Assembly (NCBI GenBank): GCA_039105265.1
Contig: JAPFFF010000004.1
Span: forward strand, 806,001-870,000
Source of the DNA: Tritrichomonas musculus
Taxonomy: Eukaryota > Parabasalia > Tritrichomonadida > Tritrichomonadidae
DNA length: 64,000 nt
Direction of reading: 5' to 3'
The notes beneath the pieces were generated by a model. It did not search any database and had not been told where the DNA came from. It was given only the letters and a program-made list of their open reading frames with translations. This document shows, one piece after another, positions 1 through 64,000 of this stretch. The position numbers and the translations under genes are program-made. Positions within the stretch are counted from its first letter, which is position 1, and every line of letters begins with the position of its first letter.

Positions 1-1518
1 GAAAAGAAGCTCGATGAAGAAATACAAGAAAAAGAAGCTGATTTGGCAAATAAAAAAGTTCAGCAAGAAAATGAATTTCAATCAAAATTGAATGAAATCA
101 AACAAAAAGAAAATGATTTGTTAGAAATGGAGAAAAAAATTGACCTTAAAAAAGATGAATTAAATGATCTTCAGAAAAAGTTCGCTGATATGCCAGCCAA
201 GATTGAAGAGCTGAATCAAAGGGAAGTTGAAATTATTAAAAAGGAAGTTCGCTTGGGTTCAATGGAATCCGAATTGAATAGAAAAGCTCAGCAAAGAGAG
301 TCAGAAATTCAACTTCGAATGTCAGCTTTCCAGGCCGAACAGCGCCAGATTGAAACAGAGCTAAACAGAAAGAAGAGAGAAATAGAGGCAAAACTTAAAG
401 AATTGGAACAGACTGAAAAAGAACCAGAAGAATCAAAGTCATTGAAACAGACTCAAGAATTGATTGACTACAAAATGAAAGAATTAGAAATCAAGCAAAA
501 AGAGAAAGAATTGACTGAAAGAGAGAAAAAAGCACAGAAGCTTAAAGAAGAAATCGATAAGAAAGAAAAAGATGTCAATGAAAAACTGAAATTAATTGAA
601 ACCGAAAAAAGTGACAAAATTGATGAATTGACAAAACAAATAAAAGATCAGCAAAAAACAATTAAAGATTACGAATCAAAACTTCAACAACAAAAACAAA
701 ATGAAGGTCAAATTAATGACCAAAAGGATCAAAATTCTAATTTCGGTTTTGATGTCACTTTTCCTACTTTTGATAATGATTCTGTTGTTGATAGAAAAGT
801 TGATTTTCAAGAGAGCCAAGATGACGAGAATGTTCAAGAATTGAAAGAGAAAATTGAAGATTTGACAAAAACTATTGATGAGCAAAAAAGTGTCATTTGT
901 TCTCAAAAAGAGAAAATTGAACAAATAACCGCCGACTTAGAATTTCAACGCCTTCAAAACGGAAGTCAAACAGAGACTGTTGAAAGCAACAATAATGATG
1001 ACACTTTTGAGTTCTACACTGATGAAGATCTTAATAAAAACAACAATAGTGCTGCTGTTGAAGAATTGAATGAAAAATTGAATGATCTTACTGAAAAATT
1101 GAATGATGCTTTAGAAACTAATGTTTTACTTAAACAAAAAATTGAATTATTGGAAAAACAAATTAAAAATAATGAAAATGAAAAGAAAAAAATTAAAGAT
1201 TCTAGATCAAACGTAGATCCTGGCTCTTCTTCTTCAATAAAAACTATCAAAAAGTCTAAAAGACAATTATCTGTACAATCAAAAGCTAAATCTCAATTGA
1301 AGCCTGATCAAGAGATTCCTTTTGATTCAGTTACAGTTTCTTATCTCAGAAAATCATTGTTGCAGTTCTTCTTGCAGGATGAATCTGAACAAAGAATGAT
1401 GATTCCAATCATTTTATCTTTGGTCGGATGTGATGAAGAACAGAAACAAACAGCTGTTAGAAAATGGATTGAAAGTCGTCACCTTATTAACAAAACCAAA
1501 TTTTGGCCTTTCAAATAA
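1..1518 (+). CDS. GRIP-domain golgin, coiled coil (5' end outside window)
   Basis: The frame is open from base 1, and the first ATG-like codon inside (TTG at 43) is not a credible start, so the gene begins upstream. The visible 505 residues are almost all Lys/Glu/Gln/Leu-rich heptad-type coiled coil, broken by an acidic, Asn-rich linker near 710-1020. The last ~50 residues (about nt 1320-1470) match a GRIP domain: a Val-Ser-Tyr-Leu-Arg start with the conserved Tyr, then Leu-Leu-Gln-Phe-Phe, Glu-Gln-Arg, Ile-Pro-Ile-Ile and an acidic Glu-Glu turn. In known golgins this domain binds Arl1 GTPase on trans-Golgi membranes and the coil tethers vesicles, so a Golgi tether is the inferred role. A basic Ser-rich segment (about nt 1200-1310) precedes the GRIP domain. 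The TAA stop is at 1516-1518. The family call is fairly confident; which golgin it is cannot be said. Confidence 0.8.
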   Translation, partial: EKKLDEEIQEKEADLANKKVQQENEFQSKLNEIKQKENDLLEMEKKIDLKKDELNDLQKKFADMPAKIEELNQREVEIIKKEVRLGSMESELNRKAQQRESEIQLRMSAFQAEQRQIETELNRKKREIEAKLKELEQTEKEPEESKSLKQTQELIDYKMKELEIKQKEKELTEREKKAQKLKEEIDKKEKDVNEKLKLIETEKSDKIDELTKQIKDQQKTIKDYESKLQQQKQNEGQINDQKDQNSNFGFDVTFPTFDNDSVVDRKVDFQESQDDENVQELKEKIEDLTKTIDEQKSVICSQKEKIEQITADLEFQRLQNGSQTETVESNNNDDTFEFYTDEDLNKNNNSAAVEELNEKLNDLTEKLNDALETNVLLKQKIELLEKQIKNNENEKKKIKDSRSNVDPGSSSSIKTIKKSKRQLSVQSKAKSQLKPDQEIPFDSVTVSYLRKSLLQFFLQDESEQRMMIPIILSLVGCDEEQKQTAVRKWIESRHLINKTKFWPFK

Positions 1519-1925
1519 TTTTCATTAGAAATGTTATTTATTTTTATTTTTTTTTTTTTAAAAAGTGTTTTCAACAAAATGCTTATTAATAACTATTTTA
1601 TATATATATATTTTAATTGATCTAAATGATAAAAATGCTTTTAGAAGATTATCTTTTAAATTAATTATTATAAACTCGTTGAGAAATGAATCTTAATGAG
1701 TAGAATTATTATTTATCATGCGGATATTGTTGATATATCTGTCTATATAATATTTCTACTTAAGAAGAATTGAATATAATTGAACAAAAATATATTCAAT
1801 TATATTCAAGATTTTGCTAAACTCTTTTAATAATATTATTGATTTGTTGCTCTTCTTTTATCTGCAGAGTTGAATAGATAATTGAAAAGATTTAATAAAA
1901 AACTTTTTGATAAAAGAATTTTTAA
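1519..1925. other. AT-rich intergenic spacer
   Basis: No credible reading frame is seen. It carries a T-rich run just after the golgin stop and the hairpin listed separately. A CTTTTTGA motif lies at about 1903-1910, some 15 bases before the next ATG; it could be a promoter element but is common in this AT-rich DNA. Confidence 0.6.
1770..1809. repeat. 15-bp perfect inverted repeat (hairpin)
   Basis: TTGAATATAATTGAA at 1770-1784 is matched by its exact reverse complement at 1795-1809, leaving a 10-base loop. It lies between the golgin and the next gene and could act in transcript 3'-end folding or be a transposon footprint. No function is shown. Confidence 0.6.
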
Positions 1926-2402
1926 ATGGCCGAAGAAGGTTTCTCTTTTGATCCCTCCAAAAAAACTTTATCAGAACCAATCAGAGCTGTCAAAACATCA
2001 AGTAAAAACTTTGATCTTTCACTCGATGATATTATTTCACAACAAAGACAAGAGCGAATTGAAGAAAGGAAAAATCAAAATCAAGAAAGAGGTGATAACC
2101 GTTTAATTGGAAGACGTCGCTCGTATCAAGGAAGACCAATTGCATCAAGAGTTAGTCAAAATTCCAGATCAAGCCGTAATACTCGATCTCCCCAACAGGG
2201 AAGAAGAGGTAGCGTTGATAATGAAAGAAGACGCTCACGTGGTGATAATGAGGAACAAGATAAAGCCAGAAAGGTCAGTCAAAAAGCAAAACCCCGCCAA
2301 ATTGAAGTTGACGAGGAATCACTTAGAAAGTTTCTCAGAGGAGAAGGAATTAAAATGGACAAGAACTTTACATACAAAATTATGTCTTATCCAAAAGAAT
2401 AA
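1926..2402 (+). CDS. small UAP56-binding-motif protein, RS/RG-rich (mRNA export adaptor-like)
   Basis: A 158-residue basic protein starting at the first ATG after an AT-rich leader. Residues 29-38 read Phe-Asp-Leu-Ser-Leu-Asp-Asp-Ile-Ile-Ser, matching the UAP56-binding motif (x-Leu-Ser-Leu-Asp-Asp-Ile-Ile) of ALY/REF, UIF and CHTOP adaptors. It is followed by Gln/Arg/Glu-rich helix and a central Arg-Ser/Arg-Gly-rich stretch (about 60-110) of the kind that binds RNA. No RRM is present, so it resembles UIF/CHTOP-type adaptors rather than ALY. The C-terminus (about 125-158) is a conserved-looking short segment with Glu-Ser-Leu-Arg-Lys-Phe-Leu that may be a second contact site. The inferred role is loading export factors onto mRNA in the nucleus via a DECD/DEAD-box helicase. 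The motif match is good; function is inferred from this motif and composition alone. Confidence 0.6.
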   Translation: MAEEGFSFDPSKKTLSEPIRAVKTSSKNFDLSLDDIISQQRQERIEERKNQNQERGDNRLIGRRRSYQGRPIASRVSQNSRSSRNTRSPQQGRRGSVDNERRRSRGDNEEQDKARKVSQKAKPRQIEVDEESLRKFLRGEGIKMDKNFTYKIMSYPKE

Positions 2403-3252
2403 ATAAATATTTAGGCTCTCAATTCAATTTCATTCAATATATTATTAGTAAATTATAAATTTATTGTTTTCCGCATTAATGCCAAATACAATAAATGGTG
2501 AAAATCGATTCAACAAAAATTCCGAATTCAAATCAGAAATTTCAATGATGAACCCGGTTTTCATTTTCTTTTTTTCTTTCAAATTTTCATTCGACAAGAT
2601 ACAAATGTATAATTATTTCAAAGTTAAGAATATGGATGATCAAACAAACCAAATTTTTAATATTTCGTTTGTGTTCATCGAACTTTAGATACGAAAATGG
2701 AAAGATTGTAATTTTTCGTTATATCCGTTTATATGGATATTTCATTTTTTGAGTTTTTACAAATATCAGTATTGAAATTATTTTAGTAATTTTATATCTT
2801 TGAGCTAATTTTTTTAACAAACGATTTTATATTTCTCCAAGTTAAAAAAAGTCGATTTATGTAGATAAATTTAAAGATAAAAGCTGATGAAAAAAAATGA
2901 AGACTGGTATTATATAGATTATTTTTTCTTTTTTCGTTAATAACATAACTTTAAGGTATATATTCAATCAAATAATAGTACTTATATTATAAAGATAAAA
3001 AAATTCATGGCATTATTATAAAAAGGATTTAATAAGTAATCTAGTTGTCGGAAGCTAGGTTTCTGCTATTTAAAAACTTGCTTTCGTTGTTATTAATAAA
3101 AAAGGAACTTATTATTTAAATTTGAGAGTAAACTTTTTGAGTTTGTATGGTTTTCAAATTTTCTAAGGATATTCAATATTTTTCAGAATATTATTTTTTG
3201 TTCACAATTTTTATTCCCTAATTACAATTCTATCTTCCAGATTACATTAAAA
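2403..3252. other. AT-rich intergenic region, 850 bp
   Basis: Contains a 74-codon open frame at 2464-2688 with no recognisable features, rejected as chance. Otherwise poly-A/T tracts. Nothing supports a gene, RNA or mobile element here. Confidence 0.5.
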
Positions 3253-4647
3253 ATGGCTCTTTATTTAGGAATCGACATTGGCACAACATCAATAGCAAGT
3301 GTTATAATTGACAAATCTGATTTATCGACTAAATCAGTTTATAGCACAATTCCTAACTCTTACATTCGAAATGAAGAAGGATTCGCTGAACAAGATGTTA
3401 ATACTATACTTTTAACTATTGATCACTTAATGAGTCAACATCCAGCAAATCTTCTCCATCAAGTCAAAGGAATTGGTGTTGCTGGGCAAATGCATGGTAT
3501 ATTACTTTGGAATAAAACAACTAAAGTTCACTCAAATTTAATTACATGGCAAGATATGCGCGCATCGACACAAGGAATATTAACCGAACTTCAAAAAAAG
3601 CCAAATTGTTCTGGTCTTCGTGATGGTTTTGGTTTTACTTCACTTGCGACATTATATTATAATCAAAAAAATAATATTAAGCATAACGAAGATGAAATTT
3701 TTGATATTCAAAAAAATAATTATAATTGTTGTGGTACAATTATGGATTACCTAGTATGGATGTTAACAGGATGTCCAGAAGAGTGCTTTATTGACTACAC
3801 AAATGCAGCTTCTTGGGGATTGTTTGATATTTCAAAAAATGAGTGGGATAGAGAAGCAATCAAAAGTCTCGGAATCGATTATAATATACTTCCAAAAGTA
3901 CGCAAGCCTGGTTCTGTTGCGGGTGAATTATGTTCTGAATATCGAGAGAAGTATCACATCGACTCAACACAATCTTCAATTTTCGTAAAATGTGCAATTG
4001 GCGATAACCAAGCTTCAGTTGTTGCAACTGGGAAGAAATACAATGAAGAAATCTACGTCACTTTTGGCACAGGAACTCAACTCTCAATTGTGATTGATAA
4101 AGAACAGTCAACAAAGCTGGAAGAATCGATAAAATACGAATTAAGACCTTTTCCATTTGACAAACTTCTCATTGTTACAGCACCTTTATCTGGTGGGCAT
4201 ACATGGGTATTATTAAAAAATATGACCAAAGATCTTCTCAAAAAATTTGATACATTTTCTGATTTCTCAGACTCTCAAGTTTTTGAAAAGTTAGACGAAT
4301 TAGCACTTGCAGAAATAAACTCAGTTGATTTGCCTCAAGTTTTGCCACATTTTTCAGGTGAAAGGTGGGATCCGTATTGTCGTGGTTCTATCAATAACTT
4401 AACACCGTATAATTTCACTATTGAAAAGATTGCTGCTGCAACATTAATTGGAATGGCATTGAATCTTAAAGATAATATACCAATCCAATGTTTTGAGAAT
4501 CATAACGTTATTGTTGGGAATGGTACTTTTATAAGGAAATCAGAAGCTCTTCGAAAAGTAATTGAAAAAGTGTTTGGATTGCCATTGGTAATGACTAACA
4601 TTGCTGAAGAAGCTGCAACAGGAGCTGCTGTTTTAGCTTCTATGTAG
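3253..4647 (+). CDS. sedoheptulokinase (FGGY carbohydrate kinase)
   Basis: 464 residues, close to the usual length of sedoheptulokinase. The N-terminal phosphate-binding loop Gly-Ile-Asp-Ile-Gly-Thr-Thr-Ser (6-13), the Gly-Val-Ala-Gly-Gln-Met-His-Gly motif (75-82), Leu-Ile-Thr-Trp-Gln-Asp (96-101), Asn-Ala-Ala-Ser-Trp-Gly (184-189) and Gly-Asp-Asn-Gln-Ala-Ser (250-255, with the presumed catalytic Asp251) are all present. A second ATPase-fold signature, Thr-Phe-Gly-Thr-Gly-Thr, follows. The Trp-Gln-Asp and Met-His-Gly motifs point to sedoheptulokinase rather than xylulokinase or glycerol kinase. The enzyme phosphorylates sedoheptulose to sedoheptulose 7-phosphate, feeding the non-oxidative pentose phosphate pathway in the cytosol. 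No targeting peptide is seen. It is a single open frame with an ATG at 3253 and stop at 4645-4647. Xylulokinase is the main alternative. Confidence 0.8.
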   Translation: MALYLGIDIGTTSIASVIIDKSDLSTKSVYSTIPNSYIRNEEGFAEQDVNTILLTIDHLMSQHPANLLHQVKGIGVAGQMHGILLWNKTTKVHSNLITWQDMRASTQGILTELQKKPNCSGLRDGFGFTSLATLYYNQKNNIKHNEDEIFDIQKNNYNCCGTIMDYLVWMLTGCPEECFIDYTNAASWGLFDISKNEWDREAIKSLGIDYNILPKVRKPGSVAGELCSEYREKYHIDSTQSSIFVKCAIGDNQASVVATGKKYNEEIYVTFGTGTQLSIVIDKEQSTKLEESIKYELRPFPFDKLLIVTAPLSGGHTWVLLKNMTKDLLKKFDTFSDFSDSQVFEKLDELALAEINSVDLPQVLPHFSGERWDPYCRGSINNLTPYNFTIEKIAAATLIGMALNLKDNIPIQCFENHNVIVGNGTFIRKSEALRKVIEKVFGLPLVMTNIAEEAATGAAVLASM

Positions 4648-4749
4648 TTTTTTTTATATAAAAAATTCTATCTGAAATATTTGAATGTTTTTATATTTGT
4701 CATAAAATAAAAATTCTCTCAAATTTTTTTACGTATTTATTGAAATGAA

Positions 4750-7700
4750 ATGAGTAAAGTAGCACTACTTGATCCTAATTTTAAAGTAATTGTTGATTAT
4801 ATATCGAATACAGATTCAGGTATATCAACTTTGTCCCTTAGCCAAAGTCTTCAAGATTTTCGCAAGCAAATTAATTTAAATTGGTTTAGTAAATTTTTAA
4901 ATTATGATCATATATCTTATTTAACTGAGATTTGGGATACTTTATTTCAATTATTAGCAGAGAATGTAAGTGAAGATCCTGGATTACGAATTTCGATATT
5001 TAAAACTCTAGGTGCCTTAATATTTGCTTTAAGTCCATTTATCCCATTTACCACTGTTGCTTCATTTTTGCAATCCATACAAAATAAGCCATCCAATCTA
5101 CATTTATCAATGGCAATTATTGCATGTTTTTGTCATATATCCCGATATGTTTCTCCGCTTGATTCTGACTCCTTCATCTCCGAATCACCAATAGTCCAAT
5201 GTTTTTCCGATCTTAAACAATCGACAGATTCCGACAACCAGCCGCAGAATCAAACTTTTTATGTCAAATATCTCCCTCAAATAATTTTGAATGTGAAACC
5301 GTTAAATACAGAATTTCAGAGATTTCTATTGAATGCCTTATTGAATACATTTGGTGAGAATCCGACTCTTCCTTTTATTTTTGCCATTTTGAACCTGCTT
5401 AAAAAAGCGATTGATCCAAACATTCTTATCAAAGACATGATGCAATATGTCAACCAGAAGAAGCAGCAGCGTCAGTTGACGTTACTTATGATTTCACCTT
5501 ATTTGATAGCGAATGAAAATGAAGGCAAAAAAAATTCAATAAAAATAACTAGTGAAATGAAGGATGATTTGTTTGAGTTGGCAATTTCAATAATTAAAAA
5601 AAATGCGCCAAGCATTCCTTCTTTTTCAGAATTCGAAGAAGCTTGTCGAACTTTTTCTACACTTTTGGAAAAAGAATCACCTTCGAAATCGGCCGAAAAA
5701 GCATTGAAAATTAAAGAAGTTTTGAATTTGATTGACTGTCCTTCTTATTTGAAAATTTACACGTTTCCTTTCATCGATTCAATCGATGAACTCACGCCAA
5801 AAGAAGACGATAAGTTGAGTATCGTCACGGCCAAGTTATCGGCCCTCTCAAATTTTCTGAAGAGATCGCCAACGATAGAAAATATTGAATGCATATTCAA
5901 TATTTTCGTATCGTTCATACACACTGAATCTAAAGAAATCCTCACAAATTTGATAAATGCCGTTTCAAGGTCCTTCTCGATTTTAACGGTTGAAACTTTT
6001 TCTGAGAAAGAAAATTCTGAAAAAGTGAAAGGAATTCTGAAAAATTTGAAGATTTTATTGGAATGTTTTTTGAATATAAAAACTTCAAATTTCGTTCAAA
6101 ATATGGCAATTGTTAACTTGATTCAAAATGTGAACGTTGATGTAGGCAACATGATAATTCATAATTACAAAAAAATTTCTTTTCATATTGTTTTTAATTT
6201 TTGTTTTTCAATGCATATTAATTTGAGTGAAACCGCCATTAACGTATTGAAGTCAATCATTCAATATAAAACGGTTTCTGAGTTTGTCTCTCTTCTTTTT
6301 AATGAAATCGACTTCTTCGATTCTTTTTCGTTATTTAAAATTTCGCAAATTTCAAACATTTTAATTGACACAATCGGTTACCAAACGGTTACTGAATTGA
6401 ATTGTCTCATTGATCCAATTTTTGAGTCATTAACGCTGATTCATCACACAAGTAATGATCTTTCAAAGATCATCAGAAGTGAAGCAGAAGCTTTCCACTT
6501 TTTCAATAAAATGAAGAAAATTTTGAATTCATTTAATCAAGAAAAAGAAGGCAGTGAAGTGTTCCACTTTTTGAATGAGGAGCAAGAGAATGAATTAAAA
6601 ATTATTTGTTTTGACCTTATAGGTCGAATTTTTGAATCATATACTGGAATTAACCCACAACTTCCGACCATTTCACAACCGATTCAACCGGTCACATCAC
6701 TTATTGAAACCGACATTTTAATGAAGTCCCTTGATGAAGAAACTTACTTCAGGAAGTGTCTGAAAGAATGCATAATCTTCCTCGGCTGCATGCAGAATCC
6801 AAACCAGAAAGAATTCTCAAATGAAAAGTTCACTGAATTGTTGATTCGACTTGTGAAAATTCTTCCTGAAGAATCTTTGAAACTTTTGAAAAATTCGAAG
6901 TCTTCTTATTTCATCAATTCCAATTCATACCTGGTTTTGCTGCTCGATATTATGAAGTCAACGAATTCTGTTTCTGTTGCTTCTCAGTGCGCGCTGGCTT
7001 CGTCGAGCATCAGTTTGATGGAGCAGCAAATTCAATCGTTTATTCAGTCACAGCAACAAAAACAGCCACAAATTCTGTACAAATTGAAAATGTACAAAGT
7101 CGTTCTGTTGTTCATCACTAAGAAACTGGTCAAAAGTGGAAGATGCAAGTACAATTTCATGCAATATTTGAAAAAAGTGCATCAGATCTATGAAAAAGTG
7201 AATCCAATTGAAAATGAGAAAATTTCTTTGCCTGAAATTGAATTAGATTCAAAAAGTGAAGATGTTCTTTATAACTTTTTGAATGAAGACGATAAAATAG
7301 CTTTCATTAAGAATGTTGAGTTTAGTGATTGGCCTCTGTATGATAAAGAGTTCTCACTCTTCATAATGAAAAATCAAGAAAAAATCGCGCCAATTCAAAT
7401 TGAAAATGATCCGAAACTCACAAATGTTGAAATAAAGTTCATCGCTCAAAATTGGAGGATGTTTGACAAAGATGTGATAAAAAACATTAAAATGAATTAT
7501 TCTCAATTATTTGAGAAATTTTTCAATGAGGACTCAGAAAATTTCATAAGTGATATTCAAAAAGTCCAATTTGAATTGAATACATCGGTGAAAAAGTTGG
7601 AGTCAAATGAAGAAGTTTTAATTAACGATTGTCCTGTCACTTGTTCTTCGTCAGTTCTTCCTCTTTTATCAGATAAAAGTGGAAATCAAGTGAATTCAAA

Positions 7701-9705
7701 TTTATCTATTCCGTTGATTAAAAACTTTTTCATTTTTCAGAAAAATAAAGCTCTCAATTTTGTTATATCCGATCAGTTATACAATCAAATGCTATCGTTA
7801 TTAATTGAGGATGAAAATTCATGTCATTCATTTGACTTCAAACTTGTCATCAGCTATGCAATCGACCACAAAATTCGAATCAATTTTGAATTGATTCAAA
7901 AAATGTTAGAAAACGATCAACTTTTCAAATACATCTATGAATTTTCAATTTATTTGAAAACGTCGTCATTGAATCAAGTTGATCATGACAAACTTTCTTC
8001 TTATCTCTCCATGTTGGCATCGCCCGACACCAAGCAAGAAAAGAAGGAAGGATGGTTCACTCGTTATTTGTACGACTTGTTGATGCTTGTTCATTCTTCT
8101 GACAAAAGCATCGTCTCAAACGTGACAAATTTGAATTCAAGTTGGTCGTCGTTGTCTTCTTATTGTCGCTGCTGTGATTATGACTATTACAGCTACATCG
8201 TGTCAAAATTGAGTCAAAAGAAAAGAGTCGTTGATTCATCGTTCGTTCTCAATTCTTTCAATTATTTCAAGGAATTGAAATCTTCTCAAAATTCTTCGTT
8301 TTTCAAATCTGTTGAAATTTTGAGGAACTCTAATTACTTCATTTCGCTTTACTTTAGATTCGTCTTTCAATTAAATAAATGTTTCAATTACCAGAATTCT
8401 GAATTTAACACAGATTTCGTGTCGTTTTTGAAGCAGTTCGCAAAATTCATCTTCGACAAGGCAGAGTTCTTGGTCAATTCAAATTTCAACTTGTTTTCGT
8501 TGAATACTGAAAGTCGGCCGAGTCTTGTTTACTTCTTCAGACTCATTGAATCATTCCTTTTCAACATTTACCAAATTCTGACAAAAATTCAAGAAATCAA
8601 GCAAAAAAAGTTAAGTGAAAACTCAAAAATTGAAAGAAATGAAAATAATCAGAAAAATGATAACGAAAAAGAAAGCAATAAAATTGAAGGAGATGAAAAC
8701 ATAGATAAAGATGAAAATTCTAAAATTGAAACGAATGAAAATAATCAGAAAAATAATGATGAAAATGAAAACTCTAAAATTGAAGGAAATGAAAATGCTG
8801 AGAAAAAAGATGAAATTAAGAATTTGGATGAAAATGTTGAGAAAAAAGATGAAATTAAGAATTTGGATGAAAATGTTGAAAAAAAAGATGAAATTAAGAA
8901 TTTGGATGAAAATGTTGAATGTCGTTTGAATGATGAAATTGAATCTGTTGTCAATTTGGAGAATGAAATATATAACTCAGTCAGCAAGCTTGTCAAATCC
9001 TTGGTTTTCTTCTTCCACTCGATGCTTGACTCAGACTGTCTCTCGTACGTCACTGTGCACAGAGAAATTGGTCGTGCATTGTCACTCGTCATTCTCATAA
9101 GCAGAATTTCTCTTGTCGGCCAAAATTCATCATCTGAAGAGAAGTCAAAGCGAGTCCAAATTGATGAAGAACAAATTGTTGACTTCATTGATAAAGTGAC
9201 CTCAAAAAGTGGCATTTTTTCATATTCAAGCTTTTTTGAGTGTTCGTCATTGTTACTTCTTTCATCTTCCTGTGTTTTATTTGCAAAAATTCTCAAAAAT
9301 AACGATAAGTCGATCATTCAAATTTGCAAGTTTGGCAATTCAAACACATTTGTGAAGATTCCTTCCGACTGTCTGTCTGTTCTGAGAAGCCTGATGATTT
9401 TGATTCAACCTTCTTTGACTGAAATGCTAATAAAAAATTTTTATTACATCTTTTATCCTTCTGTGGTTGACGTGTTCAGGATGTTTTCGGGAATGAAAAT
9501 TGCACTGGTTGACATAATGATTGAAAAAGTGGTGAGGCGGTTGCTTTCAAATCAGGAATTCAATGTCATACAAAATTTGGTCTTGCCTTATTTGGAAAAA
9601 TATGCAAAAGAACAAGTTGAACAAGAAAGTAAAAAAGAAATGAGCTTCGTTTTTGGTGTAGCAAATAGAATCATTGACATTTTGAATTCTGCCAAAATTC
9701 AATGA
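4750..9705 (+). CDS. large predicted alpha-helical solenoid protein (HEAT/ARM-like), function unknown
   Basis: 1,651 residues rich in Leu, Ile, Phe, Asn, Ser and Lys with repeated amphipathic helix patterns throughout, as in HEAT or ARM solenoids. No catalytic motif, signal peptide or clear membrane helix is seen. Residues about 1290-1390 form a hydrophilic, low-complexity insert of Glu/Asn/Lys that includes three tandem 13-residue copies (8800-8916), after which helical sequence resumes to the C-terminus. Soluble scaffolding is inferred; no family can be named. The ATG at 4750 overlaps an upstream ATG-AAA-TGA mini-frame at 4745-4753, an odd context for a start. It lies 102 bases downstream of the kinase gene on the same strand and converges with the protease-kinase gene, separated by 219 bp. 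An unusually long antisense frame across the Glu/Asn insert is a shadow. Confidence 0.7.
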   Translation: MSKVALLDPNFKVIVDYISNTDSGISTLSLSQSLQDFRKQINLNWFSKFLNYDHISYLTEIWDTLFQLLAENVSEDPGLRISIFKTLGALIFALSPFIPFTTVASFLQSIQNKPSNLHLSMAIIACFCHISRYVSPLDSDSFISESPIVQCFSDLKQSTDSDNQPQNQTFYVKYLPQIILNVKPLNTEFQRFLLNALLNTFGENPTLPFIFAILNLLKKAIDPNILIKDMMQYVNQKKQQRQLTLLMISPYLIANENEGKKNSIKITSEMKDDLFELAISIIKKNAPSIPSFSEFEEACRTFSTLLEKESPSKSAEKALKIKEVLNLIDCPSYLKIYTFPFIDSIDELTPKEDDKLSIVTAKLSALSNFLKRSPTIENIECIFNIFVSFIHTESKEILTNLINAVSRSFSILTVETFSEKENSEKVKGILKNLKILLECFLNIKTSNFVQNMAIVNLIQNVNVDVGNMIIHNYKKISFHIVFNFCFSMHINLSETAINVLKSIIQYKTVSEFVSLLFNEIDFFDSFSLFKISQISNILIDTIGYQTVTELNCLIDPIFESLTLIHHTSNDLSKIIRSEAEAFHFFNKMKKILNSFNQEKEGSEVFHFLNEEQENELKIICFDLIGRIFESYTGINPQLPTISQPIQPVTSLIETDILMKSLDEETYFRKCLKECIIFLGCMQNPNQKEFSNEKFTELLIRLVKILPEESLKLLKNSKSSYFINSNSYLVLLLDIMKSTNSVSVASQCALASSSISLMEQQIQSFIQSQQQKQPQILYKLKMYKVVLLFITKKLVKSGRCKYNFMQYLKKVHQIYEKVNPIENEKISLPEIELDSKSEDVLYNFLNEDDKIAFIKNVEFSDWPLYDKEFSLFIMKNQEKIAPIQIENDPKLTNVEIKFIAQNWRMFDKDVIKNIKMNYSQLFEKFFNEDSENFISDIQKVQFELNTSVKKLESNEEVLINDCPVTCSSSVLPLLSDKSGNQVNSNLSIPLIKNFFIFQKNKALNFVISDQLYNQMLSLLIEDENSCHSFDFKLVISYAIDHKIRINFELIQKMLENDQLFKYIYEFSIYLKTSSLNQVDHDKLSSYLSMLASPDTKQEKKEGWFTRYLYDLLMLVHSSDKSIVSNVTNLNSSWSSLSSYCRCCDYDYYSYIVSKLSQKKRVVDSSFVLNSFNYFKELKSSQNSSFFKSVEILRNSNYFISLYFRFVFQLNKCFNYQNSEFNTDFVSFLKQFAKFIFDKAEFLVNSNFNLFSLNTESRPSLVYFFRLIESFLFNIYQILTKIQEIKQKKLSENSKIERNENNQKNDNEKESNKIEGDENIDKDENSKIETNENNQKNNDENENSKIEGNENAEKKDEIKNLDENVEKKDEIKNLDENVEKKDEIKNLDENVECRLNDEIESVVNLENEIYNSVSKLVKSLVFFFHSMLDSDCLSYVTVHREIGRALSLVILISRISLVGQNSSSEEKSKRVQIDEEQIVDFIDKVTSKSGIFSYSSFFECSSLLLLSSSCVLFAKILKNNDKSIIQICKFGNSNTFVKIPSDCLSVLRSLMILIQPSLTEMLIKNFYYIFYPSVVDVFRMFSGMKIALVDIMIEKVVRRLLSNQEFNVIQNLVLPYLEKYAKEQVEQESKKEMSFVFGVANRIIDILNSAKIQ
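8800..8916 (+). repeat. three tandem 39-bp in-frame repeats
   Basis: Copies at 8800-8838, 8839-8877 and 8878-8916 differ at one base (GAG versus GAA). Each encodes 13 residues, Glu-Lys-Lys-Asp-Glu-Ile-Lys-Asn-Leu-Asp-Glu-Asn-Val. Older, degraded Glu-Asn-Ser-Lys-Ile-Glu copies lie just upstream. This is a recent in-frame expansion in a disordered linker of the solenoid protein. Confidence 0.9.
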
Positions 9706-9924
9706 TTGATCAAAAATATTAAAATTATATAAATTCTATCTAATATCTTAATTTCAAATCATTTCTTTTTTTAAATTTAAAAGATATCATAATAAAACAA
9801 GCAGCAATAGAAAGAATGTAATTTAAGGAATGATCTTTTTGTAAATTGATTTTTTTTATTGATAAAAATAAAAAAAAATAGATTCTAATTTTTTATTCAA
9901 TAATTTTTAATGTATATCCGGTTT

Positions 9925-12900
9925 TTAAGTTTGTATGATTAATTTGTGTTCATTTCCTTTGAGCATTAAACAGATGTCAGCAAATGATGGACGATGACTC
10001 GGATTAAAAGACCAACATCTTTTGATTAAACTTGATGAAAACTTGCTAATGTAGCTTGGAATTGATGCCTTCTTACCAATTGTTACCTCTGAAATTGATA
10101 TGGATGGGAAGTCTCCTTGTGTGAGAATCAAGAAAACAACAACACCAAATGCATAAACATCAACTTTCTCATCATAATGTTTTTGCCCACTAAAGAGCTC
10201 AGGAGCCATGTACCTCCAAGTTCCAGCCATTTCAGTTCTTGTTTCATCATCATCAATAAAAGTACAGAGGCCAAAATCGCTAAGTTTTGGTTTGTTGCTT
10301 GAATCTAATATCACATTTTCAAGTTTTAAATCTCTGTGAATGATTCCAGCAGAATGTAGAACTTCCATTGCTGAGCTTAAGGATACAATAATTGAAATTT
10401 GTTCTTTTTTATTCAACGTTTGGATTTGTTGTTTCAAGTTTGTTTCGCAATATTCAAGCAGAATTGCTGGTTTATTTGTTAGATCACCTAAAAAGATACC
10501 ATATGTTTTGATGATATTTGGATGATCAAAATGATTAATAACTTCACATTCTCGAATAAATCGATTGAGTTTTTCATTATCATATTCAGGACTTGGTTTA
10601 TCTTCTCCTTTTTTGTGAACATTGCAATGTTCTATATCAAGAACTTTCAAAGCACGTACCATTTTTGGATTGCTTTTCATTCTCAATTTATAAACTATGG
10701 ACGTAGCTCCACTGCCTATTTTCTTTACCCTATCATATTTTTTGATATCTTTAAGGTCAAGAATAGGAAAAGGAGTTATCTTTTCATGTACTTGATTATC
10801 TTCGGTTTCATTGTATGTATTTGATTCATCAGTGGATCCAGAATTTTGATCGTCTAAATAATGATTTACATTAATGCTTCTTTTTACAACAATTTTATGC
10901 ACATCACCTACAAAATTATTATTATTAATATATTCATTGTCTATTGAAGAATCGTCCTCACCAGTTGATGAAGAATCTTTGTTGATTTCTCCTAATGAAA
11001 AAGTTTCCACATCATGTTCTCTTTTAATTGATGAATTTTTTTGAGTTTCCATATTATTTTTATGTTTCTTTGGTTCTTCGGGCGAATTATCATCACTAAT
11101 GTCTCTTTTATTGCAGCATGAGCATATATTTATTATGGGATTAAAGCAATTGATTTTGAAACAAGTGCAATTGATTTTGAGACAAGTACAATTGATCTGC
11201 GGACATACTGCGCATTTCTTAAATTTAAACAACAAAAGGGAAAGAATTATAATAATTACAATCAAAGCAATAACGCCAATAACAATTCCTACAATTAATC
11301 CAGATTTTGATTTTGTCAAATCAAAATCAATTTTAAAAGTTGCTGGTTCAAAATTGTTATTAAATATTGCAATGCAGATCTCTTTCTTCTTATCATCGAG
11401 AATAATTTTACCGTTCATAATATCCTCAATGCTATAATATTTAGAGTATTCAAAAACTGTTACATGACAAGAATCATCAATCCAAAGAGTTGAATTTCCA
11501 CCTTTAGATCCAGTTAGTTGTATATTCATTTCTTTGATGTATCCTTTCTTTACAGAAACTTTGATTGTTCTTATCTCACTTTCATGTATCAAAAGGGAAA
11601 TGTCATTTCCTTTTGTGTTTATTATTTCTGTCTGGCAAAGAGGTCCTATGTGATTGCTGTCGCAAATGCATTGCTTATTATTATTACATTTTTCACAAGG
11701 GCAACGGCTTTCTTGATCTTCATTTGGAGATCGAAATATCATGATCTTATTCTCAATGTCACCTGTGGCAACAACACCGAACCTTTGTCCAGTAGTTTTA
11801 ATGTCAGCCCAACAAGTGCCAGTTACAACATAAACCAAATAGGTACCAATTTCAATTTCATTTTTATTTATGATAACTTTTTCATTTGTCGAAAAATGCT
11901 GTGTGTCTTTGTTTTGTAAATGATCGCCTAAAAATCTTCGACCAGTTTTCGAAACGAGAACAAGATCTAAATCAACAACTAATGGGATCATTGAATCTTG
12001 GTCTGTCATGAGATCTAAGTATAACATTGTGACTTGCAAATCAACCTTGTTTGATTTAACTTCAAGTTGTGCAACTTTAAATTCTCCTTCACGAATCTCA
12101 GGAGAATTTATCTGGTCTGTAATCTGAACTCCAAAAGAATTATCGAAGGGAAGAACAGTTGAAATGTCAACAACACCATGACCAAAAACAGAATCTGGCT
12201 TTTTTTTGCCTCTTGGATGGCGGCATGAATTAATCAAAAGAGCTCTTAAAGTATATGAATTGAGTGAAAAATTGCCAGGATTCCACCATCCTGTTTGAAA
12301 GTACTCTCTAATGAGTGCAGCTGCACCAGATACAACTGGTGTTGAAAATGATGTGCCACTTACATATCTGAAATCGCCTTCATTTTCTTCTCTGCAACTT
12401 TTGGTTTCAATTATTATGGAACGAGTATTATATTTGGCTGCTATGATATGAGTTCCAGGTGCAACGACATCTGGCTTGATGATTCCTTTATTTGCTGGTC
12501 CTTTTGATGAGAATGCAGAGTGCTCAATTGCCCTTGATAAATTCAAGGAAGTGATATCTGTGATTTTTAAAAGACTTCCAGCTTTGATCATTTTAGCAGT
12601 GGAAATAGAATGCGTGTAAAGAATAGGTGGCAAACTTTTAATTTTTGTTAAATCAATGCACATTAAAATATTGCTAAAGTTTGTATGTTCCGGTCCATAC
12701 AAAATGTTTATCACTCTTGTATTAATCTTTTGGCATATGTTAGGCAATGTTACATCAATAATTTTGATGTCTTTTTCTAAACAACCTTCAGTCCATGGAT
12801 CAGCATCTACAACTGAGTATGCAAGAAATTGAAGAGAAGAATCATTGACTACATCCACTTTGTATTTCTTGAGTGTGTCATAGAATTCATCGATTGCACC

Positions 12901-14151
12901 AACTGTTAACACGTTTTTAGAACCTCCAGGATCGCAAACTGTTGAATATTTTTCAGAATATTCATTTCCAGCAGCGAAAACAAAGAGAGTATTGCTAATA
13001 TATCCATAATGTCCATATTTATAATTGTACAGATTGTTATTGTATTGTCCAACACCCCAGCTGTTTGACGAAATATAGGAATTGTACAATTGAGCATAAT
13101 AAGAAACTTGTTCAACTTCTGTGTCCACGTTTAAATAGAGAATTTTTGCATCTGGGGCCATGCCGTTGAAATAACTTGTACCTTTTGTGGATTCATTGGT
13201 GCAAATGCTTTTTCCGGCTGCAATTGAAGCAACTGCAGTTCCATGCTGTGAATCAGATAAATCTAAATCATTTGCTCCATTTTCAAAATGGATGAATTTT
13301 CGATGATTCATTTTTTGATTAAATTTGATGGTTTGATTTTCATCTCGAAACATGTCATGGCATATGTCAATATCAGTGTCTTGAATTGTAATTATTTGGC
13401 CTTTTCCTGTTATGCCTTTGTCATTAATATATCGAGGAAGATAATAAATATTTGTGAGATCATCTTTTTGTATTTCTTTTAGTTGTACATTTTTTTGTGT
13501 AAAGCCTGCTGTGATACTACTTTTCACTTGTGGATGTGTCAATGTTGAAACTAATTTAATTGAATGAATTGAAGTTAATAATTCAATAACTTTCTTTTTC
13601 TTTTCTTTGATTTTTTTATCATCATTTCCTTCATCATTTATCTTGATTATATACAAATGAAAATCATCTTGATAATTTTCAATTTGATAAAGTTCAGGAT
13701 TTATTGGTAAGCTTGTATTCGGAGCAGTTATGACATACAAAAAACTTGTGTTTTCAATTGACCCACCATCTTCAACAAATTTATCTGATTGTTCTAATTT
13801 TTTAACAAGCGAAATCTTTTGTATTTTTTCAAGTTGATTTGTGTCTAAATAGAGAATAAATGTGTTCTTGAGAATCATGTCATTAGTTGAAAAATTGAAA
13901 ATTTTTCGAATCTTTTGGAAATTCTGTGTTAGAAAATGAACATAGAACCAATCAGCTTCATTTTTATCATCAGAGTATCCCATTATTTTTTTTGAAAAAC
14001 TGACAAAAATATTCTTATTTATATAATAATCAGGTTCAATTAGCATGACTCTTTTTTTATAGCATGTGGTAAATGTGAATGATGTTTGTGGATGATCTTT
14101 TTCATTTATTTTATTTTGGATCAATAAAAAAAATAAAAAGAGGTAAATCAT
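9925..14151 (-). CDS. transmembrane subtilisin-like protease fused to a cytoplasmic TKL-type protein kinase
   Basis: 1,408 residues. Residues 1-12 are a hydrophobic signal-peptide-like start; ~13-240 is a pro-like region. The S8 subtilisin domain (~245-660) keeps Asp258 (Ile-Gln-Asp-Thr-Asp), His303 (Gln-His-Gly-Thr), oxyanion Asn396 (Ala-Ala-Gly-Asn) and Ser601 (Gly-Thr-Ser-Phe-Ser). A beta-rich P/C-terminal-like region follows, then an EGF-like six-Cys module (817-839), one membrane helix (~950-976) and a Cys-rich repeat (980-1013). After an acidic Ser/Asn linker comes a protein kinase (~1140-1398): glycine loop 1146-1153, Lys1169, Glu1201, His-Arg-Asp-Leu-Lys-Leu-Glu-Asn with Asp1274, Asp-Phe-Gly 1292-1294 and Ala-Pro-Glu 1316-1318. 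Gly-Thr-Trp-Arg-Tyr-Met-Ala-Pro-Glu is typical of TKL kinases. All domains share one uninterrupted frame. The inferred topology is protease outside, kinase inside: a receptor-like protein whose substrate, ligand and pathway are unknown. Each domain call is strong; the signalling role is inference. Confidence 0.9.
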   Translation of the reverse strand: MIYLFLFFLLIQNKINEKDHPQTSFTFTTCYKKRVMLIEPDYYINKNIFVSFSKKIMGYSDDKNEADWFYVHFLTQNFQKIRKIFNFSTNDMILKNTFILYLDTNQLEKIQKISLVKKLEQSDKFVEDGGSIENTSFLYVITAPNTSLPINPELYQIENYQDDFHLYIIKINDEGNDDKKIKEKKKKVIELLTSIHSIKLVSTLTHPQVKSSITAGFTQKNVQLKEIQKDDLTNIYYLPRYINDKGITGKGQIITIQDTDIDICHDMFRDENQTIKFNQKMNHRKFIHFENGANDLDLSDSQHGTAVASIAAGKSICTNESTKGTSYFNGMAPDAKILYLNVDTEVEQVSYYAQLYNSYISSNSWGVGQYNNNLYNYKYGHYGYISNTLFVFAAGNEYSEKYSTVCDPGGSKNVLTVGAIDEFYDTLKKYKVDVVNDSSLQFLAYSVVDADPWTEGCLEKDIKIIDVTLPNICQKINTRVINILYGPEHTNFSNILMCIDLTKIKSLPPILYTHSISTAKMIKAGSLLKITDITSLNLSRAIEHSAFSSKGPANKGIIKPDVVAPGTHIIAAKYNTRSIIIETKSCREENEGDFRYVSGTSFSTPVVSGAAALIREYFQTGWWNPGNFSLNSYTLRALLINSCRHPRGKKKPDSVFGHGVVDISTVLPFDNSFGVQITDQINSPEIREGEFKVAQLEVKSNKVDLQVTMLYLDLMTDQDSMIPLVVDLDLVLVSKTGRRFLGDHLQNKDTQHFSTNEKVIINKNEIEIGTYLVYVVTGTCWADIKTTGQRFGVVATGDIENKIMIFRSPNEDQESRCPCEKCNNNKQCICDSNHIGPLCQTEIINTKGNDISLLIHESEIRTIKVSVKKGYIKEMNIQLTGSKGGNSTLWIDDSCHVTVFEYSKYYSIEDIMNGKIILDDKKKEICIAIFNNNFEPATFKIDFDLTKSKSGLIVGIVIGVIALIVIIIILSLLLFKFKKCAVCPQINCTCLKINCTCFKINCFNPIINICSCCNKRDISDDNSPEEPKKHKNNMETQKNSSIKREHDVETFSLGEINKDSSSTGEDDSSIDNEYINNNNFVGDVHKIVVKRSINVNHYLDDQNSGSTDESNTYNETEDNQVHEKITPFPILDLKDIKKYDRVKKIGSGATSIVYKLRMKSNPKMVRALKVLDIEHCNVHKKGEDKPSPEYDNEKLNRFIRECEVINHFDHPNIIKTYGIFLGDLTNKPAILLEYCETNLKQQIQTLNKKEQISIIVSLSSAMEVLHSAGIIHRDLKLENVILDSSNKPKLSDFGLCTFIDDDETRTEMAGTWRYMAPELFSGQKHYDEKVDVYAFGVVVFLILTQGDFPSISISEVTIGKKASIPSYISKFSSSLIKRCWSFNPSHRPSFADICLMLKGNEHKLIIQT

Positions 14152-14158
14152 TAAATGA
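14152..14158 (-). promoter_or_regulatory. initiator (Inr) abutting the protease-kinase start codon
   Basis: On the minus strand TCATTTA directly precedes the ATG, fitting the trichomonad initiator pattern TCA(+1)-Py-T/A. It would give a leader of about 5 bases, consistent with the very short 5' leaders known in trichomonads. It is short enough to occur by chance. Confidence 0.5.
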
Positions 14159-14690
14159 AAAAACGAAATTCGACATAATCAAAATAATTTTACCAATTGT
14201 TATGAAAATTTTAATGAGCAAATAGCTTCATTCAAAAAGTTTCTGGTTTACAAAAAAAGAAAATTTACTAAATATTCATAACAATTTCCCGGATAAAATG
14301 AAAAAATATTAATATCTTATTAAGAAACAATTGAAAAATTATAAAATTTAAATTTGAAAAGAAAAAATTGAATATATATTCAAATTAGAAATTTGGAATA
14401 AAACATTTTTATCTCACTAATATAAATAAAGTTTATATATATTTTAGATTGAATAACTATCATATAATATATTGCATTTTTTATATACATATATAAATTC
14501 CAAATCAATTATACTTTGAATTTGTTGAGTTTATTCTGTGAGAAAATTGTGAATGCTCAAAAAAAAACATATAAAATTTTTACTTTGAAATTTTTTTAAT
14601 ATTTTGAAAGAAAAAATTTTTATTGACTAGAATTATTTTCAAAAAGTAAATGAGTGAAATTTATTAGTTTAGTTTTGATCATTTTATTTA
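14159..14690. other. divergent intergenic region, 0.5 kb
   Basis: AT-rich spacer between two divergent genes. TCATTTT at 14679-14685, ten bases before the ATG at 14691, is an initiator candidate for the plus-strand gene. No other gene-like feature is visible. Confidence 0.45.
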
Positions 14691-15266
14691 ATGTTAAAAT
14701 TAGATGATACTTATGAAGAAGAGGAGGAAGAAGAAAATGAATTCATAGAAATTGTATATAAAATACATAGAAATGATCAAAAAGAAGAATACAATGAAAT
14801 CATTAAAGAGTGCCTTGATAATGGGTTCTGTTTAAATGATTTGATGGATTTTAATTGCGCCTTAGTTTATGAAGAAAATTTAGTTCCATCGAAAATGAGA
14901 GGTCTTTTTGTCAAAATTGACAATGTTTTGAAAGTTTTCGAAAGACACATAAATTATAAAATTTTTGCTGATATGGCACGTTCATTATATAAACTTTTTG
15001 CTATATCATCAAAGTTTGTCGATTTCTGTATATCCGATTATTGCGATGAAAATACAAAAAAAATTGTGAACAGATTTTTGGGTCTTGCTTCAAGAGCTTT
15101 TCTTGAAATCAATAAAAACGTAATTAGTGAAGGATTAAATCGTGCTGCAAAAAATCTCATGAATAATGGTTTTACTAATGAAGATCTTTTATTATTTCAA
15201 GATGTGTATTCTTTAATATCTAATTTAATATCAGCAGAAGATGCCATTTCGGAAAACAAAGATTAG
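14691..15266 (+). CDS. hypothetical protein, 191 aa, acidic N-terminus and helical core
   Basis: Not recognised. It begins with a strongly acidic run (residues 5-20, mostly Glu), followed by about 165 residues of mixed Leu/Ile/Phe/Lys/Asn sequence with amphipathic-helix patterning. Two segments repeat a similar Asn-Gly-Phe...Asn/Glu-Asp-Leu pattern (about residues 43-52 and 160-169). This hints at an internal duplication of a small helical unit. No signal peptide, membrane helix or catalytic motif is seen. An initiator-like TCATTTT ten bases upstream supports this ATG. It is divergent from the protease-kinase gene and is followed by tRNA-Ser on the other strand. It could be a small ARM-like or adaptor protein. 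Confidence 0.65.
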   Translation: MLKLDDTYEEEEEEENEFIEIVYKIHRNDQKEEYNEIIKECLDNGFCLNDLMDFNCALVYEENLVPSKMRGLFVKIDNVLKVFERHINYKIFADMARSLYKLFAISSKFVDFCISDYCDENTKKIVNRFLGLASRAFLEINKNVISEGLNRAAKNLMNNGFTNEDLLLFQDVYSLISNLISAEDAISENKD

Positions 15267-15552
15267 TAATAAAAAATATCAAAAAAAAATCTTCATTTTA
15301 TCTTGTTTAATTATATTTATGGAAATGAAAATTATTTGAAATAATATAAGGTAAAAAATAAGGTAAAGCTTCCTCTTGGTCTCACTTCTGATGAAATATT
15401 TTCTCATTGCAAATAATAATGTAAAAGATTGCTTTTATATATAAAGATATTAACTTTTTAATTTAAGTAACTTTTTATTATACATATATTTAATGAACTA
15501 GATACAACTCATACTCAATTGTTTATAAACTAAAGAATTATAAAAAAATTAT

Positions 15553-15572
15553 AAAAAAAAAAAAAAAAAAAA
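15553..15572 (-). terminator. RNA polymerase III T-run terminator of tRNA-Ser
   Basis: A run of 20 A on the plus strand, that is 20 T on the tRNA strand, starts immediately after the discriminator base. Four or more T normally stop Pol III. Confidence 0.85.
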
Positions 15573-15654
15573 CGACACGAACCAGATTCGAACTGATGAG
15601 GGATAAACCCATGGGGACTCAAATCCCACGCCTTAACCACTCGGCCATCGTGCC
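15573..15654 (-). tRNA. tRNA-Ser (anticodon TGA)
   Basis: Read on the minus strand, an 82-base type II tRNA. The 7-bp acceptor stem GGCACGA pairs with TCGTGTC, with one G-T pair, and the discriminator is G as in serine tRNAs. The D arm GCCGAGTGGTTAAGGC is canonical, the variable arm GGG-TTTAT-CCC is long, and the T loop is TTCGAAT. The anticodon loop TTTGAGT places TGA at 34-36, which reads UCA. The anticodon stem TGGGA/CCCCA has an A31-C39 mismatch at the loop. No CCA is encoded and there is no intron. Confidence 0.9.
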
Positions 15655-16172
15655 TTATGTCTTTTTAAATTTTTTAGTATAAAAAGCAAATGATAATGTG
15701 ATTTAATGTAACTTATTAAAATAATCAATTGATTATATTGTATGATAAATTGTCTGGGATGAAGCATAAGGGAAGGATTGATTAATATTGATGTCATGTC
15801 CTCAGTTCAATAGATTAATTTTCCAAAAGAATCTTTCATCTCTTTTGCCATTCCTTAATATTGAAGATGAGATCGTTCTTCAAAATATTGAGATTGGAAG
15901 ATACATTCAATATATATTAATAAATGGCAAATGAATTTGATGCAATTTAAGTACATTATGATATATAGAATGAACATTTAGTGTATTGAAATAGAACTTC
16001 ATGATTATTTGTATCAAAACCATCAGAAAAATATCAGCATTTCTTCCATACTTAAAAATTGATCCAAAAAAGTATCTTCTTCTAGGTTATTTTGTCATTG
16101 GAAATTATTTTATTGATTAAATGTTGAGAAGTTCATTATAATGAACATTTCCCAAAAAAAATATTAATTTTG
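15655..16172. other. intergenic DNA beside transposon relics
   Basis: No intact frame. Slightly less AT-biased than neighbouring spacers, which may mean decayed upstream sequence of the Tc1/mariner relic that follows, but no catalytic Asp context could be read with confidence. Confidence 0.35.
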
Positions 16173-16440
16173 AGCGCCATTAGGTGGAAACTCAACAATC
16201 CTCCAGCTCATAGATCAGCTGAAACAAAAGCTGTTTAACATGAATTAGGTTTGAAAATTCTCGATGGGCTTCCATATATACTATATTTGTTCATTTTTAT
16301 TATTATTTTATGAGAGTAAACTTTAACTGGGCAGATGAAGAAAAGTTTATATTCTAGTAGAAGCATATACAAAATTGTGAGATAAAAAATCAAGGCAGAT
16401 CTCAAAGTTATATTGAAAATATAATCTGCATAAATCCTCT
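16173..16440 (+). mobile_element. degenerate Tc1/mariner-type transposase fragment
   Basis: The frame beginning at 16173 reads Asn-Asn-Pro-Pro-Ala-His-Arg-Ser-Ala-Glu-Thr-Lys-Ala (16194-16232). After one stop it continues His-Glu-Leu-Gly-Leu-Lys-Ile-Leu-Asp-Gly-Leu-Pro-Tyr. This closely follows the Tc1/mariner block around the second catalytic Asp (Gln-Asp-Asn-Ala-Pro-Ala-His ... Trp-Pro-Pro-Tyr-Ser-Pro-Asp-Leu-Asn). Here the catalytic Asp-Asn has become Asn-Asn. A shifted frame near 16330 gives Trp-Gly-Gln-Met-Lys-Lys-Ser-Leu-Tyr, like the family's region after Pro-Ile-Glu-Asn. Stops and frameshifts show it is dead. Terminal repeats could not be placed. Confidence 0.6.
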
Positions 16441-16649
16441 AGCAATTTCTTCAGTAAGTAGTCCTTAGAGTAGTGGTAGGTTGAGCAGCTCTGGGCCTAC
16501 TGTATACTACTTGCTAGACTATCTTTAAAATCACTGTTGAGAATTTCATAATTGGATCTGCTCTCCCAGATGAGTTAATAGAAAAACCTAATGATAATCC
16601 ATTTGTATTTTTTACATAAAATCCAAATACTTTTAAGGAATTTATAAAA

Positions 16650-16945
16650 TTAAATTGAAGGGAAATACTTTTAAAAGCTTATACCAAAAGGAAAATCAAA
16701 TGATGAAATCAAAAATAAATATTTTGGATCAAATTAAAGTTTTGCGTTTGATGGTGACAATGCATACAAAAAACTTCATATTATGTATTACGAATCTTAC
16801 TTACCAAAAGTTCTAAAAACCAAAAATATAAAAGTTAAGTTATAGATATAATAAATTAAAAGATATTTTAGATAATATGAGTGATTTACTAGAAAACAAT
16901 TGATTTTCTAATGGATACAGGCTTTATGACAGGAGAGAACAATGA
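16650..16945 (+). pseudogene. frameshifted coding relic, unknown family
   Basis: Protein-like sequence is visible in pieces. One frame from 16747 reads Phe-Asp-Gly-Asp-Asn-Ala-Tyr-Lys-Lys-Leu-His and continues about 30 codons. A +1 shift near 16835 then gives another ~27 codons, Leu-Ser-Tyr-Arg-Tyr-Asn onward, and past one stop a Phe-Ser-Asn-Gly-Tyr-Arg-Leu-Tyr-Asp-Arg-Arg-Glu segment. The residue mix is unlike random AT-rich DNA, and the Asp-Gly-Asp core could be a motif. It is probably part of a repeated, transposon-linked gene. I do not recognise the family. Confidence 0.3.
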
Positions 16946-17597
16946 TTTTTTTTTTTTTTAGTTTCTGTTCATAGATGATATCAAAAGTTGTTAAAATCTT
17001 TTCACATATTATGTTTTTATCCTTAATGCATTTTTCTTATATTATTTATTTTTCTTTTCCCTTCAGCTTTCACAATTATGAAAAGGGCCTTTTTCACCTA
17101 TTTTTCCTTTTTATTTTCTGACATTTTTAGTCGTAACATTTCACAATTACTTTATTTACAACTCAAATAAAAATCAAATCATTTATGGTAGATTTACAAA
17201 ATATTTTCGTAATGTTTTTAGTTTTTTATGAAATATTTCATACCTGGTAATAATATCATATCATATGAAATCGTCATGTCAATAAATTATGTTGATTTTA
17301 GCTGTGAAATCATTCAATAATAAATGATAAACTAAATAAATAAATAAATAAAGTTTAGATTTATTAATTCATTTCTCGAATCATTTTCTTTTTCAGAATA
17401 TTGTTCTGAATTAAATGAAATTAAACGAGCTAATATTCCATACATTTTGCAGTTGGATTAATATTATAGACGGCATCAAGGAGGTCGTTTACTTTACATC
17501 CACCATTATTTATTCTATTTTATACATGTAAACTGAGGTTATGTTTCTTGACAATTTTTTTTTTTTTTTTTTTTTTTTTGTACCCAAAGTATTGGCG

Positions 17598-17990
17598 TTA
17601 TCCAGCCAACTCAAAGAAGAACTCTTTTGAGTGATTGTGGAGCCATTCTTTTAAACGACCGAAAAAAATTTCTACAATGATTCTCACTTTCCAAAGCTTT
17701 TCGTTAAAAGTGAGTTGTTCCTTAGTCAAATTGAAATAAGTTTCTTTAAATGGTATATCTAATTTTTGAGAATCAGCATCTTTATAACCTTTATCCCCGA
17801 TGATTAATAATTTTATATAAAACAAAACACGATTAGCTTTTTGTCATTGGTTGTATTTTTCTTTCATTTCTTCCAGTAGTATTTGTTAGGCTGCGGTCAG
17901 TAATATCTTCCAGCTTAACCTAGCTCGTTTGGCTGGCGCTAATAACATGCAATGTTTTAGTTAAGTCATCTCTTTATCATTACACATATG
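17598..17990 (-). mobile_element. DDE transposase relic (DDE_Tnp_4/Harbinger- or IS5-like)
   Basis: The minus-strand frame 17825-17598 contains Ile-Ile-Gly-Asp-Lys-Gly-Tyr, the second catalytic Asp context of the DDE_Tnp_4 nuclease superfamily. About 45 residues on it has Val-Arg-Ile-Ile-Val-Glu-Ile-Phe-Phe-Gly-Arg-Leu-Lys, the catalytic Glu context. Upstream on the same strand (17826 to about 17990) other frames look coding but are broken by stops, so the N-terminal half and first Asp are lost or scrambled. A 5' T-rich tract near 17560-17579 lies beyond its end. It is a dead fragment about 75 residues long in one frame. Confidence 0.6.
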
Positions 17991-18972
17991 GGGCTTTCAA
18001 TATGTAGATCAGTCAAACATAATAAGACTTGTTCAATTTCGGGAATAATTTATTGGTATTCATAATAATATTTTACATTTTTATAGATAAACCAATCCCG
18101 ACTCAAAATTGATTGCTTTTAACTACTTGCATATAACATTAAAATCCTAAAATTTGGATTTTTCATCTTTTCAACAATCTCATTCTTTTAGCAAATGAAA
18201 TACTGTAAGCAACATTCCTCAAGAAATTGAAAACAACTATAGCTGTAAAATTGTTGGAGCATATCCAGACAAAGACAGCAATTTCACTTAAGTTTTTTAT
18301 TCCTGAATTATAAACGCGTATTATGATTTTTTAATCTCATGAGCCACATTATTCTAGCACTTATAGAAAAGAAATAAAGTCTTATATTCATTTTATTAAT
18401 GTATTTGAATTGTTGTAATAAATTGTGATAATCATTCAATATATTAATTCAATTGCAGAACCCTGAAAACCTGAATAAAACTCACAGAATATTTTGAATA
18501 AGAGATGAAATCAAATTTTATCAACTATTTAAATCAGCATTTGAAAGAATATTTGCAAGAGCAAGTGATATTATAAGTGAAAAACAAACATGATTATATA
18601 CAAAATCAATATGATCTCAAATTATCTTGATTTTTAATACTGACCAAATAAAAAAAGAAAATTGTGAATAAATGTTTATAATTGTTATTTTTTAATTTGA
18701 TCTGAAATAGGGCAGAATTATAAAATTATCACATTTAAACTTGTTTTTTTAATCATTTCAATGGCAGAACAAAGTCTTTTATTAATTATCTTAGTGATTT
18801 TTACTGAAAATTTTAAAAAATACTTCAGTTTTCAAGTCACAAGTCATTACAATTTTATTGCTTTGCTTTTTATGGCTCTATAGATAAAATTAGGAAAAAA
18901 TATTTTTAATAAATAGTATATTCAATGAGATATATAGATCTATATTTATTATACAAAAATTCTCAAATTTTA
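17991..18972. other. AT-rich gene-poor DNA, about 1 kb
   Basis: No frame, tRNA or inverted terminal repeat could be supported. Presumed decayed transposon or spacer DNA. Confidence 0.35.
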
Positions 18973-20257
18973 AGGGTGTACTGCTGTAAAATATATAAAC
19001 CTTTCAAAATACAAAAATCTTATAGAAAATAAATTCAATGGTGGCTTTTTCGGAAAAAGTTTAGGTCAATTTGCACATTTTTTCTCCTAAACGATCAAGA
19101 CGAATATCCAATTTAATACGTTATTGTAGAAAATAAATTCAATGGTTGCTCTTTCGGAAAAAGTTTAGATAGTTTAGAAATTAAATATTTTTATGATTGA
19201 AATATTTTTTTTATAATTTTGGTCTTAGTTTTATGTTATTTATTTCATTTTTACAGGAAGGAAATAATTTCACTAAAAAATTGAATAAAATAATTATTTC
19301 AGAAAAAGTTGAAATATATGAACAATTTTTAATAATAGATTAAATTAATTTAAATTTATTTTATTCAGTAAACATTTATTTTTATATATTTATCTCTATT
19401 TATTATTTTATTTATAACTATATATTATTTAAATATTGTTACATGTTAAATATTATATGCATCAATAAATATTATCAAAATTAAAAAAACCAAAAATTAT
19501 ATATTGAATTGATCTTTCAAATATTCTCAAATAGAAAAAATATTTTTAAACTTTTTCATAAATTTTTTTTTTTATTATAATAAGATTATATCTATCTTTC
19601 TATGATTTATTTATATGATATTATTCTATTTATATATCTATAATATAAATATATAAATATATTTTAAAAATCAATTGATAATATTTTTCCTAGTAATGGT
19701 TTTAACGTAAAAAAAAAATTAAATATATTTTTTTTAATTTTAAAAGAATTAATATTGCAGTAAATATTTCCTTAAATAATTTAATATTGAAATTTATATA
19801 ATATATAATTTATTTAAACACAGAAAAATGTATAATATATGCAAATAATATTATTAATAAGAAGGTTTATATATGATATAAAATCATAATGTCTTTCACA
19901 AAAAGTTATATAATTCTGATAATAAAATAAATATCATAAAAAGTTTTATATTATTATTTCTTTTTGTATCTCATGAAATATTAGAAAAATATTAAATATA
20001 TATTTAATTATAAATTAATAAATGAATATAAATATATATATATATTTAAAAATAAGTTATATAATCTTTTTATAAAGAGATTTTCTTAATAATTATTATG
20101 AAAATCAGATTTTTTTGAGATCTAAATATAAAAATAATTACTATTATATTTATTTATTGTATTGTATTTAAAATAAAATTTATATTTTTATAATTAATAA
20201 TTGTTGCTTTTGAGAAAGCTCATTGAATTTTTTCTTCAGAATTATCAAGTACACCCT
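18973..20257. mobile_element. 1.29-kb candidate decayed mariner-sized element with 10-bp TIRs and TA flanks
   Basis: AGGGTGTACT at 18973-18982 is exactly inverted at 20248-20257, each flanked outward by TA within TTAA. A subterminal motif TTCAATG...GCTTTTTCGGAAAAAG on the left (twice) resembles the reverse complement of sequence near the right end (about 20205-20235). This supports a single symmetric element. The 1,285-bp length equals typical mariner elements, but the interior is extremely AT-rich and has no frame. Chance pairing of 10-mers is possible. Confidence 0.45.
19023..19168. repeat. 42-bp direct repeat pair
   Basis: 19023-19064 and 19127-19168 match at 40 of 42 bases and sit 104 bp apart near the left end of the candidate 1.29-kb element. 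Subterminal repeated motifs of this kind are common transposase-binding sites. Confidence 0.75.
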
Positions 20258-20374
20258 TAAGTTTGCTTTAAAATTTTGACAACTATTTCTTGTTTTTCAA
20301 CAAAATTCAATAGCTTATTGTTTTTTTCCCACATTTGTCCAGTACCCTTTGTCTCAAGATAATTTTAGAACATA

Positions 20375-20962
20375 AACTGGAACCAAAAAGTCAGTACCAC
20401 CAAATATGTTATCAAAAAGTTTTATATATTTTAAAAATATATAACAAATTAGGCCAATATCGCATTTAGACTCCCAATACCGATATCACCAAATGTACAT
20501 CCGATGCATTATACCATGAATTTCAAGATTTTTTCAATTTGGTCATGCTTTTATAAAATCGCATATCTTTGAAATTACATTGTTACTTGATATTCTTACC
20601 TACCTTATTTAGTAATCCGACAGAAAAATAGGAAAGCTTTTCCTTACAACTTGTTCCAACTAATACTGTTATAGATACAATACTATATTTAAGTTATTCT
20701 CCTCAAGATCTTTTTTTTTATATATAATTTTAAAGTCAACACACATATGCTAAATGGAAACTTAGGAAAGAAAAGTAGTTACAGTGTTAATAATTAAGAT
20801 AATTAAGATATATATTTTTTATTTTTATAAACTTTTTGAAGCGGCCAAAATCTCAGTACCAATTATTTTCACTTTTTGAGGCAATTTTATTTTATTTTCT
20901 TCATTTCTTTGAATTTTCACTTTTTTGAGAACTTTGGTGGTACTGATTTTTTGGTTCCAGTT
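20375..20962. mobile_element. 588-bp MITE with 30-bp TIRs and TA target duplication
   Basis: The 30 bases at 20375-20404 are inverted at 20933-20962 with one mismatch. Both ends are bordered by TA (20373-20374 and 20963-20964), the Tc1/mariner target duplication. The TIR starts AACTGGAACC and contains CAGTACCACCAAA. A second, imperfect CAGTACCA copy and CTTTTTGA motifs lie inside. There is no transposase, so it would move only with help from an autonomous mariner. The small frame at 20876-21112 runs across its right end and is chance. Confidence 0.8.
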
Positions 20963-20964
20963 TA

Positions 20965-22440
20965 TATGTTAACATATATGATTTTTTTTTTTTTTTTATA
21001 TTATATCAATTTATTAGCAGCAAAATTATCAAGTATGAAATCATTATATGTAATATATATGAAAAAAAAGACAATTCAATTAAAATCACGTCAAAATAAA
21101 TTTTTTTATTAAAATGGATTCAAATTTAATGACTACAATTGTCAATTGACAATTCTTCAAATATTTGTTTGATGAATAGAGATAAATCAAAGAAAGTTTT
21201 TTCAATACTTTTGTCTAATTTTTCAATATCTTCTTCCTGATTAAGAGAAAACAATTCTGATCTCTATCAATAAATAATACTTTAGTATGCTTAATAAAAA
21301 TTCGTTTTTCTCAAAAATTATTGAGGTATTAGTAAATCTTATTTTGCAAAAAAAAAATATAATGTATTCACCTTCATAGGCGAATAAAATTGAATAAATT
21401 ATTTGTTTCTTAACATTTCAAAATTCAATTGCAAAACTTACAAATTCAAAATTGAGGGCTGATCATTTAATATTTCAAAATTGAATTAAAGAGATACAAT
21501 CAAATTAAACAAGATTCACATAATTAAAAATGGACATTTTGAAACAAAATCAATGAATTTACTTATGATAAATTCACATATATTTAACTCTGAGTTTATG
21601 AATAAATTACTTAATCCATTGATGAAATTTCCTTTATTTTTAAGATATAAAAATGAGAATAAATATTTTTAATTTAGGTTAAAACCTATTTTGACCACTT
21701 TAGAGCAATAATTGTGATGAAAATTCTTCATCACAATATCAAACGTAATAATTTTTGAATTGGAAATAATTTCTAATTTTATATAAATGTAAATCTATCA
21801 AAATTTGAAACGACAAAAAAAATTGAATGAGTGTAAATAAATTGAAAACTTAAGAATTTTGTAAAGCTTCCATTTATTTTACACTGTTAACTTTTTGATA
21901 CTTCTATTTTGTTTATGACATCTCTCAAATGATTCAAAAAAATAGTTTATCAAACGGCTATATTTGTTCAACTTGTTGTGATAAACAAATTCACTTTAAA
22001 TGATATCAAAGGCCTTCTTATCATTATTGTAAAACTTTTAACCCTGTAAATCTTAGCATATTTTTTAATAAAAATAAAAATTAATTTTATTACTTGTCAT
22101 GTTAGCGTTGATACATAAATAATACTATGCTATTGATTAATTGAGCTTTTGGATATCATTTGAAAAATGTAGAATTGATTTGAACCAAATTTTACGAACA
22201 CCATTTATGAACTTTATTTCAAAAAGTTTGATAATTAGTGATGTAAAATAAATGAATTGATCTGAAAATTACGCAAAATTATTTTTATCAAAAAGTTGAA
22301 GTATAAAAAAAATACTCAAAATTGAAAATTGATGTTACAGTTTTTTTCGATATGGTAAACGACAAATACCAATTCTCATATTTTTATTATTTATTCATAA
22401 ATAACTAATTGAAAAATGATATTATAATTTTCTGGAAAAC
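20965..22440. other. AT-rich region upstream of the first giant gene
   Basis: No gene is visible. It holds an 18-bp perfect palindrome at 21137-21154 (AATTGTCAATTGACAATT). The rest is A/T-rich spacer. Confidence 0.45.
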
Positions 22441-22490
22441 TAATCGTCAAGGTGAAAAAACCTAATTTATTATGAGATTATTTAGCGGTA

Positions 22491-22800
22491 TTCTATTTGA
22501 AAAAATTCAATTATCTCATACAATATTAAAAATAATAAAATCACTTTTTTAATAATATTTTCAATTAATTTATTGAATTTTTTTTGTTTTATTATATAGC
22601 TAAGTCTCATATTAATTTTACTTTATTTACTAATTTTCTAAAAATAAGAAAAAACATCATAAATAATTAAGCTCAATATGATAACAAAAGGAGGACGATA
22701 AGCTTTCTTTAGCGGTATTTTTATTCAAAAAATTAAATTACCTTATTCAAAAAAAGTTTAAATTGATAACTTTATTTAATTCAATTTTTCATCAGCGGTA
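22491..22800 (+). promoter_or_regulatory. AGCGGTA-containing upstream element cluster of giant gene 1
   Basis: AGCGGTA appears three times ahead of the gene (within 22491-22500, at 22711-22717 and within 22791-22800), striking in DNA with so little G+C. The middle copy lies in a block (22694-22760) that begins GACGATA. That block is shared almost base for base with the upstream region of the second giant gene (39756-39820). The reverse complement of GACGATA, TATCGTC, matches a described Trichomonas Myb recognition sequence type. Enhancer-like use is inferred from conservation. Confidence 0.5.
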
Positions 22801-22986
22801 TTAAAAGAAAATATAAAAAGAGGGTGAGGTGAATATAAAATTTCTTTTTATCTTATTGAAAAATTTATTAAATTTAAATTAAAACATCTTACTATATTAT
22901 ATAATGTTTAAAATACATATAAATTTAAAAAATATTTTAAAAATCATAAAATATCCTGTTTTTTTGATTTATCTACATCTATCAAA

Positions 22987-23023
22987 TTTTGATGTGAAAT
23001 GAATTCATATCATTTTTTTGTTT
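22987..23023 (+). promoter_or_regulatory. core promoter block with initiator, giant gene 1
   Basis: A 37-bp block with a TTTTGATGTGA start and TCATATCATTTTTTTGTT end is conserved, with three differences, at 40062-40098 before the paralog. It contains TCATTTTTT with the presumed A(+1) at 23012, 25 bases before the ATG, matching the trichomonad initiator pattern. Confidence 0.6.
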
Positions 23024-23036
23024 AAAAAACTTCAAA

Positions 23037-26000
23037 ATGAGTCTTACATCCAAAAACCAAGAATGGATCCCTCTCCAAATTAAGGTTTTCACAAGATGGG
23101 TTCAAAGCCACCTCAAAAGTGTACCAGAATGTCAAGTCAATGATATTACAAAAGATTTAAACGATGGCGTTGCTCTCGTCGAACTTGCAATTCTTCTTAC
23201 AGGAAAGCAACCACCTCGTCCATGGGCTAAAAAGCCAAAGTGGAACGTCGAAAAAGTTCAAAACTGTGAATTAGCAATTAACATGTTTACAGCAGACGGA
23301 GTCAAACTTGTTGGTATCTCCGGAAAAGATATCAACGATAACAACGAGAAACTTATCCTGGGTTTAGTTTGGTCTTTGATCTTACACTACCAAATCAGCC
23401 AAGTATTCACAGGAGAAGAAGCAAGCACGAAACCAAAAGGCAAAGATGCATTATTAGAATGGGCTATCGATCGAACGAAAGATTATCCAAACATCAAAGA
23501 TTTCGAACCATACGAACTTTCAATGTGCGCATTATTAGATTCATACGTTCCAGACAAAGTTCATTATTCAGAACTCAATCCAAGCGACAAACAACATAAC
23601 GCTGAAGTTGCCGAAAATGTCATGAAAGAACTCGAAATCCCAGTCTTCCTCGAACCAGAAGATGTTACAAATCAAGAACAAATTGACGAAAAAGCTCTTT
23701 TGACACAACTTTCATCCGCCAAACAAGTCTTGGATCACCTCAAAGAGAAGACAGCAGCACAAGAAGAAGCCGCCAGAAAAGCTGCAGAAGAACGTGCTCG
23801 TGCTCAAGCTAAGGCTGAAGAAGAAGCTCGACTCCGTGCAGAAGAAGAAGCCAAAGCCAGAGCAGAGGCTGAAGCCAAAGCTCGTGCAGAAGCTGAAAAA
23901 CAAAGATTAGCTGATGAATTAGCTCAACAAGAAGCAGCTGCCAGAGCCAAAGCCGAAGAAACCGCAAGACAATTAGCCGAAATCGAGAAAGAACGTGAAG
24001 CAGCAGCTCGTGCTCGTGAAGATGCAAATAATGAAATCGAACGTTTGAAGAGATTATTAGCACAATCAAGAGCAGAAACTCAACAAGAAAAGCAAGCCAA
24101 AGAACAAGCCGCAGCCGAAGCAGCTCAAGAAAAAGATGGAAGATTAAGAGCCGAAGCCGAAGCCGACCGTTTAACCAAATTGTTAGCAGAAGCAGAAGCT
24201 AAAGCCAAGGCAGAAGCCGCCGCAAAAGCAGAAGCACAAGCAGCTGCAGATCGTGAAGCCACAGCCAGACAAGAAGCCGAAGAAGCAGCAGCACGTGAAG
24301 CCGCAGCACACAAGAAGGCCGAAGAAGAAGCTGCTAAAGAAGCTAAAGCTCGTGAAGAAGCCACCAAAGCCCAAGCTGAAGAAGAAAAGAAACGCCTTGA
24401 AGAATTAGCAGCAGCAGCCAAAGCAGCCAAAGAAAGGGCAGAAGCAGAAGCAGCATCACAAAAGAGAGCCAAGAATGAAGCTGATGCAGCCGCCGCCTCC
24501 GAAAAAGCAGCACGTGAAAAGGCAGAACAAGAAGCACGTGAAGCGAAAGCAGCTAAAGAAAAGGCAGAAAGAGACGCCGAAGCACAAAGAACAGCTCAAC
24601 ACAAATTAGATGGACAAGTCAGACGTCTTTCAAAGTCCTTACTTGACGCTGAAGCCGAAGCTGAAAGATTAGCAAAAGCATTAGATGATGCAAACGCCAA
24701 AGCCAAACAAGAAGCAGAAGCAAGAGCAGTCGCATGCCAAGCAGCAGAACGTGAAGCACAAGCAAGAAAACTCGCAGAAGAAGCCGCCAAACGTGAATCA
24801 GCAGCTCGTCAAAATGCTGAAGAAGCAGCCAAACGTGAAGCCAAAGCTCGTGAAGACGCAGCAAACGCTAAATTACAAGAAGAAAAGACACGCCTTGAAA
24901 AATTGGCAGCTGAAGCCAAGGCAGCAAAGGAAAAGGCTGAAAAAGAAGCCGAAGAACAAAGAAAGGCCAAATTACAAGCCGATAACAATGCAGCCTCTGA
25001 AAAGGCAGCTCATGAAAAGGCAGAACGTGAATTACAAGCCGCTATCGAAGCCAAGAATCGTGCTGAAGCAGAAGCTGAAAGACAAAGACGTGCTAAAGAC
25101 CAGGCTGATGCCATTGCTGAAACAATGAAACTCGCTAAAGAAAAGGCAGAACAAGAAGCAGCCGCCCAAAGAGAAGCCAAAGCCAAAGCAACAGCTCAAG
25201 CAGCTTCATTGAAGCAAGCCAAAGATCGTGCAGAACAAGAAGCAGCCAGATTAGCTAAAGCGTTAGCTGATGCTCAAGCCAAAGCTGAAAAGGAAGCTCA
25301 ATTGAAGGCAGCAGCTCAAGCAGCAGCACAAAGAGAAGCAGATGCAAGAAAAGCTGTTGAAGAAGCATCCAGAAAAGAAGCTTATGCACGTGCAGCAGCT
25401 GAAGAAGCAGCTCGTCGTGAAGCCAAAGCACGTGAAGATGCAGTTAAATCATCCCTCAAAGACGAAAAAGAACGTTTAGAAAGAGAAGCAGCAGCAGCCA
25501 AAGCAGCCAAAGAAGAAGCAGAGAAATCAGCCGAAAGACAAAGAAGACTCAAGGCACAAGCTGATGCTACAGCAAGACAAGAAAGATTAGCACGTGAAAA
25601 GGCCGAACAAGAAGCAGCAATTGCCAAAGCAGCTAAAGAAAAGGCAGAAGCTGAAGCAGAAAGACAAAGAAGACTTAAGGCACAATCTGACGCAGCAGCA
25701 GCAATGGAACGTGCATCTCGTGAAAAGGCCGAACAAGAAGCAAGAAGATTACAAGAAGCATTAGCTGATGCTAACGCAAAGGCTAAGACAGAAGCTGAAG
25801 CACGTGCAGCAGCCCAATCAGCAGCAGCTCGTGAACAACTTGCTCGTAAAGAAGCTGAAGAAGCTACAGCTCGCGAAGCTCAAGCTCGTAAGAATGCTGA
25901 AGAGGCAGCTAAACGTGAAGCCAAAGCACGTGAAGATGCAGCTAAAGCACAAGCTCAAGCAGACAAAGATCGCCTTGAACAAGAAGCAGCAGCAGCCCAA

Positions 26001-29000
26001 GCAGCCAAAGAAAAGGCCGAGAAAGATGCAGCTAATGCAAGAGCAGCCAAGGAACAAGCTGACAAGAACGCAGCAGCAGAAAGAGAAGCTCGTGAAAAGG
26101 CAGAACAAGATGCAGCATCAGCAAAGACAGCCAAAGAACAAGCCGAACAAGAAGCTTCAATCCAAAGAAAGGCAAAGGCAAAGGCTGATCTTGAATTGAG
26201 CAACATGAGAGAAGCCAAAGAACGCGCTGAACAAGAAGCAGCTGCTCAACGTGAAGGCAAGGCTAAAGCTACAGCTAAAGCTGAATCATTAAGACAAGCC
26301 AAAGACAAAGCAGACTTCGAAATCGAACGTTTAGGACGTCTTTTGGCTGAAGCTCAAGCCAAAGCTGAGAAAGAAGCTCAATTAAAGGCAGCAGCTCAAG
26401 CAGCAGCAGAACGTGAAATCCATGCACGTGAAGATTCAGAAGTAGCAGCCAAGAAAGAAGCAGCAGCTCGTGCAGAAGCCGAAGAAGCAGCCAAGAAAGA
26501 ACGTGAAGCTCGTGATCAAGCGGCTAAGGCAGCATTACAAGAAGAGAAAGAACGCTTAATGAAAGAAGCACAAGAAGCAAAGACAGCTAAAGAATATGCT
26601 GAAAACGAAGCCGAACGTCAACGAATTGCTAAAGCTCATGCTGATGCAAACGTTGCAGCAATGAAGGCAGCTAAAGAAAAGGCAGAAGCACAAGCACAAG
26701 CAGCACAAGCAGCTAAAGAACGTGCCGAACAAGAAGCAGAAAGACAAAGAAGAGCCAAATCTCAAGCTGAAGCTGAAACACAACAAGAACGCCAAGCTCG
26801 TGAAAACGCCGAACAAGAAGCCGACAGATTACAAAAGGCATTAAAGGAAGCTGAAGATAGAGCAAACAACGAAGCCAAAGCTAGAGCATTAGCTCAACAA
26901 GCAGCTGAAAAAGAAGTTAAAGCACGTGCTGAAGCTGAAGCAGCATCACAACGTGAAGCACGCGCTAGAATATCAGCTCGTGAATTAGCACAACGCGAAA
27001 TTGTCGCCCTCGAACAAGCAGCAAACACTAAATTGAAGGAAGAAAAGGAACGTCTTGAAGCAATTGCAGCAGCTTCAAGAGCAGCTAAAGAAAAGGCTGA
27101 AGCTGAAGCAGCAGCACAAAGAAAGGCAAAGGCAGAAGCTGATGCAGCTGCACAAAATGAAAAGGCAGCTCGTGAAAAGGCTGAACAAGATGCTGCAGAA
27201 GCTAAAGCAGCCAAAGACAAGGCTGAAAACGAAGCCAACAACCAAAGAAGAGCTAAACAACAAGCTGATGACGAACTCGAAAGATTACGTGCAGCTAAAG
27301 AAAAGGCCGAAGAAGATGCAGCTCGTGAAAGAGATGCTAAAGCTAAAGCAACAGCCAAAGCCGAATCATTACGTCAAGCTAAACAACAGGCTGATCAAGA
27401 AATCGAAAGATTAAAGAGAGCCTTGGATGACGCCCAATCTAAAGCAGAGAAAGAAGCACAGGCCAAATCAGCAGCACTTGCAGCTGGACAAAGAGAAAGA
27501 ATGGCCAGAGAAGCAGCCGAAGAAGCACAAAAGAGAGAAGCTGCAGCAAGATTAGAAGAACAAGAACAAGCTAAAAGAGAAGCTGATGCTCGAGCTAAAG
27601 CAGCACAAGCAGCTATCAAAGAAGAGAAGGAAAGATACGAGAAATTGGCTCAGCAAGCAGCCGATGCTAAACAACGCGCACAAGCTGATATCGAGGCACA
27701 AAAGAGGGCTCGTGCAGCAGCTGATGCTAGAGCAGTTTCCGAAAAGGACGCTAAAGAGAAGGCAGAGAAGGAAGCAGCCGATGCTCAAGCAGCCAAAGAA
27801 AAGGCTGAAGCCGATGCAGAACGCCAAAGACAAGCTAAAGCACAAGCTGACGCAGCTGCACAAATGGAACGTGAAGCACGTGAAAGAGCTGAACAAGAAG
27901 CTGCTAGATTAGCTCAAGCTTTGAAGGAAGCTGAAGAAAAAGCTCGTCGTGAAGCTGAAGCTCGTCACAATGCCGAAGAAGCTGCCCGTAAAGAAGAAGC
28001 AGCAAGAAAAGCAGCCGAAGAAGCTACAAAGAAAGAAGCCGATGCTCGTAAGAGGGCAGCTGAAGCAGCCAAACGCGAGAAGCAATTAATCGAAGAACAA
28101 GCTAAAGCAGCAATCCAAGCTGAAAAGGATCGTTTAGGCGCTGAAGCAGCTGCAGCCAAAGCAGCCAAAGAGAAGGCACAACGCGATGCTGAGAACCAAA
28201 GAAGAGCCAAAGAATTAGCCGAGAAACAAGCTGAAGCAGAGAAGGAAGCTCGTGCAAAGGCCGAACAAGAATCACAAGCCGCTAAAGCAGCCAAGGATCA
28301 AGCTGAAATTGAAGCAAGACAACAACGACAAGCTAAAGCACAAGCCGATGATGAACTCGCTCGTGTCCGTGAAGCCAAAGAACGTGCTGAACAAGACGCT
28401 GCAGCACAACGTGAAGGAAAGGCACAAGCAACAGCTAAAGCTGAATCATTAAGATTAGCCAAAGACAAGGCCGACATTGAAATCGAACGTTTAGGACGCG
28501 CATTGGCTGAGGCACAAGCGAAAGCTGAGAAGGAAGAACGTCTCAAACAAGCAGCCCAAGCAGCAGCAGAACGTGAAATTCAAGCTCGTGAAGCAGCTGA
28601 AGAAGCAGCTAAACGTGAACATGCAGCAAGAGACGCAGCTGGCGAAGCAGCTAAACGTGAAATCAAGGCACGCGAAGATGCAGCTAGAGCAGCTCTTCAA
28701 GAAGAAAGAGACCGTTTGAACAGATTGGCTGAAGTTGCTCGTCAAGAACGTGACCAAGCTGAAAAAGAAGCCGAAGCACAAAGACGCGCTAAAGCACAAG
28801 CAGACAACAAAGCAAACACAGAAAGATCACTCCGTGAACGCGCTGAAGCCGAAGCAGCAGCAGCAAAGGCAGCCAAAGAAAAGGCAGAAATCGAAATCGA
28901 ACGCCAAAGAAAGTCAAAGGAACAAGCTGAAGCAGAAACACAACAAGAACGTCAAGCACGTGAACAAGCTGAAGCCGAAGCTCAAAGATTGGCCAAATTA

Positions 29001-32000
29001 TTAGAAGAAGCAGAAGCCAAAGCTAAAGCAGAAGCAGAGGCTCGTGCACAAGCACAAGAAGCAGCCAAACGTGAAGCCGAAGCACGCGCACAAGCTGAAG
29101 CAGCAGCTCAACAAGAAGCACAAGCACGCGCACAGGCATTAGCTGCAGCACGTAGAGAAGCAGAAGCTCGTGAAAAGGCAGCAGAAGCACAAGCACAAGC
29201 CGAAAAAGATCGCTTGACAAAGGAAGCCGAAGAAGCCAGAGCAGCCAAAGATAAGGCCGAAGCTGAAGCCAACGCTCAAAGACAAGCCAAACAACAAGCC
29301 GATGAATTTGCAGCCTCATTGAAGGATGCCAAAGAAAAGGCAGAAGCAGAAGCTTCATCTGCAAGAATTGCCAAAGAAAAGGCCGAACAAGAAGCAGCAG
29401 CACAACGTAATGCTAAAGCACAAGCTGATGACGAATTGGAAAGATTAAGAAGAGCTAAAGAAGCAGCCGAACTAGATGCAGCACATGAAAGAGAAATCAA
29501 AGTTAAGGCAACAGCCAAAGCCGAATCATTACGTAAAGAAAGAGACCTTGCTACACAAGAGGCAGAGAAATTACAAAGATTGTTGGCAGATGCTCAAGCT
29601 AAAGCCCAACAAGAAGAGAATCTTAAGAACTTGGCACAAGCTGCAGCTAACAGAGAAATTGAAGCAAGATTAGCCGCACAAAATGCAGCCGAACAAGAAG
29701 TTCGTTCAAGAGCAGCAGCTGAAGCTGAAGCACGTCGTGAAGCATCCGCAAAAGAATCAGCAGCAAGAGCAGCAGCCAAAGAAGAAAAGGAAAGATTTGA
29801 GAAATTGGCAGCCGAAGCTAAAGCAGCCAAAGAACAAGCCGAAGCATCCGCAAATGCTGAGAAACAAGCCAAAGCAGCAGCAGAACTCAGAGTCCAACAA
29901 GAGAAAGAAGCCCGTGAAAAGGCCGAGAAAGAAGCAGCTGAAGCCAAATTGGCTAAAGAAAAGGCTGAAAAAGATGCCGAAAATCAAAGAAGAGCCAAAT
30001 CACAAGCCGAAGCAGCCATCGAAATGGAACGTGCAGCTCGTGAAAAGACAGAAGCTGAAACACTTCGTTTACAAAAGGCATTAGAAGAAGCTGAAGAGAA
30101 AGCACGTCGTGAAGCCCAAGCTAAACAAGCAGCAGAAGATGCAGCCAAACGTGAACAAGAGGCTCGTGCAGGTGCTGAAGCAGCAACAAAGAAAGAACAA
30201 GAAGCTCGCGTTAGAGCTGAAAAGGCTGCACAACGTGAGAAGCAATTAATCGAAGAACAAGCTAAGACAGCAATCCAAGCTGAAAAGGATCGTTTAGGCA
30301 AAGAAGCAGCAGCAGCCAAAGCAGCCAAAGAGAAGGCAGAACGTGATGCTGAGAACCAAAAGAGAGCAAAGGCACAAGCTGAAGAAGCCGCACAAGCACT
30401 CAAAGAAGCCAAAGAGAAGGCAGAAAGAGACGCCGAAGAACTCAGAAAACTCAAAGAAAAGGCCGAAGCAGATGCAAACTTACAAAGAGCAGCCAAACAA
30501 CAAGCTGATGACGAACTTAACAGAATGAGACAAGCTAAAGAACGCGCTGAACAAGAAGCACAAGCACAACGTGAAGGCAAAGCTCACGCCACAGCTAAAG
30601 CAGAATCACTCAGAGTTGCCAAAGACAAAGCCGACGTTGAAATCGAAAGATTGGCCAAATTATTGGAAGAAGCACAAGCTAAAGCAGCCAAGGAAGCCAA
30701 TGCCAAAGCACTCGCACAAGCAGCAGCAGAACGTGAAATCCAGGCAAGAAAACAAGCCGAAGAAGCAGCCCAGAGAGAAGCTGCAGCTCGTGCTGAAGCA
30801 GAAGAAGCAGCAAAGAGAGAAATCAAAGCTAAGGCAGATGCCGCTAACGCTCAAGCACAAGCAGAAAAGGATCGTCTTCAAAAATTGGCAGACGAAGCAG
30901 CAGCAGCAAGAAAGAAGGCCGAAGCTGACGCAGAAGCACAAAAGAGAGCAAAGGCAGCTGCCGATGCAAGCGCCGCTGCAGAGAGAGCAGCTCGTGAAAA
31001 GGCAGAAGCCGAAGCAGCATCAGCCAAAGCAGCCAAAGAAAAGGCAGAAATTGAAGCAGAACGTCAAAGACAAGCTAAAGCTCAAGCCAAACAAGAAACA
31101 GCAGCTGAACATGAATCAAGACAAAAGGCACAATTAGAAGCAGAAAGATTAGCACGTGCATTAGCCGATGCATCTGCTAAAGCACAACAAGAAGCAGCAG
31201 CAAGAGCACAAGCACAAGAAGCAACTCTTAAAGAAGCTCGTGCAAGACAAGAAGCTGAAGCAGCTGCTCAACGTGAAGCTAGCGCAAGAGTTGAAGCAGA
31301 ACGTGCCGCTAAACAACTCATCGAATCACGCGAAATCGCAGCCAAAGCACAAGAACAAGCTGAGAAAGAGAGATTAGCTAAAGAAGCAGAAGCAGCAAGA
31401 ATCGCCAAAGAAAAGGCAGACGCAGATGCATTAGCAACTAAGAAGGCAAAGGATGAAGCTGATGCAACAGCAGCAGCACTTAAAGCTGCCCGTGATCGTG
31501 CCGAAGCCGAAGCTCAAGCAGCAAGAGCAGCCAAAGAAAAGGCTGAAGCAGAAGCTGAATTAATGAGAAGAGCCAAAGAACAAGCTGATGCTGCAGTGAA
31601 GGCTGAAAGAGAAGCTAGACTTCGTGCTGAAGCTGAAGCAGAACGTCTTAAGAAATATAAACATGAAGCTTCAGCAGCTCAAGAAGCTTTAAAGATCGCT
31701 CAAGAAAAGGCAGAAAAGAGATACAGAGAAATCGTGACTGAAAGAGATGTTGCCATTTCGAAATCAACCGATGTTGAACGTTACTCTAAAGAATTATCAG
31801 AACAACGTGAAAGATATCAAGAACTTCTTAGACAAATCAGCAGCAAAGACAATGAAACTGATGCAGAGAAGCAAGCTAGACTAAGGGCAGAAGCAGAAAT
31901 CCAAAGATTATCTAAAGAATTGGCAGATGCTGAAGCAAGAATGCGTAGACAAGGACATCCAATGGACGGTGACCATGCACAATACGGCGATAAGCCATTC

Positions 32001-32438
32001 GGATTGACAATTACTCTTCGTCTTTCCCCAGATGGCCCAACAGAAACATACGCTCTTACTCTTATTGATTATCAGAACTTTTTGAACTCAGCTGGTAAGA
32101 AACTTGACCTTCAGAAGGCTGACGTACAAAATAACGCATACCAACAATTCCACTTCGGTAAAGGTGATTTGAATACAGTAATTAACACAGTTACTCATCA
32201 AGAATTGGTTTGGGATGTAGCCGATATGTATAATATGAACCCACCAGAGGGAACCCCATTCTATGTCTTCCCATTCCACGGACGCCACAACCAACACTTC
32301 CTTTACAAGGATAACATGATCTATGCTAGACAAAACGGACAAGTTGTTACATACGTCGGAGGAGATGTTCCTTTAGTTATGATGTTCCCAAGCGAAGAAC
32401 TTAAAGAAAGACAGACATTCAACATTAATCCTCTATAA
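23037..32438 (+). CDS. giant CH-domain coiled-coil cytoskeletal protein 1 (360-residue superrepeats)
   Basis: 3,133 residues in one frame. Residues ~10-120 and ~133-230 are two calponin-homology domains: Leu-Asn-Asp-Gly-Val-Ala-Leu in CH1, Lys-Asp-Ala-Leu-Leu-Glu-Trp in CH2, and an alpha-actinin-like Asp-Glu-Lys-Ala-Leu end. Together they form an actin-binding module like those of alpha-actinin and cortexillin. Residues ~240-2965 are Ala/Glu/Lys/Arg/Gln-rich helix. A signature around Lys-Ala-Thr-Ala-Lys-Ala-Glu-Ser-Leu-Arg recurs with its Thr (Thr or equivalent) at 719, 1079, 1439, 1799, 2159 and 2519, exactly 360 residues apart. Each unit has two related sub-blocks 166 and 194 apart. Residues 2973-3133 form a compact, beta-rich domain with Trp-Asp-Val and His-Gly-Arg-His-Asn-Gln-His-Phe, faintly ricin-trefoil-like. 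G+C is well above the flanks, with biased codons suggesting high expression. A crosslinking or striated-fibre role is inferred. Confidence 0.9.
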   Translation: MSLTSKNQEWIPLQIKVFTRWVQSHLKSVPECQVNDITKDLNDGVALVELAILLTGKQPPRPWAKKPKWNVEKVQNCELAINMFTADGVKLVGISGKDINDNNEKLILGLVWSLILHYQISQVFTGEEASTKPKGKDALLEWAIDRTKDYPNIKDFEPYELSMCALLDSYVPDKVHYSELNPSDKQHNAEVAENVMKELEIPVFLEPEDVTNQEQIDEKALLTQLSSAKQVLDHLKEKTAAQEEAARKAAEERARAQAKAEEEARLRAEEEAKARAEAEAKARAEAEKQRLADELAQQEAAARAKAEETARQLAEIEKEREAAARAREDANNEIERLKRLLAQSRAETQQEKQAKEQAAAEAAQEKDGRLRAEAEADRLTKLLAEAEAKAKAEAAAKAEAQAAADREATARQEAEEAAAREAAAHKKAEEEAAKEAKAREEATKAQAEEEKKRLEELAAAAKAAKERAEAEAASQKRAKNEADAAAASEKAAREKAEQEAREAKAAKEKAERDAEAQRTAQHKLDGQVRRLSKSLLDAEAEAERLAKALDDANAKAKQEAEARAVACQAAEREAQARKLAEEAAKRESAARQNAEEAAKREAKAREDAANAKLQEEKTRLEKLAAEAKAAKEKAEKEAEEQRKAKLQADNNAASEKAAHEKAERELQAAIEAKNRAEAEAERQRRAKDQADAIAETMKLAKEKAEQEAAAQREAKAKATAQAASLKQAKDRAEQEAARLAKALADAQAKAEKEAQLKAAAQAAAQREADARKAVEEASRKEAYARAAAEEAARREAKAREDAVKSSLKDEKERLEREAAAAKAAKEEAEKSAERQRRLKAQADATARQERLAREKAEQEAAIAKAAKEKAEAEAERQRRLKAQSDAAAAMERASREKAEQEARRLQEALADANAKAKTEAEARAAAQSAAAREQLARKEAEEATAREAQARKNAEEAAKREAKAREDAAKAQAQADKDRLEQEAAAAQAAKEKAEKDAANARAAKEQADKNAAAEREAREKAEQDAASAKTAKEQAEQEASIQRKAKAKADLELSNMREAKERAEQEAAAQREGKAKATAKAESLRQAKDKADFEIERLGRLLAEAQAKAEKEAQLKAAAQAAAEREIHAREDSEVAAKKEAAARAEAEEAAKKEREARDQAAKAALQEEKERLMKEAQEAKTAKEYAENEAERQRIAKAHADANVAAMKAAKEKAEAQAQAAQAAKERAEQEAERQRRAKSQAEAETQQERQARENAEQEADRLQKALKEAEDRANNEAKARALAQQAAEKEVKARAEAEAASQREARARISARELAQREIVALEQAANTKLKEEKERLEAIAAASRAAKEKAEAEAAAQRKAKAEADAAAQNEKAAREKAEQDAAEAKAAKDKAENEANNQRRAKQQADDELERLRAAKEKAEEDAARERDAKAKATAKAESLRQAKQQADQEIERLKRALDDAQSKAEKEAQAKSAALAAGQRERMAREAAEEAQKREAAARLEEQEQAKREADARAKAAQAAIKEEKERYEKLAQQAADAKQRAQADIEAQKRARAAADARAVSEKDAKEKAEKEAADAQAAKEKAEADAERQRQAKAQADAAAQMEREARERAEQEAARLAQALKEAEEKARREAEARHNAEEAARKEEAARKAAEEATKKEADARKRAAEAAKREKQLIEEQAKAAIQAEKDRLGAEAAAAKAAKEKAQRDAENQRRAKELAEKQAEAEKEARAKAEQESQAAKAAKDQAEIEARQQRQAKAQADDELARVREAKERAEQDAAAQREGKAQATAKAESLRLAKDKADIEIERLGRALAEAQAKAEKEERLKQAAQAAAEREIQAREAAEEAAKREHAARDAAGEAAKREIKAREDAARAALQEERDRLNRLAEVARQERDQAEKEAEAQRRAKAQADNKANTERSLRERAEAEAAAAKAAKEKAEIEIERQRKSKEQAEAETQQERQAREQAEAEAQRLAKLLEEAEAKAKAEAEARAQAQEAAKREAEARAQAEAAAQQEAQARAQALAAARREAEAREKAAEAQAQAEKDRLTKEAEEARAAKDKAEAEANAQRQAKQQADEFAASLKDAKEKAEAEASSARIAKEKAEQEAAAQRNAKAQADDELERLRRAKEAAELDAAHEREIKVKATAKAESLRKERDLATQEAEKLQRLLADAQAKAQQEENLKNLAQAAANREIEARLAAQNAAEQEVRSRAAAEAEARREASAKESAARAAAKEEKERFEKLAAEAKAAKEQAEASANAEKQAKAAAELRVQQEKEAREKAEKEAAEAKLAKEKAEKDAENQRRAKSQAEAAIEMERAAREKTEAETLRLQKALEEAEEKARREAQAKQAAEDAAKREQEARAGAEAATKKEQEARVRAEKAAQREKQLIEEQAKTAIQAEKDRLGKEAAAAKAAKEKAERDAENQKRAKAQAEEAAQALKEAKEKAERDAEELRKLKEKAEADANLQRAAKQQADDELNRMRQAKERAEQEAQAQREGKAHATAKAESLRVAKDKADVEIERLAKLLEEAQAKAAKEANAKALAQAAAEREIQARKQAEEAAQREAAARAEAEEAAKREIKAKADAANAQAQAEKDRLQKLADEAAAARKKAEADAEAQKRAKAAADASAAAERAAREKAEAEAASAKAAKEKAEIEAERQRQAKAQAKQETAAEHESRQKAQLEAERLARALADASAKAQQEAAARAQAQEATLKEARARQEAEAAAQREASARVEAERAAKQLIESREIAAKAQEQAEKERLAKEAEAARIAKEKADADALATKKAKDEADATAAALKAARDRAEAEAQAARAAKEKAEAEAELMRRAKEQADAAVKAEREARLRAEAEAERLKKYKHEASAAQEALKIAQEKAEKRYREIVTERDVAISKSTDVERYSKELSEQRERYQELLRQISSKDNETDAEKQARLRAEAEIQRLSKELADAEARMRRQGHPMDGDHAQYGDKPFGLTITLRLSPDGPTETYALTLIDYQNFLNSAGKKLDLQKADVQNNAYQQFHFGKGDLNTVINTVTHQELVWDVADMYNMNPPEGTPFYVFPFHGRHNQHFLYKDNMIYARQNGQVVTYVGGDVPLVMMFPSEELKERQTFNINPL

Positions 32439-32563
32439 GATAATTATTGAAAATTAGAAGTGAAAACAAAAGCCTTTTAAAAATCATTGAATTTTAAAAT
32501 ACCTCCTATGTAAAAACCATTTTTTTAAATTCTTAATTCTAATATTTTTATATTTTTTTTTTT
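32439..32563. other. short 3' spacer of giant gene 1
   Basis: AT-rich downstream sequence ending in a T-run just before the transposon target duplication. Unlike the upstream side, it shows no clear similarity to the region after the second giant gene. Confidence 0.4.
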
Positions 32564-32575
32564 TATTCACAAATA

Positions 32576-33296
32576 GGCTTGTTATTCTCCGATTCTCGAG
32601 ATCGATAATTGATTGACTTTTTGATATCGATACATAAATATGCACTGATTCTCGAGATCGATTGCAGAGATCAAGATTTTTTTTTTTCGGCTTTTGATAT
32701 TTGAATTTTCAATTAAACTTTTTGATAAAAAATATGATCGTAATTTAATCTCAAATATTTCATAAAAAAAAAATGTATTTTTTGAATTTAATCTTAAAAT
32801 AAACATCAAAACATTCTATTTTTTATTTTTAAATATTATAAAATCACAAATATCAATTATAAAAAAAGATAAATCTGTTTGCGATCTCGAGATCACTTTA
32901 AGGTACAAATCCAGTACGTTTAGTAACCGTAATTTTTTTTGACATTCTCAAAGAATAAGATGACATGTTAAATAAAAAACGATTATTTTCATCCCATTTC
33001 ATATAACATGTCATAATGTTTATTTAAATTGTAAAATAAGTGTCAAAAACAAACCTAGTCAATTTAAACTTTTTCAGAGACATGCAACTATTCAAATAAT
33101 AAACGTTCTCCTATTCAAAAAATAACGTACTGGATTTGTACCTTAATTGTTATCAAGTTTACAAATTTTTTTAAATCACATTTTATGTCTGATATCTTGA
33201 TAATCGATAATCTCGATATCAGATTTTTAAACTGATAATCGAGTATCAAATGTTAAAAAGTGACGTTTTTGATATCGTTTCTCAAAATAACAAGCC
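32576..33296. mobile_element. 721-bp TIR element with 12-bp target duplication, possibly MULE-like
   Basis: TATTCACAAATA occurs directly on both sides (32564-32575 and 33297-33308). The enclosed element starts GGCTTGTTATT and ends AATAACAAGCC, an exact 11-bp inverted repeat. Further in, both arms carry related sequence around CTTTTTGATATCGAT and CTCGAGAT/ATCGATAATC motifs. A 9-12 bp duplication suits Mutator-like elements better than mariner, which duplicates TA. It has no coding capacity, and a second element is nested inside. Confidence 0.65.
32901..33143. mobile_element. 243-bp nested MITE with perfect 20-bp TIRs
   Basis: AGGTACAAATCCAGTACGTT at 32901-32920 is perfectly inverted at 33124-33143. 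TA borders both ends (32899-32900, 33144-33145), inside TTAA on each side. TA would fit mariner and TTAA would fit piggyBac; the sequence cannot decide because the outer bases are symmetric. An internal GACATGTT/AACATGTC pair adds secondary structure. It sits wholly within the 721-bp element, so it inserted later. Confidence 0.8.
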
Positions 33297-33308
33297 TATT
33301 CACAAATA

Positions 33309-34880
33309 TGTATGGGTACTGGATTCTCTTCCGTCATTTATTTATATATTCAAATATTATATTAATTAAGAGTTAATTAGATTATTTTATAAATACCAGA
33401 ATATTTTAATAAGCAATACGTGATATATCAATAATTTTATTTTTAAATGAGAAATGATCGTTTTTTGAATAAAATTATTGAAAAATTTGATTTTTTTATC
33501 TTTTAGAACTATTTATATCTATAAATTATTAAATATAAATAAATATATATAAATAAAAAATAATAATTTTGTTTTTTTAAAAAAAAAAAAAAAAATCAAT
33601 ATCTTTTGGTCAAGAGCAACAATTTTTTCGTTGAGCGCAAATAAAAGAATTCGTTTTTTGGTCCTAAAAACATGGAATTTTCAATATTTGACTAGAATTT
33701 CATGATTTTTGGCTCAAAAAATAATATATTTTTTTCAATCTTTGAAAAAAAAAAAAAAAAAAAAGGGTAAATTTCTAGGATAATTATTTGAAAAAATAAT
33801 TATATTTAAAACATCTTTTAAATCTTGCGAATTTTCAAAATTTTGTAATCATTAAAAATGCGAATTAAATTTTCATAATTTTCTTCAAGATCACCTGAAT
33901 TTTTCAAGAATTCCATTAAAAAAGATTCGATAAGTTCTCGAGAATGCAGTTATATTATGATATCTGAGTTTTTTTTTTTTTTTTTTCAAGAATTCACTCA
34001 TTTTAAATTTATAATGTATTAATAAAAGTGACAAATTGGCTTGTTTGCATTTTTTAAAAAAACTGCTGATTAAAAGTTCATTCATAATATAAGTATAAAT
34101 ATAATATAATTTGATACTATTATATATTTATTTATTTAATATAAATTCGGAGTTTTATAACAAGATAATAATTGATTTTAAATTTCTTTCAATATTTATA
34201 TAACTATTGAAAAATTAGAAATCTTAATTTGGACAACTTTTATTAATTAAATGCTTTTTTATATTATTATATATATAAAAATAAAATAAAAAAAATATTT
34301 CATAAATAAAAATTTTAAAAAATTTAACGAGTTTTGATCGTCTACCCCCACATATATTCACAACCATTTCTTTCAATTTAATTATTAAATGAAATAAATT
34401 TGAATAATTTTCAATGGCTAATAATAATTTTTCTAAAGTTAGATTATAACGTTCGTATAAAAAAAACCAGAGGTCAAATTAAAGCATAAATAAACAATAA
34501 CTTTAAAAAAGATTTTCTGATATCATTTTGAAATAAAAAAAAGACGGAACCATTTTACTACATTAATATGCATAATTATGATTAAATTTCTTTTTTTAAA
34601 TCTTAAGATTTGATGAGTATTTAACCTAATACTTTTGCCTACTGTTAGTTAAACGAACATGATGTAGATAAATATTAAATATGTTATATATTTATTTATT
34701 TAATGACTATTATGGAAAAATATGCGGTTTTTCTTAAGTTTCAATCAGAATATGATGTAAGAGTAAAACATAGATTCTGGACTAAATTGAGTTGATTTTA
34801 GAATTTTTTTCAATTAATAAAACAATTTTTGAAATAATTTAAAATTTTCCTTTATACTTAATAAATTGTTTATTTTATAA
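33309..34880. other. AT-rich spacer, 1.6 kb
   Basis: Long A/T homopolymers (33580-33595, 33747-33764 and 33969-33986) and no supported gene. A 64-codon minus-strand frame at 33891-34085 ends in Lys-runs from poly-T and is rejected. Confidence 0.45.
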
Positions 34881-35459
34881 ATGTGTGCAGAAATTAAAGT
34901 AAGAGTGCAATGGTCTCGTGGTGCAATTCTACCAGTTTTGACAAAAGGATCAGCTAAAACCTCAGAACTAACAAGATTACTCAGATTTGCTTGTTCTCCA
35001 AACGATGAAGTAGTATTATTACATAATGGCGTCCCATTGAATCCAGATTTATCTCTAGAAAGCCAATTAGTTAAAGAAAATGATATACTTGAAGCTTTTA
35101 TTACACGGAAGTCCTCAAATAATTCAGATGAATTGGATTCCAAAATACATTCAATAGTTTTTGAAGCAGCTAGAGTTTCAGATAGGCATTATGATGCAAT
35201 AGAAAAAGAGTCTTACAGAGTAGAACCTACAAAAAAGTCTTCATCAGATGATGACTACATGGATCTTTTCGATTTTGACAACAAAGAAGATAAAAAGAAA
35301 AAGCTCTCAATATCCTCAGAGCCTTTACCTACATTTTGGGTAAAGCCTAATCCAGAACCACCTGATTTACTTAATACATATGTTCCTACAAAAGTAAACT
35401 CAATTGAAGAAGCAGGCCAGTTTCTTGAAAAGCAAGGATGGTCATCATGGATGTGGTAA
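34881..35459 (+). CDS. ubiquitin-like-fold N-terminal protein, 192 aa, function unknown
   Basis: Residues ~5-75 pattern like a ubiquitin-like beta-grasp: a strand with Ile-Lys-Val-Arg-Val-Gln-Trp, a helix region with Glu-Leu-Thr-Arg-Leu-Leu-Arg-Phe, then Val-Val-Leu-Leu-His-Asn-Gly-Val-Pro-Leu, Ser-Leu-Glu-Ser-Gln-Leu and Asn-Asp-Ile-Leu-Glu-Ala-Phe. These resemble the 'yNGk.L....sL...gi..gd.i' core of ubiquitin-like domains. There is no C-terminal Gly-Gly, so it is not a conjugated modifier. Residues ~80-145 are charged, Ser/Asp/Lys-rich linker. The C-terminus (145-192) is Pro-rich, then Gln-Phe-Leu-Glu-Lys-Gln-Gly-Trp-Ser-Ser-Trp-Met-Trp, a likely short binding motif. It stands alone between AT-rich spacers. 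The fold is inferred from pattern only. Confidence 0.6.
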   Translation: MCAEIKVRVQWSRGAILPVLTKGSAKTSELTRLLRFACSPNDEVVLLHNGVPLNPDLSLESQLVKENDILEAFITRKSSNNSDELDSKIHSIVFEAARVSDRHYDAIEKESYRVEPTKKSSSDDDYMDLFDFDNKEDKKKKLSISSEPLPTFWVKPNPEPPDLLNTYVPTKVNSIEEAGQFLEKQGWSSWMW

Positions 35460-36715
35460 TTTTTTTTTGCTAATTATGCCTTTTTTATTTGTAACTATGA
35501 ATATTTATCCTCACATTTTTACAATATTTGATTTTATTATGTATTTTCTGTTTTGTTTTTGTGTTATTAGTAAAACTCATAATTATTATAGTACTTTATA
35601 TATTTAATTATTAGGATATGAATTTATTTTTTTTGGTAATATAAAGTTTTTTTCAATTAAATTAATTGAATATTTGAGTTCTCCGAAGAAAATTTTTAAT
35701 ATTTCAATTATCAAGTAAATTAAATTAATATTTAGCATTTTATTAGTTAGATCTATAAGATTTGGAGGATATACTATTAGAATTCAATTTTGACTATCTC
35801 ACAAATTATTTCAAATTTTTATCCCCTAAACAGTATTTGCCAATTGTAAATCATTTATTATCAAAATAAAAAATTTTATAATTCTTAACTAATACTTTAT
35901 ATATAACTTTAATACAATTTATTTTATATATATAAATATGATAAAATAAAAATATGAAAATTAAGGAGATAAAACCTAATTTTTTTTTTCGCATTTTTTT
36001 TTAAAAAGTTCAATATAGAAAAATTGAATAACTTCGCTAATAATCAATACAAATATTTGTAGTTACTTTTAAATATTTGAAATAATTTAATAATTTTATA
36101 ATTATATCGTATTTCTTTTAAGATGAAAGAAAAATCCGAATAAATATGTTATTTATACCAACATGCAAATTGTATATATAATGAAACAAAATAATATTTA
36201 CTTCTTCAAATAATATTTGATATTTCCAGGTATTTTTTTTTTTTTTTGAAAATTAATCTAACTTTTTGAATTTTGTTGTTGACAATTTTTAAATTATTTG
36301 GAATTAATAAAATAATGAGATCTTTTTAAAGGCAAACTATTGAAGCAAGTAACAATCGGATTAATTTTAAAATAGTTGTACTTTTGTGAGGAGACTTCAA
36401 AAAGTGGAAAATCCTCAGAAAAAATAATCTTAAATAAATGCTGGATAAAATAAAATCTTTTTATTTTTTTACAAAATTTTTTCCGAGTCGAGACCTCGCG
36501 GCTGGCGGTAAGAATCGGTAATAATTTTGTAACCTAAAAGATTCTAAAATTAATCCTAACATTCATTTATTTAACGACAAAATTGAAATAACAATGCTAT
36601 TATAATTAAGTAAGAATAAATAATTATAATAATATAAATCTATAAAGGGCTAATCATCAAAACATAATTTTTTACAATAACAAAAACCAAATTAAAATAA
36701 ATTAGAAAAGTTACA
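35460..36715. other. AT-rich spacer with one GC-rich patch
   Basis: No supported gene. Bases about 36482-36520 (within CCGAGTCGAGACCTCGCG and onward) are strikingly G+C-rich for this spacer, with a CGAG...CTCG self-complementary core. This may be part of an unrecognised RNA or an element remnant. Confidence 0.4.
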
Positions 36716-37855
36716 TTAATCAACAATTTCAATATATGTCGGAAATAATGGTTCGATTTTAACACCGTCTTCTTCAGCCCAAAATTTCAATTGGTGGTAA
36801 CCAGAATTTAATGGAAGAAAAGAGATGTTAATTGTGATTGATTCGCCAGTTGCTATTTCAGGAAGACGTATTCTTTGAGCAACAGGCTGAATTGCCCCAC
36901 CATCAAAGACAAGCTCAAGATTTTTTCTCGTTTCTTTCAAATTTGTGATTCGAAGTGGGACAGTTGTAGTTTTAAGTGCTTTCGTAGTAACAGGTGGTAA
37001 AAGCATTGCCATTCCGAAGGAGGGTGCATCCATTTCTGCAATCCATACTGTGGTGTATGCCAATTCTTTAATTCTCCAGGTAATTTTGAAATTTAATGTA
37101 ATATTTGAAAGGGTGGCAGCACCAAGCTCAGTAAGAGGAATGAGGGAAAAAACAGCAGATAAACTTTCATTATCTACAACTTCACATTTACAATTACAAG
37201 GCTTATCAATTTTTATATTTGATTTAAAATCTTTTCCATTGTGAGGAGGACGAGTATCAAAATCGATATCAGCTGATTCTATATATAATTTATCAATACC
37301 TTGCACTTTAAATAATGCTTCAATTTTGAACAAAGTAATTAAAGATAAGGATGTAGCATGCGATTCAACAGTAACATTGAAAGGGGAAATAGATCTCATA
37401 TCTATCTTGGCAATCGGAGCTTTTTTTCGAGGTGTATAAACTTCAAGTGAAAATGGAGCATTCATTGTTATGGGTATTTTAACAGAAAGAGGATATATTG
37501 CTTCACCGCTTGGAAGATGAAATGGAACCATTGATGGAAATTGATGAAGGGCATTAGTATCTATTATATCAAGAAAGTACTCTGCGTTTACAAGCTCTGT
37601 TGATGATGCAGTAGTTAACGTACTTCTACGTGATTTAACTTGCTTCTTTTTCAAAAACACGCTAAATGTAAGAGTGTCAAGTTGAAGGATTGATGCTGAA
37701 GTTCGAATAATGAAAAATAACGTTTCACCTGGTACAACCCAGTTTCTAGTTTCGCAATTATCAATATCATTGAGACAATTTTGGAGATTAACAGGAATAA
37801 TTATTTTAAAGTTAATTGATTGGATAATAGATGGATCAATATTGTATCTTTTCAT
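36716..37855 (-). CDS. beta-sandwich protein, 379 aa, possibly TRAPP-accessory-like
   Basis: The frame runs open to 37900, but that codon is TTG and a stop lies just before it. The first ATG, at 37855, is therefore chosen (start Met-Lys-Arg-Tyr-Asn-Ile-Asp). A TCACA initiator-like motif lies about 30 bases upstream. The protein is beta-strand-rich with no signal peptide or membrane helix. Two Ig-like sandwiches seem likely: a middle one with Phe-Ser-Leu-Glu-Val-Tyr and a C-terminal one with Val-Pro-Leu-Arg-Ile-Thr-Asn-Leu, Leu-Glu-Leu-Val-Phe-Asp-Gly and Ser-Gly-Tyr-His-Gln-Leu-Lys-Phe-Trp. This layout recalls TRAPPC13/TRAPPC14-type trafficking proteins, but no diagnostic motif is visible. 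A Cys-Asn-Cys-Lys-Cys cluster in the middle is unusual. Function is not established. Confidence 0.65.
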   Translation of the reverse strand: MKRYNIDPSIIQSINFKIIIPVNLQNCLNDIDNCETRNWVVPGETLFFIIRTSASILQLDTLTFSVFLKKKQVKSRRSTLTTASSTELVNAEYFLDIIDTNALHQFPSMVPFHLPSGEAIYPLSVKIPITMNAPFSLEVYTPRKKAPIAKIDMRSISPFNVTVESHATSLSLITLFKIEALFKVQGIDKLYIESADIDFDTRPPHNGKDFKSNIKIDKPCNCKCEVVDNESLSAVFSLIPLTELGAATLSNITLNFKITWRIKELAYTTVWIAEMDAPSFGMAMLLPPVTTKALKTTTVPLRITNLKETRKNLELVFDGGAIQPVAQRIRLPEIATGESITINISFLPLNSGYHQLKFWAEEDGVKIEPLFPTYIEIVD

Positions 37856-39755
37856 TATTATCAAACTGAGCAACTTTTTGTGAATGCTTTCAAAATCCAA
37901 AAATTAAGAAAAACATTCACAAATTGTAAAATCATGATATTTATAAAGGATCGTCCCTCTTGACATATCAAAACTCTGATTTATTAAATTTCCTTTTCAA
38001 AACTGTTTAAAAGAATAATAAATAAATTTTGTGATTAGTTAGTAGAATTGATGTTGAAAAAAAAAAAAAAAAAATAAAACAGTGCAGTTATAGTGTTAAA
38101 AAGTGTTGGTGTTACATATTTATTATATACATAGTTTTTTTTTATATTAATAATAATACAATGACTTGTCATAAAACTACATCAATACAACATTTTTATA
38201 ATTCTAATGAATATTAGGTCGAAAATTTTATATAATAAATATATTTTTATATGGTACAATTTCAATTTTATGATGACAAGTAAGATTATCTCTAAAATAT
38301 AATGCCTTCTATGATAAAACTATCATTAATCCAATGAATTTATAAAAACTCTTTATAAAAACTCTAATTGATGTAATAAATATATAGATAATAATGTAAG
38401 TTTCGAAACATAATTGATAGATCAAATATTTTCCATTCCATGACAAAATCATGAAGTATGTATATGCTTTGCTATAATATAAAGTATTCTATTTTTAGAG
38501 ATATATTAATTTGCTTGCCTTGGTATAATTTTCAGCGGCACGTTTAAATTTTCAATCATTATTTACATAATGATTGAAAAAATTAAACGATTTTTTTTAT
38601 AATAAAAAATCATTTATTTAAGCAAATAAAGTTAAAATAAATAAAGTTACATATCAATTTAAATAGAGTAAAAAATTGTGAGAATCTCTTTTTGTAAAAT
38701 ATAACAAAAAGTGGATCTAAAAAATTTGAATAAAAATTATATAAATACTTTTTATCTTTATATATATAATGTAAAATAATTTTGTTAAGCTTTACTCTTT
38801 ATTATTATTATTTTTAATATTTATTTAATCATATTTATAGATTAATATGACATTAATATTTGATATACAAAACATTTTTAGTATGATTTGACATTAATAA
38901 AAAAACTTTAATATTTCAGAAAATAAAAGAATAGATCATAAAATAATTCATATTAAAAACGCTTATTATCGAATATTTTTGGATTTTATTTTTATTAATG
39001 TTATATTTATAATTTCCAATATATCAAATCTTAAAAGATTGCCTTTTTTATTTTTTGGTTTTTCAATATTAAAGTATAAGAGTTATCTTTAGATAAAAAA
39101 GCACTTAATCCATTAAATATTAATTAAATGTTCTTATCCACGTTGAAAAAAACAAAGATTTAAGATTTTTCACTTTTTGATATATGGTCAGATTAAAATA
39201 AAATCAATTTTTTGGATATATCTTATTAAAAATATTTTTTTAAACTAAAAAAATATAAATAAAGCAAATAAAAATAAAGAAAAACTATATTTTTTTATTA
39301 AGTTTAAAACATAACAAATGTATTTAGTGCGATTCCATATTATAAAATATTCTCAATTTTATAATTTATCTCCTTTTATTGAATTGGAGGAAATATTTTT
39401 TTATGGTCTAATACTTTCATCAAAAAATGATTTTTAGCATTATATTTAATTAATTAATATTATAATAATCTTTTAATAATATATATCATATTATAAAATC
39501 TTTTACAAACTAATTTATTAAGATATATGTGTTTTTTATATTTTTAAATTGAAAAAATCAATCTCATAATTATGATGTAAAACGATGGTGTATAAGAACA
39601 AGCAACCATATTCTTTTATTTTTTATTTAAATCTAGATCAGATTTTGATGTAGATAGCATTCATATTGTTTCTTCGAAAACATTCAATATGCTAGAATAA
39701 CTGTAAAAGTTCGTTCAAAAGTTGAAGGTATTTCTGCTATTAAATAATTTATTTT
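37856..39755. other. AT-rich divergent intergenic region, 1.9 kb
   Basis: It lies upstream of both flanking genes. It contains a long hairpin (listed), one AGCGGCA near 38534, and at about 39644-39675 an additional TTTTGATGT...TTCATAT copy resembling the core promoter block of the giant genes. No coding frame is seen. Confidence 0.45.
38541..38589. repeat. 22-bp-arm hairpin
   Basis: Arms at 38541-38562 and 38567-38589 are inverted copies apart from one mismatch or bulge in an A/T tract, leaving a loop of only four bases. It begins CGTTTAA and ends TTAAACG, directly after an AGCGGCA motif. It may be a miniature transposon remnant or a structured transcript element. Confidence 0.65.
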
Positions 39756-39820
39756 GACGATATGCTTTATTTAGCGGTACTTTCTTTCAAAAAATTAAAT
39801 GATTTAATTCAAAAAAATTG
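39756..39820 (+). promoter_or_regulatory. distal upstream block of giant gene 2 (GACGATA...AGCGGTA)
   Basis: Matches 22694-22760 upstream of giant gene 1: GACGATA, GCTTT, TTTAGCGGTA, TTCAAAAAATTAAAT and ATTCAAAAAAA in the same order and nearly the same spacing. It starts 371 bases before the ATG, against 343 in the paralog. A further AGCGGCG lies at about 39857. Confidence 0.55.
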
Positions 39821-40061
39821 AAGAAATTTAGAAGAGGTTAAGTCAATTATTTGTTCAGCGGCGAAAAAAGTTTTATGAAATAAAATTGTGTGATATGAAT
39901 TATTAACTTTTTAATATCTCGAGCAAAAAACAAAAAAACATAAAATTAAATATATAATTAAATTAATATCTAGTAATATATTTATATAATAGAAAATTTA
40001 TTTAATAATTCTTTTTAAAATTGATTTTTTCTATTATTTTTACAGATAATAATCAAATAGG

Positions 40062-40098
40062 TTTTGATGTGAGATGATTTCATATCATTTTTTTGTTC
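40062..40098 (+). promoter_or_regulatory. core promoter block with initiator, giant gene 2
   Basis: The paralogous 37-bp block to 22987-23023, containing TCATTTTTT with A(+1) at 40087, 40 bases before the ATG. Sequence between this block and the ATG differs from giant gene 1, so the block is conserved beyond simple proximity to the coding sequence. Confidence 0.6.
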
Positions 40099-40126
40099 TA
40101 TAACTAATTCTGTAGAATTATCCAAA

Positions 40127-43100
40127 ATGAGTCTACCACAAACAAACCAAGAATGGATCCCTCTCCAAATTAAGGTTTTCACAAGATGGGTTCAAAGCCA
40201 CCTCAAAAGTGTACCAGAATGTCAAGTTAACGATATAACCAAAGATTTGAACGATGGCGTTGCTCTTGTCGAACTTGCAATTCTTCTTACAGGAAAGCAA
40301 CCTCCTCGTGCATGGGCCAAAAAGCCCAAATGGAATGTCGAAAAAGTTCAAAACTGTGAATTAGCAATTGACATGTTTACAGCAGACGGAGTCAAACTTG
40401 TTGGTATCTCCGGAAAAGATATCAACGATAACAACGAGAAACTTATCCTGGGTTTAGTTTGGTCTTTGATCTTACACTACCAAATCAGCCAAGCATTCAC
40501 AGGAGAAGAAGCAAGCACGAAACCAAAAGGCAAAGATGCATTATTAGAATGGGCTATCGATCGAACGAAAGATTATCCAAACATCAAAGATTTCGAACCA
40601 TACGAACTTTCAATGTGCGCATTATTAGATTCATACGTTCCAGACAAAGTTCATTATTCAGAACTCAATCCAAGCGACAAACAACATAACGCTGAAGTTG
40701 CCGAAAATGTCATGAAAGAACTCGAAATCCCAGTCTTCCTCGAACCAGAAGATGTTACCGACCAAGAACATGTTGACGAAAAAGCTCTTTTGACACAACT
40801 TTCATCCGCCAAACAAGTCTTAGATCATCTTCCAGAAAAGACAGCCGAAGAAGAAGCCAGAGCACGCGCAGAAGCCGAAGCCAGAGCTAAGGCAGAAGCA
40901 GAAGCAAGAGCTCGTGAAGAAGAAGCCAGAAGAAAAGCTGAAGAAGAAGCTCGCCGAAGAGAAGAAGAAGAAGCAAGAGCCAGAGCCGAAGCTGAAGCAC
41001 GTGCAAGAGCAGAAGCAGAAGCAAGAGCACGTGAAGAAGCAGAAAGACAAAGATTAGCTCAACAATTAGCTGATTCAAGAGCCGCCGCCGATGCTAAAGC
41101 AGCAGCAGATGCCAAAGCTTTAGAAGATGCAGCACGTCAACGTGATTCTGAATCAAAAGAACAACAAGATGCCAATGCCGAAATCGAACGTTTGAAGAGA
41201 TTATTAGCCCAATCACGTGCTGAAACCGCTCAAGAAAAGGAAGCAAGAACACGAGCCGAACAAGAATCCCAACATCAAAAAGATGGAAGGCTTAGAGCCG
41301 AAGCCGAAGCTGATCGTTTAGCCAAATTATTAGCTGAAGCTGAAAAGAAAGCACAAGCTGAAGCAGCCGCTCGTCAAGCCGCCCAAGAAGCTGCAGACAG
41401 AGAAGCAGCCGCCCGTAGAGCAGCAGAAGAAGCAGCCGCCAAACAAGCTCAAGCAATTAAGGAAGCTGAGGAAGCAGCAGCTCGTGAGGCCAAAGCACGT
41501 GAAGATGCCGCCAAAGCTCAAGCCGAAGAAGAGAAGAAACGCCTTCAAGCATTAGCTGAACAAGCTCGCCTTGAAAAAGAAAAAGCAGAAGCAGAAGCAG
41601 CCAAGCAAAGGGATGCAAAGACACAAGCTGATGCCAATGCAGCAGCTGAAAGAGCAGCCCGTGAAAGAGCCGAGCAAGATGCCGCAGCAGCCAAATCAGA
41701 ACGTGAAAAGGCAGAAATGGAAGCAAGCGCACAAAGAACAGCCAAAGACAAACTCCACAACGAAGTCAGACGTCTTTCAAAGACATTAGAAGACGCTGAA
41801 GCAGAAGCTCAACGTTTACAAGCAGCATTAGCTGAAGCTGAAGCCAAGGCCAAAGCAGAAGCAGATGCAAGAGCAGCAGCACAAGAAGCAGCAGATCGCG
41901 AAGCCAGAGCTCATGCTGAAGCAGAAGCAGCAGCCAAACGTGAAGCAGAAGCCAGAGCTCAAGCAGAAGAAGCTGGAAGACGTGAAGTCGAAGCCCGTGA
42001 AAAGGCAGCCATTGAAAAAGTTCAAGCTGAAAAAGAACGTCTTGAAAAATTGGCACAAGATGCAGCAGCCGAGAAACAAAGAGCCGAACAAGAAGCCGAA
42101 GCTCAACGTAGAGCCAAGGATGAAGCAGCAGCCAACGCAAAACGTGAGAAAGAATCGCACATTCAAGCCGAACACGACTTGGCCGAAGCTGTCAAAGCAA
42201 AGAATAAAGCAGAAGCCGAAGCAAACAAACAAAAGCGCGCTAAAGCTCAAGCTGATGCAATTGCTGAAACAATGAAATTAGCTAAAGAAAAGGCCGAACA
42301 AGAAGCAACATTCCAGAAGGAAGCTCAAAGCAAAGCACTCGCGCAAGTCGATTCAATAAAACAAGCTCGTGATCGCGCCGAAGCCGAACGTGAAAGATTA
42401 CAGAGATTATTGGAAGATGCTCAACGCAAAGCTGAAGCAGAAGCAAGAGCTCGCGCTGAAGCCCAAGCAGCAGCACGTCGTGAAGCAGATGCAAGAGCAG
42501 CAGCTGAAGCAGCAGCCAAGAAAGAAGCTTACGCACGTGCAGCAGCTGATGAAGCAGCCAAACGTGAAGCACAAGCTCGTGAAAACGCGTCAAAGGCAGC
42601 AGCAAAGGAAGAGAAAGATCGCTTAGAAAGAGAAGCAGCTGCAGCCAAAGCAGCCAAAGAAAAGGCTGAACAATCCGCCGAACGCTTAAAGCAACTCAAG
42701 GAACAGGCTGAACAAAACGCACTCAATGAAAAGGAAGCCCGTGAAAAGGCCGAACAAGATGCAATTGCTGCCAAAGCCGCCAAAGAAAAGGCAGAACAAG
42801 ATGCAACAGCCCAAAGAAAGGCCAAGTCAGAAGCAGACGCAGCAGTTGCAATGGAACGTGCAGCACGTGAAAAGGCAGAAGCTGAAGCTAAGAAATTGGC
42901 TCAAGCTTTGGCTGAAGCAAATGCAAAAGCACAGAAAGAAGCTGAAGCACGCGCAGCAGCCCAACAAGCAGCCGATCGTGAAGCAGCAGCACGTAAAGCA
43001 GCCGAAGACGCAGCAGCACGTGAAGCTCAAGCTCGTAAAGATGCTGAAGAAGCAGGAAAACGTGAAGTTAAAGCACGCGAAGATGCAGCTAAAGCTCAAG

Positions 43101-46100
43101 CTGAAGAAGAAAAGAGGCGTCTTCAACAATTGGCCGAACAAGCTCGTCGTGAAAAGGAAGAAGCAGAAGCAGAAGCAGCAAGACAAAAGCAAGCTAAGAA
43201 CGATGCTGACGGCAACGCCAAAGCTGAAAAGATTGCACGTGAAAGAGCCGAACAAGATGCAAACAACGCCAAGGCAGCCAAAGAAAAGGCAGAAGCCGAT
43301 GCAGCCCTTCAACGTAAAGCGAAAGCTCGCGCCGATGTCGAATTGAACGCAATGAGAGAAGCCAAAGATCGTGCTGAAAAGGAAGCCATCGCACAACGAG
43401 AAAGCAAAGAAAAAGCTACAGCCAAACTTGACCAATTCAAACTCGCCAAGGACAAGGCTGATGAAGAAATTCAACGTTTAGCAAAGGCTTTGGATGAAGC
43501 ACAAGCCAAGGCTCAAGCTGAAGCAGACGCAAGAGCTAAAGCACAACAAGCAGCACGTCGTGAAAAACTCGCACGCGAAGCATCAGAAAGAGCAGCAGCT
43601 AAAGAAAAGGCAGCCCGTGATGAGGCAGCTTTAGCAGCACGTCGTGAAGAAGAAGCTCGCGCACAAGCATCAAAATCAGCCCTCCAAGAAGAGAAAGACC
43701 GTTTAGAAAAGGAGGCAGCTCAAGCTAAAGCAGCTCGAGAATACGCCGAACAAGAAGCAGAACGTCAAAAGATGGCACAGCAAAACGCCGATGCTCGCGC
43801 AGCAGCAATGAAAGCAGCCAAAGAAAAGGCAGAAGCTGAAGCAGCAGCAGCTCAAGCAGCTAAAGAAAAGGCCGAACAAGATGCAGCTGAACAAAGAAAA
43901 GCCAAGGCTCAAGCCGATACACAAAACCAACAAGAAAAGGAAGCTCGTCAAAAGGCGCAAGAAGAAGCCGAAAGATTGGCCAAAGCTCTAGAAGAAGCCG
44001 AACGTAGAGCACAAAAGGAAGCACAAGCTCGTGCAAACGCACAAGAAGCAGCAGAAAGAGAAGCTCGCGCTCGCCAAGAAGCAGAAGATGCAGCCAAACG
44101 TGAAGCCGAAGCTAGAATCATGGCAGAAGAAGCGTCAAGACGTGAAATTGAAGCACGTAATGCAGCAGCTCAAACCAAAGTCAAAGAAGAGAAAGAACGT
44201 CTCGAAGCAGCAGCTGAAGCAGCCAAAGCAGCCAAAGAAAAGGCAGAAGCTGAAGCAGCTGAACAAAAGAAGGCCAAACATGACGCTGATGCTAAAGCAG
44301 CCAACGAAAAGAAGGCCCACGACGAAGCTGAAAAGGCAGCAGCTGAAGCCAAAGCAGCCAAAGACAAGGCCGAAGCAGAAGCAAACAGACAAAGAATTGC
44401 GAAAGCACAAGCCGATGATGAACTTGCAAGAATGAGAGTTGCTAAAGAACAAGCTGAAGCTGAAGCAGTTGTCCAAAGAAAGGGACGCGAATCAGCTACA
44501 GCCAAAGCTGAACAACTTGAAAGAGAAAGACAAACCGTCATCGCAGAACTTGAAAGATTACGAAGAGCACTTGATGATGCACAAAACAAGGCAGAAAATG
44601 AAGCTAAAGCACGCTCAGCAGCACAGGCAGCTGCCCAACGTGAAGCATTAGCAAGACAAACAGCTGAAAATGCAGCAAAGAGAGAAGAACAAGCAAGACT
44701 TAAAGCAGAAGCTGCTGCACAACGTGAAAAAATCGCTCGTGAAAATGCAGCTAAAGCAGCAATTGCAGCTGAAAAGGAACGTTATGAGAAATTGGCAGCC
44801 CAAGCTGAAGAACAAAGACAAAAGGCAGAAGCTGAAATTGAAGCACAAAAACGTGCCAAAGAAAAGGCAGAATCAAATGCACAAGCACTCAAGGACGCAA
44901 GAGAACAAGCTGAAAGACAAGCTGAAAATGCTAAAGCACTCAAAGATCATGCAGTCGCTGAAGCCGATGCACAAAGAAAAGCTAAAGCACAATCTGACGC
45001 AGCTCGCCAAATGGAACGTGTTTCACGTGAAAAGGCAGAAGATGAAGCTGCCAAATTGGCTCGTGCTCTCAAATTGGCTGAAGAAAGAGCTAGAAAATTA
45101 GAACAAGCTACTCGTAACGCTGAAGAAGCAGCTCGTAAAGAAGCCGAAGCTAGACAAGCAGCTGAAGATGCAGCCAAACGTGAAGCTGATGCAAGAAAGG
45201 AAGCCGAAGATGCCGCTAAACGTGAAGCTCAAGCTATGAAGGATGCAGCAAGTCAACAAGTTAAAGAAAAGAAGGAAGAATTCGAAAGACTCGCAGCTCA
45301 AGCACGCGAAGAGAAAGAACAAGCTGAACGTGAAGTTTTCGCACTCAAACAAGCCAAAGCTGATGCAGAAGCAGCAGTTAAGAATGAAAAGGCAGCCCAT
45401 GACGAAGCCGAAAAGGATGCAGCAGCAGCCAAAGCAGCCAAAGAAAAGGCCGAAGCTGATGCTAGATTACAACGTATTGCTAAAGCACAAGCTGATGATG
45501 AACTCGCAAGAATGAGAGAAGCTAAAGAACGTGCTGAACAAGAAGCAGCAGCTCAACGTGAAGGAAGAGAAAAGGCAGCACAAAAAGCTCAACAATATGA
45601 ACTCCTTAAGACAAAGGCCGATCAAGAAATTGACAGATTAGCTAAGGCATTAGCTGAAGCTCAAGCCAAAGCTGAAGAAGAAGCACGCTTAAGAGCAGCA
45701 GCCCAATTAGCAGCACAACGTGAAATTCGTTCAAGAGAAGCGGCCGAAGAAGCAGCAAAGAGAGAAGCTGCAGCAAGAGCAGCAGCAGAAGCTGCAGCTC
45801 AACGTGAAATCAAAGCACGTGAAAATGCAGCGAAAGCAGCAGCTCAAGAAGAACGTGACAGACTTGAACGTGAAGCAGCTGACGCAGCAGCAGCGAAAGA
45901 AAAGGCAGACCAAGAAGCTGAGAAACAAAGACGTTTGAAGGAAGCTGCCGATAACAATGCAGACAGTGAACGTGCAGCTCGTGAAAGAGCCGAAGCCGAA
46001 GCAGCAGCAGCAAGAGCAGCCAAAGAACAAGCCGAAATCGAAGTCAAACGTCAGACACAAGAGAAATTCAAGGCACAATCCGAAACAGAAGCAGAACGTA

Positions 46101-49100
46101 AAGCTCGTGAACACGCTGAACAAGAATCTCAAAGATTAACCAAATTACTCGTTGAAGCAGAAAAGAGAGCACAAAGAGAAGCTCAGTTACGTGCAGAAGC
46201 CCAAGAAGCAGCTCAACGTGAAGCTGAAGCTAGACAAGCAGCCGAATCAGCAGCACAACGTGAAGCAGCAGCAAGAGAAGAAGCAATCGCTGCAGCTAAA
46301 CGTGAAGCTGAAGCACGTGCACAAGCAGCAGCAGCTCAAGCACAATCAGAAAAGGATCGTTTAATGAAATTAGCCGAAGAAGCTCGTGCAGCTAAAGATG
46401 CAGCAGAAGCTGAAGCAAATGCACAAAAACAAGCTAAGATTCAAGCTGAACAATTCGCTAACCAATTACGTGGTGACAAAGAAAAGGCTGAAGCAGAAGC
46501 AACAGCAGCAAGAATTGCTAAAGAAAAGGCAGAATCTGATGCAGCTTACCAGAGAAATGCCAAACTCGCAGCTGATGATGAACTGGAGAGAATGAGAAAG
46601 GCTAAGGAAAGGGCTGAACAAGATGCAGTTTCACAAAGAGAAGGAAGAGAAAGAGCAGCACAAAAGGCAGAAGAATTACAAAAGGAAAGAGATCTCGCTA
46701 AGGCCGAAGCTGAGAAATTACAAGCATTATTACAAGACGCTCTTGATAAAGCAACACAAGAACAGAAATTGAAGATCGAAGCACAAAGAGCAGCTGAAAG
46801 AGAAATCGATGCAAGAATCGAAGCTGAACGTGCAGCAGAGAAAGAGAAACGTGCCAAAGCTGAAGCCGAAGAACAAGCACGTCGTGAAGCTTATGCTCGT
46901 GAATCTGCTATCAAAGCAACAATTGAAGAAGAGAAATTGAAGTTCCAAAGATTGGAAGAAGAAGCAAGATTAGCTAAAGAAAGAGCTGAACATGAAGCCG
47001 AGAAACAAAGACAACTTAAGGAACAAGCTGACAAAGATGCAGATGCTGAGAAAGAGGCAAGAGAACAGGCTGAAAAGGATGCAGAAGCAGCTAAAGCAGA
47101 GAAAGAAAAGGCTGAAGCTGAAGCAGAACGTGAACGTCATGCTAAATCACAAGCTGATGCAGCTATCGAAATGGAACGTGCAGCTCGTGAAAAGGCCGAG
47201 AAAGAAGCATCGAGATTAGCACATGCTTTACAATTGGCTGAAGAAAGAGCAAGAAAGGCTGCAGAAGCTAAGAAGGCCGCTGAAGAAGCAGCCAAACGTG
47301 AAGCTGAAGCTCGTGCAGGTGCCGAAGCAGCAGCTCGTAAAGAAGCCGATGCAAGAGCAGCAGCTGAAACAGCAGCTCGTAGAGAAGCACAAGCTTTGAA
47401 GGATGCAGCAAACGCAAAAGTTGAAGCTGAGAAGCAACGCTTACAAAAGATCGCTGAAGAAGCCCGCTTAGAGAAAGAAAGAGCCGAGAAAGAAGCACAA
47501 GCAAACAAGCTTGCTAAAGCACAAGCTGAACAAGATGCACTTACATTGAAGGAAGCCAAAGAGAACGCAGAGAAGGAAGCATCATATGCAAGAGCAGCTA
47601 AAGAAAGGGCTGAAGCAGATGCCAAATATCAAACAAATGCCAAAGCACAAGCTGATGATGAACTTCAAAAGATGAGAGCAGCTAAAGAACGTGCTGAACA
47701 AGAAGCTCAAGCACAACGTGAAGGTAAAGAAAAGGCTACACAAAAAGCACACGAATTAGAATCACTCAAGACAAAGGCTGATGAAGAAATCAACAGATTA
47801 GCCAAAGCTTTAGATGAAGCACGCTCAAAGGCTGAAGCAGAAGCAAGAGCAAAGGCACTCGCACAAGTTGCAGCTGAAAGAGAAATCACAGCAAGACAAA
47901 AGGCTGAATTAGCTGCAAAGAACGAAGCAGAAGCACGCGCTAAAGCTGAAGAAGCAACACGCAGAGCAATCAAAGCCAAACAAGATGCAGCTAACGCACA
48001 AGCCGCAGATGAGAAAGCACGTCTTCAGAAATTAGCTGAAGAAGCAGCAGCGGCTAGATTAAAGGCAGAAGATGAAGCTGAAAGATTACGACATTTGAAG
48101 GAACAAGCTGATGCTAACGCAGCAGCTGAAAGAGCAGCACGTGAAAAGGCAGAAGCTGAAGCAGCAGCAGCCAAAGCAGCCAAACAACAAGCAGAAATGG
48201 AAGCAGAACGTCAAAGACAAGCTAAAGCTCAAGCCAAGGCAGAAACAACAACAGAACGCGCATCAAGAGAAAAGGCTGAATCAGAAGCAGAAAGATTAGC
48301 CAAGGCATTAGCTGATGCCGAAGCCAAAGCACGCAATGAAGCAGCAGCAAGAGCCCGTGCACAAGAAGCAGCCACTAAAGAAGCACGTGCAAGAGAAGCA
48401 GCTGAAGCAGCAGCAGAAAGAGATGCACAAGCCAGAGAAGCAGCTGAAAGAGCAGCAAGAGATGAAGCTGCACAAAGAGAGCAAGCAACTAAAGCTAAGG
48501 AACAAGCTGAAAAGGACAGATTCATCAAAGAAGCAGAAACATCAAGACTTGCCAAAGAAAAGGCTGAAGCTGATGCAGCAGCAGCAAGAAAGGCTAAAGA
48601 AGAGGCTGATGCACTTGCAGCACAACTTAAAGAAGCTCGTGATCGTGCCGAAGCAGAAGCAAATGCAGCCAAATCAGCCAAAGAAAAGGCAGAAGCTGAA
48701 GCAGAACTTCAACGAAGAGCCAAACAAGAAGCAGACTTATTAGTCCAACGTGAAAGAGAAGCTCGTATCCGTGCTGAACAAAAGGCAGAACGTCGTAGGA
48801 AGTATCAACATGAAGCAGAAGCAGCTGCAGAAGCATTGCGTATCGCCAAAGAAAAGGCTGAACAAAGACTCGTTGAAATCACAAGTGAAAGAGACGTCGC
48901 TGTTCAGAAATCAACACAAGTTGAGAAGATATCACAAGAATTAATCGAAGCACGTAGAAGATTACACGAAATTGAAGTTCAGATCTCAGGCAAGCAACAA
49001 ACATCTGATGCTGAAAAGGAAGCACGTCTTAGGGCAGAAGCCGAAATACAAAGATTATCACAATTATTACAAGAGGAAGAATTAAAGAACCGTAATCTCG

Positions 49101-49588
49101 GACGACCAATGGATGGTGACCACTTCCAATACGGTGATAAACCATTCGGTTTTACTATTACTCTTCGTTTAACCGAAGATGGTCCACTCGAGACATTGGC
49201 TCTTACTCTTATCGATTATCAGAACTTCTTGAATTCTGCAGGTAAGAAACTCGACCTTCAGAAAGAAGACATTACTCATAACGCTTACCAAAGATTCCAC
49301 TTTGGAAAGGGCGAATTAAACACAGTTATCAATACAGAAATTCATGACGAATTAGTTTGGGATGTAGCCGATATGTATAACTTGAACCCACCAGAGGGCA
49401 CCCCATTCTATGTCTTCCCATTCCACGGACGCCACAACCAACACTTCCTTTACAAGGATAACATGATCTATGCTAGACAAAACGGACAAGTTGTTACATA
49501 CGTCGGAGGAGATGTTCCTTTAGTTATGATGTTCCCAAGCGAAGAACTTAAAGAAAGACAGACATTCCACATCCAATTCCCACAATAA
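40127..49588 (+). CDS. giant CH-domain coiled-coil cytoskeletal protein 2 (360-residue superrepeats)
   Basis: 3,153 residues, paralog of the gene at 23037. CH domains are at ~10-120 and ~133-230, followed by a longer Arg/Ala/Glu-rich linker. The periodic coil has equivalent marker residues at 738, 1098, 1458, 1818, 2178 and 2538, again exactly 360 apart. The C-terminal domain is 2992-3153. From the last marker to that domain is 454 residues in both paralogs, so the whole length difference is 19 residues just after CH2 plus one at the C-terminus. At DNA level the CH region and the last ~190 bases are nearly identical to the paralog, while the coil differs at many codons. Codon use is again GC-rich for the region. 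The role is inferred as for the paralog; the pair could form hetero-oligomers or stage-specific versions of one fibre. Confidence 0.9.
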   Translation: MSLPQTNQEWIPLQIKVFTRWVQSHLKSVPECQVNDITKDLNDGVALVELAILLTGKQPPRAWAKKPKWNVEKVQNCELAIDMFTADGVKLVGISGKDINDNNEKLILGLVWSLILHYQISQAFTGEEASTKPKGKDALLEWAIDRTKDYPNIKDFEPYELSMCALLDSYVPDKVHYSELNPSDKQHNAEVAENVMKELEIPVFLEPEDVTDQEHVDEKALLTQLSSAKQVLDHLPEKTAEEEARARAEAEARAKAEAEARAREEEARRKAEEEARRREEEEARARAEAEARARAEAEARAREEAERQRLAQQLADSRAAADAKAAADAKALEDAARQRDSESKEQQDANAEIERLKRLLAQSRAETAQEKEARTRAEQESQHQKDGRLRAEAEADRLAKLLAEAEKKAQAEAAARQAAQEAADREAAARRAAEEAAAKQAQAIKEAEEAAAREAKAREDAAKAQAEEEKKRLQALAEQARLEKEKAEAEAAKQRDAKTQADANAAAERAARERAEQDAAAAKSEREKAEMEASAQRTAKDKLHNEVRRLSKTLEDAEAEAQRLQAALAEAEAKAKAEADARAAAQEAADREARAHAEAEAAAKREAEARAQAEEAGRREVEAREKAAIEKVQAEKERLEKLAQDAAAEKQRAEQEAEAQRRAKDEAAANAKREKESHIQAEHDLAEAVKAKNKAEAEANKQKRAKAQADAIAETMKLAKEKAEQEATFQKEAQSKALAQVDSIKQARDRAEAERERLQRLLEDAQRKAEAEARARAEAQAAARREADARAAAEAAAKKEAYARAAADEAAKREAQARENASKAAAKEEKDRLEREAAAAKAAKEKAEQSAERLKQLKEQAEQNALNEKEAREKAEQDAIAAKAAKEKAEQDATAQRKAKSEADAAVAMERAAREKAEAEAKKLAQALAEANAKAQKEAEARAAAQQAADREAAARKAAEDAAAREAQARKDAEEAGKREVKAREDAAKAQAEEEKRRLQQLAEQARREKEEAEAEAARQKQAKNDADGNAKAEKIARERAEQDANNAKAAKEKAEADAALQRKAKARADVELNAMREAKDRAEKEAIAQRESKEKATAKLDQFKLAKDKADEEIQRLAKALDEAQAKAQAEADARAKAQQAARREKLAREASERAAAKEKAARDEAALAARREEEARAQASKSALQEEKDRLEKEAAQAKAAREYAEQEAERQKMAQQNADARAAAMKAAKEKAEAEAAAAQAAKEKAEQDAAEQRKAKAQADTQNQQEKEARQKAQEEAERLAKALEEAERRAQKEAQARANAQEAAEREARARQEAEDAAKREAEARIMAEEASRREIEARNAAAQTKVKEEKERLEAAAEAAKAAKEKAEAEAAEQKKAKHDADAKAANEKKAHDEAEKAAAEAKAAKDKAEAEANRQRIAKAQADDELARMRVAKEQAEAEAVVQRKGRESATAKAEQLERERQTVIAELERLRRALDDAQNKAENEAKARSAAQAAAQREALARQTAENAAKREEQARLKAEAAAQREKIARENAAKAAIAAEKERYEKLAAQAEEQRQKAEAEIEAQKRAKEKAESNAQALKDAREQAERQAENAKALKDHAVAEADAQRKAKAQSDAARQMERVSREKAEDEAAKLARALKLAEERARKLEQATRNAEEAARKEAEARQAAEDAAKREADARKEAEDAAKREAQAMKDAASQQVKEKKEEFERLAAQAREEKEQAEREVFALKQAKADAEAAVKNEKAAHDEAEKDAAAAKAAKEKAEADARLQRIAKAQADDELARMREAKERAEQEAAAQREGREKAAQKAQQYELLKTKADQEIDRLAKALAEAQAKAEEEARLRAAAQLAAQREIRSREAAEEAAKREAAARAAAEAAAQREIKARENAAKAAAQEERDRLEREAADAAAAKEKADQEAEKQRRLKEAADNNADSERAARERAEAEAAAARAAKEQAEIEVKRQTQEKFKAQSETEAERKAREHAEQESQRLTKLLVEAEKRAQREAQLRAEAQEAAQREAEARQAAESAAQREAAAREEAIAAAKREAEARAQAAAAQAQSEKDRLMKLAEEARAAKDAAEAEANAQKQAKIQAEQFANQLRGDKEKAEAEATAARIAKEKAESDAAYQRNAKLAADDELERMRKAKERAEQDAVSQREGRERAAQKAEELQKERDLAKAEAEKLQALLQDALDKATQEQKLKIEAQRAAEREIDARIEAERAAEKEKRAKAEAEEQARREAYARESAIKATIEEEKLKFQRLEEEARLAKERAEHEAEKQRQLKEQADKDADAEKEAREQAEKDAEAAKAEKEKAEAEAERERHAKSQADAAIEMERAAREKAEKEASRLAHALQLAEERARKAAEAKKAAEEAAKREAEARAGAEAAARKEADARAAAETAARREAQALKDAANAKVEAEKQRLQKIAEEARLEKERAEKEAQANKLAKAQAEQDALTLKEAKENAEKEASYARAAKERAEADAKYQTNAKAQADDELQKMRAAKERAEQEAQAQREGKEKATQKAHELESLKTKADEEINRLAKALDEARSKAEAEARAKALAQVAAEREITARQKAELAAKNEAEARAKAEEATRRAIKAKQDAANAQAADEKARLQKLAEEAAAARLKAEDEAERLRHLKEQADANAAAERAAREKAEAEAAAAKAAKQQAEMEAERQRQAKAQAKAETTTERASREKAESEAERLAKALADAEAKARNEAAARARAQEAATKEARAREAAEAAAERDAQAREAAERAARDEAAQREQATKAKEQAEKDRFIKEAETSRLAKEKAEADAAAARKAKEEADALAAQLKEARDRAEAEANAAKSAKEKAEAEAELQRRAKQEADLLVQREREARIRAEQKAERRRKYQHEAEAAAEALRIAKEKAEQRLVEITSERDVAVQKSTQVEKISQELIEARRRLHEIEVQISGKQQTSDAEKEARLRAEAEIQRLSQLLQEEELKNRNLGRPMDGDHFQYGDKPFGFTITLRLTEDGPLETLALTLIDYQNFLNSAGKKLDLQKEDITHNAYQRFHFGKGELNTVINTEIHDELVWDVADMYNLNPPEGTPFYVFPFHGRHNQHFLYKDNMIYARQNGQVVTYVGGDVPLVMMFPSEELKERQTFHIQFPQ

Positions 49589-50304
49589 ATAGAGAAAAAA
49601 GAGGATTAATTTAATTGGATTCCAGTTTTTTTTAATAACCGAAAATCATATGTAAAAACCTTAAAAATCAATCTAATTTTTTTTTTTTTAATTTTTTTTT
49701 GTGTATACCAATTTTTAACTATAATCAAAAAAATAGGATTATATTGAATGGAAATCCCTTTATTATAACCATGGGATTTGATATTTTGAATAACAACTAA
49801 ATATAATGAGATCATTAACAAAAGTTGTCATTTATAATTTAATGAAAGGAATAAAAAAATATCTTACTAACAAGTAATAAAAATGATTTCTTTCTTTTTT
49901 TTTTCATTAATAATCAAACAATGAATTGAGATGAAAAAATATTTAAAGCTTTAAACATTAAATCATTATTTTCTTATTCTATTTAATTAATTCAATGATG
50001 AGTAAAATACATTTTATTTGAATGATAATAATATAGTCTCATTTATAATTTTATATGATATTATAAAACTGTATTATGATAATACGATGCTGATAATAAC
50101 ATTTATCGTATAAAATATATATTTGAAATATATCCTGCATTAGTATGTATATCAGATAAAATAAAAAAAGAAAATTTTAATTAAATACTATGGGCTAAAA
50201 ATGTAGAAAGTAAAGTTAGAACAATTATTAATTATCGGTAATTTACTTTTTTTCTCTTTTATTAATATTTCTTCGTTTTCATTGTATTTTTAATATAAAA
50301 AAGC
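49589..50304. other. AT-rich convergent spacer, 0.7 kb
   Basis: Between the 3' ends of giant gene 2 and the LSm gene. Poly-T runs and no supported feature. A 71-codon minus-strand frame at 49606-49821 is Lys/Ile-rich chance sequence. Confidence 0.45.
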
Positions 50305-50547
50305 TTATTGCTGAACAGGAGTAATATGAATAACATTGCTGCCTCGGATAAAGACAGATTTGAAAGTATTTGGCTGTTGACCATATATTTGCGTTGCTGT
50401 TTCTTTGGCGTCCTTCAAAACAAGATTGAAAAACCCATCAATTGTGCATAGAGTACCTGTTATTTCTGTACCATTAGTTAATGAGACTATACATGGATGA
50501 CCAGTAGCACTTTGGAGGAATATTGTTAGAGAATTGAGTCCGCTCAT
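50305..50547 (-). CDS. Sm-like protein, LSm6-like
   Basis: 80 residues, a complete Sm fold. Sm1 (~9-45) has Phe-Leu-Gln...Gly-His-Pro, Val-Ser-Leu-Thr-Asn-Gly-Thr-Glu, Gly-Thr-Leu and Asp-Gly-Phe-Phe-Asn-Leu-Val-Leu. Sm2 (~63-76) has Val-Phe-Ile-Arg-Gly-Ser-Asn-Val-Ile. The short length, the Gly-x-Pro near the start and the Asp-Gly-Phe-x-Asn core best resemble LSm6, a member of the LSm1-7 (mRNA decay) and LSm2-8 (U6 snRNA) rings. An RNA-contact Asn41 and Arg68-Gly69 are present. LSm3 and an Sm-ring member are alternatives. It shares a 49-bp divergent promoter with a secreted-protein gene. Confidence 0.85.
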   Translation of the reverse strand: MSGLNSLTIFLQSATGHPCIVSLTNGTEITGTLCTIDGFFNLVLKDAKETATQIYGQQPNTFKSVFIRGSNVIHITPVQQ

Positions 50548-50596
50548 TTATAAATCTTGTTTGAAAAATTTTTGGAGAACGTTTATTTTCAAATAA
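50548..50596. promoter_or_regulatory. 49-bp bidirectional promoter
   Basis: The whole gap between two divergent ATGs. It contains TTTGAAAAATTTTTGGAG and AT-rich flanks but no perfect TCA-Py-A/T initiator close to either start. Promoter function follows from position only. Confidence 0.45.
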
Positions 50597-51175
50597 ATGC
50601 TTTTCTCTCTTTTGCTTGTTTTTTCTCTTTCTCAGAGCAACGAAAAAAATAAAGAGAGTCCTGCTATGCATACTATGCGAGAAATTAGAGCTCTCTCAAG
50701 CGATATCTCATCAATACAATTCGATTCAAATGATTCAGCTGAACATTTTGATAAAGACGCAATAAACTTATTTTTAAATGAATCAAAAATAATTGGAAAA
50801 CAAAAATCAATATTTGATGCATTTGGAAAAGTTTTAAATAACGAAGATGAATATCTAAAGCAAGATTGTAATAATTGTATTAAAATTCTTTCGCAAACCG
50901 CCGTTTTTTCCTTTTTGGCTATTCGAAAATCAATTACTAACACAGTTAAATTTTATCAGGCTACTAGTTCCGATTGCTCGGTGAAAGACGTTCAATTACT
51001 TTTTAGTAATGACGGTATTATTAATTATACAACTGAAATATATCATTTACAAGGGAAATCATTAAATACTTTTCATTTTCAGCAAAATGTCACTTTTGAT
51101 AAAGTACAAGTTAATGCAACAAGTAGTAATCCTTCTCTTTTATGTTTTGGCAAATTCTCTCTTTTAAATCATTGA
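50597..51175 (+). CDS. secreted or luminal protein, 192 aa, unknown family
   Basis: Starts with Met-Leu-Phe-Ser-Leu-Leu-Leu-Val-Phe-Ser-Leu-Ser-Gln-Ser, a clear signal peptide likely cut near residue 14, which supports this ATG. The first half is helical and acidic. A Cys-Asn-Asn-Cys pair at ~91-94 could form a disulfide. The second half is strand-rich with Val-Gln-Leu-Leu-Phe-Ser, Phe-Asp-Lys-Val-Gln-Val and Leu-Cys-Phe-Gly-Lys-Phe-Ser-Leu, suggesting a jelly-roll or galactose-binding-like fold. Several Asn-x-Thr/Ser sites are possible glycosylation sites. No C-terminal anchor or retrieval signal is seen. An ACTAACACAG string inside (about 50935) resembles the trichomonad intron 3' end, but the frame is open across it and no matching 5' site was found. 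Confidence 0.7.
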   Translation: MLFSLLLVFSLSQSNEKNKESPAMHTMREIRALSSDISSIQFDSNDSAEHFDKDAINLFLNESKIIGKQKSIFDAFGKVLNNEDEYLKQDCNNCIKILSQTAVFSFLAIRKSITNTVKFYQATSSDCSVKDVQLLFSNDGIINYTTEIYHLQGKSLNTFHFQQNVTFDKVQVNATSSNPSLLCFGKFSLLNH

Positions 51176-51891
51176 ACCTCATGTATTATATTATATAAAC
51201 TGTATGTATTTAACTAATTGATCTTCTTCCTTCCTACATCTAATTTATATTATACCATTTTTCTTTATAATTTATATCAAAAGTGAAAGATGAAAAATGA
51301 TCAAGTATTTATTTTTTATCAGTTTTAATTCCATATTATTAATGAGCAAACCAATATAAACATTCATTTTATCATCAATTCCAACATAATCATCCAATAT
51401 ATTTCTTTTGATGCATTTTTTTTTTTTATTTAATACTTCTCGCCAAAGATAGCCAAAAATATTTTTATATTTCAATATCATTATCTACACCAAAATATGT
51501 CTCAATATGAAAAAAAATACTAATTAATCTTACTTCTCTGTATTATAAAACATCTAAGCTTACATTTCTAAAAATATAAAATGAGTATCTTTAATCAAGA
51601 AAATTGAACGCTCATACACAAAGTTATTTTAATTATTTCTTTTTGCATTAAAACATCAACTTTCTTTCTCAAGAATTTCCGAAAACTTTCAAAATTTTGT
51701 AAATTTTTTTGGTATTTTTTGAATGACCTCATATAAAAAGTTAGGATTAATACTTTCATCATGTAAACTTCTATTTTAGTTACTTATATTCCCATTAATT
51801 TGCATTTTCATTAAGAAAATATACCAATTTATCAAATAAGTTTTTTCATCAATAACTTACGAAAATAAAATTCTGTACGTTTAGATCATAT
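51176..51891. other. AT-rich spacer, 0.7 kb
   Basis: Between the secreted-protein gene and the kinesin. No supported gene. A 69-codon minus-strand frame at 51272-51481 is chance. Confidence 0.45.
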
Positions 51892-54039
51892 ATGAAAAGT
51901 TCAGATTTATCACCAAAAAATTATTACTCTAACAAACAAATGCTAAGCCCAAGAGATAATTTATCGTTTAATATATCTCAACAATTAATTTCGTCTCCAG
52001 CTAGAAAGGCAAAAGGGACCACATCAAAATTATCACCAACTTCTGCTCGTGGTTCTTCATCAACTAGTTTTTCAAACAACTCTAGTGGTAATAGCAGTAC
52101 ATTTAATTCAAGAGAATCACAACAATCATGCAATAAGTCAATCCAATTTGAAAATGACCATATTCAAGTTTATTTGAGGATGCGACCTCCATTACCAAAT
52201 GAAAAAACATTTCCTTATGAGATTGATAATAAAACAATAACCCTTCAAGCTAGAAACGCATTTTTATCTAGCCAGGGGATTGAAAAAGCTTTTTCATTTA
52301 AGCAAATTATGGATCATAACACAACCCAAATCGAAGTATTTGAAAAAGTTGCCCTTCCATTGATTCCAGATTTTCTTGCTGGAGATGATGTTTTAATCTT
52401 TTGCTATGGCAGTACCAATGCTGGTAAAACATTCACAGTAAGTGGAACAAATCAGAATCCAGGTATTTTACGCCGATCACTTGAATGCATTGTTACGAAG
52501 CTCTATTATGAATCTGATGAAGAAAATGAATCTGAAAATGTTGAAAAAAATGGGAAAGTCTCCCATACCAAAGCTCCTCAACTATTTGCCTCATTTGTAG
52601 AAATTTATAATGAAAGAATATATGATCTTTTAAATATCCAAAAAAATGCTGAATCTCTAAAACTTGGCGTTAATAGTGAAGGAGAAACAGAGATCAAAGG
52701 AACCTATGAAATACCCATTAATTCTATAGAAGATGTCAAAACAGTTGTTCAAAAAGCAGAGGCAGGAAGGCATCGCGGTTTTACAGAACTTAATTGTGAC
52801 AGTAGTAGATCACACACAGTTTTCCAGCTTAAAATTAGAAGGAAAAATCTTCATTCAACATTTTCAATTGTTGATTTGGCTGGTTCTGAGAGATTATCTT
52901 CAATAAATTCAACGAAAGGCTCATTTAAAGAAGCATGCAATATTAACAAATCAATGCTGGCTCTTGGCAAATGCATTAGATACTTGAAATTTAATTGCCA
53001 ATCACCTGCTAAATGCCGTCAAATCCCATATCGAGAATCAAAACTAACTCATATATTCAAAAACTTTTTTGAGCCAACTATAAGGCCTTCAAAAGCAGCA
53101 ATGATCATTAATGTTTCACCTTCTCTTTCTCAAATTGATGATACTGTTTTTGCAATGCAATTTGCAGCATCTGCGTCTCTCTGTTCTATTAAACATGTCG
53201 AAAGACAAGAAGTTGAATCTGATGAATCTGAAGAAGAAGAACCTGAAGTAATAAATCCTCCAGAACCAAAAGAAACAATTGAAGAAATTGAAGCAAGAAT
53301 TGAAAAGAAACTTCGAGAGGAAATGGACGAATATTTCGCAAAACTCGAAAAAGAATTTAAAGATCATTACAATAAAGTTAACAATTTAAATCAAACAATT
53401 TTAAATACTAGAAATGAAATAACAAATAAACAATTGGAATTATCACGTAAACAGCATGAAGAATCTTTGAAGAATCATCAACAAGAGAATAACAAAACAA
53501 AACCAAAAGCAGCTCGTCCCAAAAAAATTAAAAAGAAAGTTAAAGTTATAAAATCAGAAAAAAATGCTGATTTTGCTCAATTACTCAAAAATAAAGATAA
53601 AATTTCAGAACTTCAAAAGATACTCAATAGTTTAACCCAACAGAATATGCAACTTCAAAATGAAAATGATGATTTACTCAAACAAATTAATGAATCAAAG
53701 GAAAAATTAAATGATTCTGATTTAATCAATAAAAAAATAACTGAGAAAAACAAAGAAATGAAAAATGTTATTGAAAAAATTGAAGCAAAAAGTGATGAAT
53801 ACAGTCAAACTATTTTATATGAGACACAAAGTGTTGTCCAAAGGGCATTTACTAAGTATCCAATACAGCCAATTGTTCATTTACCACCAGCAATAACATT
53901 CTCAAACAGCCATGCTGATAATAAAGATGAAAAGAGGGATTTAAACAATAACAACAACCAAACCCCAGAAAGCAACAATCAAAATTCAGATCCATCCTAC
54001 CATCCAGTTCGCCGTGTTCTAATTCCTCCTCCAAAATAA
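51892..54039 (+). CDS. kinesin motor protein, kinesin-6-like
   Basis: 715 residues. A Ser-rich, basic N-terminal extension (1-88) precedes the motor domain (~89-436). P-loop Gly-Ser-Thr-Asn-Ala-Gly-Lys-Thr is at 173-180, switch I Asn-Cys-Asp-Ser-Ser-Arg-Ser-His at 301-308, switch II Asp-Leu-Ala-Gly-Ser-Glu at 328-333 and Pro-Tyr-Arg-Glu-Ser-Lys-Leu-Thr at 379-386. Asn-Ala-Gly-Lys-Thr with Asn-Pro-Gly-Ile-Leu-x-Arg-Ser-Leu after it is characteristic of kinesin-6 (MKLP/KIF20) rather than Gln-Thr-Gly/Ser-Gly motors. An acidic insert at 208-220 lies where kinesin-6 has its long loop 6. A Glu-rich hinge (440-460), coiled coil (~460-650) and a Pro/Asn-rich tail follow. Kinesin-6 bundles antiparallel midzone microtubules and acts in cytokinesis; that role is inferred. 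The ATPase residues are intact. Confidence 0.9.
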   Translation: MKSSDLSPKNYYSNKQMLSPRDNLSFNISQQLISSPARKAKGTTSKLSPTSARGSSSTSFSNNSSGNSSTFNSRESQQSCNKSIQFENDHIQVYLRMRPPLPNEKTFPYEIDNKTITLQARNAFLSSQGIEKAFSFKQIMDHNTTQIEVFEKVALPLIPDFLAGDDVLIFCYGSTNAGKTFTVSGTNQNPGILRRSLECIVTKLYYESDEENESENVEKNGKVSHTKAPQLFASFVEIYNERIYDLLNIQKNAESLKLGVNSEGETEIKGTYEIPINSIEDVKTVVQKAEAGRHRGFTELNCDSSRSHTVFQLKIRRKNLHSTFSIVDLAGSERLSSINSTKGSFKEACNINKSMLALGKCIRYLKFNCQSPAKCRQIPYRESKLTHIFKNFFEPTIRPSKAAMIINVSPSLSQIDDTVFAMQFAASASLCSIKHVERQEVESDESEEEEPEVINPPEPKETIEEIEARIEKKLREEMDEYFAKLEKEFKDHYNKVNNLNQTILNTRNEITNKQLELSRKQHEESLKNHQQENNKTKPKAARPKKIKKKVKVIKSEKNADFAQLLKNKDKISELQKILNSLTQQNMQLQNENDDLLKQINESKEKLNDSDLINKKITEKNKEMKNVIEKIEAKSDEYSQTILYETQSVVQRAFTKYPIQPIVHLPPAITFSNSHADNKDEKRDLNNNNNQTPESNNQNSDPSYHPVRRVLIPPPK

Positions 54040-54307
54040 GACGAATATCCTCCAAAAATTCACAATTGTTTATTTAAAAAATTACGAGTATAATAAAATA
54101 ATTTTTACAAATCGCTATTTTAAACTTTAATAATTCTTTAAATACTACCAGACAAAGAACATTTAATTTAACAAATAAATCAAAAATAATATAAAACTTG
54201 TATATGACGATACTTTTTATAATTTATTATATTATATTATATATAAAATATAAACCTCTAACATTAACTATAAATATATATATGTATGTATAAATCTATT
54301 TCTAATA

Positions 54308-56017
54308 TTAAAAATGATGGAGATGTGGCTTTGGAGATGTAATTTTTTGCGAAATCGTAATCGACGATGCTTGAATAATGGGAGAACAAATTGTTGGTCG
54401 TCCATTGACTGAATAGCTTCTATTCCTTCTTACAATTGCTGGAGACGGCAATGTCGAAACAGCTTTGGATGTATTAAAATATTTGAATACATGGGCATTT
54501 GATACATTAATTTTCTCTCCACAATCAACATTAATATAATGAGGCTCTTTTCCAACATTAAGGCCAAGAGAGTGAAAGTAAACTGGTGATATTTCACAAA
54601 TTCCACCACCATAATCCGCGTCAGGCACATCATTATCACTGAAGCTACCTGATATTTTAGAATTGTTATTAGATGAATCATCTGTCGGCTCAATTCTAAA
54701 ACGTTGTTGACTTACTGAATTTGATTGATAATTTACATCTGAAAGAGGAATTATGCGGACTTCTGATAATGTTCTATTAGTAAAATCATCAATACTATCA
54801 AAATTTTTGGCAGAACTTACTGCTTTTGTAGAAACAGATCCAGCCAAAGGAGAAAGTGGTAAGCATAATGAAAGTTGCTTTTTTACTTGCAGACAACTAT
54901 TTGGTGGTAGAAGTGGAGATAAATTTGAATTTCTGTCAGTGGGAGGTGAAATTGGAGTACTATCACTTCTTCTAGATTTCTTTTTTTGACCTGGAGTAGC
55001 TATTAGAATTGCGCAACCGCTTTCTGTCCCTTTATTATAATTTGAAGATGAAAAAACTGTTGTTACCACTCCGTTAAAAAGAGTAAATATGCCTTTTGGA
55101 ATCCACTGGTGAGCTCTAACAAGATATTTAAGATTATTTCCTTTCAAAAAAGTAGATGTTGCATAAAAACCAAATAATGTTCCACTTCCACGAGCAGATG
55201 GTAAAAAAGCATCGATTTCGGTCGTAGGATCAGACCACATTAAGTCTTGGAGGAGTTGCCCTGAACACTCTTTAATAGGCCTTTGTAATCTGTTAATTGT
55301 AGAAACTAAGGTCAGCTTTGATGAAAGTCCACCATGAACACAAAAAATGCATTTATTGACAATAGCAGAGATTGGAAGAAAGTCAAAAGCATTATTGAAT
55401 GTTTCGAATAGTTCATCATGACATTCTTCGTACTGAGACTTTATTTGTTCGTAAAAACCATATGACATATTTGTTTCTCGAAATTCATGATTTCCTCGAA
55501 GTAAATAAATGTGGTCTGGAAATAAAATCGCAAGGCTAAAAAGGAGTGTAATTACTTCGATTGAATAGTCGCCTCTATCAACATAATCACCAAGAAATAA
55601 ATATTTTTTACAATTAGAATTATTATTTATGGAAGGCTTATCAAGAGCAACGTTATTGCCTCTCTCCAAATATGAAAGATTATCTAACTCACGTTGCTCT
55701 TGACTATACACTTCATCAGATGGAATTTCTGATTGATCATCTTCCAATTCATCTATATATGGAAGACCTGAACTCGAGAGGATTCGTAATAAGTCGATTA
55801 AATTGCCATGTAGGTCTCCAACAATAACCGTTGGTCCTTCAATTGTGATTAGTGAATGTTGTCTTAAAAAAACTTGAACAACTTGATTTGATAACTGCGT
55901 GAGAGTATTTGATGTAAATCTTGGAATTGGGGATAATCCGCATCCAATCTTTGAAAAATCAGTACCAACTTGTAAAAGTGGCTGGTATGCAGTAAAAACC
56001 ATTTTTGCGATATCCAT
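54308..56017 (-). CDS. PPP-family serine/threonine phosphatase with long C-terminal extension
   Basis: 569 residues. The metal-binding motifs are Gly-Asp-Leu-His-Gly (67-71), Gly-Asp-Tyr-Val-Asp-Arg-Gly (143-149), Arg-Gly-Asn-His-Glu (174-178), His-Gly-Gly (228-230) and Arg-Ala-His-Gln (301-304), with Phe-Ser-Ser-Ser-Asn-Tyr at 322-327. All catalytic positions of PP1/PP2A/PP2B-type enzymes are kept. Between the first two motifs is a ~50-residue acidic, Asn/Ser-rich insert (about 88-137) not found in PP1. The ~225 residues after the catalytic core are Ser/Pro-rich and low complexity, likely regulatory. Divergent PPP genes like this are numerous in trichomonads. The substrate cannot be told. 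It lies tail-to-tail with the kinesin gene, 268 bp apart. Confidence 0.9.
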   Translation of the reverse strand: MDIAKMVFTAYQPLLQVGTDFSKIGCGLSPIPRFTSNTLTQLSNQVVQVFLRQHSLITIEGPTVIVGDLHGNLIDLLRILSSSGLPYIDELEDDQSEIPSDEVYSQEQRELDNLSYLERGNNVALDKPSINNNSNCKKYLFLGDYVDRGDYSIEVITLLFSLAILFPDHIYLLRGNHEFRETNMSYGFYEQIKSQYEECHDELFETFNNAFDFLPISAIVNKCIFCVHGGLSSKLTLVSTINRLQRPIKECSGQLLQDLMWSDPTTEIDAFLPSARGSGTLFGFYATSTFLKGNNLKYLVRAHQWIPKGIFTLFNGVVTTVFSSSNYNKGTESGCAILIATPGQKKKSRRSDSTPISPPTDRNSNLSPLLPPNSCLQVKKQLSLCLPLSPLAGSVSTKAVSSAKNFDSIDDFTNRTLSEVRIIPLSDVNYQSNSVSQQRFRIEPTDDSSNNNSKISGSFSDNDVPDADYGGGICEISPVYFHSLGLNVGKEPHYINVDCGEKINVSNAHVFKYFNTSKAVSTLPSPAIVRRNRSYSVNGRPTICSPIIQASSITISQKITSPKPHLHHF

Positions 56018-56671
56018 TTAAATGCAGATTTTGTTTCAATAAAGAATTATATATTATTAAAATTTTGAAGTTTTTTTTTAAATAATTGAATTTGATTTTC
56101 TTAATTTTTTCATATTATATCTATATATATCATAAATATAATAATTTTATTTTGATTTTATAGAAATAAATTAATATCTTAAAATATTTTAAAAGTTAAT
56201 TTGGTTTGTTTTAAAATTAGAAATGGAGATAAATATATATAGTATTTAAATATTTTTCTTTTATTATAGAAAAAAAGGAATTATATTTCATAAAGTTCTC
56301 AAAAAATAAATATATTTTATTGAATTAATAATTTAAGGGAATAATTTTATCATTTATGTATCTTTATATTTTTATTTTTTATTTTGTTAATTTTGATTTT
56401 TAAATTATTTTATATAAATCAATATATAAATATAATATTAAATGTGGGATAATTTATTTTAATGTAAAAATAATATCATAATTGTATTTGAAAACATCAT
56501 CTTTAGTATTGATTTCATTCAATTGATTTTACTTTTTTTTTTTTTTTTTTTTTTGATTAAAATGTTAGTAAAAACGAGTTTAGACTAATTCGAGATTAAA
56601 CTCATTATTATGATTTTAATGAGGGTAATTTATTATTGAGTTTTTGATAGGTTATATTCAACCATATCTCT

Positions 56672-56716
<45 letters not shown>

Positions 56717-57014
56717 GTTTTGAAAATTATCGAATTATAACTATGTTATTCATGAAAGAAAGCTATGATACTGTTATATGCTCAATATTTTTATTCATTT
56801 ATTATCAATTTTTCTAATCTATCTCAAAAATGTAAAATGAAAATTCGTCTTTAAAAATCTTGATCCTGTTAGCTACTAGGTGCCAATAATTATATCTTTA
56901 AAAAACAAATGTATAAAAACTAGTTATTCCCATTGATGTATATTTAATTACTCTATTTGACCATTTATAAATTTAAAAAAACTATTCACTATTACAATTA
57001 CTTCAATAGTAATA
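56018..57014. other. AT-rich divergent spacer with 44-bp A tract
   Basis: Contains a T tract at about 56532-56554 and an uninterrupted A tract of roughly 44 bases at about 56671-56714. Between them a short inverted pair GAGTTTA...TAAACTC occurs (56576-56600). TCACTAT at about 56986 is a distant initiator candidate for the next gene. No coding sequence is supported. Confidence 0.5.
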
Positions 57015-57761
57015 ATGTTTTTACTCTATCCTTTTTTTCAATTAACTGCTTCATTAAACGTAAAAAAAAATATTATTGGCGAATGGACAATTTACAATAA
57101 GTTGGATGAACAATCGTTATATACAATCGAATTTCATGATTTTGCAAAAAAATTAAATTCAACAAATAATATCAATAACACAATTTCTGGTACGATATGG
57201 TTAAACGATTATGAAAAAGAAGATTTGGATAAAGAGGAACAACATAATATTTATAATCCTGATAATTTTTTATTATGCTCAGTTATAATGACTTTAGATG
57301 CAAACAATGAAGGTTATATCGAAATAATAGATCAATTTAACAAAAATAAAGACATATCTCTCTTCAACTCATCTCATTTCATAATTTTTGACAATGAAAA
57401 TAAAAGTACTATTATATCAGTCAATTCATCTTCTTCGAAATTAGTATGTACGTTTATAAATTCAACATTTGGATTAATTAAATATTCACATATGATCGAT
57501 GGCTACGAAAAAGTTATTGAACTGCATATTATAAAGAGCAAAGAATTATCATTTATTCAATGGAATAAACTCTTTGTATATTTATTTTATGCTGCATTTA
57601 TCACAATGTTTTGTCGTACCATTTTCGTAACAATATCAATTATTTTTCAGAGAAATAAACAGAATCAGACCACGAACAAAAGTGAAAATATAAAAGAAAT
57701 TGCTTTCAATAGAAATGGTATTGATGAAAACGATAAAAAACCTCATATTAAGACTGAATGA
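57015..57761 (+). CDS. single-pass membrane protein with signal peptide, unknown family
   Basis: 248 residues. A hydrophobic start (1-13) looks like a signal peptide, supporting this ATG. Residues 20-180 are strand-rich and Asn-rich with many Asn-x-Ser/Thr sites, consistent with a lumenal or extracellular beta domain (Gly-Glu-Trp-Thr-Ile-Tyr near 22 and Gly-Thr-Ile-Trp-Leu near 59). One membrane helix spans ~186-211. The last ~37 residues are a hydrophilic, basic cytoplasmic tail. The layout is type I. It resembles a small lumenal beta-barrel anchored in the ER or plasma membrane, but I do not recognise the family. It converges with the thioredoxin-like gene, 252 bp away. Confidence 0.7.
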   Translation: MFLLYPFFQLTASLNVKKNIIGEWTIYNKLDEQSLYTIEFHDFAKKLNSTNNINNTISGTIWLNDYEKEDLDKEEQHNIYNPDNFLLCSVIMTLDANNEGYIEIIDQFNKNKDISLFNSSHFIIFDNENKSTIISVNSSSSKLVCTFINSTFGLIKYSHMIDGYEKVIELHIIKSKELSFIQWNKLFVYLFYAAFITMFCRTIFVTISIIFQRNKQNQTTNKSENIKEIAFNRNGIDENDKKPHIKTE

Positions 57762-58013
57762 TCATCTTATGATTTAGTGTAAGAGATACCATATTATCAG
57801 CTTTTGTTAATATTTTATATTATTGTAATTATTTATTTACCAATAAAACAACAATTGTTTATAAACAATAATATTAATCATTGTAGATTTTATTATTTTG
57901 ATAAAAAGAAATGATTTTTTAAAAGCATTAAATAAGAAAAATAATTAATAATATTATATTTTAATGAAAGACTACAAAATTTTCTGAAATGTGAAAACCA
58001 ATTTCAAGAGAAA

Positions 58014-59768
58014 TTAAAGATCATCATAATCACTTTCCTTTCTAGAATTTTGACCAGATGCTGTATCATTTTCTTTTTCATAATGTGAGGATTCATAAAG
58101 AATGCTGCGAATCATTGACAGAAATTCATTTCCCATTTGTTGGTATTGATATGGTAAATTTCTAAATTTGAGTGAAAAGTAAAATGATTCCATTTGTGCT
58201 GACATTTTGTCAAATGGTATATATTCAATTATTCCATTTTGAGTGGGAGGTTTCAAAGTCATTGATTTGTTCAAAAATCTGTTGAAATTAATATTTTCAT
58301 AACTAGTAAACATAAGTTTAACATCAGTTTTATTTTTGGCAGGAAATAGCATAAATTGTGGGACGGTTGTAATTGGCGGATAGTGGAGAGGTGATGAATT
58401 TTCATTGATATTAATGTATCCAAAAGAAATTGTTGAAGATTCAATTTCTTTTTCATTTTTATCATTAAATATTTCATTAATTGTTGAATTTAGAACGCTA
58501 AGAGTATTCTTTGTATCATCACTCTCTTCATTATCAATGAATAATATGGCAACGTCTTTGTCTGGATCTTCGACAAATTGTTTATAATTAGTTCCAACTA
58601 GTTTATAGAGAGCAGATCCGATTTTTCCGTCATTTTTATCGTTCTGCTTTTGCGAAAAGAACTTTTTCTCAATTTTATGCTCAATGATAGAGTTAAGATA
58701 TTTTTCAGCTTCTTCTTTCCATCTTGGGTCAGTGATCAGTAAATTCTTTAATGTTCCATCATTAGGATAGTAATAACCGTCGGAATATGAAAAAACAATG
58801 AAATCAGGTCCATTAATTGTCTCTCGTACTATTTGACTAATAAAATTACGAGTTATGTTTGGTGAAATAACAAATCGAAAAGCTTTTTCATATTTCTGAT
58901 TGGTAGATATATCATATTTCAAAAATAGATCGCCATCATTAACATCACTGCTTCCTTGATTATCTGGTAATATATAAGCAGCAAAGACGTCGCTGCTTCT
59001 TGTAACAAGGAAATCTGTCAAAATGGAATAATACGGCTTTGTAGCATTATAAATTGTACCTGCCATATCCTTTTGGTTTGGTAAAGGAACAATAGTGTGA
59101 TCTGAAAGTTTATATAATGCAAAATCAACAATATCATTGTTATTTTTGAGATTAAGTTCAGACATGAATATGTCAGAAACTCTCACTATAATGCAATTTT
59201 CAATAAAAGGAAGTACTTCTGAACACATCATAATGGCTCTTGTTTCAAGATTAAGAGAGTTCGGTCTACCTTCATTCAAGAAGGATATTTCACGTCCCTC
59301 TCGAACAAGAAGAGCAAGAGGAATACCACCTAATGATTGATAAAGTTCCTCTTTTGTTTTAACAAGGTTCGGCTCAGGATCAATCCATGAACCAACAAAA
59401 AATGCCAAAGTTGTTTCTGATTGAGGTAATGGGCATACAAGTGCAAGTTTTCCATCAAAAAGGATGCATACAACAGGAGGCGATATTGGTACCTTTTTGA
59501 AAATTGGTGGAACTGAACTTGATCGCAAGAAAGCAAAATTTGCAATATGAGAATAAATAGGAATAATACTAGAAAAGACTGATAGCATAAGCGCTTGTTG
59601 TTCATATTGAACATTGTCAGGTAAAACAAGAGCTACCAAAATTTTTTTGTCGGGCTTGTATTCATAAAAAGATGTTGAGTTCAATTCTTTTAAGGCTGGA
59701 AGAATTGTTTTTTTAAAAGGAACGAAAACAGATGATGAGAATGATAAAAAGAAATAGAAAAGAATCAT
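58014..59768 (-). CDS. secretory thioredoxin-fold protein lacking the CXXC active site
   Basis: 584 residues with a signal peptide (1-13). Residues ~38-125 have a thioredoxin-fold pattern: strand Lys-Ile-Leu-Val-Ala-Leu-Val-Leu, helix, strand Ile-Ala-Asn-Phe-Ala-Phe-Leu, cis-Pro-like Ser-Pro-Pro-Val-Val-Cys-Ile-Leu-Phe-Asp-Gly-Lys. The position expected for Cys-x-x-Cys reads Asp-Asn-Val-Gln-Tyr-Glu, so it cannot be a disulfide oxidase. Later segments (around 245-330 and 380-500) contain further strand/helix alternation suggesting additional thioredoxin-like units, as in multidomain PDI relatives. The C-terminus, Ser-Asp-Tyr-Asp-Asp-Leu, faintly resembles a KDEL-type retrieval signal. It is probably a lumenal chaperone-like protein of the ER. 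An initiator-like TCACA lies just before the ATG. Confidence 0.6.
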   Translation of the reverse strand: MILFYFFLSFSSSVFVPFKKTILPALKELNSTSFYEYKPDKKILVALVLPDNVQYEQQALMLSVFSSIIPIYSHIANFAFLRSSSVPPIFKKVPISPPVVCILFDGKLALVCPLPQSETTLAFFVGSWIDPEPNLVKTKEELYQSLGGIPLALLVREGREISFLNEGRPNSLNLETRAIMMCSEVLPFIENCIIVRVSDIFMSELNLKNNNDIVDFALYKLSDHTIVPLPNQKDMAGTIYNATKPYYSILTDFLVTRSSDVFAAYILPDNQGSSDVNDGDLFLKYDISTNQKYEKAFRFVISPNITRNFISQIVRETINGPDFIVFSYSDGYYYPNDGTLKNLLITDPRWKEEAEKYLNSIIEHKIEKKFFSQKQNDKNDGKIGSALYKLVGTNYKQFVEDPDKDVAILFIDNEESDDTKNTLSVLNSTINEIFNDKNEKEIESSTISFGYININENSSPLHYPPITTVPQFMLFPAKNKTDVKLMFTSYENINFNRFLNKSMTLKPPTQNGIIEYIPFDKMSAQMESFYFSLKFRNLPYQYQQMGNEFLSMIRSILYESSHYEKENDTASGQNSRKESDYDDL

Positions 59769-60099
59769 CTTGTGATGTAAAATTTTTTTTGAAAGAATAA
59801 AGTGAAAAAGTCGAATTTTACAATTTCATATTATAAATACTCATGGTTTTACATATCAAAAATCCAGCATAAATTTAAAATAATAGATTAGATATGATTT
59901 CTATTGTTTCAAAACCATTCAATTTTTTCTCAGAATTTTTTATGGCGCAAGCTTTTTTTATTCAATTTTTTTTTAAAAAAAGTATTTTTTTTCAATTTTT
60001 GTAATATTTTATTATCATAATAATAATAGTAATATGTACATAATATAGAGCATTAATATATGCAATAATGACATAATAATATATATTATCTATTTGATG
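59769..60099. other. AT-rich spacer between two minus-strand genes
   Basis: 331 bp with A/T runs; its left end holds the initiator-like TCACA of the thioredoxin-fold gene. No other feature is seen. Confidence 0.45.
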
Positions 60100-63000
60100 T
60101 TAATCTTCATCATCATCGTCATATTCAAAATCAATATCATCATTGTTGGCCTCATCTTCAATATTTTTATTATTTTGATTGGCATTAATTAACTTATCTT
60201 TATCATTTTTGTTGTTTCCGTCTTCATCTTCGTCATCGTCATCATAGTCAAATTCGATATCTTCATCATTTTGCATGTAGGAAGCATGATTTTGGTTTTG
60301 ATTTGCGTGATGAGATGTATTGTTGTAATTATTATCATCTTCTTCAAAATCATCAACTTTGTCATCATAATTATTGTCATAATCATTGTCATCATTATTG
60401 AGATCATCATCATCAGCGCTTTCATCATCATTGCTAAAATCATCGCCATCAGTTTTTTCATCATCATCGTCATCATTTTCATCAATGTTAATATTGTGAT
60501 TAGGTGCATCTTTATTATTTTCATCTTCGTCATCATAGTCATATTCGGAATTTTCTTTATCTTGAACTTCTTCTTGTTTTGGTTTTTCCTTCTCATTTTG
60601 TTCTTTCTTATTGTTGTAGCCACTAATTTTTTTGCCTAAAATTCTTTTTATCCAGATTCGATGAATGTTCCAGCAGTGATCCTCGAGCTCTTCATCAGAG
60701 TTGAACTGTGAATTGCATAGCAAGCACGTATGTGTATCCAAATTGATTCTTTTTACATTAGCAAGGAAATGTAAAAACAAATTCTTGAAATTATATTGCT
60801 CATCAGATTTCTTTTTGAAGTGTACTGATTTAAAGTGATTAACTAATGAATCAAAGTGTTTGAATTTTCTGGATTTCGTGCAAATTTTGCATTTCAAATC
60901 GTGATGACGGTTGGAACCCAATCCATTCATTATCGTTTGGCCAATAAGATCCAAATCAACATTAAATTCATCTGCAAGTAAATTAGGACTATTATTCCAA
61001 AAATTATCAATTTCTTTAGTAGATAAATCTTGTTCTTTTATAGTTTTGATATATTCTGCAAAACGTTTTTTAATATCTATTTTTTCAGTTGTTTCCTTTT
61101 GTGTAGGTTGAGAAATTGGAAGCTGTGGAAAGTTTGGATAACATGTAAATATAGAGACAACATCAAAGGCTGCATATAATATTTGCTTCTTTGTCAAAAT
61201 ATCAGCATTCCAGTTTGAATTTCTCATACTTCTATCTTTGAAGTGAGCTGTTGTTTCTCCTCCGAACATGTTAACCATATCTTCAAAATTAAGTGATAGA
61301 TTATTGGGCGAAAGATGAGTTTTTTCAATATCTAAGATATTTATCTTGAAACCTTTGCCAAACATAATCTTTAGATAAGGAAGTTGCGACTTAAATCCCT
61401 TTACAACAAATTTGTGCTTACTTTCAGCAGATAGAAAATTACGTATTTCAGAACTTGGAGTATTCTTTGTCTGCTTAAAAAGAATGCAACCTGAAGAACA
61501 GCAAAATTGGAATAAGCCAATAGGAGGTGAAGCCGGTTTACTTGAACGAATAAATTCAAAGTCAAAAAAGATAAGAGGATCTGATGACATTTTTTTAAAG
61601 ATTTTTGGATGATTTTCATTTGCATCAAGAAGCTTCACTGTGATAAATTCACCTTTAAAGAATTCTATGTTATGCGATTCGTTAATCTTCCATTCTATAG
61701 AAGAGTATGATTCATAATCAGAATCAGAGTTAAATGAAATTGTATCTCCACCCACATTTTTGGGAACTGAAGGTTGCTCTTTTTTAGTATTAAATAATGG
61801 ATTTGGTATCTGAGTAACTTCAGCCTTTTTTGGTGGTAAATTTGGATAGATTAATGAAATTGAAAGAGCTCTAAATGCTGCGTAAAGGACAAGAGTGATA
61901 TCCAAATTGGCATCATTCCATTTTGCATTCTTTAAATTTTGATCAAAGGTTGTTGCTGGCTCCATTGCATACTTTTCAACAAGTTCGCTTATGCTTTGTG
62001 GATCATTTTTAGGTGATAGTCGAGTTTCTGCTATATCTTCAATTTTAACTTTAAAATTGTTTCCAAATAATTTGTGAAGTCTGTTCATTGCGCCTTCGAT
62101 ATTAATTCCTACGAATTTGTGGCCTGACTTTTTCGATAATAAATGTTTGATTTGAGAATTTGGCTTTTTTTCATCTTCTTTGAAAATATAAACGCCAGAT
62201 GAGCAGCAAAATGTGAATAGACTAATCAAAGGAATTGTTTTTAATTGTTCTGGCGTAAGTCTTCCTTTTTTAAATTTAAAATCAGCAAAAATTAACTTGT
62301 CCTTTGAAATTTTGTTAATATATTTAGTTAAATCCGAATTTGCTTTGATCAAGCATACTGGAGTTTTAATACCTGTAAAAAACTCGACATTATATATCTC
62401 ATTAACATTCCATTTACCTTTGATGTTATTTGGAGTTACTTTTGCAGAAAAGATAATATTGTAATTTGGAGTAATTGATGAGTTGATTTTTGTGATTTTA
62501 GGGTAGATAAGCGAGAGGGCATGAACTTTAAAAGCTATATAAATGACATGCTTCATGGTAAGAACTGGTTGCCCACAATTTTTAATATCGTTAGGGTTGA
62601 TCACCTTTTTTGGCTCTGAGTAATATTTAACAACCGTTTGATAAAAACTTATATTTTTATCTTGTTTTAAGTAAGTTTTTGTGACATCCTCGAGATTAAT
62701 TGAAAAATCATTTCCAAACAATTTGCGTAATTCCTCAATAACATTATTTGTATTATACCCAATAAATTTTCTACCACTTTCTGAAGAAAGAAATTGGCGC
62801 ATTGAATCATTTGGATTATTATCTGTTTGTTTAAATATATAAACGCCTGATTTGGAAGAAAATGCAAATATACTAATATATAAATTATATTTTTGATTAG
62901 TCATTTTAAAATCAACAAAAATTGTTTTATCTGAGGACATTTGGTCAATAAAATGACTAATATCTAAATTTGTATCAAGTAAAATAACTGGTGTGAATAT

Positions 63001-63129
63001 ATCTGTGAAATATTCGATGTCTCTTGAAACACCAATGTTCCAATTTTCTCTAACCAAATTGATATTTGTTGAATTATCATCAAAGGAATAATTCCCTTTA
63101 TACATTGCTTCAAATTCACCTCGATCCAT
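60100..63129 (-). CDS. three tandem DEDD exonuclease-like domains, two C2H2 fingers and acidic tail
   Basis: 1,009 residues. Three homologous ~190-residue units (about 30-212, 240-430 and 480-668) each show the RNase D/WRN exonuclease layout: strand with Asp-Phe-x, a Ser-Ser-Gly-Val/Cys-Tyr/Ile-x-Phe-Lys hairpin, a Lys-Phe segment then helix, and a Tyr-x-Ala-Phe helix. Unit 3 keeps Asp523-Phe-Glu525 (motif I) and Asp656 in Tyr-Ala-Ala-Phe-Asp (motif III). Unit 1 has Asp73-Phe-Lys and Phe-Lys, unit 2 has Asp283-Phe-Lys and Phe-Arg, so both lack key acids. Motif II in unit 3 also lacks an obvious Asp. Two C2H2 zinc fingers follow (Cys747/Cys750/His765/His770 and Cys802/Cys805/His818/His823), then a ~150-residue Asp/Glu/Asn-rich tail. 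Nucleic-acid binding is likely; 3'-5' exonuclease activity is doubtful. An initiator-like TCACTTC precedes the ATG. Confidence 0.8.
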   Translation of the reverse strand: MDRGEFEAMYKGNYSFDDNSTNINLVRENWNIGVSRDIEYFTDIFTPVILLDTNLDISHFIDQMSSDKTIFVDFKMTNQKYNLYISIFAFSSKSGVYIFKQTDNNPNDSMRQFLSSESGRKFIGYNTNNVIEELRKLFGNDFSINLEDVTKTYLKQDKNISFYQTVVKYYSEPKKVINPNDIKNCGQPVLTMKHVIYIAFKVHALSLIYPKITKINSSITPNYNIIFSAKVTPNNIKGKWNVNEIYNVEFFTGIKTPVCLIKANSDLTKYINKISKDKLIFADFKFKKGRLTPEQLKTIPLISLFTFCCSSGVYIFKEDEKKPNSQIKHLLSKKSGHKFVGINIEGAMNRLHKLFGNNFKVKIEDIAETRLSPKNDPQSISELVEKYAMEPATTFDQNLKNAKWNDANLDITLVLYAAFRALSISLIYPNLPPKKAEVTQIPNPLFNTKKEQPSVPKNVGGDTISFNSDSDYESYSSIEWKINESHNIEFFKGEFITVKLLDANENHPKIFKKMSSDPLIFFDFEFIRSSKPASPPIGLFQFCCSSGCILFKQTKNTPSSEIRNFLSAESKHKFVVKGFKSQLPYLKIMFGKGFKINILDIEKTHLSPNNLSLNFEDMVNMFGGETTAHFKDRSMRNSNWNADILTKKQILYAAFDVVSIFTCYPNFPQLPISQPTQKETTEKIDIKKRFAEYIKTIKEQDLSTKEIDNFWNNSPNLLADEFNVDLDLIGQTIMNGLGSNRHHDLKCKICTKSRKFKHFDSLVNHFKSVHFKKKSDEQYNFKNLFLHFLANVKRINLDTHTCLLCNSQFNSDEELEDHCWNIHRIWIKRILGKKISGYNNKKEQNEKEKPKQEEVQDKENSEYDYDDEDENNKDAPNHNINIDENDDDDDEKTDGDDFSNDDESADDDDLNNDDNDYDNNYDDKVDDFEEDDNNYNNTSHHANQNQNHASYMQNDEDIEFDYDDDDEDEDGNNKNDKDKLINANQNNKNIEDEANNDDIDFEYDDDDED

Positions 63130-63131
63130 TC

Positions 63132-63138
63132 GAAGTGA
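63132..63138 (-). promoter_or_regulatory. initiator (Inr) of the exonuclease-like gene
   Basis: TCACTTC on the minus strand, with the presumed A(+1) at 63136, would give a 7-base leader. It matches TCA-Py-T/A and the short leaders typical of trichomonads. Confidence 0.45.
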
Positions 63139-63224
63139 TTCTTAAAATTTTCTCATTTGCAAAATTGAATAATAGATAAATGATCCTTATAGTTTAATTC
63201 TATGATTGTTTCTAATCAACATAA

Positions 63225-63304
63225 GGTCATTTGGCCGAGCGGTCCAAGGCGCTAGTTTTAGGCACTAGTCCGAAAGGGCGCGGGTTCGAACCCCGCAGTG
63301 ACCA
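63225..63304 (+). tRNA. tRNA-Leu (anticodon TAG)
   Basis: An 80-base type II tRNA. The acceptor stem GGTCATT pairs with AGTGACC, with one T-G pair, and the discriminator is A as in leucine tRNAs. The D arm is GGCCGAGCGGTCCAAGGC, the anticodon stem CTAGT/ACTAG is perfect around loop TTTAGGC with TAG at 34-36, the variable arm TCCGAAAGGGC is long enough for class II, and the T arm GCGGG-TTCGAAC-CCCGC is perfect. No intron or encoded CCA. Confidence 0.95.
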
Positions 63305-63308
63305 TGAA

Positions 63309-63322
63309 TTTTTTTTTTTTTT
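63309..63322 (+). terminator. Pol III terminator of tRNA-Leu
   Basis: Fourteen T start four bases after the discriminator base, a standard RNA polymerase III stop. Confidence 0.85.
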
Positions 63323-63553
63323 ACTCAATATTTCCTTTTTTAAAAGGTTCAAACTCTTCATGAATATCTTAAATTCCATATTACACATTCACTAAAAAGA
63401 TTTTACATCAATGTTATAATTGAAAATAGTCTTCTTATCATTCTCAAAATTAATATCAAATCTAATAAAAATAAAAAAAATCATTATTTCTTTCCACTTT
63501 TTATTATTAATATATCAAAAACAAACAAACAAAAAAGAAAAATAAATAATTGA

Positions 63554-64000
63554 TCAATGAGCCAAAATTCCTTTCATTGCTTGATCATGAATATAAATCA
63601 TATTTGAAATTACTGAAATTTGTGCCTTTAGTTCGTTAATATCATGAAACATTTGTTGAATAATTGCTTTTCTCGATGGAGAAGAATTTTCAACTTTTTT
63701 TGCTAATAATGGAAGTTTCCGCTCCAAATTTTCTAATTTTTTTTCAAGAGATAAAATAGGTGAGGGAGGTGTTACTTCATTAAAAGTTATGAATTGGGGT
63801 TCATCCCATGTAATTTTTTTCTCATCACTTTGAATTATAGATCTAAGCTCGCTTTCGTTGCCTCGAACGAGAACATCAAGCAAATAATCAGGATTTGGAA
63901 AATTTGGTGGCATTTCTTCAGGGCATTCAGCACCATCAAACAAAACAAGAGAAGGGCAAAGATGCTTTACAAGTGCCAAAAGTTGAATGTCACGGTTTGA
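63554..64000 (-). CDS. partial protein, C-terminal 148 residues, possible LRR cap and coiled coil
   Basis: The frame stays open to the window edge (residues Ser-Asn-Arg-Asp-Ile-Gln-Leu-Leu precede), so the start lies beyond 64000 and the TTG at 63979 is internal. The first visible residues, Leu-Val-Lys-His-Leu-Cys-Pro-Ser-Leu-Val-Leu-Phe-Asp-Gly, resemble the last leucine-rich repeat and 'Leu-Asp-Gly' cap of LRR proteins. A Pro-rich linker follows. The final ~70 residues (Leu-Glu-Lys-Lys-Leu-Glu-Asn-Leu-Glu-Arg-Lys onward) form a likely coiled coil. An LRR-containing scaffold is a reasonable guess, not a firm call. Confidence 0.6.
   Translation of the reverse strand, partial: SNRDIQLLALVKHLCPSLVLFDGAECPEEMPPNFPNPDYLLDVLVRGNESELRSIIQSDEKKITWDEPQFITFNEVTPPSPILSLEKKLENLERKLPLLAKKVENSSPSRKAIIQQMFHDINELKAQISVISNMIYIHDQAMKGILAH

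Follow-up and report, generated by a model that had tools for sequence, protein, structure and literature searches.

Cytolinkers of the tandem calponin-homology (CH) type, such as spectrin, alpha-actinin, plectin and dystonin, carry an N-terminal CH1-CH2 pair, a long rod and a C-terminal domain. The rod of myosin II is a long, proline-free coiled coil of fixed length, with alternating charge, a 28-residue period and heptad breaks in the form of single skips; it and tropomyosin are known as length-invariant coiled coils. In titin and nebulin, a repeat of a repeat is set to the repeat of a filament. According to passages of PMC9140763, the titin super-repeat of approximately 43 nm and that of nebulin, equal to one thin-filament repeat, match axial filament repeats, and passages of PMC10665186 likewise describe super-repeats that match filament repeats. 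The striated fibres that give trichomonad cells their shape are built of proteins that are for the most part uncharacterized.

Two neighbouring genes, A and B, were analysed here in a window of 64,000 nucleotides of Tritrichomonas musculus DNA. Their products share the plan of the tandem-CH cytolinkers, but the rod is predicted to be one Ala/Glu/Lys-rich coiled coil made of 360-residue units, and the C-terminal domain is a different one. The likeness to myosin II extends to a long proline-free rod of fixed length, although A and B have a charge component of 13.85 residues, six stutters and the 360-residue unit in place of the 28-residue period and single skips. Their design would work like that of titin and nebulin; those proteins, however, consist of Ig/Fn3 domains and short actin-binding modules, whereas A and B are predicted coiled coils. 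Among the papers listed in searches of the literature outside most subscription journals, none dealt with these proteins.

Architecture of the two proteins

A and B lie 7.7 kb apart on the + strand, with two smaller frames between them (34881-35459 and 36716-37900), and their calculated masses are 344 and 349 kDa, respectively. Their features are as follows.

23037..32438, + strand: gene A, encoding a rod protein of 3133 aa in one uninterrupted frame (open frame 3146 aa)
23037..23756, + strand: A tandem CH (CH1-CH2) domain, residues 1-240, in two Pfam stretches
23757..24110, + strand: A linker of low-complexity Ala/Glu/Arg sequence, 118 aa (residues 241-358); the B linker is 19 aa longer
24111..31670, + strand: A array, seven gapless 360-residue units, residues 359-2878
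24111, 25191, 26271, 27351, 28431, 29511, 30591, + strand: A unit starts
31671..31958, + strand: A post-array rod, residues 2879-2974, 96 aa, equal in length in B
31959..32435, + strand: A conserved C-terminal domain, residues 2975-3133, possibly a ricin-B-like beta-trefoil
40127..49588, + strand: gene B, 3153-aa paralogue of A, uninterrupted frame
40127..40846, + strand: tandem CH domain of B (residues 1-240), 96% aa identity with A
40847..41257, + strand: B linker, residues 241-377, 137 aa
41258..48817, + strand: B array, seven gapless 360-residue units, residues 378-2897
41258, 42338, 43418, 44498, 45578, 46658, 47738, + strand: B unit starts
48818..49105, + strand: B post-array rod, residues 2898-2993, 96 aa
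49106..49585, + strand: C-terminal domain of B (residues 2994-3153), 88% identity with A

The Pfam CH matches of residues 1-240 have E values of 2e-26 (A) and 2.4e-24. Against the PDB, the CH pair of A matched the actin-binding domains of alpha-actinin and spectrin, the best match being alpha-actinin-2 (4.9e-33, residues 9-227). CH was the only domain found in A and B by hmmscan at E <= 0.001; at that threshold there was no EF-hand domain, no spectrin repeat (PF00435), no plakin repeat (PF00681), no filamin Ig-like repeat (PF00630) and no motor head. By predicted domain content, they are tandem-CH proteins and not spectrins, plakins or filamins. Proline is absent from residues 241-2974 of A (2,734 aa) and 241-2993 of B (2,753 aa). 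Short Tritrichomonas 'alpha-actinin' CH proteins (e.g. P0113 and P0132, 443-484 aa) have a CH domain and full-length similarity to a family member, L042, in which a CH pair and a C-terminal domain are combined as in A and B, but they are without the long rod.

The element TCATATCATTTTTTT is present at 23005-23019 and 40080-40094, 32 and 47 bases 5' of the start codons of A and B, respectively, and elements like CATNTCATTTTT are situated 5' of a number of other CH-family genes. These are perhaps a shared initiator-type promoter. Elsewhere in the window, a single frame on the - strand (9925-14151) encodes a subtilase domain together with a C-terminal protein kinase domain.

An exact period of 360 residues

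The earlier note had recorded twelve marker blocks at intervals of 1,080 bp. All were found to be in frame, with a spacing of exactly 360 codons. Its six blocks per gene are present, but the full count of units is seven, another unit being situated 5' of the first marker. The distance from the last marker to the C-terminal domain is equal in the two genes, as it had stated; the distance to 'PMDGDH' is, however, 456 residues rather than 454, a figure that hinges on where the domain is taken to begin.

Results of the autocorrelation analysis were consistent with this period in both proteins. Self-identity at lags of 360, 720, 1080, 1440 and 1800 residues was 55.0, 57.5, 53.2, 52.3 and 49.6% in A and 51.7, 52.6, 47.1, 49.5 and 46.9% in B; lags of 359 and 361 gave 11-12%, and the average across all lags was 18%. 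The next-best lags, 166 and 194, which sum to 360, gave 37-42% identity, rising to at most 43% when multiples of 360 were added. It is apparent that the 360-residue period stands alone: up to lag 1,899, only its own multiples equalled it. A shorter true period was rejected, since only multiples of 360 reach 47-58%, and lags of 166/194, 180 and 14 represent sub-structure. Each unit contains two related stretches 166 and 194 residues apart, giving halves that differ by 28 residues.

All 14 units agree in 62 of the 360 columns, and at least 12 of them share a residue in 127. Alanine shows a parity bias in every unit (634 versus 209 in A, 617 versus 202 in B). An assembly artefact arising from copied units can be set aside, as units of the same gene differ at 37-54% of residues and the two arrays at 36%.

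Searches of the organism's own genome covered 193.4 Mb in 746 contigs. Seventeen matches to the 360-residue unit were found when 113 of 1,276 candidates were scored, so that more copies are possible; 15 of them fall within A and B, which argues against a genome-wide repeat, and the other two, both in one relative (C7), are weak (42-45%). Near-360 lags in relatives (353, 356 and 716) were not accepted as the same period, since they appear to arise by addition of other spacings and extend over only a portion of those rods.

Divergence of A and B without change of length

The arrays of A and B have 64% aa identity and no indel in 2,520 codons, with a dN of 0.295, an NG86 dS of 0.99 and differences at 370 of 768 comparable fourfold sites. 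A global alignment from residue 241 onwards required two gaps, one of 19 residues in the linker and one of a single residue at the C-terminus, and none in the array. These data bear out the suggestion that sequence has drifted while length has remained fixed.

Divergence is uneven along the genes, dS being 0.145 in the CH domain, 0.50 in the C-terminal domain and 0.99 in the array. Codons 101-200 and 3079-3118 of A are nearly 100% identical to B in DNA, as against 69% in the array. From these patches the ends seem to have been homogenized and the array not, which suggests gene conversion of the end domains, sparing the array.

Each unit of A and the unit of B at the same position are mutual best cross-gene matches (seven of seven, 58-70% identity), which indicates that the array is older than the gene duplication. 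Units within one gene are 46-63% identical in amino acids. In unit trees, the A and B units of the same number were sisters in seven of seven cases by DNA and in five of seven by protein, the exceptions being A3, which pairs with A5, and B3, which pairs with B5. Units 1, 3 and 5 were placed apart from units 2, 4 and 6 with moderate support (0.82-0.91), and identity at lag 720 is slightly higher than at lag 360 in both genes. The odd/even split hints at a 720-residue double unit, and the array looks like unit 0 followed by three such double units, formed before A and B separated.

Indels in other members of the family

Eight other pairs of family members were aligned in the same way, and contained 3, 1, 35, 39, 39, 38, 47 and 26 gaps at identities of 83, 100, 93, 93, 91, 92, 85 and 43%, respectively. 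Seven of the pairs thus have 3-47 gaps, and the eighth, identical where aligned, has one. Since other members tolerate indels, it is unusual in this family for the total length to be fixed. Scaled from six of these pairs, the expectation for the A/B array is 11 to 120 gaps, and none was found, although global alignment of repeats yields rough gap counts, and several of the control pairs consist of near-identical short repeats that are far more prone to slippage than the A/B array. The lowest non-trivial rate is that of C12_2819m and C8_1711.

Other giant members have 35/70-residue heptad repeats, or repeats of 21 or 132 residues. CH proteins of 4,000-5,500 aa with 35/70-residue heptad repeats are encoded at G000:C6:2803100-2850000 (L026-L031) and on C221, C15, C4 and C1; their copies differ largely by whole-heptad indels, that is, by changes of length that keep phase. 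In the one sister pair in which such gaps were counted, 33 of 35 were whole heptads, which argues that local coiled-coil phase is by itself insufficient to account for a fixed length.

These comparisons bear on a reading in which there is no ruler at all. Ordinary purifying selection on a coiled coil, together with slip-resistant repeats (approximately 60% identical in DNA) and inertia after a single burst of duplication, would then have kept the arrays equal. Units within a gene are 56-66% identical in DNA, so slippage should be rare; C12_2819m and C8_1711 have only three gaps at 83% identity, and the myosin rod and tropomyosin show that a coiled coil may hold its length. Even at the mildest control rate used, however, the A/B array should have acquired about 11 gaps, phase-harmless heptad indels are frequent in the sister pair but absent from the array, and the linker immediately 5' of the array has taken a 19-aa indel. 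We consider this explanation somewhat unlikely.

Register, charge and dimensions of the rods

The rods of A and B are probably coiled coils, as judged from the periodicity of their residues. When apolarity was averaged over the 14 units, a peak was obtained at harmonic 102 of 360, or 3.529 residues per turn. Within the range of 3.3-3.9 residues per turn, this harmonic is the strongest in A and in B, whether hydropathy or the full set of apolar residues is considered, although over the whole spectrum harmonic 180 (alternate alanines) is stronger and harmonic 78 as strong. When only large apolar residues are counted, the peak of B at 3.396 residues per turn is slightly higher than that at 3.53. 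The conservation spectrum has its maximum at harmonic 104, followed by 102.

When a path of 3- and 4-residue steps was fitted freely, stutter penalties of 1.0, 1.5 and 2.0 all yielded 102 core positions with six stutters, located at unit positions 32, 78, 138, 226, 251 and 304, a pattern that fits the 14 units; penalties of 0.5 and 0 gave 100 and 98 core positions, respectively, and many stutters. The path score was 111.4; the highest value reached among 200 column permutations was 82.3. A unit of 42 heptads and six hendecads (the six stutters) has 360 residues and 102 turns, in agreement with the expectation that stutters are needed because 360 is not a multiple of 7. The core positions are 46% Ala, 11% Leu and 27% charged (E, K, R), and with so many charged residues the core is weak.

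The longest strong charge period, 13.85 residues, is harmonic 26, the third strongest. The unit combines a regular charge component (harmonic 26) and an apolar one (harmonic 102) with six stutters at fixed places. Eight of the 11 most favourable parallel charge staggers among 1,500 were of the form 360n+-7 (353, 367, 713, 727, 1073, 1087, 1433 and 1447), the remainder being 7, 4 and 505. The preference is modest, 0.23-0.26 for these staggers as against 0.23 for 505, and since a stagger of 7 is favourable and the period is 360, they are in part a consequence of the period itself.

A second alternative to a ruler is an obligate, in-register A:B heterodimer, in which an indel in either chain would unzip the rest and no larger lattice would be needed. 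Such a lock would account for the identical array lengths and colinear units of the two genes, which are neighbours on one strand with a common promoter-proximal element, and the g-e' charge balance of A:B is higher in register (54) than in any of the six unit-shifted arrangements (42-50). The in-register values for A:A and B:B are, however, 58 and 54, so a preference for A:B from charge pairs was rejected; as the three values are about equal, both homodimers and heterodimers are possible. The lock also leaves unexplained the equality of units within one gene before A and B separated. On balance, it appears improbable.

If the coiled coil is continuous, the calculated lengths are 53.5 nm for a unit, in keeping with the approximately 53 nm proposed from the period, 374 nm for the array and approximately 406 nm for the rod. 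The actin repeats are 2.75 and approximately 36 nm and the tubulin repeat is 8 nm; 53.5 nm bears no integer relation to these values and was not taken as an actin or tubulin repeat.

A possible axial role for the rods

The explanation that we favour, tentatively and at a little under even chances, is that A and B are paralogous, cytolinker-like rods that pack in axial register every ~53.5 nm. The N-terminal tandem CH domain, which is of the actin-binding type, would bind F-actin; next would come a left-handed coiled coil, ~406 nm long and for the most part continuous, and then a C-terminal domain that would bind a putative partner. Laterally packed rods (A beside A, A beside B, or a combination of the two), aligned in register or offset by an integral number of units, would present equivalent faces every ~53.5 nm, and an offset of as little as one heptad would disrupt the contacts along the remaining rod. 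Packing of this kind would place both the overall axial length and the phase of each unit under selection. The unit length would then be the axial repeat of the assembly, by analogy with myosin rods or the super-repeats of titin and nebulin, and the fixed length would presumably serve as a ruler.

In a more far-reaching version, set out next, the six conserved stutters would tune the apolar stripe to an integral 102 turns per unit. With a helix of 3.60 residues per turn, the superhelix would make exactly two turns per unit, so that every unit would show one face; this is speculative, as 3.62 residues per turn would give 2.55 turns.

That version, which we regard as rather unlikely, is that A and B are a new kind of coiled-coil ruler, in which co-assembling rods of 7 x 360 residues link actin to another structure with a ~53.5-nm repeat; part of that same doubtful reading is an axial repeat of ~107 nm arising from the 720-residue double unit. 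Spacings of 53.5 or 107 nm are definite values for tagging and electron microscopy.

As to where such rods might reside, A and B could be structural components of a fibre banded every 53 nm, either the costa or some other striated root fibre. Costains 1-3 of Tritrichomonas foetus, trichomonad structural proteins that were compared with A and B by description only, are termed likely coiled-coil proteins in passages of the 2026 review PMC13071381, and the 42-60 nm given there for type-B costae includes 53 nm. Those passages, however, assign a type-A costa to T. foetus, with no band spacing for that type, and list main costa proteins of 100-135 kDa, far smaller than A and B at 344-349 kDa. A and B, moreover, carry a tandem CH domain of the actin-binding type. 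The costa is thus a weak candidate site, not favoured by protein size, and we think this assignment very doubtful.

The C-terminal domain and the CH family

The C-terminal domain of approximately 160 residues had 73 matches in the organism's own genome, fragments included. Pfam gave no match in the C-terminal part of either protein, at E values up to 10 for A and up to 1 for B. One of the nine members of alignment A3, which includes A and B, matched Ricin_B_lectin (L004; 6.8e-4, 20.2 bits against a cut-off of 29), two database relatives matched RicinB_lectin_2 below threshold (0.034 and 0.044), and the best PDB profile match was a ricin-B protein with an E value of 0.34. A ricin-B-like beta-trefoil is a lead suggested by these matches and not a result. 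Pattern searches of viral and prokaryote contigs gave 6 and 16 matches, respectively, none of them confirmed as a relative, and none of 83 candidates among database proteins of 1,723-5,483 aa matched the C-terminal region at E <= 0.001. In two metagenome relatives, P0204 and P0205, the domain occurs without CH and is fused to an F5/8 type C (discoidin) domain.

Searches of database proteins in the same size range (1,723-5,483 aa) with the CH region gave 110 rows, in which the named entries were animal proteins, mostly spectrins, and no trichomonad was named. Long CH members of T. musculus are perhaps missing or split in the annotation. A short member had 101 database relatives; those named were from T. 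musculus, with one T. foetus and two Schistosoma proteins, and T. vaginalis was not among them.

In the own genome, the CH query gave at least 165 matches when 150 of 200 candidates were scored, a number in which some genes are counted twice because CH1 and CH2 were matched separately; many lie in frames of 1,700-5,500 aa. In at least 36 cases a C-terminal match lies in the same open frame as a CH match, the two being separated by spacers of 41-3,466 residues. The 0.4-micrometre rods of A and B, set against family spacers of 41 to more than 3,400 residues, offer a natural comparison of length-locked with length-free proteins.
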